Below, piece after piece: positions 1-34,112 of a stretch of DNA of 34,112 nucleotides (position 1 is the stretch's first letter; each line of letters opens with the position of its first letter). The stretch spans positions 1-34,112 of the forward strand of contig CALWSS010000064.1 in assembly GCA_944384255.1 (NCBI GenBank), read 5' to 3'. Both the position numbers and the translations under genes were made by a program. Source of the DNA: an uncultured Clostridia bacterium. GTDB lineage: Bacteria; Bacillota; Clostridia; Lachnospirales; Anaerotignaceae. A model generated the notes under the pieces. The model searched no databases and had not been told where the DNA came from. It saw nothing but the letters and a program-made list of their open reading frames with translations.

Positions 1-104
1 AAAGCAAGTAAGGTCCCTTGAAGACTACAAGGTAGATAGGCCAGAGGTGTAAGTGCAGTAATGTATTAAGCTGACTGGTACTAATAGACCGAGGGCTTGA
101 CCAA
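1..104 (+). rRNA. 23S ribosomal RNA, 3' end (partial)
   Basis: The window opens inside the last ~100 bases of 23S rRNA. The terminal segment containing CTGACTGGTACTAATAGACC and then GAGGGCTTGACC matches the conserved 3' end of bacterial 23S (E. coli: ...GGTACTAATGAACCGTGAGGCTTAACC). The 5' part lies outside the window. The mature 3' end is placed near 104 by analogy and could shift by a few bases. It is followed by a 58-nt spacer and two tRNAs; no 5S sequence is seen. Confidence 0.95.
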
Positions 105-162
105 AGCAAAAGCGGCTCGATATTGACAAAGTTCTTTATTCAGTTTTGAAGGTACAGACAAT

Positions 163-235
163 GCCGATGTGGCTCAATTGGCAGAGCAGCTGACTTGTAA
201 TCAGCAGGTTAACGGTTCGAGTCCGTTCATCGGCT
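163..235 (+). tRNA. tRNA-Thr (anticodon UGU)
   Basis: A complete 73-nt cloverleaf. Acceptor GCCGATG (163-169) pairs with CATCGGC (228-234), with discriminator T at 235. The D arm is GCTCAATTGGCAGAGC, the anticodon stem GCTGA/TCAGC encloses loop CTTGTAA with anticodon TGT at 196-198, and the T loop is GTTCGAGTC. CCA is not encoded. It lies directly downstream of 23S, so it is probably part of the rRNA transcript. Confidence 0.97.
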
Positions 236-252
236 TTTTATCATTTTATTAT

Positions 253-326
<74 letters not shown>

Positions 327-330
327 TTTG

Positions 331-359
331 AAAGCACACATAATTTGTGTGCTTTTTTT
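331..359 (+). terminator. Rho-independent terminator of the rRNA/tRNA operon
   Basis: AAAGCACACA and TGTGTGCTTT form a strong hairpin with a short AT loop, followed by a run of seven or more T. It starts 5 nt after tRNA-fMet. Confidence 0.93.
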
Positions 360-365
360 GTATTT

Positions 366-398
366 AAAAGTTATAAAAAGTTATAAAAAGTTATTAAG
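366..398 (+). repeat. Short tandem array A (GTTATAAAAA units)
   Basis: Three units with core AGTTATAAAA begin with G at 370, 380 and 390, an exact 10-bp period, and the last unit decays to GTTATTAAG. The array begins 7 nt after the rRNA/tRNA terminator and ends about 50 nt before the next -10 element. It belongs to the same repeat family as the arrays at 6895, 8786, 14208 and 21536. Confidence 0.8.
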
Positions 399-443
399 AT
401 ATTTTTAAAAGTATCCGGATTTTAACAATACTTAAATTAAAAA

Positions 444-452
444 TGTTATAAT
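444..452 (+). promoter_or_regulatory. Extended -10 promoter of the ybjQ-like gene
   Basis: TGTTATAAT contains a perfect TATAAT (447-452) preceded by TG with one intervening base, the extended -10 form. No good -35 is visible. The start codon lies 26 nt downstream of the -10. Confidence 0.6.
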
Positions 453-477
453 CAAAAAAACGAAAGGAGTGACTTTT

Positions 478-789
478 ATGTTAGTAACAACAACACCTGA
501 TATACCGGGAAAGGAATATGAAATACTTGGAATAGTTAAAGGCTGTACGGTTCAGTCCAGAAATATTGGCCACGACATAGGTGCCAGTCTTAAAACAATT
601 ATAGGCGGTGAAATTCAGGGTTATACCGAAATGATAGAAAAAGCTCGTGAGATTGCTCAGGACAGAATGATAAATGAGGCTCGTAATATAGGTGCCGATG
701 CTGTTATTAACGCAAGATTTGCCACTTCTTCTGTTATGCAGGGTGCTTCTGAGATATTGATGTACGGAACAGCCGTTAAATTCAAATAA
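478..789 (+). CDS. YbjQ/UPF0145 family protein
   Basis: A 103-aa protein of the YbjQ (UPF0145, DUF74) family, a small soluble fold annotated as a putative heavy-metal-binding domain. The biochemical role is not established. The whole length fits the family: an N-terminal TTTPDIPGKE strand, the G-V-K-G-C-T-V-Q-S stretch, a central helix rich in E/R, and a C-terminal GADAVINARF segment, which is the family hallmark. The start was moved from GTG 469 to ATG 478, because AAAGGAG at 464-470 is the ribosome site and overlaps the GTG. It is followed after 14 nt by a membrane-protein gene, so the two are probably co-transcribed. Confidence 0.9.
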   Translation: MLVTTTPDIPGKEYEILGIVKGCTVQSRNIGHDIGASLKTIIGGEIQGYTEMIEKAREIAQDRMINEARNIGADAVINARFATSSVMQGASEILMYGTAVKFK

Positions 790-803
790 AAAGGCGGTGT
801 TTT

Positions 804-1439
804 GTGGAATTTATATTCAAAACAGAGTCGTTTAACATTTTAGCTTTTAAATATGCTGAGGAGCAATTAATTGAGCCATTAAGAAAAATAACAGAGCTTA
901 ATTCACGTGAAAAATTGCCTTTATTATGGAAATTTTCTGACAGACTTAAAAAACGAAAAAATCATGTTTCGAAAGAAATTATAAACCGCCGTATTAAAAG
1001 ATACAGGGTTTGGGGATTTTTTATATTTTTAATGAGCTTATTTTTGTTTATACCCAGCGTTATGGACACAAAAGAATTATTATTTCCGCTAATTGTAAGT
1101 TCAATTACTATGGCAATAGGTCTGTTTTTTGTATTTTCTTGCAGTGGCAGTTATGATAAAAGGCTGAAAAAGTCGGCTCATCTGCTTGTTAAGTCACTTG
1201 AAAATATAAAGAAATATGAAATTATTTTTAATGATGAAGGCTTTGATTTGAACAAAGCTGATTTTATAAAATACAGTGAAATTAAGCTTCTAACTAAAAC
1301 ACAGGATTTTTATGTAATATTCTACAAAGAAAGTGTAACTGTTTTTTCTGTTAATTCTATTTATAACAACAGTAATAATTTGTTTGAAGAATTTTTAAAT
1401 AATAAAACCAGTTTAAAATTTCAATACTGCCAGTTATAA
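804..1439 (+). CDS. YcxB-like membrane protein
   Basis: A 211-aa protein with a basic cytoplasmic N-terminal part and two hydrophobic segments at about residues 70-90 and 92-112. The C-terminal domain (about 130-205) has the pattern ...IIFNDEGFDL...FIKYSEIK...DFYVIFYKESVTVF. That resembles the YcxB-like domain, a PH-like module on two-TM proteins of unknown function. The start is GTG at 804, preceded by AAGGCGGTG. It sits 14 nt after the YbjQ gene and shares its promoter. A convergent terminator separates it from the minus-strand operon. The family assignment rests on fold-like pattern only; no catalytic residues are apparent. Confidence 0.65.
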   Translation: MEFIFKTESFNILAFKYAEEQLIEPLRKITELNSREKLPLLWKFSDRLKKRKNHVSKEIINRRIKRYRVWGFFIFLMSLFLFIPSVMDTKELLFPLIVSSITMAIGLFFVFSCSGSYDKRLKKSAHLLVKSLENIKKYEIIFNDEGFDLNKADFIKYSEIKLLTKTQDFYVIFYKESVTVFSVNSIYNNSNNLFEEFLNNKTSLKFQYCQL

Positions 1440-1448
1440 AGTAATATA

Positions 1449-1489
1449 AAACGCCCGGTTATAAATAAGTTAATAAACCGAGCGTTTTT
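1449..1489. terminator. Bidirectional terminator
   Basis: AAACGCCCGGTT and AACCGAGCGTTT form a hairpin with one mismatch and an AT-rich loop. T-tracts lie on both sides: TTTTT on the plus strand and a shorter A run on the other side. It sits between two convergent genes and probably serves both. Confidence 0.8.
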
Positions 1490-1497
1490 GTTTGTTA

Positions 1498-2445
1498 TTA
1501 TTTATTAAGTTTTTTATCAACTACAGCACGGACTTCTTTTATGTTCTCTGGTGTAGTACGGCAGCAGCCGCCTATTATTGTGACGCCGCAGTCTATCCAT
1601 TCACTGGCCATAGAGCCGTATGTTCTGCCGTCGCTTCTGCCGTGCCATGTTTTTGTAACAGCGTCGTATATTTCACCACTGTTAGGATATACAGCAACAG
1701 GCTTTGTGCCGCCTGCTTTTGCTTCTTTTATAAGGCTTGGAACAAATTCCTGGGCTGTGCAGTTTATGCCTACAGCTTCAACACAGTCGTAAGCGCTTAA
1801 AGCCTTGGCACAGTCCTTAATTTTTGTGCCTTCGCTTATATCGGTGTCGTTTTTGCAGCTGAAAGAAATCCAGCATTTAGCGTTAAGCTCTTTTACTATG
1901 TCTGCTATTATTAAAGCTTCCTCAAGGGACGGAATTGTTTCCACAGCTAATATATCGCTTCCGGCGTTCCAAAGTAATTCTATTCTGCCTTTATGGAAAG
2001 CTTTTAATTTCTCTTTTGATATGTTGTAGTTTCCTCTGTACTCTGAACCGTCGGCAAGGAATGCACCGTAAGGTCCTACGGCAGCACTTATAATAGGCAG
2101 AACACGGCCTGAATTTTTGCCTTCGCTTTCCCACCACTCATCACGGGCTGAAATAAGTATCTTTACTGAGTCGGTAATAAGTTTTTCGGCCTGCTCTTTT
2201 GTAAAGCCTTTTTTAATAAAGCCCGGAACGGTTGCCTGATAGCTGGCACTTGTGGAGCAGTCTGCACCGGCTTTAAAATAACTGATATGTACTTTTTTAA
2301 TAAGCTCAGGGTTTTCAGCCAGTATTTTGGCACTCCAAAGCTCGTCGTTTAAGTCGCAGCCCATAGCCTCAAGTTCTGTAGCCATAGCACCGTCTATAAC
2401 CATAATACCCAATTTATTTAACACATCGGTAAAGTTCTGACGCAT
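1498..2445 (-). CDS. mmuM: Homocysteine S-methyltransferase
   Basis: A cytosolic 315-aa Zn-dependent enzyme of the PF02574 family that transfers a methyl group to homocysteine to make methionine. MmuM-type members use S-methylmethionine; relatives use betaine or other donors. Zn ligands are visible: Cys229 in GINC and Cys294-Cys295 in GGCCRTTP. The N-terminal DGAMATELEAMG and the central GPYGA/ETIPSLEEA segments are also typical. The start was set at ATG 2445 because GGAGG lies 8 nt upstream; the longer start at 2469 would overlap both that site and the upstream gene. It is the last gene of an operon with a BCCT transporter and an M20 peptidase. The methyl donor is not determined by sequence. 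Confidence 0.9.
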   Translation of the reverse strand: MRQNFTDVLNKLGIMVIDGAMATELEAMGCDLNDELWSAKILAENPELIKKVHISYFKAGADCSTSASYQATVPGFIKKGFTKEQAEKLITDSVKILISARDEWWESEGKNSGRVLPIISAAVGPYGAFLADGSEYRGNYNISKEKLKAFHKGRIELLWNAGSDILAVETIPSLEEALIIADIVKELNAKCWISFSCKNDTDISEGTKIKDCAKALSAYDCVEAVGINCTAQEFVPSLIKEAKAGGTKPVAVYPNSGEIYDAVTKTWHGRSDGRTYGSMASEWIDCGVTIIGGCCRTTPENIKEVRAVVDKKLNK

Positions 2446-2459
2446 TTTTGATTCCTCCG

Positions 2460-3599
2460 TTAAAAACATAATTTTTTAACTATATTATAATAAGCCTCAG
2501 TAGCTTTTTCAATATGGCTTAATGGTATCTGCTCGTTTGGTGTGTGGGCAAATTTAAAATCCCCGGGACCGAAATATACAACAGGTATACCGTACATGTT
2601 TATAAATCCGCCTTCACCCCAGCCTGTCATAACACCTAAAGGTGTATCAGAGCCTAAAGTTTTGTCTATAACACTTTTTATTGTTAAAAAGTCTTTGTTT
2701 TCCCTGTCGGTTAAAACAGAGTTCCAGTTGCCTATAATAGTTGCTTTGGCTTTAAAATCCGGGTCACAAGCGCTTAATTTATTAATAATTGTGTCCATTT
2801 CTTCCTGAAATTCTTCAGCACTGCCGCCTGGAAGGTATCTTTTATCTATTGTTATTTTGGCATAAGGCGGTACTACATTAGGTGTTGAGCCGCCTTGAAT
2901 AACGCCTACACTCATTGCCGGCTCACCGTATATAGGGTGTGCCTTGTCTTTATATGTGGCTATAAGCTTTTTAACCTCAATTATAAATTCCGCTGCCATG
3001 TATATGGCGTTCTTTCCTAAGTGAGGTATGCTTGAATGAGCACTTTTGCCGAAAAATTCAACTTCCATCCATGCTTCGCCTTTATGTGCTGTGTGAATTT
3101 GTAAATTTGTCGGTTCTGATATCATGGCAAAATCAACTTTTGGAAGGTATTCTTTAGAAAGAGCTGTTTTTATTTCTTCTCCTGCATATTCCTCATCCGT
3201 TGAAAGCATAAGGTATAACTGGCCTTTAAGAGCGCTGTTGTTAGCTGCTGATATAAAAGCCGAAATTATGGCTCCACAGCCGCCTTTCATGTCGGCAACA
3301 CCTCTGCCGTACATAATGCCGTCTTTTATTTCGGCACTAAAGGGGTTTTTCATGCCTTCCGGTGAAACAACGTCAAGGTGGCCTTCCAAAAGAAGTTTGA
3401 AATCCGAGTCATGGCCTTTAACTGATGCAATTAAAAACGGTGCGTCGGTATCAAAGTCATACATTTTAATTTCTGCATTGGTATTTTGTGAAATTATACT
3501 TTGTGCATACTTTAAAGCTTCTCTTTTTCCGTCTATATTAAATGAATTTATTTTTGAAAGCTCTGCTGTGTATTCAATGGCTTTGTCTGCTATGCTCAT
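2460..3599 (-). CDS. M20 family metallopeptidase (ArgE/DapE/ACY1-like)
   Basis: A 379-aa two-zinc amidohydrolase or peptidase of the M20 family. The metal and catalytic residues are all present: His74-x-Asp76 in EGHLDVVSP, Asp103 in GRGVADMKGG, Glu136-Glu137 in STDEEYAG, Glu162 in ISEPT, and His352 in FAHTPNE. A lid or dimerisation domain is inserted at about residues 175-285, as in ArgE, DapE and carboxypeptidase G2. The start ATG directly follows the transporter stop codon, with GGAAAGGATG as ribosome site. It is the middle gene of the BCCT-M20-HMT operon and probably hydrolyses an acylated or peptide-linked form of the imported compound; the substrate is unknown. Confidence 0.9.
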   Translation of the reverse strand: MSIADKAIEYTAELSKINSFNIDGKREALKYAQSIISQNTNAEIKMYDFDTDAPFLIASVKGHDSDFKLLLEGHLDVVSPEGMKNPFSAEIKDGIMYGRGVADMKGGCGAIISAFISAANNSALKGQLYLMLSTDEEYAGEEIKTALSKEYLPKVDFAMISEPTNLQIHTAHKGEAWMEVEFFGKSAHSSIPHLGKNAIYMAAEFIIEVKKLIATYKDKAHPIYGEPAMSVGVIQGGSTPNVVPPYAKITIDKRYLPGGSAEEFQEEMDTIINKLSACDPDFKAKATIIGNWNSVLTDRENKDFLTIKSVIDKTLGSDTPLGVMTGWGEGGFINMYGIPVVYFGPGDFKFAHTPNEQIPLSHIEKATEAYYNIVKKLCF

Positions 3600-5195
3600 T
3601 TATTCCACATCCTTTCCTTTTTCCCAGTTGTATGCTTTGTTTTTGTCAACTGCATTTAATATTTCTCCGCTTTGAATGTCTTTTCGTATGGCTTTAATAA
3701 ATGCCCAGAAAAGAACAACAAGAGCAATAAGCACCGGAAGGGCAGAAATTGTAATAAGTGACTGTATTGTGTTAAGTACGTTAAGACCTTCCACATTGTG
3801 TTCAAGTATAAGTATTCCAACAGGTATTATAAGGAAGAGAACACACCAGAAAGTTTTGTATAATGAGTTTGGTTCTTCATCAGGTTTTAAGCCTATGGAT
3901 GTATACATACTGAGGGCTGTTCCGTTGCTTGTGGCTGTTGTGGCAAGGTTAAAGAATATAAGTATCATAAACACTATAATGGCTAATTTAGGAATCGGCA
4001 TTGTTTCAAGTACCATAAGAGTAACGCCGTTATTGCCTATATCATTGATAACTCCTGAAAGGTTAAGTCCGTGGAAAAGCTCCTGACCCATACCGTAGTT
4101 GCCAAGTATGCCGAATGTTATCCAGCAGGCTAAAGGTGCCCAGAAGCAGTTGGCAATGGCTATTTCCTTAAATGTTCTGCCGTAAGATGTTCTTGCAATC
4201 CAAATACCACACATAAAAGATATGGCAACATACCATGCCCAGTAGAATATAGTCCAGCTCTGTATAAAGCCTGTCTGTGCTATGGCATCTGTATTAAAGC
4301 TCATTCTTACAAACTCACGGATATTTGTGCCTATAGCCATAACAATGTTGTTAAGTATAAAGCTTGTATCGCCTACTACCAGTACAAAGGCAAAAAATAC
4401 TATAGCCAGTATTACGTTAAAATCACTTATTTTGCCCATGCCTTTGGCAATGGATTTTGATGTTGAAAGTGTAAAGAATACGCAGAAAACAAGTATAACG
4501 CCAATTTTAAGACCAAATGAGTTAGGTATGCCCAGTATTGAGCTTGCAAGCTCGCCTAAAACAGGTGTGCCTATGCCTACAGTTGTCATAATAGCCATAA
4601 AGTAGCAGAAAACTATTATTGCATCAATTACTATTCTTAAAACTTTCTGCCATGCGGCATTGCCGCCTACTACATTGGAGCAGAGAGCCGAAATTCTTAA
4701 ATCGCCTATTTTTTTGTTCCAGTAAAGGTATCCAATTGCTACGCCCGGAATAAGATAAAATGCCCATGCAGAAAATCCCCAGTGGAACATGCCGTAAGCT
4801 GATGCATACTCGTAAGCTTCTATTGAGCCCGGCTCAATATTAAAAGGTGTTCCGTTAACGTAATACATCCATTCACACATACCGAATATAAGTATTCCGG
4901 CGGCAAGAGCGGAGCAAAGGTTCATTGTAATCCAAGTAAATGTTTTGTAATGCGGTTTGGCGTTTCTACCGCCCAGTTTTATATCGCCCCACTTAGTTGT
5001 TAAAAACAGTATTGTAATTATGGCGTATGTAACACCTATAAGCAGGAAAAACCATGCCATGTCTGTAGTTATAAAATTATAAATAGTGTTTATAACAGTT
5101 ATAACAGTATTAGGTACAAGTATAATAGGTATAATAACAGCTACAAGTACAATAATGGCTATTGCTATAAGTGTTTTGTTTGCATTTTTAAACAT
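3600..5195 (-). CDS. BCCT family transporter (betaine/carnitine/choline type)
   Basis: A 531-aa polytopic membrane protein with about 12 hydrophobic segments. It carries the BCCT signature WTIFYWAWY in the eighth core helix region and the downstream GIWIARTSYGRTFKE loop. BCCT proteins import quaternary ammonium or related zwitterions by ion symport or exchange. The aromatic box is altered: the classical W-W-I-S-W reads W-Y-V-A-I here, and the helix that usually ends in ..EP reads FGMCEW. This argues for a substrate other than, or in addition to, glycine betaine. The start was set at ATG 5195 because GGGGAG lies 9 nt upstream; the ATG at 5204 abuts that site. It is the first gene of the operon. 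Confidence 0.92.
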   Translation of the reverse strand: MFKNANKTLIAIAIIVLVAVIIPIILVPNTVITVINTIYNFITTDMAWFFLLIGVTYAIITILFLTTKWGDIKLGGRNAKPHYKTFTWITMNLCSALAAGILIFGMCEWMYYVNGTPFNIEPGSIEAYEYASAYGMFHWGFSAWAFYLIPGVAIGYLYWNKKIGDLRISALCSNVVGGNAAWQKVLRIVIDAIIVFCYFMAIMTTVGIGTPVLGELASSILGIPNSFGLKIGVILVFCVFFTLSTSKSIAKGMGKISDFNVILAIVFFAFVLVVGDTSFILNNIVMAIGTNIREFVRMSFNTDAIAQTGFIQSWTIFYWAWYVAISFMCGIWIARTSYGRTFKEIAIANCFWAPLACWITFGILGNYGMGQELFHGLNLSGVINDIGNNGVTLMVLETMPIPKLAIIVFMILIFFNLATTATSNGTALSMYTSIGLKPDEEPNSLYKTFWCVLFLIIPVGILILEHNVEGLNVLNTIQSLITISALPVLIALVVLFWAFIKAIRKDIQSGEILNAVDKNKAYNWEKGKDVE

Positions 5196-5292
5196 AAATA
5201 TCATCTCCCCATTTGTTTTATTTTTTAATTTAAATTTTGGACTGGCCTTTCTGCAATTTTAATAAGCTGCAGTAAAATTAAATATAAAAAAC

Positions 5293-5320
5293 AGTATACG
5301 GCAATATTTGATTAAAACAA
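5293..5320 (-). promoter_or_regulatory. Candidate promoter of the BCCT operon
   Basis: On the minus strand TTGTTT (5315-5320) and TATACT (5293-5298) are separated by 16 nt. The -35 is only a half match. It lies ~100 nt upstream of the BCCT start in a divergent spacer that also carries the MATE promoter. Confidence 0.4.
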
Positions 5321-5367
5321 TAAAAAATCCATATATTTTTAAATAATTATAAATTGTTTTTTCTGTA

Positions 5368-5395
5368 TTGAAAAACAATGGCCTTTTGTTATAAT
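5368..5395 (+). promoter_or_regulatory. Promoter of the MATE gene
   Basis: TTGAAA (5368-5373), 16-nt spacer, perfect TATAAT (5390-5395). Transcription would start near 5402, giving a ~35-nt leader with GGGAGGAG before the ATG at 5437. Confidence 0.75.
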
Positions 5396-5436
5396 GTTCT
5401 GGAGTAAATATTGGGAATATTTGGGAGGAGATTATT

Positions 5437-6825
5437 ATGAGAAGGGAAAATGATTTGGGCCGGGACCCTATAGGGCCTTTGGTTCTGCGTCTTGCAGTGC
5501 CGTCTATGATAGCACAGTTTGTAAATGTGCTATACAGCATTATAGACAGAATGTATATAGGAAACATAAAAGGTGTTGGGGATTTGGCTTTGGCCGGTGT
5601 TGGGGTATGCGGGCCTATAGTAACCCTGTTAAGCTCTTTTGGCACTCTTGTGGGCCTTGGGGGCTCAATACTTATGGCCATGCGTTTAGGCGAAAACAAC
5701 AAAAAAATGGCTTATAAGCTTTTGGCCAACAGTTTTCTTATGCTGACTGTTTTTTCCGTTGTACTTACAATTATTTTTCTTTTAATAAAGAATAAACTTC
5801 TTATGTGGTTTGGTGCCAGTGAAACTACATTTGCTTATGCCAATACATATTTAAGCATATACACCGCAGGCACATTTTTTGCCCTTATGGCAATGGGCCT
5901 TAATTATTTCATAAACTGTCAGGGCTTTTCCACAGTTGGCATGATGTCGGTTGTTATAGGCGCTGTATCCAATATTATATTAGACCCGGTTTTTATATTC
6001 CTTTTTGATATGGGTGTTGCAGGAGCCGCTGTAGCTACGGTTTTAAGTCAGTTCTTTTCATTTGCTTTTGCCGCCTCGTTTTTGTTCGGCAAAAGACCGC
6101 CTGTTAAAATTACATTCGGTGGGTATGATTTTAAAATGTGGCTTAAAATAATTTCTGTTGGTCTTTCGCCTTTTTTAATACTTGCAACTGACAGTGTTAT
6201 AATAATAGTTATGAACGCTGTATTGCAGAAAGCCGGCGGTGCTCAGGGGGATACACTTATAACATGTGTAACCATTATTCAAAGCTATTTTATGCTTATT
6301 ACAGGGCCTATGATTGGCATAAGCGGCGGAACACAGGCCGTTATCAGCTTTAACTACGGAGCGGCACAAAGCGGCAGAATTCGCCGGGCAGAAAAAGACA
6401 TACTTCTTTTATGCATAGCATTTACAGTTATAATGTTTGTTGTATCCCGAACGGTGCCGCAGTATTTTGTTCAGGTATTTACTTCTTCACCGGAGCATAT
6501 AGAGCTTTCTGTTTGGGGAATAAAAGTATTTACACTGGGCATTATACCTTTAAGCTTTGAATATGTCCTTGTAGACGGCCTTACGGCTCTTGGCCGAACT
6601 AAAACGGCATTATGCATTTCAATGTTCAGAAAATGTTTTTACTGCTTTAATGTTGTTTTGTTTGCTTTTGTATTTACGGCAAAAGACGCATTTTTTGCCC
6701 AGCCGGTATCGGATATTACGGCATCGGTTATTGCAATAACTGTATTTTTGCTTGTATTTAACAAACACCTGAAAAAAAGGGAAGAACGCTATGCCGCAGA
6801 GGGAATAGGCCTGTCGGCTAAATAA
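5437..6825 (+). CDS. MATE family multidrug/Na+ efflux transporter
   Basis: A 462-aa integral membrane protein with about 12 hydrophobic helices in two pseudo-repeats. The N-terminal D-P-I-G-P-L-V-L-R-L-A-V-P-S-M-I segment, the YSIIDRMYIGNIKGVGDLALAG loop region and a second-half G-G-T-Q-A-V-I-S-F-N-Y-G-A segment are typical of clostridial MATE exporters. These couple efflux of cationic compounds to Na+ or H+ entry. Its length equals the family norm and GGGAGGAG precedes the ATG. It is monocistronic, with its own promoter and terminator. The substrate cannot be predicted. Confidence 0.93.
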   Translation: MRRENDLGRDPIGPLVLRLAVPSMIAQFVNVLYSIIDRMYIGNIKGVGDLALAGVGVCGPIVTLLSSFGTLVGLGGSILMAMRLGENNKKMAYKLLANSFLMLTVFSVVLTIIFLLIKNKLLMWFGASETTFAYANTYLSIYTAGTFFALMAMGLNYFINCQGFSTVGMMSVVIGAVSNIILDPVFIFLFDMGVAGAAVATVLSQFFSFAFAASFLFGKRPPVKITFGGYDFKMWLKIISVGLSPFLILATDSVIIIVMNAVLQKAGGAQGDTLITCVTIIQSYFMLITGPMIGISGGTQAVISFNYGAAQSGRIRRAEKDILLLCIAFTVIMFVVSRTVPQYFVQVFTSSPEHIELSVWGIKVFTLGIIPLSFEYVLVDGLTALGRTKTALCISMFRKCFYCFNVVLFAFVFTAKDAFFAQPVSDITASVIAITVFLLVFNKHLKKREERYAAEGIGLSAK

Positions 6826-6849
6826 AGTATAAATTAATTATTAATTAAT

Positions 6850-6894
6850 AAAAAGCGCTGAATTATTGATTGAAACAATATTCTGCGCTTTTTT
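6850..6894 (+). terminator. Rho-independent terminator of the MATE gene
   Basis: AAAAGCGC and GCGCTTTT pair at the base of an extended hairpin (inner ATTG/CAAT) followed by TTTTTT. Its T-tract runs straight into array B. Confidence 0.85.
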
Positions 6895-6940
6895 CTAACT
6901 TTTTTCTAACCTTTCCTAACCTTTTCTAACTTTTCCGACT
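6895..6940 (-). repeat. Short tandem array B (CTAACTTTTT units)
   Basis: CTAAC begins at 6895, 6906, 6916 and 6926, followed by a decayed CGACT near 6936. Spacings are 11, 10 and 10 bp, with pyrimidine runs between units. On the minus strand it reads GTTAGAAAA(A), so it is the inverse orientation of arrays A, C and E. It starts at the T-tract of the MATE terminator. Confidence 0.8.
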
Positions 6941-7253
6941 TATATATAGCTTTTATATAATTTTTTATTATATTTAATATAATACCATAACATTAAATTA
7001 ATGAATTGCCGTATTAAAAATTAGCCCGATTATATCGATAAGTTTGTTAAATAAAATACATGCAACTAAAAAAATGTATTATATATTTATAATCAAAATT
7101 AAGTCTAAATTATTTAACAATAATATTTTGCATTTTTTGTGCAATGTGTATATATAAATGTTTTTTATATCTTTTGTGCTCAAATATTTATTAATTAGAC
7201 ATATTTGCGGACTGAAAAAGATTTTAAATTAACAAAAACTTAACTAAAAGTTA
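6941..7253. other. AT-rich spacer without a gene
   Basis: About 310 nt of very A+T-rich sequence with no credible ORF. The only structure seen is the inverted repeat TTGCA-N7-TGCAA at 7128-7144, upstream of the CoA-transferase promoter; a similar TTGCA-TT-TGCAA occurs upstream of ilvD at 31508. Whether these are operators is unknown. Confidence 0.5.
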
Positions 7254-7282
7254 TTGCAAAAATATTCCGTTGGTGTTATATT
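7254..7282 (+). promoter_or_regulatory. Promoter of the CoA-transferase gene
   Basis: TTGCAA (7254-7259), 17-nt spacer, TATATT (7277-7282). The predicted transcript starts near 7289, leaving a leader of about 160 nt. Confidence 0.65.
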
Positions 7283-7302
7283 TACTTAAGAGGATATAAG
7301 GT

Positions 7303-7340
7303 TTTTGGTCTGGCCTTCATACTGTTAAATTAAGGCAGAC
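7303..7340 (+). promoter_or_regulatory. Leader hairpin / shared motif before the CoA-transferase
   Basis: GTCTGGCCTT (7308-7317) pairs with AAGGCAGAC (7332-7340), with one bulged G, in the 5' leader. The 5' arm includes TTTTGGTCTGGCCTTC (7303-7318), which matches 14 of 16 bases with a site at 5235-5250 in front of the BCCT operon. No known riboswitch is recognised. Confidence 0.4.
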
Positions 7341-7447
7341 TGTCATGTATCCTAAATTTAATGTTAATTATCCGACATTTATTGTTGGAGGCTTATTCCG
7401 TGTTTGTATGCCGCGGAATTAAAAAAATAGAAAAGGAGAATGTTATT

Positions 7448-8668
7448 ATGGGACAGTTAGACGGAGTAAAAGTTGTTGAACTTGCTACATTTATTGCCGC
7501 TCCTTCATGTGCAAGAATTCTCGCAAGCTACGGTGCAGACGTTATTAAAGTAGAGGCTCCAAGAGGCGACGACCTTCGTACAGCCGCAAGACAGTATTAT
7601 TATCCGGCTCCAGAAGGTGACGAAGACCTTGGTATGAACGTACAGAACTTCAATAAAAAGGATTTAGCTATCAACCTTAAGGACCCTAAAGGTATGGAAG
7701 CTTTCTTAAAACTTCTTGAGACAGCTGATGTATTTATTACAAACAACAGAGTTAAATCCCTTGTTAAAATGGGACTTGACTATGACACATTACATAAAAA
7801 ATTCCCAAGACTTATCCATGCTTCTATTCTTGGTTACGGTGAGGAAGGCCCTCTTAAAGATAAACCAGGTTTTGACTATACAGCATACTTTGCAAGAGGC
7901 GGTATAGCTAACTCACTTATGGAAAAAGGCACATCACCATGTAACGCAGCTTCTGGCTTTGGTGATAACTATGCCGGTATAGCTCTTTCTTCAGGTATCT
8001 GTGCAGCTCTTTACAGACAGGCTAAAACAGGTGAAGGCGAAAGAGTTACAGTAGGTCTTTTTGATACAGCTATCTATGGCCTTAACTGGTTACTTGGACC
8101 TGTAAACTTCGGCAGTGAGCTTCCAATGACAAGAAAGCACACAAACAGCGCTACATGTACTACATACAAAACAAAAGACGGCAGATGGATTCAGCTTGCT
8201 GTTATTCAGTACATGAAATCTATCGAAACTCTTGCTAACGCTCTTGAAATACCTGAAATCCTTCAGGATGAGAGATTCAACCAGTACGAAAACATGCTTC
8301 AGCACATTGAAGAACTTGTTGACGTTATCGAAGTTGCATTTGCTAAAAAGACACTTGCTGAGTGGCAGGATATTCTTACAAAAGCTGATGTTCCTTTTGA
8401 AACAGTTCAGACAATGGATGAAATTGCAAACGACCCACAGGCTTGGGCAAACGATTATATATTCAAAAAACCAGGCCCTGGCGGAAAAGATGTATACTAT
8501 GTAAGAACACCTATCGTATTTACAGAGCAGCCTGCTGTTAAAGAAGAAAGCGGCAGAGGCCGTTCTCCAAAACTTGGTGAGGACTCAGTTGAAATTCTTA
8601 AATCAATTGGATACGATGATGCTACAATTGACGAATTAAAAGCAAGCGGTGTTATTGTTGAGAACTGA
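7448..8668 (+). CDS. Family III CoA-transferase (CaiB/BaiF; HadA/FldA-like)
   Basis: A 406-aa cytosolic enzyme that moves CoA between carboxylic acids. Over its whole length it resembles the 2-hydroxyacid branch used in amino-acid fermentation (FldA cinnamoyl-CoA:phenyllactate, HadA 2-hydroxyisocaproate) and CaiB. The N-terminal GVKVVELATFIAAPSCAR, the GADVIKVEAPRGDDLR CoA-binding segment and GYGEEGPLKDKPGFDYTAYFARGG are visible; the catalytic Asp is expected at Asp143 in GFDYTAY. The start is ATG 7448, with AAAGGAGAA upstream; an in-frame start at 7361 has no ribosome site. Codons are rich in CTT, AAC, TAC and AGA, unlike adjacent genes, suggesting high expression. No 2-hydroxyacyl-CoA dehydratase or activator gene is nearby, so the acid substrate is open. 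Confidence 0.9.
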   Translation: MGQLDGVKVVELATFIAAPSCARILASYGADVIKVEAPRGDDLRTAARQYYYPAPEGDEDLGMNVQNFNKKDLAINLKDPKGMEAFLKLLETADVFITNNRVKSLVKMGLDYDTLHKKFPRLIHASILGYGEEGPLKDKPGFDYTAYFARGGIANSLMEKGTSPCNAASGFGDNYAGIALSSGICAALYRQAKTGEGERVTVGLFDTAIYGLNWLLGPVNFGSELPMTRKHTNSATCTTYKTKDGRWIQLAVIQYMKSIETLANALEIPEILQDERFNQYENMLQHIEELVDVIEVAFAKKTLAEWQDILTKADVPFETVQTMDEIANDPQAWANDYIFKKPGPGGKDVYYVRTPIVFTEQPAVKEESGRGRSPKLGEDSVEILKSIGYDDATIDELKASGVIVEN

Positions 8669-8684
8669 TTCTAATTCGATTTCT

Positions 8685-8714
8685 AACCGGACGGATTTGC
8701 CGTCCGGTTTTTTT
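8685..8714 (+). terminator. Strong rho-independent terminator
   Basis: AACCGGACGG and CCGTCCGGTT form a perfect 10-bp stem with loop ATTTG, followed by seven T. It begins 16 nt after the CoA-transferase stop. Confidence 0.95.
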
Positions 8715-8785
8715 GTGCCTGAAACAGCTTTTTTCATATTATAACTTTAAATAAATCCTCAGCCGGTTTAAATATATTAAAAACG

Positions 8786-8856
8786 GTTATAAAAGAGTTA
8801 TAAAGAAGTTCTAAAGAAGTTATAAAAGAGTTCTAAAGAAGTTCTAAGAAAGTAAA
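8786..8856 (+). repeat. Short tandem array C (GTTMTAAAGAA units)
   Basis: Units begin GTTAT or GTTCT at 8786, 8797, 8808, 8819, 8830 and 8841, with a decayed GTAAA at 8852, an exact 11-bp period throughout. Each unit carries an A-rich tail (AAAAGA, AAAGAA). It lies between the CoA-transferase terminator and the antiporter gene and is the most regular member of the family. Confidence 0.85.
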
Positions 8857-8947
8857 ATAAGCAAATTTTTGTTATATTCCCGGCATAGACGAACTATATT
8901 ATATTATCCCGGTTTGGACATGAAATAATTATTTCGGAGGCTGTGAA

Positions 8948-9901
8948 ATGGATAATATTATAGTATATGTTTTGTTTGCTGTGGGATTAGTTCTTATAGT
9001 TAAGGGCGGAGACTTGTTTGTTGATGCTTCTTCTGAAGTGGCAAAACTTTTAGGTGTGCCGGAATTTATAATAGGCGCCACTATTGTAAGCTTTGCTACT
9101 ACAATGCCGGAGCTTATAGTTTCCGTTCTGGCATCTTTAGACGGACGCCTTGATATGGCTGTTGGTAATGCCATAGGCTCAGTTACGGCAAATACCGGCC
9201 TTATAATGGCTCTTTCAATTATTTTTATGCCGTCAAGGGTTGAACGAAGAATGTATGCACCTAAAAGCTTTATGCTCCTTTGTGCTGTAGTTTCACTGTG
9301 GCTTTTATGTGCCAAAGGCACGCTTTATGCCAAAAGTGCCGTTGTACTTTTTGTAATTCTTGGTCTGTACATAACAGAAAATATCCAAAGCGGAAAACGT
9401 AAAATGATTAAAACAACAGGATATATTTCAAAAAGAGGCCTTGTTTGGCAGATGCTGTATTTTGTAATAGGTGCCGCTGCTGTTGTAATGGGCTCAAGAC
9501 TTTTGGTTGATAACGGCTGTATTATAGCCCGGCTTTTAAAAGTACCGGAAAACGTAATAGCCATTACAATGGTGGCTATAGGCACATCCCTTCCTGAATT
9601 GGTAACGGCTGTAACTGCCATATCCAAAAAAGAGGCGTCTTTAACAGCCGGTAATATTATAGGTGCCAATATTATTGATACAGCACTTATACTGCCGGTA
9701 TGTGCTCTTTTAAGAGGCGGAAGCTTTGCAATTAGTCCTCATACAATACTTTTGGATATACCGGCATGCTTGGCAGTTGTGTTAATAGGTATACTGCCTA
9801 TGATTATAACGGGTAAATTTAAGCGTATTCAGGGTTTTGCACTTATGGCGGTATATTTAATATATATTTATATAGCCTGCTTTATAAGCCCTTTAAATTA
9901 G
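8948..9901 (+). CDS. CaCA family Ca2+/Na+ antiporter (YrbG-like)
   Basis: A 317-aa membrane protein with about ten hydrophobic helices and the two inverted alpha repeats of cation/Ca2+ exchangers. The first repeat contains ATIVSFATTMPELIVS...GNAIGSVTANT (about 45-85); the second contains AIGTSLPELVTA...GNIIGANIIDTA (about 215-260). The acidic ion-binding Glu in each PEL motif is present. In the first repeat the usual G-T-S-L-P-E is F-A-T-T-M-P-E and S-N-I-F-N is S-V-T-A-N, a mild divergence. GGAGG lies 7 nt before the ATG. It is monocistronic. The ion actually exchanged is not set by sequence. Confidence 0.9.
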   Translation: MDNIIVYVLFAVGLVLIVKGGDLFVDASSEVAKLLGVPEFIIGATIVSFATTMPELIVSVLASLDGRLDMAVGNAIGSVTANTGLIMALSIIFMPSRVERRMYAPKSFMLLCAVVSLWLLCAKGTLYAKSAVVLFVILGLYITENIQSGKRKMIKTTGYISKRGLVWQMLYFVIGAAAVVMGSRLLVDNGCIIARLLKVPENVIAITMVAIGTSLPELVTAVTAISKKEASLTAGNIIGANIIDTALILPVCALLRGGSFAISPHTILLDIPACLAVVLIGILPMIITGKFKRIQGFALMAVYLIYIYIACFISPLN

Positions 9902-9916
9902 ATAATTTTAAGTATT

Positions 9917-9957
9917 AAAAAACCGCTCACTTTAAATTTTAAGTGAACGGTTTTTTG
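9917..9957. terminator. Bidirectional terminator
   Basis: AAAACCGCTCACTT pairs with AAGTGAACGGTTTT (one mismatch) around an AT loop, with T6 on the plus side and an A run giving T's on the minus side. It is placed between the converging antiporter and LTA-synthase-like genes. Confidence 0.88.
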
Positions 9958-9968
9958 TATTATTGTCT

Positions 9969-12089
9969 CTATTCAATATAATAAAAACTGTCTGTATCTT
10001 CGTTGCCTCTGTCAAAAAGACTGTAGTAATTAAGATATGTGTATTCCTTTACAAGTTCCTGCTGATACGGTGTAAGGGCACTTTCATTATCACGTTCGGT
10101 AACATTTCCGTCTTTATCTATAATGGCTATGTTTGTAAAAACAGGAAGCTCACTTCTAAGCTCGCTTAAGAACTGCTGATAGCCTGTAAGCGGTATGCCG
10201 GCTACTTCTGCCGTTAAAACACCTAAGTAATTGGAACTTATACGTATGTCGTCTGCTTCCGGTATGTCGTAGTTAGCCCATATAAAAAACGGTGTTGTGT
10301 ACTGCATTAAAACTTCCTCAGTAGTACGCTTATCAAGTGTTTTGCCGTAAAGATGTGTATAAAATTTCTGGCCTAAAGGCGGCTGATGGTCGCCGAAAAA
10401 TACTATAAGTGTAGGCTCATCAACATTGCTGTAGTGCTCTATAAGCTCTTTAATAGCATCGTCGCTTTCACGTATTAAAGAAAAGTACTGCTCAGCCGTA
10501 GTTGTTTTGGAAAGCACAGCACAGTTGTCAACTGGTGTTACATGGTATTTCTGTCCGGCCCAAGGCTTGTCGTAAGCGCTGTGGTTCTGCATTGTAACAT
10601 TAAATATAAACTGTGGATTGTCGGCATTATCTGTAATGTCGAATATTGTTTTAAAATCAAAAGAATCGCTTATGTATTTTCTGATTATTTCCTCGTTTTC
10701 CAAGTCTTCGGAGAAAATCTGGTTGTCAAATTTAAAACTGCTGTATACATCAGGCCTGTTCCAGCCGGAAGCTAAGTACGGATGAAAAGCCGTTGTTTCG
10801 TAGCCCTGTGATTTCATCTGCTGAACAAGGCTCGGGGCATTGTCTTTAATATAAAGCTGATAAGCCACAGTGCCTTCCGGCAGGAATGAAAGGGAATTTC
10901 CCGTAAGGTATTCATATTCCACATTAGCCGTTCCACCGCCTGTAACAGGTGAGTACATTCTGCCTTTTATTGTGTTTTCTTTTAATGAATGGAAAAACGG
11001 TGCCGGGTCTTCTGAAAGAGAGAGGTTTTCAAACTCGGCAAAGTCATCAAAAGATTCGCTCATAATGGCAATAATGTTAACCGGTTTTGTGCCGTCTTCT
11101 GTTCTGAAAGCGGCAAAACCGTCGGATAAGTTGGAACCGTTTGATGTAATATTTGTCTGTATGTCCTTAATGGCATCTAAACTGTAGTCAGTGGGCTCAG
11201 ATACATGGCTGTATCTTAAGGCCGTAGTAAAGTTAAGTATAAACCCGTTGGCTTGTGTTTTCCACTGCTGGGCATATATGCCAATAGCAGGAAGCATAGG
11301 TGTAAAGAAAAATACTATTGTATAAATAAATGAAACTGCTAAAGCCGGTATATATAATTTCTTTTTAATACGTATACGGCTGTTGCCGCTGCAACGGTAT
11401 GTGCCAAGAACCTGAAGCACAAATGCCGAGCAGGCAAGAAGCACATCTTTATCCGGTGTAAAATCGAAATTGCCGGAAACATTAAGAGCAGTACGTAGTG
11501 TTATTACATCACAAGGGAATATAACCGTTCCCCTGAATGTAAGTACATAGTGGTTTATAATACCTATTGCCGTAAATATTAAGGCCGCTATTATAACAGC
11601 TGCTGTAAAGCGTCTCACGGCAATAAGTGCAACAATGTATACCATGTAATACCATATAAGGTTAAGGAATATCTGATCCGGTGTAAGGTCGTTTAGTATT
11701 GCATTGCCGTTTAAAAACTCCACAATATAAAATGAAACTAAAGGCATTAAAGCGAAGAATAAAATGTTTATGGCCTTTTTTGCATTGCCCTCAACAGAAA
11801 AGTATGCCGGGTATGCCAGTATTACGGCAAAAAGCGCTGAGTATGTACAGGCTTGTTCATTATCAGCTTTTATAAACAGTTTAAAGAACAAAAACATAAC
11901 TAAGCCTATGGCTAATGCTATGGTTGTCCTTTTGCGTGAAAACTGAAAAGAACGCCCTATGGAGTTAAATATTCCACGGTAGTCTATATTTTTAATATAG
12001 CCCAGCACTCTAAGGCGTTTTTTAATCTTTTCTTTTCCTGCAATTACTCCGTTACTGTTTTTGCGAGAAATATTTTCAATTGTATCCAT
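9969..12089 (-). CDS. LTA synthase-like phosphoglycerol transferase (sulfatase fold)
   Basis: A 706-aa membrane-anchored enzyme. The N-terminal half (about 55-275) has several transmembrane helices and the C-terminal half (about 335-640) is an extracellular alkaline-phosphatase/sulfatase domain. LtaS-type residues are present: Glu345 in IMSESF (metal), nucleophile Thr387 in GGGTANVEYEYLTG, MQNHSAYDKP, and the GDHQPPLG metal motif. Such enzymes polymerise glycerol-phosphate from phosphatidylglycerol, or modify surface glycans. The family length is ~600-650 aa; a ~50-aa charged N-terminal cytoplasmic extension accounts for part of the excess. GAGG lies 9 nt before the ATG. It is monocistronic, divergent from the lrg cluster. 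It could be a phosphoglycerol transferase other than the main LTA polymerase. Confidence 0.88.
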   Translation of the reverse strand: MDTIENISRKNSNGVIAGKEKIKKRLRVLGYIKNIDYRGIFNSIGRSFQFSRKRTTIALAIGLVMFLFFKLFIKADNEQACTYSALFAVILAYPAYFSVEGNAKKAINILFFALMPLVSFYIVEFLNGNAILNDLTPDQIFLNLIWYYMVYIVALIAVRRFTAAVIIAALIFTAIGIINHYVLTFRGTVIFPCDVITLRTALNVSGNFDFTPDKDVLLACSAFVLQVLGTYRCSGNSRIRIKKKLYIPALAVSFIYTIVFFFTPMLPAIGIYAQQWKTQANGFILNFTTALRYSHVSEPTDYSLDAIKDIQTNITSNGSNLSDGFAAFRTEDGTKPVNIIAIMSESFDDFAEFENLSLSEDPAPFFHSLKENTIKGRMYSPVTGGGTANVEYEYLTGNSLSFLPEGTVAYQLYIKDNAPSLVQQMKSQGYETTAFHPYLASGWNRPDVYSSFKFDNQIFSEDLENEEIIRKYISDSFDFKTIFDITDNADNPQFIFNVTMQNHSAYDKPWAGQKYHVTPVDNCAVLSKTTTAEQYFSLIRESDDAIKELIEHYSNVDEPTLIVFFGDHQPPLGQKFYTHLYGKTLDKRTTEEVLMQYTTPFFIWANYDIPEADDIRISSNYLGVLTAEVAGIPLTGYQQFLSELRSELPVFTNIAIIDKDGNVTERDNESALTPYQQELVKEYTYLNYYSLFDRGNEDTDSFYYIE

Positions 12090-12319
12090 TTTAAATACCT
12101 CATTAATTAAAAAAATTGCTTTCTGGATATCAAAAACAATATATGCTTACATGCATCATTTTAATCTAATTTTAACATAAAATAAATAGTTTTTTTATTA
12201 AAGTTTATTTAAGTTAATGATTTAGCAATAATTACTATGGATTTTTAATAAAAATACAACTGTTTTCAATTCGTGTCAATGTTTTTTGTAAAATCAAATG
12301 TGTATTTTTTGTAAACATG
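12090..12319. other. Divergent spacer upstream of the LTA-synthase-like gene
   Basis: AT-rich intergenic DNA, about 230 nt before the lrg promoter. No gene and no convincing minus-strand promoter could be fixed. A near-palindrome ATGCTTACATGCAT lies at about 12143-12156. Confidence 0.4.
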
Positions 12320-12348
12320 TTGACAAAGGTATTTGGTGGTAATATAAT
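12320..12348 (+). promoter_or_regulatory. Consensus sigma-A promoter of the gntR-lrgAB operon
   Basis: Perfect TTGACA (12320-12325), 17-nt spacer, perfect TATAAT (12343-12348). Transcription should start near 12355, exactly at the start of the inverted-repeat operator. A promoter this strong implies tight repression. Confidence 0.9.
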
Positions 12349-12354
12349 CACTAA

Positions 12355-12369
12355 ATTGGTAACACCAAT
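12355..12369 (+). promoter_or_regulatory. Operator: ATTGGT-N3-ACCAAT (PdhR/FCD-GntR type)
   Basis: A perfect inverted repeat, ATTGGT-AAC-ACCAAT, lies 7 nt downstream of the -10. It matches the known PdhR operator form (AATTGGTnnnACCAATT) and the general TGGT-N-ACCA rule for FadR-subfamily GntR regulators. Three direct TGGTTA half-site-like copies follow at 12384, 12393 and 12403. The position over the transcription start suggests autorepression by the adjacent regulator. Confidence 0.8.
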
Positions 12370-12419
12370 ATTGTTTTTTTTAATGGTTAAATTGGTTATG
12401 AATGGTTATGTGATGTATT

Positions 12420-13115
12420 TTGAGTGATTTAAAAAATCAAAAGTCCTATGAAAAAGTTATTGATTATGTTAAAGACAACATAACAAAGGGGTATTTTAAA
12501 ATAGGCAGCAGGCTTCCGGCGGAAAGGGATTTGGCCATTAAACTTAATGTAGGCCGCTATACCGTAAGGGAGGCAATGCGTGTTATGGAAAACATGGGCA
12601 TTGTTATAAGCCGCAGAGGAGACGGGAATTATATATCCGGCAATTTCAGCCAAAGCCTTTTAAGGTATGTATCAATGTATATACTTTTAAAAAAGCCAAG
12701 CTTTTCGGATATAAATTCCATAAGACGTGGTCTTGAAAGCGAAGCCCTTGTGTCATTTACGCTTAATGCCGGCAGGTACGACGTTGAAAAGCTTTATTTA
12801 TGTGTTGAAGGTATGAAAGAAAGTTCAAATGAGCAAAGTGCCCATTGGGACAACATGTTTCATGAGTATATAACGGGTTTTTCAAAAAACAGCATACTGT
12901 CAGACTTTGTTTCCGTAATGTCTGAAGCAGTTGAAAAGAATATAGGCTCACTTTGGACCGATATTTCATACGAAAATAAGGCTGCTGTTTTACGCTGCCA
13001 TACAGAAATACTCAGGGCCGTTGAAAAAGGCAATGTTTCAGGTGCCTTAAAGGCCTTAAGTCTTCATTATGACATAGTTGAAAATATATTTAAAGACAGG
13101 GAGGATGTAATGTGA
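12420..13115 (+). CDS. GntR-family (FadR/FCD) transcriptional regulator
   Basis: A 231-aa DNA-binding regulator. The N-terminal winged helix (about 9-72) has the GntR pattern ...YFKIGSRLPAERDLA...VGRYTVREAMRVMENMGIV. The C-terminal all-helical region (about 85-225) fits an FCD ligand-binding domain, with candidate metal/ligand residues His148, His195 and His217. The TTG start at 12420 has no clear ribosome site. A 9-codon ORF (ATG 12398 to TGA 12427) overlaps it, so translation may be coupled; a downstream start would cut the winged helix. It overlaps lrgA by 4 nt, with a PdhR-like operator upstream. It probably senses a small organic acid and controls itself and lrgAB; pyruvate is a plausible inducer by analogy only. 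Confidence 0.9.
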   Translation: MSDLKNQKSYEKVIDYVKDNITKGYFKIGSRLPAERDLAIKLNVGRYTVREAMRVMENMGIVISRRGDGNYISGNFSQSLLRYVSMYILLKKPSFSDINSIRRGLESEALVSFTLNAGRYDVEKLYLCVEGMKESSNEQSAHWDNMFHEYITGFSKNSILSDFVSVMSEAVEKNIGSLWTDISYENKAAVLRCHTEILRAVEKGNVSGALKALSLHYDIVENIFKDREDVM

Positions 13116-13471
13116 AGTACTTAAATCAGATAGCCATAATTTTTGGTGTATCGTTTGTTGGGGAAATGGTATACAGGTTTTTGGGCCTGCCTATACCGGC
13201 AAGTATATACGGTTTAATAATAATGATGATACTGCTTGAAACTAAGTTAGTTAAGTTTGAGCAGATAAAAGATGCAGGATCTTTTATGCTCAATATTATG
13301 ATAGTTACTTTTGTGCCTTCAACTGTAGGTGTTATGACAGCTATTGAGGACCTTAAATCATTCCTTATACCTATACTTATAGTTTTGTTTGTTGTAACTG
13401 TAATTGTAATGGTTGTAACAGGAAGGGTTTCACAGTTTGTAATTGAAAGAAGGTGTGGCAAAGATGAATGA
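13112..13471 (+). CDS. lrgA: LrgA/CidA family membrane protein
   Basis: A 119-aa protein with four hydrophobic helices: ~5-22, ~28-45, ~60-78 and ~85-107. It has the family motif G-L-P-I-P-A-S-I-Y-G in the first loop and FVPSTVGVM in the third helix. LrgA/CidA proteins were first described as holin-like modulators of murein hydrolases; with LrgB they form pyruvate transport systems in several Firmicutes. The GTG start overlaps the regulator's stop (ATGTGA) with GGGAGG upstream, and its 3' end overlaps lrgB by 8 nt, so the three genes are one transcription and translation unit. Confidence 0.92.
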   Translation: MKYLNQIAIIFGVSFVGEMVYRFLGLPIPASIYGLIIMMILLETKLVKFEQIKDAGSFMLNIMIVTFVPSTVGVMTAIEDLKSFLIPILIVLFVVTVIVMVVTGRVSQFVIERRCGKDE

Positions 13472-14156
13472 GTTATTTACAGAGTCAACATATTTCGGTT
13501 TCTTTTTAAGTCTTTTTGCATATTATATAGGTGTTCTTATTAATAAAAAATTTAAGTCGCCTATATTTAATCCGCTTCTTATATCTGCAATACTTATTAT
13601 AGCTTTTCTTGCTTTGGCTCATATAGATTATGAAACATATAATGCAGGAGGTCAGTATCTTACATATTTCCTTACACCGGCTACAGTTTGTTATGCTGTT
13701 CCGCTTCATCAGGAAATGCAGAAGATTAAGGAAAACAAATTGGCAATAGCTGTAGGTGTTGTTACAGGTGCCGTTACAAGTATGCTTTGTGTTCTTGTTG
13801 TTGCCCTTATATTTGAGCTTACACACGAACAGTACGTTACACTTCTTCCAAAATCAATAACAAGTGCTTTCGGATACGGTATAAGTGAGGAGTTAGGCGG
13901 TATTTCTTCCATAACAGTACCGGTTATAATACTTACAGGTGTTGTTGGCAATGTTTTCGGCCAGAGTATATGCCGTATAGCAGGCATAAGAAACAGAATA
14001 GCCGTGGGTCTTGCTTTCGGTTCTTCGTCCCATGCTTTAGGTACTGTAAAAGCTCTTGAAATAGGTGAGCTTGAAGGTGCCATGAGCTCAATTTCCGTTG
14101 CAATTTCAGGTATATTTACCGTGCTTGTGGCTTCGTTTTTTGCAGGGCTTTATTAA
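13464..14156 (+). CDS. lrgB: LrgB family membrane protein
   Basis: A 230-aa polytopic membrane protein of the LrgB/CidB/YohK family, partner of LrgA. Typical segments are FNPLLISA, TPATVCYAVPLHQEMQKIK, the LPKSITSAFGYGISEELGG core and GLAFGSSSHALGTVKALE near the C-terminus. The start is ATG 13464, with AAAGAAGGTG about 9 nt upstream; an upstream TTG at 13443 is unlikely. The 8-nt overlap with lrgA suggests coupled translation. A strong hairpin terminator follows. The expected role is pyruvate or short-acid transport, or control of autolysis. Confidence 0.93.
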   Translation: MNELFTESTYFGFFLSLFAYYIGVLINKKFKSPIFNPLLISAILIIAFLALAHIDYETYNAGGQYLTYFLTPATVCYAVPLHQEMQKIKENKLAIAVGVVTGAVTSMLCVLVVALIFELTHEQYVTLLPKSITSAFGYGISEELGGISSITVPVIILTGVVGNVFGQSICRIAGIRNRIAVGLAFGSSSHALGTVKALEIGELEGAMSSISVAISGIFTVLVASFFAGLY

Positions 14157-14179
14157 AATAAAATATTTGAAACAAATTA

Positions 14180-14207
14180 AAGCGCCGGATTTTTCCGGCG
14201 TTTTTTT
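14180..14207 (+). terminator. Rho-independent terminator of lrgAB
   Basis: CGCCGGA (14183-14189) and TCCGGCG (14194-14200) form a perfect stem with a T4 loop, then T7. Its T-tract leads directly into array D. Confidence 0.93.
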
Positions 14208-14290
14208 CTAACCTTTTTCTAACCTTTTTCCTAACTTTTTCTAACTCTTTTCTAACTTTTCCAACTTTTCTAACTTTCTATAACTTTTTT
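14208..14290 (-). repeat. Short tandem array D (CTAACTTTTT units)
   Basis: About eight to nine units. CTAAC starts at 14208, 14219, 14231, 14241 and 14252, then CCAAC at 14261, CTAAC at 14270 and a variant CTATAAC at 14278. Spacings are 9-12 bp with T-rich filler. It reads GTTAGAAAA on the minus strand, the same orientation as array B. It lies between the lrgAB terminator and the M18 peptidase promoter. Confidence 0.85.
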
Positions 14291-14399
14291 ACTTTTTCTG
14301 TTTTTCCTTCTGCCATTTATTCTAAATTTTTACATCCAAAAAACACTAATGTCTTTTACTGATGTTTTTGTAATGTTTAAGCGCTGTTAAGCATAGTTG

Positions 14400-14428
14400 T
14401 TGTAAATATGGCTTTGTTGTTTTATAAT
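14400..14428 (+). promoter_or_regulatory. Promoter of the M18 peptidase gene
   Basis: TTGTAA (14400-14405), 17-nt spacer, perfect TATAAT (14423-14428). The leader is about 60 nt to the ATG at 14495. Confidence 0.75.
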
Positions 14429-14494
14429 AGGCTTTAATATGCGGATTTTTGTAGTTTTATGTATTAAAAAAGCATATAACGGAGGTGTTTTATT

Positions 14495-15874
14495 ATGGAA
14501 AGAAAAAACTGCTTTACATATTATGATGAAAAAGAAAAATTACAGCTGGAAAACACCTGTAATTTATATATGGATTTTTTAAGCAGATGCAAAACAGAGC
14601 GAGAATGTGTTAAAGAGATAGTTGCCATGGCTGAAAAAGCCGGTTATAAGGATTTAAACACAGTTATTTCATCAGGTGAAAAGCTCAAAAGCGGGGATAA
14701 GGTATACAGTGTGTGCATGAAAAAAGCCGTTGCACTTTTCAGAATAGGCAAAAAAGGCATTACAGAGGGCATGAATATATTAGGAGCACATATAGATTCT
14801 CCAAGACTTGATATTAAGCAGAATCCTGTTTTTGAAGACGGGGAGCTGGCTTTTTTAGATACTCATTACTATGGCGGTATTAAAAAATACCAGTGGGTAA
14901 CACTGCCTTTGGCACTTCATGGAACAGTTGTTAAAAAAGACGGTTCTGTAATTGATATAAATATAGGTGAAGACGAAAAAGACCCTGTTTTTTGTGTAAC
15001 AGACCTGCTTATTCATTTGGCACAGGAGCAGATGGAGAAAAAAGGCGCCCGTGTGGTAGAAGGCGAGGATTTAAACATACTTATAGGCAATGAGCCTGTA
15101 AAGGGTGAAGAAAAAGAGGCTGTAAAAGCCAATGTTTTAAAGCTTCTTAAAGATAAATACAATATTGAGGAAGAGGACTTTGTTTCTGCCGAAATAGAGG
15201 CTGTTCCGGCCGGAAAGGCAAGAGAAGCCGGTCTTGACAGAAGCATGATTATCTCTTACGGTCAGGATGACAGGGTATGTGCTTTTACATCACTTAAAGC
15301 CATGCTGGAAGTAGAAGAAAGCGAAAAAACAGCCTGCTGTCTTCTTGTGGATAAGGAAGAAATTGGCAGTGTGGGAGCTACAGGCATGCAGTCCAGATTT
15401 TTTGAAAATACTGTTGCCGAAGTTATGGCTCTTACCGGGGAATATACAGAGCTTAATTTAAGACGTGCCCTTAAAAACAGCCGTATGCTTTCTTCAGATG
15501 TAAGCTCGGCTTACGACCCGGCTTATGCTTCGGCTTTTGAAAAAAAGAATGTGGCATTCCTTTCTCATGGCATGGTATTTAATAAATTCACAGGTGCAAG
15601 GGGAAAAAGCGGCTCAAACGATGCCAATGCAGAATATTTGGCAGCCCTCCGTAGAATAATGGACGATAATAATGTGCATTATCAAACAGCTGAGCTGGGA
15701 AAAGTAGACCTTGGCGGCGGCGGAACAATAGCTTATATACTTGCTCTTTACGGTATGGAAGTTATAGACAGCGGCGTTGCTGTTTTAAGCATGCATGCAC
15801 CTTGGGAAGTAACAAGCAAAGCCGATGTTTACGAGGCCGAAAAGTGTTACAAAGCATTTTTAATTAATGCCTGA
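14495..15874 (+). CDS. M18 family aminopeptidase
   Basis: A 459-aa dinuclear-zinc aminopeptidase of the M18 family, which forms large cytosolic particles that trim acidic or neutral N-terminal residues from peptides. Conserved residues are visible: His99-x-Asp101 in GAHIDSPRLD, GQDDR (258-260), Glu288-Glu289 in VDKEEIGSVGATG, DVSSAYDP, SGSNDANAEY and the C-terminal SMHAPWEVTSKAD, whose His is a zinc ligand. The length matches clostridial M18 proteins. CGGAGGTG precedes the ATG. Only 60 nt without a clear terminator separate it from the ferredoxin gene, so partial co-transcription is possible. Confidence 0.95.
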   Translation: MERKNCFTYYDEKEKLQLENTCNLYMDFLSRCKTERECVKEIVAMAEKAGYKDLNTVISSGEKLKSGDKVYSVCMKKAVALFRIGKKGITEGMNILGAHIDSPRLDIKQNPVFEDGELAFLDTHYYGGIKKYQWVTLPLALHGTVVKKDGSVIDINIGEDEKDPVFCVTDLLIHLAQEQMEKKGARVVEGEDLNILIGNEPVKGEEKEAVKANVLKLLKDKYNIEEEDFVSAEIEAVPAGKAREAGLDRSMIISYGQDDRVCAFTSLKAMLEVEESEKTACCLLVDKEEIGSVGATGMQSRFFENTVAEVMALTGEYTELNLRRALKNSRMLSSDVSSAYDPAYASAFEKKNVAFLSHGMVFNKFTGARGKSGSNDANAEYLAALRRIMDDNNVHYQTAELGKVDLGGGGTIAYILALYGMEVIDSGVAVLSMHAPWEVTSKADVYEAEKCYKAFLINA

Positions 15875-15934
15875 TATTATAAATAAAAATTGGGATTGTT
15901 GTATTTATTGGAATATTGCGTTTTAGGAGGGTAT

Positions 15935-16138
15935 ATGGCGGAGATTAAAAGAAAAAAGGCTTTTGTTGATAAAAAATACTGTGTTTCCTGCGGCTGCTGT
16001 GTTAAAGTTTGCCCCCTTAGTGCCATAAGCATTTACTGCGGAGTATATGCTGTTGTGGATAAAAATAAATGTGTAGGCTGCGGCAAGTGTGCCAAAGCCT
16101 GTCCGGCATCGGTTATAGATATAAGGGAGGCTCAGTAA
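15935..16138 (+). CDS. 2[4Fe-4S] ferredoxin-type protein
   Basis: A 67-aa electron carrier with two full CxxCxxCxxxCP clusters: CVSCGCCVKVCP (about 17-28) and CVGCGKCAKACP (about 46-57). This is the classic clostridial ferredoxin spacing with a short basic N-terminus. The start is ATG 15935, since TTAGGAGGGT lies just upstream; the longer reading from 15890 has no ribosome site. Its stop codon directly abuts the ATG of the Fe-S membrane protein, so it is probably that protein's dedicated partner. Confidence 0.93.
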   Translation: MAEIKRKKAFVDKKYCVSCGCCVKVCPLSAISIYCGVYAVVDKNKCVGCGKCAKACPASVIDIREAQ

Positions 16139-16750
16139 ATGAAAAAACAGACAAAACATTGGTATGATTATCTTTATATTTTTTCGGCGGCATACCTTAT
16201 ATTGGGGTTTTTTAATATACTTTTTGCTTATTTGGGGCTGATATGCTTTTTTACGCCTTTGGCTATAGCCGTTATAGGCGGTAATAAAGCTTACTGCAAC
16301 AGGTACTGCGGCAGAGGCCAGCTGTTTTCGCTTTTAGGCGATAGGTTAGGGCTTTCGTCAAAAAGAGATGTGCCTAAGTTTATTAAAACAAAATATTTCA
16401 GATACGGCTTTCTTATATTTTTTATGATAATGTTTATTAACATGCTCTTTAATACATACCTTGTTTTTTCAGGTGCAAGGGATATGAAAGAAGTTGTAAC
16501 TCTTTTATGGACATTTAAACTGCCTTGGAACTGGGCATATTCCGGCGGTGTTGCACCGGGTGTTGCACAGTTTGCTTTCGGTTTTTACAGTGTAATGCTT
16601 ACATCAACGGTATTGGGCATTATAACAATGATTCTTTTTAAACCACGGTCTTGGTGTGTTTACTGCCCTATGGGTACAATGACACAGGGTATATGTTATT
16701 TAAGAAACAGCGGTAAGCTTAAAAAAGAAGAAAATAAAACAGAGGAGTAA
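16139..16750 (+). CDS. NapH/YccM-like 4Fe-4S membrane protein
   Basis: A 203-aa membrane protein with about four to five hydrophobic segments and two short cysteine motifs: CNRYC (Cys53, Cys57) after the second helix, and CVYCP (Cys173, Cys176) with Cys186 near the C-terminus. The R-x-W-C-V-Y-C-P-M-G pattern resembles the membrane part of NapH/NosR/RdxA-type polyferredoxins, but the soluble double-cluster C-terminal domain of those proteins is missing. The 67-aa ferredoxin encoded immediately upstream may supply it. Transfer of electrons between a cytosolic ferredoxin and a membrane or exported partner is inferred. The true acceptor is unknown. Confidence 0.75.
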   Translation: MKKQTKHWYDYLYIFSAAYLILGFFNILFAYLGLICFFTPLAIAVIGGNKAYCNRYCGRGQLFSLLGDRLGLSSKRDVPKFIKTKYFRYGFLIFFMIMFINMLFNTYLVFSGARDMKEVVTLLWTFKLPWNWAYSGGVAPGVAQFAFGFYSVMLTSTVLGIITMILFKPRSWCVYCPMGTMTQGICYLRNSGKLKKEENKTEE

Positions 16751-16759
16751 TTAAACTAA

Positions 16760-16793
16760 ATTATTTGGTATTTAATTTATAATACCGGATAAT
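16760..16793 (+). terminator. Hairpin after the ferredoxin/NapH-like pair
   Basis: ATTATTTGGTATT and AATACCGGATAAT give 13 contiguous pairs (two T-G wobbles) around an 8-nt loop. No T-run follows, so it may be a weak terminator or an mRNA 3'-end stabiliser. Confidence 0.45.
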
Positions 16794-16904
16794 ATATTTG
16801 CTCTATGTAATTAAGTCTTAACTGAAATAATTGTCCGTTTGTTCAGCAGTGCAATATAAGAATTTTATTAAGTAAACTTAAGAAACTAAAAATCAAAGCA
16901 CTAA

Positions 16905-16943
16905 AAAAGCACGAAATACTTTTTATTTGTATTTCGTGCTTTT
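16905..16943. terminator. Bidirectional terminator
   Basis: AAAAGCACGAAATAC and GTATTTCGTGCTTTT form a perfect 15-bp stem with a 9-nt T-rich loop; T's follow on both strands. It serves the minus-strand copper-amine-oxidase-domain gene and probably backs up the plus-strand operon. Confidence 0.9.
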
Positions 16944-16985
16944 GTTTGTTAAGTAATAACAGAATAATTTATAGTTTTAAAAGAC

Positions 16986-18641
16986 TTATGCTGCTGTATC
17001 AGCTGTTGGTTCTTCAACGGCTTCATCAGTAGTTGTGTCAGCAGCAGGTTCTTCAACAGCTTCATCAGTAGTTGTATCAGCAGCAGGTTCTTCAACAGCT
17101 TCATCAGTAGTTGTGTCAGCAGCAGGCTCCTCAACAGCTTCATCAGTAGTTGTATCGGCAGCAGGCTCCTCAACAGCTTCATCAGCCGGTTCTTCAGGTA
17201 CTGCTATGCTCTGGTCAGGAGCAACCTCAAGGTTTAAATCGCCATAAACAGGCATTCCTATAAGATTTGCAAGGTCAAGTATATTTTCACTTTCAGGCTC
17301 TGTAATAATAGCTTCTTCTGTAGGCTCAGCTGTTATTGTGCCATCTGCTGTAAACTGGAATATACCTTCAAGACCCATATCCATGTTAATTGTTACTGTA
17401 TCTAATGTAGCATTAATATCCATTGATGTAGTAACATTACCGTTTTGAGATGCTATAGCTTTAATGCCAAAACCTGTTATATTGTCTAATGTGTCTGTTG
17501 AAACAACGTACTGCATTGTAAAGTAAGCGCCGTTTCCAAGGTCTGTAGTTGAAGATGAAACATATCCGCCTTCTGTAGCTTTAAATGCACTGTCTGAGAA
17601 CATGCTCATCATTGAGCTGTAAACGGCAATCATAGCATTTGATTCATATACATTGTCCATAGGAACCATGTCAAGAGCTAAAAGCATTTGGTCTTCAAAA
17701 GACATGTCTTTGCTCTGAGATATTAAGCTTTCAAGATTAATGCCTAACTGATTGTAAAATTCGGCTACATCAAGTTTAACCCATGTATCAGCTGAAAGAC
17801 CTAATGATTCAAATAAGTTAGATGTAGCATAAAGAATAAGGTTTTCACCGTCTATTATAAAGTCAAATGTCATGTTTTGGAACATTGCGGCCTGTTCTTC
17901 AACAGCGGCTTTCTGCTCGTCTGTATAGCCTTCTGTTACCAAGTCAACAATTTTTTCAAGGTCTCTTGCGTTTAAGTTAATGGCACATGCAAGGTCGGCA
18001 TCTGTAGCATTTGCAACACCGTTAAGCTGAATGTCGCCTGAAAGAGCAATATCCTGAAGTCCGTCATTTGCAGTCATGCTGAAATTAATTGTGCCGGCAA
18101 GTTTCTGGCTCTGATCAGAAGATTGGTTTGCAAAAGCCATAATCTGGTTTGCCAATTCAAATGAACCGCCGTTATCGGCAATAAATTTGTCTTTATCAAT
18201 AATTATTACTGCGCTGTTTTCGCTGTCCCAGCCTACAGTACAGTCAAGAGCCTGAGCGGCAAATCTTACAGGCACATAAACCGTATCATCACTAATAAAT
18301 GAAGGAGCGTCTGTTGTGATTTTATTAAGAGCGCCGTTTTCGGTAATTGAAACAATGTCTCCGCCAACGGCAAATGTAACTGTTTTGTCTCCGTCCAATG
18401 CTGTAACTGTTTTAGCTGAGGCTGAGTACTCAACATCAGCACCTAAAGACTCAAATATGCTTCTTACAGGAACATATACCCGGTCGTCTTTAATTATGCC
18501 TTCAGCGTCTTCAATTTTTGTTCCGTTGATATAAATATCAGCGTTGTTTTCTTCGTTATCTTCGGCCATAACAAAAGTGTAGGATGATATGCTCATACAT
18601 GCACACATTGCCAGTGCCATTGCTTTTTTAAAAAATTTCAT
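16986..18641 (-). CDS. Secreted protein with copper amine oxidase N-terminal (stalk) domain
   Basis: A 551-aa exported protein. Residues 1-26 form a signal peptide (KK, hydrophobic core, ...VMA). Residues ~34-150 hold two copies of the pattern R/T-V-Y-V-P-V-R-x-x-x-E/A-x-L-G/D, typical of the Cu_amine_oxidN1 (PF07833) domain, which is non-catalytic and common on clostridial surface proteins. The middle ~300 residues, rich in D/N/Q/T, are not recognised; they contain LDMVPMDNVYESNAM and repeated beta-type strands. The C-terminus is a low-complexity acidic tail of five 13-residue repeats (DEAVEEPAADTTT). No anchor motif (LPXTG) or SLH domain is seen. GGGGG lies 8 nt before the ATG. It is probably cell-surface associated or secreted; function unknown. 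Confidence 0.8.
   Translation of the reverse strand: MKFFKKAMALAMCACMSISSYTFVMAEDNEENNADIYINGTKIEDAEGIIKDDRVYVPVRSIFESLGADVEYSASAKTVTALDGDKTVTFAVGGDIVSITENGALNKITTDAPSFISDDTVYVPVRFAAQALDCTVGWDSENSAVIIIDKDKFIADNGGSFELANQIMAFANQSSDQSQKLAGTINFSMTANDGLQDIALSGDIQLNGVANATDADLACAINLNARDLEKIVDLVTEGYTDEQKAAVEEQAAMFQNMTFDFIIDGENLILYATSNLFESLGLSADTWVKLDVAEFYNQLGINLESLISQSKDMSFEDQMLLALDMVPMDNVYESNAMIAVYSSMMSMFSDSAFKATEGGYVSSSTTDLGNGAYFTMQYVVSTDTLDNITGFGIKAIASQNGNVTTSMDINATLDTVTINMDMGLEGIFQFTADGTITAEPTEEAIITEPESENILDLANLIGMPVYGDLNLEVAPDQSIAVPEEPADEAVEEPAADTTTDEAVEEPAADTTTDEAVEEPAADTTTDEAVEEPAADTTTDEAVEEPTADTAA
16989..17183 (-). repeat. In-frame 39-bp tandem repeat (5 units)
   Basis: Five consecutive 39-bp units at 16989, 17028, 17067, 17106 and 17145 encode DEAVEEPAADTTT. 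The C-terminal unit has diverged to DEAVEEPTADTAA; the other four differ only by silent changes. The tract is likely to vary in copy number between strains. Confidence 0.93.
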
Positions 18642-19005
18642 AACGTTGCCCCCTTATAATTATGTTTATTAAAATTTTATTTATTTCATTTTAACATACC
18701 AGAGGGACTGATAATATTACAACTTTATTAAATTTTGTAAATAGTGTTAAATTAAATAGTTTTAATAATTAATGTCAATATTTATTTGCTATTTATATCT
18801 GCTCAATAAATTGAAAAGAACTGAATTATGTATAAAATATGTGACAATTAGGAAAATATTATGTTAAATCTGCAAAAGGCAATTGGTGCATGCCAAAAAA
18901 AATATTTTAAATGAATTTAATAAATATAAAATAATGTACCTTATTACTATAAAATTAGTGGAATATCCCAAAATTTCAGACACATTAACAGCAATTGACA
19001 ATTTA
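18642..19005. other. AT-rich divergent spacer, no gene seen
   Basis: Between the minus-strand surface-protein gene and the dctP promoter. It contains GGGGG as the ribosome site of the minus gene near 18650 and little else. A 70-codon reading frame crossing 18883-19095 has no ribosome site and overlaps the dctP promoter, so it is not annotated. No minus promoter could be assigned with confidence. Confidence 0.5.
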
Positions 19006-19034
19006 TTGACAGTTCAACATCTTTGTGTTATCAT
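19006..19034 (+). promoter_or_regulatory. Promoter of the first dctP-like gene
   Basis: Perfect TTGACA (19006-19011), 17-nt spacer, TATCAT (19029-19034). A second TTGACA lies 11 bp upstream at 18995 without a matching -10. The predicted start near 19041 leaves a ~255-nt leader. Confidence 0.75.
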
Positions 19035-19040
19035 ACAACT

Positions 19041-19295
19041 GTGGATAAAAGAGTGGATACTGTATACAACTTTGTTAGATTTAGCTATAACATAGTTTGA
19101 TATAGTTATGATATATAAAAACGAATACAAATAATTGATTTTGCCGCAAAATTATGTTCCATACGGCATTATCGGACTGACCGCCATACCAGCGTGAGGA
19201 CTCTTTTGGTCTAAGTACTAAGCTTGTTATTGAGGGCAAATGTTAATTAAATAACATTAATTTAATACATTTTTTATTAATCAAGGGGGATTATT
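19041..19295 (+). promoter_or_regulatory. Long 5' leader of the first dctP-like gene
   Basis: About 255 nt with no ORF. The only G+C-richer island of the spacer, 19141-19215, contains small helices such as GCCG/CGGC and GGAC/GTCT and ends in TTTTGGTCTAAG. An inverted repeat TGTTA-ATTAAA-TAACA lies near 19241-19256, before the GGGGG ribosome site. It looks structured but matches no riboswitch I recognise. Confidence 0.45.
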
Positions 19296-20459
19296 ATGAA
19301 AAAAAGAGTTTTATCTGTATTAATAGCAGCTTCAATGGCTGTTGTTGCTTTTGCCGGCTGTGGCTCAAGCTCATCAACATCTGGCTCAGCTTCAGGTTCT
19401 GCTGCAGCTTCAGGTTCTGCATCAGCTTCAACATCAGCAGCTGCTACAGGCGATGCTGAGTACGCTATGATTTCAGGTACAACAACACCTGACAACCATC
19501 CTTACAACTTAGGCCTTGTTAAAATGGGCGAGCTTTTAAGCGAAAAGACAAACGGTGCTGTAACTCTTGACGTATTCGGCAACTCACAGCTCGGAAGCGA
19601 AAGAGACCTTATCGAAGGCCTTCAGCTTGGCTCAGTTCAGGTAACATGCGTTTCTACAGCTCCTCTCGCAGGTTTTACTGATTCATTTTTAGTATTCGAC
19701 CTTCCTTTCATTTTTGAAACATCAGAGCAGGCAAGAGCCGTTATGGACAGCGAAGTTGGTACTCAGATCCTTAACTCAGTTGAAGATCAGGGATTAAAAG
19801 GTCTTGCATGGTTTGAAAACGGTTTCAGAAATGTAACAAACAACGTAAAACCAATTACTGTTCCTGAAGACTTAAAGGGTATCAAGATCAGAACAATGGA
19901 AAACCAGATGCACATGGCTGCATTCCAGATTATGGGTTCTGACCCTACACCTATGGCAATGGGCGACGTATTCACAGCTCTTCAGCAGGGCACAATCGAT
20001 GCACAGGAAAACCCAGTTCCAATCATCGAAACAAACAAATTCTATGAAGTACAGAAATATATCTCTATGACAGGCCACCTCTTCAGCCCGGCTCCTGTAT
20101 TTATAGCTAAAGATTACTATGATACACTTCCAGCTGAATATCAGACAGCTGTAACAGAGGCTGCTGCTGAGGCAACACCTTATCAGAGAGAGCAGATCGA
20201 CGAACAGAACGTAACAGGTCTTGAATCACTTACATCAAACGGTATGGAAGTAAACGAGCCAGAGAAAGCTCCATTCCAGGAAGCAACAGCTCCTATCTAT
20301 GATGAGTACATCAAAGATGAAACAGGCTGTGTATCACCTGACATCTATTCACAGGTTGAAGAAATCATTGCTCAGTATCCAGCTGACGGAGCTGCAGCAA
20401 CTGATGCAGCATCTTCAGCAGCTACATCTTCAGCAGCTACATCTTCAGCAGCTGAATAA
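19296..20459 (+). CDS. TRAP transporter substrate-binding lipoprotein (DctP type), copy 1
   Basis: A 387-aa extracytoplasmic solute receptor. It has a lipoprotein signal peptide (residues 1-21) with lipobox F-A-G-C at Cys22, a Ser/Ala-rich linker to ~50, and a DctP domain from ~54 to ~360. Typical segments are GSVQVTCVSTAPL, LKGIKIRTMEN (with the conserved carboxylate-binding Arg), NPVPIIETNKF and the C-terminal helices. The tail (about 362-387) is Ala/Ser-rich. TRAP receptors bind organic acids and feed a DctQM permease; no dctQ or dctM is in this window. AAGGGGG precedes the ATG. Codons are strongly biased (ATC, AAC, TAC), suggesting very high expression. It is about 88% identical to copy 2 at 21707 by eye alignment. 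Confidence 0.95.
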   Translation: MKKRVLSVLIAASMAVVAFAGCGSSSSTSGSASGSAAASGSASASTSAAATGDAEYAMISGTTTPDNHPYNLGLVKMGELLSEKTNGAVTLDVFGNSQLGSERDLIEGLQLGSVQVTCVSTAPLAGFTDSFLVFDLPFIFETSEQARAVMDSEVGTQILNSVEDQGLKGLAWFENGFRNVTNNVKPITVPEDLKGIKIRTMENQMHMAAFQIMGSDPTPMAMGDVFTALQQGTIDAQENPVPIIETNKFYEVQKYISMTGHLFSPAPVFIAKDYYDTLPAEYQTAVTEAAAEATPYQREQIDEQNVTGLESLTSNGMEVNEPEKAPFQEATAPIYDEYIKDETGCVSPDIYSQVEEIIAQYPADGAAATDAASSAATSSAATSSAAE

Positions 20460-20478
20460 TTAAGAAATTTATGCTCCT

Positions 20479-20510
20479 AAAAGGATTTTTTACCCTTATT
20501 TAATCCTTTT
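20479..20510 (+). terminator. Hairpin downstream of dctP copy 1
   Basis: AAAAGGATT and AATCCTTTT pair around a 14-nt loop that contains TTTTTACCCTTA. The same loop sequence occurs after copy 2 (around 22806). It ends in TTTTT and may be a first terminator. Confidence 0.55.
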
Positions 20511-20516
20511 TAAAAT

Positions 20517-20551
20517 TAAAAAGACTCCGGTTTAAAGCCGAAGTCTTTTTT
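20517..20551. terminator. Bidirectional terminator
   Basis: AAAAAGACTCCGG and CCGAAGTCTTTTT pair with one mismatch around a 7-nt loop, with T-tracts on both strands. It lies between converging dctP copy 1 and the minus-strand gene at 20565. Confidence 0.85.
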
Positions 20552-20564
20552 ATTTTAGTTTTTT

Positions 20565-20966
20565 TTACATTTTAGATATTGTGTTTTCAAGTATCTGTGC
20601 AGCATCAAGAACACATCCGTGGCAGTCCCTCAAAACTGTTCCTGTCTGTATGCCCTTTAATTCCTTGCATACAACGGATTTGTTCTTTTCCATAAATTCT
20701 TTTGTAATTGATGAGCAGAGCTTAAAAGAATCTTTTTTGCTTAAGCCTGCCTGCTGTGCCTTCATACCGGCAATCATTACGGCAGCGCTTACGGCTCCAC
20801 AGCTTCCTTCCATGTTGCCCATGCCTACACCAAGACCGCTTGTAAGATTAAATATTGTTTTTTCATCTAAACCGACCTCATCGCTGAAAGCACATGCCAA
20901 TGCCTGAGCACAGTTATATCCGTTGTAATGGTTTTCGCCGGCTTTTTCAATTCTGCTGTTCTCCAT
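20565..20966 (-). CDS. C_GCAxxG_C_C family protein
   Basis: A 133-aa small soluble protein of the family named for its cysteine pattern (PF09719). The motif set is complete: YNCAQAL (Cys19), G-M-G-N-M-E-G-S-C-G-A-V (Cys56), VVCKELK (Cys100) and DCHGCV (Cys115, Cys118). The family is thought to be redox or metal related; no reaction is established. The ribosome site AAGGAG lies 9 nt before the ATG. It is a single gene on the minus strand between the two dctP copies, convergent with the first and divergent from the second, and there is no evidence that it acts with them. Confidence 0.88.
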   Translation of the reverse strand: MENSRIEKAGENHYNGYNCAQALACAFSDEVGLDEKTIFNLTSGLGVGMGNMEGSCGAVSAAVMIAGMKAQQAGLSKKDSFKLCSSITKEFMEKNKSVVCKELKGIQTGTVLRDCHGCVLDAAQILENTISKM

Positions 20967-21486
20967 TTTAAGTATCTCCTTACATTAAATTTTAATATAC
21001 ATTGTATAATATAAATTAAATTTTTTAAACAGTTATTTTTGGTTGTTATCCAATATAGGTAAATTAAAATTAAAAAATGGATTTTAAACAGGTATTTTTG
21101 CAGGCTATTTTATATAATTTTAAATGGAAAAAGCTGTATATTTTGATATACGGCTTTAAAAACTGCTGTTTATTACACAAAAAATGGAATAACTGAATAA
21201 ATGTTTGTGTAAAACGCTAAAGAGTAAGGCTTATTGCACAAACATTAAAGGTATTAATTGAGCTTTATTAGTTTTTAATAAATACTTTAATTTTTTATTG
21301 TAAGTTTTAGCTGATTTATAATTTGAATTTTAAATCTGTTTTGTGGAAAAAACTTGAATTTTAATCTAAAAAATTAAAATTTGATTTATTATTAAAATTT
21401 TAAATGCCGTTTCAGCAGGCCAAAAATTAAAAAAACTCTCTAATATTTTAAAATATTATGCTACGGTTAGATATTGGCCATATTCG
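20967..21486. other. AT-rich divergent spacer, no gene seen
   Basis: About 520 nt with no plausible coding region. It holds a direct repeat, TTTTAAACAG-T/G-TATTTTTG (about 21023 and 21086), and a hairpin at 21130-21157. A candidate -10 for the minus-strand gene (TATTAT or TATACA, about 20998-21012) is too ambiguous to call. Confidence 0.5.
21130..21157 (-). terminator. Isolated hairpin with minus-strand T-tract
   Basis: AAAGCTGTATAT and ATATACGGCTTT give 12 pairs (one wobble) with a TTTG loop. On the minus strand the stem is followed by TTTTTCC, a terminator-like tail, but no gene on that strand lies immediately upstream of it. It could end an unannotated minus-strand RNA from about 21160-21480. 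Confidence 0.35.
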
Positions 21487-21516
21487 TTGACACTTTCTTA
21501 TTCGTGATGATATTAT
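21487..21516 (+). promoter_or_regulatory. Promoter of the second dctP-like gene
   Basis: Perfect TTGACA (21487-21492), 18-nt spacer, TATTAT (21511-21516). The predicted start near 21523 would place array E inside the leader RNA. Confidence 0.7.
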
Positions 21517-21535
21517 AGCCCTGCTTACAGGAACA

Positions 21536-21612
21536 GTTATAAGAAAGTTATAAGAAAGTTATAAAAAAAGTTAGAAAAAAAGTTAGAAAAAAGTTATAAA
21601 AAAGTTGTTAAG
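21536..21612 (+). repeat. Short tandem array E (GTTATAAGAAA / GTTAGAAAAAAA units)
   Basis: GTTAT or GTTAG starts at 21536, 21547, 21558, 21570, 21582 and 21593, ending with GTTGTTAAG at 21604. Spacings are 11, 11, 12, 12, 11 and 11 bp. It is purine-rich on the plus strand. It lies between the -10 element and the ribosome site of dctP copy 2, so it is probably transcribed. Confidence 0.85.
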
Positions 21613-21706
21613 CAATGGCTAAAATAATGCATTACAGCATTATAAAAAATAAATTTATTTACTGTTATGTGTAGGTGCATAAAAGAAAGTGAAAAGGGGA
21701 GTTTTT

Positions 21707-22786
21707 ATGAAAAAGAAAGTATTATCTGTTTTAATGGCAGTATCTTTAACTGCGGCAGTTTTGGCAGGCTGTTCCTCAGGCGGAGATGCTTCAACCTCAG
21801 GCAGTGGGGCAGCATCAGGCAGTGCCGTTTCATCTTCTGACGGCGGCAGCGGAGAATATGCTCTTATTGCCGGAACAACCACACCGGACCAGCACCCTTA
21901 TAATTTGGGCCTTATAAAAATGAGTGAGCTTGTAAGTGAAAAAACAGGCGGTGCAGTTACTCTTGACGTATTCGGCAACTCACAGCTTGGCAACGAAAGG
22001 GACCTTATAGAGGGCCTTCAGCTTGGTTCAGTTCAGGTAACATGTGTTTCAACAGCGCCGCTTTCAGGTTTTACCGATACATTTTTAGTATTTGACCTTC
22101 CTTTTATATTTGAAACAGTTGAGCAGGCCAGAGCCGTTATGGACAGCGAAATAGGAACAGAGATATTAAATTCTATTGAGGACCAGGGAATTAAAGGCCT
22201 TGCATGGTTTGAAAACGGTTTCAGAAACATAACAAATAATGTAAAACCGATTACCGTTCCTGATGACTTAAAAGGCATTAAAATCAGAACAATGGAAAAC
22301 CAGATTCACATGGAAGCCTTTAGAGTAATGGGTGCCGACCCTACACCTATGGCAATGGGCGACGTATTTACAGCCCTTCAGCAGGGCACAATAGATGCTC
22401 AGGAAAACCCTGTGCCTATTATAGAAACAAATAAATTCGGTGAAGTACAAAAATATATATCAATGACAGGCCATCTTTTCAGCCCGGCGCCTGTTTTCAT
22501 GTCAAAGGATTATTACGATACTATGCCTGCTGAGTACCAAACAGCTATTACTGAGGCAGCAGCAGAGGCAACACCTTACCAAAGAGAGCAGATAGACGAA
22601 CAGAATGTAACAGGTCTTGAATCTCTTCAACAGGCCGGCATGGAAGTAAACGAGCCGGAAAAAGCGCCTTTCCAAGACGCTACAAAATCAGTATATGATG
22701 AATTTGTAAAAGATGAAGCCGGTTGTGTATCACCTGACATATATTCTCAGGTTGAGGAAATAATTGCTCAGTATCCGGCTCAGTAA
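21707..22786 (+). CDS. TRAP transporter substrate-binding lipoprotein (DctP type), copy 2
   Basis: A 359-aa close paralogue of the protein at 19296. It has a lipoprotein signal with lipobox L-A-G-C at Cys22, a short Gly/Ser linker, and the same DctP domain including GSVQVTCVSTAPL and LKGIKIRTMEN. It lacks the Ala/Ser-rich C-terminal tail of copy 1. By eye 37 differences over about 307 aligned residues (~88% identity), mostly conservative. The ATG at 21707 is chosen because AAAAGGGGAG lies just upstream and overlaps the in-frame GTG at 21689. Codons are A/T-ending (ATA, CCG mixed) unlike copy 1, so expression or age differs. No permease genes are adjacent. Confidence 0.95.
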   Translation: MKKKVLSVLMAVSLTAAVLAGCSSGGDASTSGSGAASGSAVSSSDGGSGEYALIAGTTTPDQHPYNLGLIKMSELVSEKTGGAVTLDVFGNSQLGNERDLIEGLQLGSVQVTCVSTAPLSGFTDTFLVFDLPFIFETVEQARAVMDSEIGTEILNSIEDQGIKGLAWFENGFRNITNNVKPITVPDDLKGIKIRTMENQIHMEAFRVMGADPTPMAMGDVFTALQQGTIDAQENPVPIIETNKFGEVQKYISMTGHLFSPAPVFMSKDYYDTMPAEYQTAITEAAAEATPYQREQIDEQNVTGLESLQQAGMEVNEPEKAPFQDATKSVYDEFVKDEAGCVSPDIYSQVEEIIAQYPAQ

Positions 22787-22861
22787 ATTTAAAAACCCTT
22801 AAATTTTTTTTACCCTTACTAAAATTTAAAACTCTTATTAATAATATTACCCTATTTTTTT

Positions 22862-22900
22862 AATCCCTTGGATGAAATATTTCCGAGGGATTTCATTTTG
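22862..22900 (+). terminator. Terminator of dctP copy 2
   Basis: AATCCCTTGGA and TTCCGAGGGATT form a hairpin, 7 Watson-Crick pairs plus a wobble and GGA/TCC, followed by a broken T-tract (TCATTTTGTTTG). Confidence 0.6.
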
Positions 22901-23042
22901 TTTGTGCATTTAATTTTTAAATGCCGGTTATAATCAATTTAAAAAGTAATGCAGTTTTATGTTAAATGCAGTAAAATTTAATTTGATTTTACGGTTATTA
23001 AATGGTAATCTCATTTAAAAACAGTTTAAACGGAGGTTTTAA

Positions 23043-23561
23043 ATGGATTTTCAGATACTTTATTTTATTAATGAGTTTCATTTTGAAATTTTAGATAAAA
23101 TAATGATTTTAATTACACACATGGGCACAAAAGGCATATTTTGGATACTTGTAGGTGTAATACTGCTTTTATTTAAAAAAACAAGAAAATGCGGCTTAAC
23201 AGTTCTTATTGCTCTTTTGTTCTCGCTTATAGTAGGAAACATACTGCTTAAAAACATAGTAGCCCGGCCAAGACCATGCTGGATAGACGAAACAATAAAT
23301 ATGTTAATAGCTGTGCCGAAAGATTACTCTTTCCCTTCCGGCCATACATTTGCATCATTTGCAGCGGCAGTAAGTGTATTTCTCTATTATAAAAAAGCCG
23401 GTACCGCTGCCATAATACTTGCTTTTTTAATAGGATTTTCAAGACTGTATCTTTTTGTACATTTCCCTACAGATGTTTTGTCCGGTGCCGTACTGGGTAT
23501 TTGTGCCGCCTTTGCTTCACGGTGTATAGTAAATAAAATTTGGCAAAAAATAAAAATTTAG
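23043..23561 (+). CDS. PAP2 family membrane phosphatase
   Basis: A 172-aa membrane protein with about five to six hydrophobic helices and the three-part PAP2 signature: K-N-I-V-A-R-P-R-P (motif 1), PSGH (motif 2, about residue 100) and SRLYLFVHFPTD (motif 3, catalytic His, about 135-146). Such enzymes dephosphorylate lipid phosphates, for example undecaprenyl-diphosphate or phosphatidic acid, at the outer face. The short length fits the BcrC/PgpB-like bacterial group. CGGAGG precedes the ATG. It is a single gene with its own terminator; TATAAT at 22929-22934 is a possible -10 without a good -35. Confidence 0.92.
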   Translation: MDFQILYFINEFHFEILDKIMILITHMGTKGIFWILVGVILLLFKKTRKCGLTVLIALLFSLIVGNILLKNIVARPRPCWIDETINMLIAVPKDYSFPSGHTFASFAAAVSVFLYYKKAGTAAIILAFLIGFSRLYLFVHFPTDVLSGAVLGICAAFASRCIVNKIWQKIKI

Positions 23562-23575
23562 AAATGCAAATATAA

Positions 23576-23631
23576 GGCCTTTGAATTATAGCTTTTATAT
23601 AAAGATATGATTTAAAGGCATTCTTTTTTTT
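23576..23631 (+). terminator. Rho-independent terminator of the PAP2 gene
   Basis: GCCTTTGAATTAT pairs with ATATGATTTAAAGGC (small bulges) around an AT loop, followed by ATTCTTTTTTTT. Confidence 0.75.
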
Positions 23632-23831
23632 AAAACTGAAATATTGTTTATTATATTTTATTAGGCTGTAAAAATTATCACATACATAGTATTTGTTTTT
23701 AGTGCCTAAAATAAAAATACTGTGCTGAAATTTATAATTTGCTGTTTAACTTAACTGAACTTTTTAAGCAGTATTAATAAATATATTAAATAAACTCTTG
23801 ATAAAGTGTTTAAAATACATATTTGTTGTAA
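23632..23831. other. AT-rich spacer without a gene
   Basis: About 200 nt between the PAP2 terminator and the amidohydrolase promoter. I see no ORF, hairpin or repeat worth naming. Confidence 0.5.
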
Positions 23832-23860
23832 TTGACTTTCATAATGGAAAAATGTATAGT
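23832..23860 (+). promoter_or_regulatory. Promoter of the amidohydrolase-yhdT-panF operon
   Basis: TTGACT (23832-23837), 17-nt spacer, TATAGT (23855-23860). The leader is ~40 nt to the TTG start with AAGGAGGG. Confidence 0.8.
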
Positions 23861-23904
23861 ATTAAGAATAATTACGTTAAAATTTTTTATAAGGAGGGAT
23901 AAAA

Positions 23905-25566
23905 TTGGACTTTGATTTTTCATATATAGATATAGCTTTTAAAAACGGAAAAGTAATTACAGTTAATGAAAATAACGATATATGTGAAGCTGTGGGAATT
24001 AAAAACAATAAAATAGTGTTTGTCGGCTCCAACAATGACATAGATAAAATAATAGACGAAAAAACAAAAGTTTACGACATTAAAGGCAGAACTTTAATGC
24101 CCGGTTTAATAGATACACATATTCATCCTATACTTATGGGTCTTGTACGGCCGGATTTAAACTCACCTATAATAAGCCTTTTTGGTGATAATGCCACATC
24201 TGTTAAGGAAATACTGGAAAAAATACAAAATGCAGTTAAGCTTAAAAAACCGGGACAGTGGATTTCAATGTGGGGCTATGAGCCGTCACTGCTTAAGGAA
24301 AACCGTGACCCGACAATAGAAGAACTGGACTCTGTTTCACCCAATAACCCGGTTCACTGTATGGAAGGTGCCGGACACAAGAGCATATATAACTCAAAGG
24401 CGCTTGAAACAATAGGTGTTTATACAGCCGAGGACGCTTTGAAATACCCCGAAAACGAGGTGGAAGTTAAAAACGGAAAGCTTACAGGCATGGTTTACGG
24501 CCATACACATTTTCTTGTGTGGAGCAAAGTGGGCTATACACAGCAAGATATGGAAAGAGCCGCCATGCTTTCCAATGAGGAACTTATTAAAAACGGCTTA
24601 ACATCAGTGCATGATATGGGTGCCTGTGACAAGCCTTCTTACCATACAATGCAGAAACTGTGCAGGCAGAGAAAGTTTAAACCACGTGTTTATATGGCCT
24701 TACATAGTATTTACGGCAAACCGTTTTCAAAAGAGGATAATGCACACTTTCTTGCACTGGGCTTTCAAACGGGCATTGGAGATGAGTATTTCAGAGTAGG
24801 CCCATGCAAGTTTATGATAGACGGCGGCTCCAGCGGGCCTTCATGCTATACAAGAGAGCCTTACGACCACGACCCTACAATGCTCAGGGAAAAAGGCTGG
24901 GAGAGAGAAGAAGTAGCCGACTACATTAAAATGATTAACGATGCCGAGTGTCAGGCAACAGCCCATGCCATAGGCGACGGAGCTGTGGAGTTTATGGTGG
25001 AAGGCTACGAAAAAGCATTTGAAAATAATCCAAGACCGGATTTACGCCACAGAATAGAGCACTGCACCTTAACTGACCAAAACTTAATAGACCGAATGGC
25101 TAAAATGAATATATGCCCTTCCGTTAATGCCGGTATAGTGGCTAAAAACGGTGGAAACTATATGAGATTTTACGGCAGGAGAAATAAATATTTCGGTGCC
25201 GTTAAAAGCATGATTCAATCAGGCATTAAGTGCTCGCTTCAAAGTGATTCGCCTTCCGGGCCTTTGGGCTTTGAGTGCATAGACGGTGCCATAAACCGTT
25301 TTGACAGAGTAAGAAATATTCAGTGTGACACAACACAGGCTGTGTCTGTTTTGGAAGCTGTAAGAATAAGCACAATTAACGGGGCTTATGCCTCATTTGA
25401 GGAGAATATTAAAGGAAGCATTGAAAAAGGAAAGCTTGCCGATATTATTGTTCTTGACAGGGACATACTGGAAATGGATAAATTTGATTTATATAAGGTT
25501 AAAGTAGACATTACAATGATAGATGGCGAAATATGCTATTTAAGAAACAGCGACGAGTTTGATTAA
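23905..25566 (+). CDS. Amidohydrolase 3 family protein (YtcJ-like)
   Basis: A 553-aa metal-dependent amidohydrolase (PF07969 type). The beta-sandwich N-terminus leads to LMPGLIDTHIHP, with metal ligands His72 and His74. Then come GAGHKSIYNSKALE, HDMGACD, MIDGGSSGPS, TAHAIGDGAVEF, RHRIEHCTL and QSDSPSGPLG, the usual order of His and Asp ligands in the TIM barrel; the C-terminal sandwich closes with GKLADIIVLDRD. It begins with TTG, 6 nt after AAGGAGGG. Family members hydrolyse amides, carbamates or N-acyl compounds; this substrate is unknown. It is the first gene of an operon with a PanF-type symporter, so it probably processes the imported compound. Confidence 0.9.
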   Translation: MDFDFSYIDIAFKNGKVITVNENNDICEAVGIKNNKIVFVGSNNDIDKIIDEKTKVYDIKGRTLMPGLIDTHIHPILMGLVRPDLNSPIISLFGDNATSVKEILEKIQNAVKLKKPGQWISMWGYEPSLLKENRDPTIEELDSVSPNNPVHCMEGAGHKSIYNSKALETIGVYTAEDALKYPENEVEVKNGKLTGMVYGHTHFLVWSKVGYTQQDMERAAMLSNEELIKNGLTSVHDMGACDKPSYHTMQKLCRQRKFKPRVYMALHSIYGKPFSKEDNAHFLALGFQTGIGDEYFRVGPCKFMIDGGSSGPSCYTREPYDHDPTMLREKGWEREEVADYIKMINDAECQATAHAIGDGAVEFMVEGYEKAFENNPRPDLRHRIEHCTLTDQNLIDRMAKMNICPSVNAGIVAKNGGNYMRFYGRRNKYFGAVKSMIQSGIKCSLQSDSPSGPLGFECIDGAINRFDRVRNIQCDTTQAVSVLEAVRISTINGAYASFEENIKGSIEKGKLADIIVLDRDILEMDKFDLYKVKVDITMIDGEICYLRNSDEFD

Positions 25567-25623
25567 ATAAAGCCTTTAACTGTTTATGTGTTTTGCTGTT
25601 TTTCTATAAAAGGAGGGGTACAA

Positions 25624-25929
25624 ATGAATAAAATGAGCTACAAAGAAAAATTTGTTCAAATGAACAAAGAAGCAAAAGCCACTTGGATAGTAGCCGCCGT
25701 AATAATTATATTCTGGTGGTTAGCCGGCTTTGGTGTATACGGTGCTTTTGGTTTTGGCTTAACAATTTTGGGCATGCCGGCGTGGTTTGTTTTAAGCTGT
25801 TTCGGCTCATGGATACTCTCCATTGTTCTTGTGGCGTACCTTATAAAAAAGGTTTATAAGGATTTTGAACTGGATGACGACGAATTTTCGGCAGAAAACA
25901 AATCCGGAAAGGAGAATACAGATGAGTAA
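25624..25929 (+). CDS. YhdT-family small membrane protein (symporter partner)
   Basis: A 101-aa protein with two hydrophobic helices (about 22-45 and 53-80), an N-terminal amphipathic stretch and an acidic tail. It fits the YhdT/DUF997 family, whose E. coli member lies directly before panF. The aromatic FWWLAGFGVYG and G-M-P-A-W-F-V-L-S-C segments are typical. The start is ATG 25624, with AAAGGAGGGG 5-6 nt upstream; the earlier in-frame start at 25588 is unsupported. It overlaps the symporter gene by 8 nt, so coupled translation and a complex are likely. Confidence 0.85.
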   Translation: MNKMSYKEKFVQMNKEAKATWIVAAVIIIFWWLAGFGVYGAFGFGLTILGMPAWFVLSCFGSWILSIVLVAYLIKKVYKDFELDDDEFSAENKSGKENTDE

Positions 25930-27436
25930 TTCTTTTATGATGCTTGCACCTGTTGCAATTTTCTTTGCCGTGCTTATGGTTATGGGTTTTTATATACAAA
26001 AACGTTCGTCAGATGCCAGAGCAGAAAACTATTCCAAAGATTACTATATAGGCGGCAGAAGCCTTGGGGGTTTTGTTCTTGCCATGACACTTGTTGCCAC
26101 ATACAGCTCCGTAAGCTCTTTTCTTTCAGGCCCCGGTGTTGCATGGCAAAAAGGCTTCGGCTGGGTTTACTATGCTTCAACGCAGGTTGTGGCGGCATTT
26201 CTTGTATTAGGCATATTAGGCAAAAAAATGGCTGTTGTAGGCCGTAAAACAGACTCCGTTACAGCAGTTGATATTATAAGAAACCGTTATCAGTCGGACT
26301 TATTGGCAACTATTTCGGCAGTTGTTATTATAGTTTTCTTTACTACCCAGATGATAGGCCAGTTTGTAGGCGGTGCCCAGATTTTTTCAGCGGCTACAGG
26401 CCTCAGCTATAAATCGGGGCTTATAATATTTGCTGTAGTAGTTGTTCTTTACACAACAGTTGGGGGATTTAATGCCGTTGCCATTACAGATACGGCATGT
26501 GCCGTTATGATGCTTATAGGCATGTTTTGTTTGGCTTATGCCATTATTACAAAAGGCGGCGGAATTAATAATATTATGGCTACAATTAATGAGGCGTCAA
26601 AAACAGCCCGTGCAACAGGCCAGGGCTTTGATATGGTATCCCCTACATCTTCTAATTCAATACCGGTTCAGCTTTTTATAACTCAGTGGATGCTATGCGG
26701 TGTATGCACAATAGGCCTTCCTCAGACAAATGTAAGATGTCTTGCTTATAAAGATACAAAATCCGTTCATAGAGCCATGATGTACGGCACAATAGTTGTA
26801 GGTGCTATGATGATAGGCATGCACCTTTTAGGTGTGCTTTCAAGAGGTGTGCTTACTTCAATACCGGAAGGTGCATCAACGGATACCGTTGTGCCTGTAC
26901 TTATTTCACAGTATATGCACCCGGTACTGGCAGGCTTAACAATTATAGGGCCTCTTGCGGCTACAATGTCCACAATCTCATCGCTTCTTATTGCCGGCTC
27001 ATCGGCTGTAGTTAAGGATATTTACCTTCATCATAAAGAGGCTAAAAAAGAGCAAGTTAATCAGAATTTCGTAGGTAAAATTTCCATAGGCATGACGGGT
27101 ATAATGGGTATAGCCGCTGTTCTGCTTTCAATTAATCCGCCGGATATTATAGTATGGATTAATTTGTTTGCTTTCGGCGGTTTACAGGCGGCTTTCTTTT
27201 GGATATTCCTTCTGGGGCTTTTCTGGAAAAAGGCAAACAAAACGGGGGCCCTTTGGTGCATTATAGGCGGCCTTGGTTCATATATATTTGTATATGTAAC
27301 AGGAATAACAATAGGTGCTTTCCACAATATTTTAATAGGCATAGCAGTTGGCTTTATATGCTTTATAATAGGTACTAATATAGGAAAACCTGTTGATGAA
27401 AAGGTAGGAAGGATTTTCTTCCCTGAAAAGTATTAA
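25922..27436 (+). CDS. Sodium:solute symporter, PanF-like
   Basis: A 504-aa SSS-family Na+-coupled importer with about 13 helices. Similarity to E. coli PanF (pantothenate permease) is clear along the chain: GGRSLGGFVLAMTLVATYSS, SGPGVAWQKGFGWVYY, QFVGGAQIFSAATGL, GLPQTNVRCLAYKD-KSVHRAM, AATMSTISSLLIAGSSAVVKDIYL and WINLFAFGGLQAAF. The start is ATG 25922 (AAAGGAG upstream), overlapping yhdT by 8 nt. Pantothenate is the default prediction, but the linked amidohydrolase suggests another acyl-amide or carboxylate. It ends at a bidirectional terminator. Confidence 0.93.
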   Translation: MSNSFMMLAPVAIFFAVLMVMGFYIQKRSSDARAENYSKDYYIGGRSLGGFVLAMTLVATYSSVSSFLSGPGVAWQKGFGWVYYASTQVVAAFLVLGILGKKMAVVGRKTDSVTAVDIIRNRYQSDLLATISAVVIIVFFTTQMIGQFVGGAQIFSAATGLSYKSGLIIFAVVVVLYTTVGGFNAVAITDTACAVMMLIGMFCLAYAIITKGGGINNIMATINEASKTARATGQGFDMVSPTSSNSIPVQLFITQWMLCGVCTIGLPQTNVRCLAYKDTKSVHRAMMYGTIVVGAMMIGMHLLGVLSRGVLTSIPEGASTDTVVPVLISQYMHPVLAGLTIIGPLAATMSTISSLLIAGSSAVVKDIYLHHKEAKKEQVNQNFVGKISIGMTGIMGIAAVLLSINPPDIIVWINLFAFGGLQAAFFWIFLLGLFWKKANKTGALWCIIGGLGSYIFVYVTGITIGAFHNILIGIAVGFICFIIGTNIGKPVDEKVGRIFFPEKY

Positions 27437-27442
27437 TTAATA

Positions 27443-27475
27443 AACCCGCTTCATTTAATTTTGAAGCGGGTTTTA
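27443..27475. terminator. Bidirectional terminator
   Basis: AACCCGCTTCA and TGAAGCGGGTT form a perfect 11-bp stem with an 8-nt loop, followed by TTTTA; A/T runs lie on the other side. It sits between the convergent symporter gene and thrE-type operon. Confidence 0.9.
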
Positions 27476-27477
27476 TG

Positions 27478-27942
27478 TTATTTGAAATAATCATTGTTCC
27501 GGCTGTGCTTAAAAAAGAAAAAAGACGGCGGCAGAAGAAAAATTATAATAAACGATGCCATTATAAGGCCGGCAAATTTAAGGGCCTTAACTGTCTGCAA
27601 GAAGGCATAATACATATCGTTTTGCAGTATGCCCTTCATTATGTTATACATCTGTGAGCCGGGCACAAGGGGTATAACAGAAGGTACAAAGAAAAGTGTA
27701 AAAGGCATATCAAACTTATGGGAGCATACTCTTGAAAAAGCCGCTACAAAAAGCGCCGCCACAAAAACGCCTAAAGACTCAATGCCTGTTTTATTGTAAA
27801 GCCATATATAAATTACCCACGAAAAACCGCCACATACTGTGCAGTAAGGTATTTTTTTTCGTGGTGCATTAAAGAGTATTGCAAAAGAAAGTGACGTTAA
27901 GCCAGCAAATATAAAATCCGTAAATATATTATCCAGTATCAT
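27478..27942 (-). CDS. ThrE-type exporter, small subunit (YjjB/DUF3815-like)
   Basis: A 154-aa membrane protein with about five hydrophobic helices, corresponding to the C-terminal half of ThrE (ThrE_2, DUF3815; E. coli YjjB). The key region FTLFFVPSVIPLVPGSQMYNIMKG matches the P-x-x-P-x-V-P-G pattern of this family. GAGGTG precedes the ATG. It starts 9 nt after the larger subunit's stop codon; both are needed for a complete exporter of threonine, serine or small dicarboxylates such as succinate. The terminator overlaps its 3' flank. Confidence 0.9.
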   Translation of the reverse strand: MILDNIFTDFIFAGLTSLSFAILFNAPRKKIPYCTVCGGFSWVIYIWLYNKTGIESLGVFVAALFVAAFSRVCSHKFDMPFTLFFVPSVIPLVPGSQMYNIMKGILQNDMYYAFLQTVKALKFAGLIMASFIIIFLLPPSFFFFKHSRNNDYFK

Positions 27943-27951
27943 TTTAACACC

Positions 27952-28716
27952 TCATATTATAGAGCCGAAAAGCCACAGTGTTGTTATAACCCCTGTTGCT
28001 ATGCCTATAGCTGTAACAAGAGCCTCGGTAAGTTTTGCACTGCCTGCCACATAATCACCGTAAAGCAAGTCCCTTACGGCATTGGTTGCGGCAAAACCCG
28101 GCACAAGAGGCATAAGGGAGCCCAGTATTACACTGTTGTAGCTGTCCGCTATGCCTATAATATAAAATATATATGCAATAAAAGCCACAGCGGCGCTTCC
28201 GGCGGCATTGCTTAAAAATACTGAAATATCGTACCGTCCCAGCATCTCCATTACTATTCCCTGAAATATGCCGGCTAAAAGAGCTACAAAAGCATCGGCT
28301 ATTGTTCCCCTGAAAAGTATAGTAAAAGCAAGGCATATAAGGCTGTAGGCCGCTATTCTTACATAAACTTTAAAATCTGTAAGGGAATCTATATCATCAA
28401 GAGCCTTTAAACATTCATCAATACTTTTTCTCTTTTCTATAAAATCCACAGCCAGTCTGTCGCAGGCAATAACTTTTTCAAGGTTTATTCTGCGGCCGTA
28501 AGCACGTTTTAGCTCCGAAAAAGTGCCGCCGTTGTTGTTATGCAGTGTTACCATAACGCTTGTTGGCACGGCAAAAACTTCGGCACTGTGTATACCGTCT
28601 GAGGCGGCTATATGCATAATGGTCTGTTCCGCTCTTTGTATTTCTGCACCGTTTTTAATCATAAGCGTTCCTAAATTAACTACAAAATTAAGAAGCTTTT
28701 TTTCATTCAAGTCCAT
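27952..28716 (-). CDS. ThrE-type exporter, large subunit (YjjP-like)
   Basis: A 254-aa protein with a soluble N-terminal domain (about 1-115, with GTLMIKNGAEIQRAEQTI and FAVPTSVMVTL) and five hydrophobic helices after it, ending in G-S-L-M-P-L-V-P-G-F-A-A-T-N-A-V-R-D. This is the DUF1212/ThrE N-terminal module (E. coli YjjP). With the 154-aa partner it makes the full ThrE/YjjPB exporter. The start ATG follows GGAGAGATAGT. An inverted repeat CAGCTT-AA-AAGCTG (28736-28749) just upstream of the ribosome site could affect translation or bind a regulator. Confidence 0.9.
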   Translation of the reverse strand: MDLNEKKLLNFVVNLGTLMIKNGAEIQRAEQTIMHIAASDGIHSAEVFAVPTSVMVTLHNNNGGTFSELKRAYGRRINLEKVIACDRLAVDFIEKRKSIDECLKALDDIDSLTDFKVYVRIAAYSLICLAFTILFRGTIADAFVALLAGIFQGIVMEMLGRYDISVFLSNAAGSAAVAFIAYIFYIIGIADSYNSVILGSLMPLVPGFAATNAVRDLLYGDYVAGSAKLTEALVTAIGIATGVITTLWLFGSII

Positions 28717-28788
28717 ACTATCTCTCCGTGAAAAACAGCTTAAAAGCTGATTTAAGCAAACTTTAATAATTTTAAAGCTTATAAATAG

Positions 28789-28817
28789 ATAATAATATAT
28801 GAATTTGTTTTATGCAA
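28789..28817 (-). promoter_or_regulatory. Promoter of the thrE-type operon
   Basis: On the minus strand TTGCAT (28812-28817), 17-nt spacer, TATTAT (28789-28794). The start codon lies ~73 nt downstream. Confidence 0.6.
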
Positions 28818-28881
28818 TGACTAAGTTTAAAGTATTTAAAGAATAAATATAATATATGCAGATAAAAAACAGCAATATTTA

Positions 28882-28890
28882 TGGTATAAT
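28882..28890 (+). promoter_or_regulatory. Extended -10 promoter of the nitroreductase gene
   Basis: TGGTATAAT contains a perfect TATAAT (28885-28890) with TG one base upstream. The -35 is poor. The leader is ~40 nt to the ATG at 28938. Confidence 0.6.
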
Positions 28891-28937
28891 TTAATAAAAC
28901 TTAAGTAAATATATTAAATAGGTAAAGGGGTGTTGTC

Positions 28938-29603
28938 ATGGATACAAAAGAAGCCGTTAAATTAAGGCATTCCGTAAGAAAATATACAGATAAACCAATA
29001 AAAGGCGAAACATTAAAGCATCTTTCAGACGAAATAAAGTCCTGTGTGCATGAAAGCGGTTTAAGCATACGCCTTATTAAAGATGAGCCAAAGGCTTTCG
29101 GCTCATTTATTCCGGGCTACGGTATTTTTAAAAACGTAAAAAACTATATTATTCTTTCCGGCCCGAAAACCGATGACTTAGACGAAAAAGCCGGCTGGTA
29201 CGGTGAAAGGATAGTGCTTAAGGCAACACAGCTTGGCCTTGATACATGCTGGGTTGGTCTTACTTTTAAAAAAAGCGTTGCTAAAAATTATGTAAAAGAC
29301 GGAAATAAAATTATTTGTGTAATAGCCGTTGGCTATGGAGAAAACCACGGTGTTCCGCATAAGAGCAAAACACCGGATAAAGTATGTGTGTTAAACGAAA
29401 AACCGCCTAAGTGGTTTAAAGAAGGCATAAATGCGGCTCTTTTGGCTCCTACTGCCGTAAATCAGCAGAGGTTTAAGTTCTTTTTAAACGGCAATAATGT
29501 TCGGGCTGTTTCAACAGGCGGCTTTTTTTCAAAAGTTGATTTGGGCATTGTTAAGTATCACTTTGAAGTAGGAGCAGGGAAAGAAAATTTTAACTGGCAG
29601 TAA
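28938..29603 (+). CDS. Nitroreductase-fold protein (putative TM nitroreductase family)
   Basis: A 221-aa flavoprotein-type protein. The N-terminus has the nitroreductase signature R-H-S-V-R-K-Y (FMN phosphate contact); the middle has GWYGERIVLKATQLGLDTCWVGLTF, where the family's second FMN region lies. LLAPTAVNQQ near residue 168 is the 'APS-NxQ' segment, placed late as in PF14512-type proteins. AAAGGGG precedes the ATG. It is a single gene with a good terminator. NAD(P)H-dependent reduction of an unknown substrate is likely. The order of motifs is permuted relative to NfsB-type enzymes, which is why I choose this branch. Confidence 0.85.
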   Translation: MDTKEAVKLRHSVRKYTDKPIKGETLKHLSDEIKSCVHESGLSIRLIKDEPKAFGSFIPGYGIFKNVKNYIILSGPKTDDLDEKAGWYGERIVLKATQLGLDTCWVGLTFKKSVAKNYVKDGNKIICVIAVGYGENHGVPHKSKTPDKVCVLNEKPPKWFKEGINAALLAPTAVNQQRFKFFLNGNNVRAVSTGGFFSKVDLGIVKYHFEVGAGKENFNWQ

Positions 29604-29606
29604 ATA

Positions 29607-29654
29607 AAAGCGGATATAGGTATTAATTAAATACTTAAATCCGCTTTGTTTTTT
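29607..29654. terminator. Terminator after the nitroreductase gene
   Basis: AAAGCGGAT pairs with ATCCGCTTT and an inner GTATT/AATAC helix; TTTTTTT follows. It lies between converging genes and may also stop the minus-strand hydrolase transcript. Confidence 0.85.
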
Positions 29655-29669
29655 TATTTGTTTTTCTCT

Positions 29670-31349
29670 TTAGAATATAATTTTACCGCCATAAATGGTT
29701 TGTGTGGCTGTAACAGGGTGCTCCTCAACAGACCATAAATTAAGCGTGTTTGGGTGTGCATTAAAAGACGGAAAATCCGAGCTTGTTATGTCAACTCTTA
29801 AACGTGTGCCGCTTTTAATTAATGCCGCTACGGTATTAAGATTTATTGTAATTTCAGCTTTTTCATTTGGCTTGTAATGCCCCAAAGCTTGTTTAAGTGT
29901 TGTAATTCCGCTTCTTAAATAATAGGCTTCTCCGTTTTGGTGCACAGTAGAAAGCCTTACAAAAAAGCATGTATCCGGTGCTGAGGAGCTGACAAATATT
30001 TTGGCCGAAATAGGGTTTTCAATTAATGTGTCTTTTTTAAAAGGCTCAGATACAAATGATAAAACATCGCTTCTGTAGCCTGCGTTAGGAATATGGCGCC
30101 TGCCTTCTGCTGTATCTTTGTGTTTGTGGTACATGTAATCTATCATTATAACTTCACTGCCGTAGCTTGGAGCCGGGTTTTTAGGGTCGTAGTCATATTT
30201 TAAAGGCTTTTGTTCTTTTTGGGTTTCGCTTAGTGTTTTGTCAAAAGTGTTTATGTACAGTGTTCGTGTGCCTTTTTCTTTGAAGCTTTTAAATATACGG
30301 TAATCATTTAAACCGTAAACATAGGCGTTTATCGAGCCTTCCTGTACCGGCTGAAAATAATCCTGACCTTTTAAGTGGTGATTAAACCAGTTGAGCTTTG
30401 AACGTATAAATCTTTTACCCACCGGTTCAAAGGCGTTTTCTTCTTTTAAATCGGAGCATAAGCCCTGTTTGTGGTTAGTAGGTGTAATTATCATATAGCT
30501 TTTGCTTCGGGTTTCTTCCGGCATTTGTTCCCATGCTCTGAGCATTCCCCCAAAGTGAGGGTCATACCAGCCGGCATGAGCAAGAACAGGCACTTTAATA
30601 TTTTTCGGTATGTCTTTAAGTATGCCGTAGGCTCCGTTTTTATAAAGCTCATTGTCTTTATCTTCACCTAAAAGCCACTGTCTGTACCAGTCCAGCTTTT
30701 GGCCTAAAACTGCTTTGTCGGCATACATCTGTGGTGAATAGTTAATCATTTTGGAATAAGCCTCATCGGCAGAAAGAGCCATGTTTTTTATGCCGGAATT
30801 GTATGCTGTCCAGCCGGAATATGCTTCTATATGGAACATTCCGTTTGTATAAAGCAAATCATGGCGGTAAGGGCTGTAAACCTCGAAATTAAGTGTTTTA
30901 ACTTCAGGCGGTAGCAGATCACATATTATATACTGGCACATTGTAAGGTATGACGTGCCTGTCATGGCAATGTTTCCGTTGCAGTAGGGCTGTTTTTTAA
31001 TATAATTAACTGTGTCTATGCCGTCGCTACGTTCGTTTTTAGCTGGAAACCACTCTCCCTGGCTTCCGAAACATCCGCGGCAGTTCTGGGCTATGCATAT
31101 ATAGCCGTAAAAAGCCATTTCATGAAAGAACCTGAGGCTTTTTGGTCCGTATGGTGTACGAATAAGTATAACCGGAAGACTTGAGGCACCAACGGGAAAA
31201 GCTCCGTGGCATAAAAGATTGACTCCGTCACGCATTTTAATATAAAAATTACGTATTTCTATTTCATCAAACTGCGGCTTAAGGGGTATGTCGTCTATAA
31301 TTTCTTTGCCGTATGACAGGGAATATACATCTGAAAACTTTAATATCAT
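29670..31349 (-). CDS. CocE/NonD family alpha/beta hydrolase
   Basis: A 559-aa hydrolase with the X-Pro dipeptidyl-peptidase S15 alpha/beta domain (about 30-310) and the C-terminal beta-jelly-roll domain (about 320-555). The likely triad is Ser133 in GTSYLT, Asp262 in AGWYDPHFGG and His292 in TNHKQG. The RTPYG and NCRGCFGSQGEW oxyanion regions are typical. The nucleophile elbow normally reads G-x-S-Y-x-G; here the last Gly is Thr. Cytosolic, no signal peptide. Candidate substrates are acyl esters, amides or peptides. AAAGGAAGTG precedes the ATG. It is a single gene between converging and diverging neighbours. Confidence 0.88.
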   Translation of the reverse strand: MILKFSDVYSLSYGKEIIDDIPLKPQFDEIEIRNFYIKMRDGVNLLCHGAFPVGASSLPVILIRTPYGPKSLRFFHEMAFYGYICIAQNCRGCFGSQGEWFPAKNERSDGIDTVNYIKKQPYCNGNIAMTGTSYLTMCQYIICDLLPPEVKTLNFEVYSPYRHDLLYTNGMFHIEAYSGWTAYNSGIKNMALSADEAYSKMINYSPQMYADKAVLGQKLDWYRQWLLGEDKDNELYKNGAYGILKDIPKNIKVPVLAHAGWYDPHFGGMLRAWEQMPEETRSKSYMIITPTNHKQGLCSDLKEENAFEPVGKRFIRSKLNWFNHHLKGQDYFQPVQEGSINAYVYGLNDYRIFKSFKEKGTRTLYINTFDKTLSETQKEQKPLKYDYDPKNPAPSYGSEVIMIDYMYHKHKDTAEGRRHIPNAGYRSDVLSFVSEPFKKDTLIENPISAKIFVSSSAPDTCFFVRLSTVHQNGEAYYLRSGITTLKQALGHYKPNEKAEITINLNTVAALIKSGTRLRVDITSSDFPSFNAHPNTLNLWSVEEHPVTATQTIYGGKIIF

Positions 31350-31377
31350 AAATACACTTCCTTTGCCGTTTAAAACT

Positions 31378-31383
31378 ATTATA
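31378..31383 (-). promoter_or_regulatory. Candidate -10 of the CocE-like gene
   Basis: On the minus strand a perfect TATAAT lies 29 nt before the start codon. The best -35 (TTATCC, 18 nt upstream) is poor. Confidence 0.45.
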
Positions 31384-31572
31384 TAGGAATTGAGTTTTTA
31401 AGGATAAATATTTAACATTCATAGTTAAAAACATTATAATAAAAGCATTGTTTTTTAATTATTTAAACAAATAAATTAAATTTTTCATTGATTATACTAA
31501 AATAAGTTTGCATTTGCAATAATACATGATTTAAACTGAATGAGAATTAATTAACAAGGTCTATCATTTCAC
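31384..31572. other. AT-rich divergent spacer with one small inverted repeat
   Basis: No gene seen. The inverted repeat TTGCA-TT-TGCAA lies at 31508-31519, upstream of the ilvD promoter, comparable to TTGCA-N7-TGCAA at 7128. A regulatory role is only a guess. Confidence 0.4.
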
Positions 31573-31601
31573 TTGTAAAAGACATGTCTCTATGGTACAA
31601 T
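31573..31601 (+). promoter_or_regulatory. Promoter of ilvD
   Basis: TTGTAA (31573-31578), 17-nt spacer, TACAAT (31596-31601) with an extended TGG before the -10. The leader is only ~47 nt, so there is no room for a T-box or leader-peptide attenuator. Confidence 0.78.
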
Positions 31602-31654
31602 TTATTAGTAAATTGTGCTTTAATTTATGGAAATTAAAGGGGGAAAATAAACAA

Positions 31655-33319
31655 ATGGCAAAGAAAAGTGATATCACAACAAAAGGTCTTGAAAGAGCTA
31701 CACACAGAGCGCTTTATTATGCAATGGGTGTTCTTGACGAAGACCTTGAAAAACCTATTATCGGTGTTGTAAACGCTCAGAACGAAACAATGCCTGGCCA
31801 CAGACATCTTGACACAATAGCAAGAGCCGTTAAAGACGGTATTATTGCTGCCGGCGGTACTCCTATTGAGTTCCCTACAATTGGTATCTGTGACGGTATA
31901 GCACAGGGTAACTACGGTATGCATTATCCTCTTGCAAGCCGTGAGCTTATCGCTGACTCAGTTGAGTGTATGATGAACGGCCACAGCTTTGACGCTATGG
32001 TTATGATTCCTGACTGTGATAAAATTACACCTGGTATGATTATTGCAGCTGCAAGACTTGATGTTCCTACAATCATCTGCTCAGGCGGTGTTATGGCTAC
32101 TGGCTGCATGGACGGCGAAAAAGTAGGTTATACAGACCTTATGGAAGCTTCAGGTCTTGTTCAGAGAGGCATTAAATCTCATGAATGGCTTAATGAGCTT
32201 GAGCACAGAGCACTTCCTGGCTGCGGCGCTTGTAACCTTCTTGGAACAGCTAACTCAATGAACTTCCTTACAGAGGCTCTTGGTCTTTGCCTTCCTGGTG
32301 CAACTCTTCCTGCAATGAGCGGTATGAAACTTGCTGTTGCTAAGAGAACAGGTATGCAGATTATGGAACTTTGGAAGAAAGGCATTACAGCTAAACAGAT
32401 ACTTAACGAAAAAGCTATACATAACGCACTTGTTGTTGATATGGCAATCGGTGGTTCTTCAAATACACTGCTTCACCTTGCAGCTATCTGCAACGAAGCT
32501 GATATTCCTTTCAGCTTTGATGAAGTAGAAAGAATTGCAGCTATTACACCACACCTTGTAAAACTTAAACCATCAGGCCCTCATTACCCTGCTGACTTTG
32601 ATAATGCCGGTGGTGTTACAGCTCTTATGGAAAGACTTAAAGAGTACGGCCTTATTGAGGACAACCTTACAGTTACAGGCAAAACAGTTTATGAAAACAT
32701 TGCCGGTCACGTTGTTAAAGATGAAGACGTTATCCGTAATAAAGAAACAGCTTACAGCCTTACAGGCGGTCTTAAAATCCTTTACGGCAACCTTGCTAAA
32801 GAAGGCGCTGTTTGCAAAAAAGCCGGTGTTGTACCTGAAATGCTTAAACACACAGGCCCTGCAAGAGTATTCGACCAGGAAGAGCCAGCTGTTAAAGCTA
32901 TCTACAACGGCGAAATTAAACCAGGCGATGTAGTAGTTATCCGTTACGAAGGACCTAAAGGCGGCCCTGGTATGAGAGAGATGCTTACACCTACATCAGC
33001 TATTATTGGTATGGGTCTTGGCTCATCTGTTGCTCTTATTACAGACGGACGTTTCTCAGGTGCTACAAGAGGTGCTGCTATCGGTCACGTTTCACCGGAA
33101 GCAGCTGAAGGCGGACTTATTGCATTTGTAAAAGACGGCGACAGCATTTCAATTGATATTGAAGCAGGCGTTGTTACACTTAATGTACCAGACGAAGAAA
33201 TCGAAAAGAGAAAAATCGGCTGGGAGCCTCATAAACCACCTGTTAAACCAGGCAGCTACCTTGACAGATATTCAAAGATGGTTTCATCTGCTATGTCAGG
33301 TGCAGTATTTAAAAGATAA
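31655..33319 (+). CDS. ilvD: Dihydroxy-acid dehydratase
   Basis: A 554-aa cytosolic Fe-S enzyme that dehydrates 2,3-dihydroxy-isovalerate and -methylvalerate in valine, leucine and isoleucine synthesis. Key segments are [48 protein letters not shown] (Cys121), [14 protein letters not shown] (Cys193) and the C-terminal [12 protein letters not shown] and [11 protein letters not shown]. The position that is Cys (P-C-N) in [2Fe-2S] enzymes is Gly here (P-G-H), as in the oxygen-sensitive E. coli enzyme. The start is ATG 31655, with AAAGGGGG upstream; the in-frame start at 31592 lies inside the promoter. Codon use indicates high expression. It stands alone, apart from other ilv/leu genes. Confidence 0.95.
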
Positions 33320-33338
33320 TTTAGCTTAAATAATAAAG

Positions 33339-33368
33339 CGGGCTTACTTTGGTAAGCCCGTTATTTTT
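33339..33368 (+). terminator. Rho-independent terminator of ilvD
   Basis: CGGGCTTAC and GTAAGCCCG form a perfect 9-bp stem with a TTTG loop, then TTATTTTT. Confidence 0.9.
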
Positions 33369-33371
33369 GTT

Positions 33372-33390
33372 GCCATATTATAAGTATGGC
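33372..33390 (+). promoter_or_regulatory. Inverted repeat upstream of the GNAT gene
   Basis: GCCATA-N7-TATGGC, just upstream of a TATAAT (33407-33412) that is the likely -10 of the GNAT gene. It may be an operator; it is too short to be sure. Confidence 0.4.
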
Positions 33391-33455
33391 GTTACAATTA
33401 AGTGTGTATAATAATTTAATCAGTTTGCTTAATTTTTGTGAAAGGCGGTAATGAA

Positions 33456-33986
33456 ATGAGCGTGCTTAACTGTATAATACGCCGTGAAGAAGAACGTGAC
33501 TATGAAGAAATATCAGAAGTAATAGAAAAGGCTTTTAAATCAATGGCGTTTTCTGACCATAAAGAGCAGTTTTTGGTTGAGCGTATTAGAAAAAGCGCTG
33601 ATTTTATACCGGAGCTTTCTCTTGTAGCCAGCTACAAAGGCGATGTTGTGGGGCATATACTTTTTTCTAAAATAAAAATAGGCAATGCATCGGCTCTTGC
33701 TTTAGCGCCTTTAGCCGTTCTGCCGGACTATCAGCAAATGGGTGTAGGCAGCATGCTTATTAAAATGGGCCATAAAGAGGCCAAAAGACTGGGCTATGGC
33801 ACAGTATTTGTTGCCGGGCATGAAGGGTATTATCCGAAATTCGGCTATAAACCGGCTTCGGATTACGGCATATTTCCGCCTTTTGAGTGTCAGCCTGAAA
33901 ATTTTATGTGCATAGAGCTTGAAGAAGGCGCTCTTGAAGGTGTAAAAGGCGTTGTGGAGTATCCAAAGGAGTTTGAAATTAAATAA
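33456..33986 (+). CDS. GNAT family N-acetyltransferase (YhbS-like)
   Basis: A 176-aa GCN5-related acetyltransferase. The acetyl-CoA signature LAPLAVLPDYQQMGVGSMLIKMG (Q/R-x-x-G-x-G/A) is followed by the YhbS-type segment VFVAGHEGYYPKFGYKPAS. The N-terminal IRREEERDYEEISEVIEKAF strand-helix is also typical. The start ATG 33456 is preferred because AAAGGCGGT lies just upstream and overlaps the in-frame GTG at 33438. The substrate (small amine, protein or antibiotic) is unknown. It is a single gene; a structured element follows within a few bases of its stop. Confidence 0.9.
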   Translation: MSVLNCIIRREEERDYEEISEVIEKAFKSMAFSDHKEQFLVERIRKSADFIPELSLVASYKGDVVGHILFSKIKIGNASALALAPLAVLPDYQQMGVGSMLIKMGHKEAKRLGYGTVFVAGHEGYYPKFGYKPASDYGIFPPFECQPENFMCIELEEGALEGVKGVVEYPKEFEIK

Positions 33987-33988
33987 TA

Positions 33989-34086
33989 AAAAAATCCCTG
34001 CTTAATTAGGCGGGTGCTCGTAAGAAAGTAATTCACTCAAAATTACACTTACGGCATCTGTCAGACGGGATTGGAAAAAAGCAGGG
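33989..34086 (-). ncRNA. Unidentified structured RNA-like element
   Basis: A ~95-nt imperfect long hairpin. CCCTGC (33996-34001) pairs with GCAGGG (34081-34086), TTAAT pairs with ATTGG, GGTGC with GCATC, and the tip CGTAAG...TAATT pairs with AATTA...CTTACG. On the minus strand the closing stem GCAGGG is followed by ATTTTTTT, so a minus transcript would end here as at a terminator. It resembles a small ncRNA or the closing part of a repeat element, and also lies directly behind the GNAT stop codon. The strand and identity are uncertain. Confidence 0.45.
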
Positions 34087-34112
34087 GAATCATTCTTTTT
34101 CAGAATGATTCC
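34086..34112. repeat. Perfect 11-bp inverted repeat at the window end
   Basis: GGAATCATTCT and AGAATGATTCC are exact inverted copies around TTTTC, and the window stops at its last base. It could be a second hairpin of the adjacent RNA-like element, a terminator whose T-tract is cut off, or the tip of a multicopy repeat. Confidence 0.6.

Follow-up and report, generated by a model that had tools for sequence, protein, structure and literature searches.

The five short-repeat arrays of the window, the whole stretch of 34,112 nt from an uncultured Clostridia bacterium that was analysed, belong to a family of short tandem repeats that turns over quickly and is confined to one genus. At several loci arrays were born in place from a single local copy of the motif, and the direction of the change is polarised by relatives. 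The initial annotation, which had proposed a family of arrays sharing one core, phased with the helix and either bending DNA or binding a protein, is partly supported.

A family of arrays restricted to one genus

The shared core holds genome-wide: a pattern of the GTTA(G/T)AAA type gave 103 matches in the complete own genome (G000), versus 0 for the reversed control. These matches overlap, so the number of arrays is lower than 103. Other genomes of the genus contained 0 to 62 matches each, with none in G005, whereas 53 genomes outside the genus gave 70 in total against 145 for the control, and no more than four in any one. G002 is array-rich like G000, G004 bears arrays, and G001, G003 and G006 are array-poor. 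As for a possible viral carrier, 40 IMG/VR stretches matched a stricter pattern, of which five had two arrays or one of at least five units. Literature searches, literal repeat strings included, listed no paper on a GTTA(G/T)AAA-type repeat.

Only these own-genome, same-genus and 53-genome match counts have whole-genome coverage. The other array counts come from sampled stretches, mostly selected for array content or synteny in G000 (408,450 bases with the window included, or some 18% of its genome) and likewise in G002, G004, G001 and G005, the relatives used for locus-level comparison, so that densities are not genome averages. For stretches picked because they contain matches, 244 spacers of array-rich G000 DNA held 46 arrays of at least three units, against a mean of 0.1 and a maximum of 2 in 30 dinucleotide shuffles, and spacers of G002 held 28, against a shuffle mean of 0.03 and a maximum of 1. 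With permuted motifs (n = 60) the best count was 24, versus 54 arrays of at least three units observed in the 408 kb of selected G000 stretches, and 13 versus 33 in G002. Several of the top permuted motifs are, by eye, shifted readings of the same arrays.

The repeat unit consists of GTTA(G/T)AAA and a free tail, with a spacing of mostly 9–13 bp. Intervals span 8–14 bp; in G000, 119 of 179 measure 10–11 bp, as do 69 of 97 in G002. GTTAG and GTTAT are the two common unit types and recur at many loci. Within arrays, variation is 2–4% at GTT and 3.5% at positions 7–8, against 10–12% at the last two tail positions, so the motif is constrained; tail positions −3 and −5, with only 4–6%, count against this reading. 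The slower change at GTT and AA fits selection for binding too. Single motif copies outside arrays are not enriched in G000, and a single-site regulator motif was rejected on this ground, although single GTTATAAA exceeds expectation in G002 (36 versus 16.4).

Arrays of the window and their counterparts in relatives

All five arrays lie where the initial annotation had placed them, with slightly earlier starts for B and D (Table 1), and their units vary from one array to the next as it had described. The 10-bp period of array A is exact over its three units. The 11-bp period of array C was said to run over seven units: it is exact over the six GTT units, but the 'seventh', GTAAAATAAG, is flanking sequence, found too in G002 and G004, which have no array there.

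Table 1. Arrays of the window. The labels MATE, exchanger, DctP and CoA-transferase for genes of the window were assigned by eye from the ORFs.
Array	Position	Strand	Units	Setting
A	366..398	+	GTTATAAAAA twice and the seed copy GTTATTAAG; three units, 10-bp period	Between the tRNA-Met terminator and the next gene
B	6891..6940	-	Four strict GTTAG-type units and a degenerate one	Within the T-tract tail of a terminator-like hairpin after ORF 5437-6825 (MATE-like, by eye)
C	8786..8856	+	Six GTT(A/C)TAAA units, exact 11-bp spacing	Between a terminator-like hairpin and ORF 8948-9901 (exchanger-like, by eye)
D	14204..14290	-	Eight units; intervals 10, 9, 9, 11, 10, 12, 11	Directly after a terminator-like hairpin
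E	21536..21612	+	Six units and the flank copy GTTGTTAAG	Presumed 5' leader of ORF 21689-22786 (DctP-like, by eye), with a promoter-like TTGACA/TATTAT pair (by eye) upstream of the array

In the spacer of array A, G004 has one copy (GTTATTAAG) and G001 none, and the G000 spacer, with its three copies, is 20 bp longer; no syntenic pair was found in G002 or G005. Array B is represented by a degenerate two-unit version in G002 and by nothing in G001. Array C is absent from the orthologous spacer in G001, G002, G004 and G005. Array D is decayed in G002, where three units were called, and absent from the orthologous spacer in G001, G004 and G005. For array E, G004 contains only GTTAAGAAA, G002 a remnant and G005 no copy, and no syntenic pair was found in G001.

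Syntenic spacers were found for 16 of 50 G000 arrays in G002, the nearest relative, for 8 in G004 and for 4 in G001. At least three units are kept in G002 at 4 of the 16; in the reverse comparison, with a syntenic G000 spacer found for 7 of 31 G002 arrays, 3 of the 7 are kept. The initial annotation had staked its reading on counts above those of shuffled sequence and on conservation at orthologous spacers: the outcome is split, as counts were far above the shuffles but orthologous spacers mostly have no array, with none at the place of A in G001 and G004 or at that of C in G001, G002, G004 and G005. Abundance is thus lineage-specific, positions are mostly unshared between species, and unit number changes at a given locus when species are compared. 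A FastTree tree on three genes grouped G005 with G002; it was built on incomplete data and was set aside.

Birth of arrays from local seeds

Births could be followed at several loci, where copies were counted by eye. At the start of a serpin gene there is one unit in G004, one in G001, three in G002 and five in G000. At locus L045:4317, G004 and G002 carry a single copy, G001 and G005 a single diverged one, and G000 carries three, which repeat a local 13-bp word; no microhomology was seen by eye at the junction. At an EamA locus, one unit-like word in G004 corresponds to many in G000. Where units are idiosyncratic, they agree with the seed of their own locus: GTTAC at L045:4317, GTTATG at the serpin start.

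Fourteen loci at which a relative has at most one unit were read by eye. A clear GTTA seed stands at the place in six of them (A, E, L045:4317, serpin, EamA and L047:9427), and none in five (C, L035:1195, L182:9851, and the G002 arrays at L164:9183 and L165:7517); two are ambiguous (D and L035:2537) and L039:9784 was unreadable. Some seeds could be remnants of lost arrays, which is unlikely only where several relatives agree. Of the nine G000 arrays that have no more than one unit in G002, eight stand in a spacer longer than that of G002, a net insertion; one spacer of G000 falls 106 bases short of its G002 counterpart. Arrays at the other loci were probably born likewise. The earlier statement that the units are not simple slippage copies of one sequence is weakened, since the births that could be followed derive from one local seed and loci share the seed motif.

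Arrays in genes, orientation and hairpins

Arrays occur in genes, in short intergenic gaps and after hairpins, in both orientations. The intergenic location first reported is correct for the five arrays of the window, but other members of the family lie inside genes. Four Pfam-confirmed genes contain arrays, in differing frames and orientations, with intervals of 12 bp (one of 9); two weak ORF matches in L042, one of them out of frame ([12,8]), were set aside. In-frame coding arrays therefore exist. All intervals are multiples of three in only 1 of 79 noncoding arrays, and two-unit chains 12 bp apart make up 11 of 26 in ORFs versus 1 of 26 in noncoding DNA. This in-frame statistic is affected in part by ascertainment, since an array out of frame interrupts its ORF and is then scored as noncoding.

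Hairpins and orientation were surveyed in 81 of 87 array calls, the six inside long ORFs being dropped. A hairpin adjoins the A side in 13 of 81 arrays and the G side in one (p = 0.0018). In spacers between tandem genes, GTT is in the sense direction in 37 arrays and antisense in 17. Among the 42 arrays with at least four units, 22 had an A-tract coherence at 10.5 bp of more than 0.8 and 10 one of less than 0.5, and the mean unit exceeded 11.2 bp in 15. The latter figure and the 8–14 bp range of intervals weaken DNA bending as the principle of these arrays.

Proposed motif-dependent duplication and its alternatives

The best reading, to which we give slightly less than an even chance, is that tandem duplications of about one helical turn arise locally in dependence on the motif and are then filtered by purifying selection. 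The process would start from a pre-existing local seed, GTTA-N-(A-rich), duplicated in tandem by about one turn (mostly 9–13 bp). Every new copy would bear the motif, so that arrays would grow unit by unit, and the surroundings of the seed would set tail and period, so that arrays differ between loci and are fairly uniform within one. Arrays would later shrink or decay by point mutation. Duplication would act at the DNA level, on either strand and also inside genes, and the mostly intergenic, often gene-sense distribution would be what purifying selection leaves; most arrays are probably near neutral.

Duplication is taken as motif-dependent because tandem repeats of other motifs are not clearly raised: noncoding 8–14-bp repeats of this kind numbered 10 each in 408 kb and in 485 kb, compared with 4 in 246 kb at twelve loci of other genomes. 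The motif thus seems to render DNA prone to duplication in this lineage, through a putative lineage-specific, sequence-specific factor or an intrinsic property. That such a factor, on recognising GTTA-N-AA, causes DNA polymerase or repair to copy about one turn twice, giving self-extending arrays, is a doubtful proposition as yet. The simplest route, a staggered break with fill-in and Ku end joining, was rejected, Ku being found in none of the eight genomes searched, several of which are incomplete drafts.

The main rival is a repeat-binding protein, polymerising or forming rings on direct repeats one turn apart, that binds GTTA(G/T)AAA while selection keeps the duplicates. We consider it unlikely, yet much of the evidence suits it: variation is least at GTT and AA, intervals of 10–11 bp predominate, and the unenriched singles of G000 are as expected if several sites are needed. 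Candidates might be RemA-like, BldC-like or another nucleoid protein. RemA-family proteins occur in all eight genomes searched for them (G000–G006 and G012). In the available text on Bacillus subtilis, RemA targets upstream of epsA are AT-rich direct repeats with a 10-bp period, and RemA protects at least six 7-bp AT-rich repeats 3 bp apart (PMC8481266); those repeats are poorly conserved and lie upstream of promoters, whereas here a fixed motif stands at dozens of loci. BldC sites in Streptomyces promoters, as far as the available account goes, consist of a 9-bp AATTNNNN(C) repeat (PMC5859096) and resemble the present arrays in their variable number of head-to-tail asymmetric repeats, which BldC binds cooperatively. 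Against selected binding sites stand the arrays lost or missing at most orthologous spacers, the decay of D in G002, and positions in genes, in short gaps and after hairpins in both orientations. Selection would moreover need many motif-bearing duplicates to act on, yet duplicates of other motifs are not clearly raised. RemA is present in G005 as well, which has no matches; since the same is true of Rho, both were dismissed as discriminating factors.

Plain replication slippage in AT-rich spacers, or the action there of a mutator that destabilises repeats in general, with a motif shared just because such sequence slips easily, is improbable. Units are locally similar, whole-unit gains are seen, and slippage of the ordinary kind could exploit the TTAA direct repeat noted by eye in seed A, its copies 10 bp apart. 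Repeats of other motifs, however, are not clearly raised; the family is missing from other genomes of the order and from G005, and the L045:4317 junction, by eye, lacks microhomology.

Very improbable is a role as terminator or Rho element, in which the opposite strand, reading (TTTTTTCTAAC)n, would supply hairpin tails or G-free rut-like RNA. The excess of hairpins on the A side and the presence of Rho in 8 of 8 genomes agree with it, but on that side no hairpin was detected for 68 of the 81 arrays, and the bias towards sense is the wrong way for U-tract termination of neighbouring genes; on these two grounds it was dropped as a general account. The detector missed the hairpin at B, so that the hairpin count is only a lower bound. 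A C-containing, G-poor RNA from the transcribed strand, the mark of a Rho utilisation site, would hold for 17 of 54 tandem-spacer arrays and not for the 37 GTT-sense ones. Insertion of arrays copied from others by recombination, transposition or templated addition has an equally slight chance: two unit types recur at many loci, array gain can leave flanks intact and five of the 14 loci have no seed, but idiosyncratic units match their local seed and no target duplication was seen by eye in aligned flanks.

Relation to known repeat families

One short motif forms direct-repeat arrays at many scattered loci, and the closest kind is that of dispersed direct repeats such as STAR and TAACTGA. The STRR heptamer repeats of heterocystous cyanobacteria are likewise dispersed short tandem arrays in one lineage, but with fixed 7-bp units.

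The available text on the STAR elements of Staphylococcus states that their function, their origin and the way they propagate are unknown (Purves et al. 2012, PMC3532100). As with the present arrays, their direct repeats are scattered through intergenic DNA, the copies sharing a short constant motif and being separated by sequence peculiar to the locus; their loci differ between species, their abundance is uneven and lineage-specific, and they expand and contract locally. Their 14-bp motif, T(G/A/T)TGTTG(G/T)GGCCC(C/A), is GC-rich, copies are at least 40 bp apart, and locations are stable within S. aureus (PMC3532100). The arrays described here are AT-rich, with an 8-bp core and intervals of 8–14 bp, some lie in genes and births from single seeds are visible; their GTTA(G/T)AAA unit matches neither the motif nor the spacers of STAR proper.

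TAACTGA repeats, in the available part of their description, occur in Beggiatoaceae, Cyanobacteria and Bacteroidetes, with 169 sets in one genome; positions are common to two very similar Cyanothece strains and not to a third, and a repeat-binding protein was proposed (MacGregor 2015, PMC4679880). They too form many dispersed sets of a short direct repeat, mostly intergenic and some in ORFs. They differ in their fixed 7-bp unit, in their mostly sense position directly ahead of start codons, as described for the main genome, and in spanning distant phyla, whereas the present arrays repeat at close to one helical turn, have a degenerate tail and are confined to a single genus. TAACTGA proper was rejected, its head-to-tail 7-bp unit not being found here.

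Significance

Dispersed direct-repeat families of bacteria place one motif at many loci, each with its own surrounding sequence. The steps caught in close relatives (1, 1, 3 and 5 copies at the serpin start) show how a local seed can give rise to an array. Such an origin needs no copying from elsewhere, and the question shifts to why one motif duplicates. Motif-dependent duplication offers a testable answer to the origin of scattered bacterial repeats. If selection is responsible, the arrays mark a genome-wide binding protein. A protein, if it causes the duplication, would represent a mutator of a new kind, whose tandem-duplicating activity is targeted to a sequence; factor-driven duplication, if true, may be the general origin of families such as STAR and TAACTGA.

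Arrays in the window and anatomy of the unit

The placing of five short AT-rich tandem arrays by the initial annotation was correct for all five (Table). The strict unit of the family is GTTA(G/T)AAA, to which a tail of varying sequence is attached. Array C, described there as seven units with an exact 11-bp period, keeps that period but contains only six GTT units: the apparent seventh is flanking GTAAAATAAG, found also in G002 and G004, two same-genus relatives of the window's own genome (G000) that both lack the array.

Table. Coordinates of features in the window and in other genome stretches (L)
Feature	Coordinates	GTT strand	Remarks
Array A	366-398	+	spacer: one copy in G004, none in G001
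Array B	6891-6940	-	degenerate in G002; absent from G001
Array C	8786-8856	+	none at matching place in G001, G002, G004, G005
Array D	14204-14290	-	decayed in G002; absent from G001, G004, G005
Array E	21536-21612	+	in presumed leader of second DctP-like ORF; remnant in G002; only GTTAAGAAA in G004; absent from G005
23S rRNA 3' end, tRNA-Thr, tRNA-Met	1-327		in this order, tRNA-Thr within about 60 bp of 23S; no 5S rRNA at Rfam gathering threshold in the whole window
551-aa ORF	16986-18641		start secreted-protein-like (by eye)
39-bp repeat of this ORF	16995-17185		in frame, 4.9 copies, encoding acidic EEPAADTTTDEAV-type tail
DctP-like solute-binding lipoprotein, first	19296-20459		named by eye; adjacent and closely similar to second
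DctP-like solute-binding lipoprotein, second	21689-22786		named by eye; no evident membrane subunit of a transporter between the two or immediately following them (ORF list)
Viral contig (IMG/VR)	L248:10-127		11 GTTA(G/T)AAA-like units, exact 11-bp spacing
Convergent hairpin	L039:13715-13930 / L163:9870-10080		array right of hairpin in G000, left in G002; A-tract or T-tract side faces hairpin in both
9-bp repeat, G000 spacer	L182:8030-8071		GTATAAGAA, 4.7 copies; outlying GTT-less member by look

Among 95 Tandem Repeats Finder consensus units from G000 and G002, limited by the script to those rotatable to GT, T or C, two free bases, A, position 3 was T in 94, position 4 was A in 88 and position 5 was G or T in 93. 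Variation between copies within arrays was 2–4% in GTT, 6–8% at positions 4–6, 3.5% at positions 7–8, 4–15% at inner tail positions and 10–12% at the last two. Intervals between units (bp:count) were 8:3, 9:8, 10:48, 11:71, 12:37 and 13:12 in G000, and 8:1, 9:3, 10:44, 11:25, 12:17, 13:3 and 14:4 in G002. Spacing is constant within many arrays and different between arrays; array D is one example of an irregular one. For the 42 arrays of at least four units, A-tract coherence at 10.5 bp was above 0.8 in 22 and below 0.5 in 10. The phasing of A-tracts at helical spacing, put forward in the initial annotation, is therefore common but does not define the family.

Abundance and distribution

The three-unit pattern occurs at 103 overlapping places in the whole 2.25-Mb G000 genome, in which the window is contig 64, and its reverse at none. 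A uniform caller found 54 arrays of at least three units in 408,450 bases of G000, which include the window and were selected for pattern matches. The 244 spacers of these stretches hold 46 arrays, whereas 30 dinucleotide shuffles averaged 0.1 and never exceeded 2; the G002 spacers hold 28, versus a mean of 0.03. In these stretches the arrays stand well clear of the shuffled counts on which their reality had been made to depend. The best of 60 permuted motifs gave 24 arrays versus 54 for the real one in G000, and 13 versus 33 in G002, several of the top permutations being, by eye, the same repeat read with a shift. Where no array is present, GTTAGAAA was seen 5 times in G000 spacers (3.3 expected) and GTTATAAA 9 times (12.0 expected); the G002 values were 8 (4.3) and 36 (16.4). 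Since single motifs are not enriched in G000 spacers, the motif is special there only in array form, which is less clear in G002.

In a search of 60 genomes (G000 and 59 relatives), matches versus reversed control within the genus were 62 versus 5 in G002, 23 versus 0 in G004, 8 versus 4 in G001, 5 versus 1 in both G003 and G006, and 0 versus 3 in G005 (Lachnospiraceae bacterium NSJ-143); some matches of G004 and G001 look chance-like by eye. The 53 genomes outside the genus (29 same family, 24 same order) gave 70 matches versus 145 in the control, with at most four per genome. Identity to G000, at comparable positions of three genes, was 91% for G002, 89% for G004, 87% for G001 and 77% for G005.

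Turnover and births from local seeds

Conservation at orthologous spacers, on which the initial annotation had also counted, was limited: at least three units were kept at 4 of 16 loci in G002, 1 of 8 in G004 and 0 of 4 in G001. The 16 are those of 50 G000 arrays for which a syntenic G002 spacer was available; the four keep the same orientation, three others have two units and nine at most one. Eight of these nine have a spacer that in G000 exceeds its G002 partner by 13 to 108 bases, and the remaining one is 106 bases shorter in G000. A single G002 spacer is the partner of two of the nine; it carries a 5-unit array in reversed orientation across the same hairpin. In the reverse comparison, 3 of 7 G002 arrays were kept in G000.

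Several gains are readable as growth from one copy. G004 and G002 each have a single copy of the word TATAAGTTACAAA at L045:4317, and G000 has three, slightly changed; the word has one change in G001 and is diverged in G005, and the place was unreadable in G003 and G006. Array A has three copies versus the one of G004, and this place is 20 bp longer in G000. At the start of a serpin gene the count is one GTTATGAARAAR-like unit in G004 and in G001, three units of 12 bp in G002, one of them degenerate, and five in G000. In an EamA gene, G004 carries a single GTTAAGAAAAAA word at the position of the long G000 array, and G001, G002 and G005 lack an array. The units, such as GTTAC and GTTATG, agree with the seed on the spot, which makes copying from elsewhere unlikely at these loci. 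A tally of all 14 loci compared by eye with a relative that has at most one unit gave a clear GTTA seed in six, an ambiguous one in two, none in five and one unreadable case.

Genomic context and arrays inside genes

Context was inspected for 81 arrays, six of 87 having been dropped as lying inside long ORFs. A detected hairpin adjoins the A side in 13 and the G side in one, versus 63 and 64 of 1232 random placements, with a detector that missed the hairpin at array B. Seen from the opposite strand, the A-side arrangement is a hairpin followed by a repeated T-tract and CTAAC. For 75 arrays a gene is present on either flank; they lie between tandem (54), convergent (15) and divergent (6) pairs, versus 286, 75 and 82 background spacers. 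Within the tandem pairs GTT runs in the sense direction in 37 arrays and in the antisense direction in 17 (p = 0.009), and it is on the GC-skew leading strand in 34/47 arrays of G000 and 20/30 of G002, gene direction and replication strand being confounded in these counts. Several sense arrays sit in short same-strand intergenic gaps, where sense-strand U-tracts would be harmful. We read the overall pattern as the trace left by purifying selection against insertions.

Four Pfam-confirmed genes contain arrays: the EamA transporter, a ROK gene (G000 and G002), a rhomboid gene (G002 and G004) and the serpin, whose array starts 3 bp upstream of its ORF. These arrays lie in different frames, antisense in the rhomboid gene, and encode mutually unrelated peptide repeats (VRKK/VGNN, KELG, YFSN, VIKK). 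Their intervals are 12 bp, with one of 9, whereas among 79 noncoding arrays a single one has nothing but intervals divisible by three (Fisher p about 3e-6; two weak L042 calls, [9,9] in a doubtful ORF and [12,8] with poor units, were left out). An out-of-frame array would disrupt its own ORF and be scored as noncoding, so that this result supports stepwise growth in frame but is not a clean test of it. Of the 52 two-unit chains, chance would account for about 21. The distance between units is 12 bp in 11/26 chains inside ORFs versus 1/26 in noncoding DNA (p = 0.002), and a multiple of three in 13 versus 5 (p = 0.04); codon periodicity may contribute.

Mechanism and relation to known repeats

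The best supported explanation is a local tandem duplication that depends on the motif. A motif-bearing local copy would be duplicated in tandem by about one helical turn, the array would be extended unit by unit, and decay and purifying selection would shape the arrays now visible. The main rival is selection for a multi-site binding array. A candidate binder, RemA, which is known to protect AT-rich repeats of 10-bp period (PMC8481266), is present in 7/7 genus members searched, but equally so in G005, a genome with zero pattern matches. General repeat instability does not explain the family, as other-motif noncoding repeats of period 8–14 show no clear rise in G000 (10 in 408 kb, some resembling family variants, e.g. 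GTGATAAAGATAA) or in G002 (10 in 485 kb) over twelve loci of other genomes, one from NSJ-143 (4 in 246 kb, a small control of unmatched composition); no family member was found outside ORFs in that control. A route through breaks, fill-in and end joining does not offer the simple answer, because a search of eight genomes, some of them incomplete, gave no Ku, and the small tandem duplications at eukaryotic breaks described in PMC8355091 would be a parallel at most.

In the literature covered, neither the repeat strings themselves nor the topic of repeats in this lineage led to a report of the family. The closest known kinds are STAR elements and TAACTGA repeats, which likewise combine a constant motif with a private locus sequence and have largely species-specific positions, but differ from it in sequence. 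We place the family, as a variant, in the STAR/TAACTGA kind.
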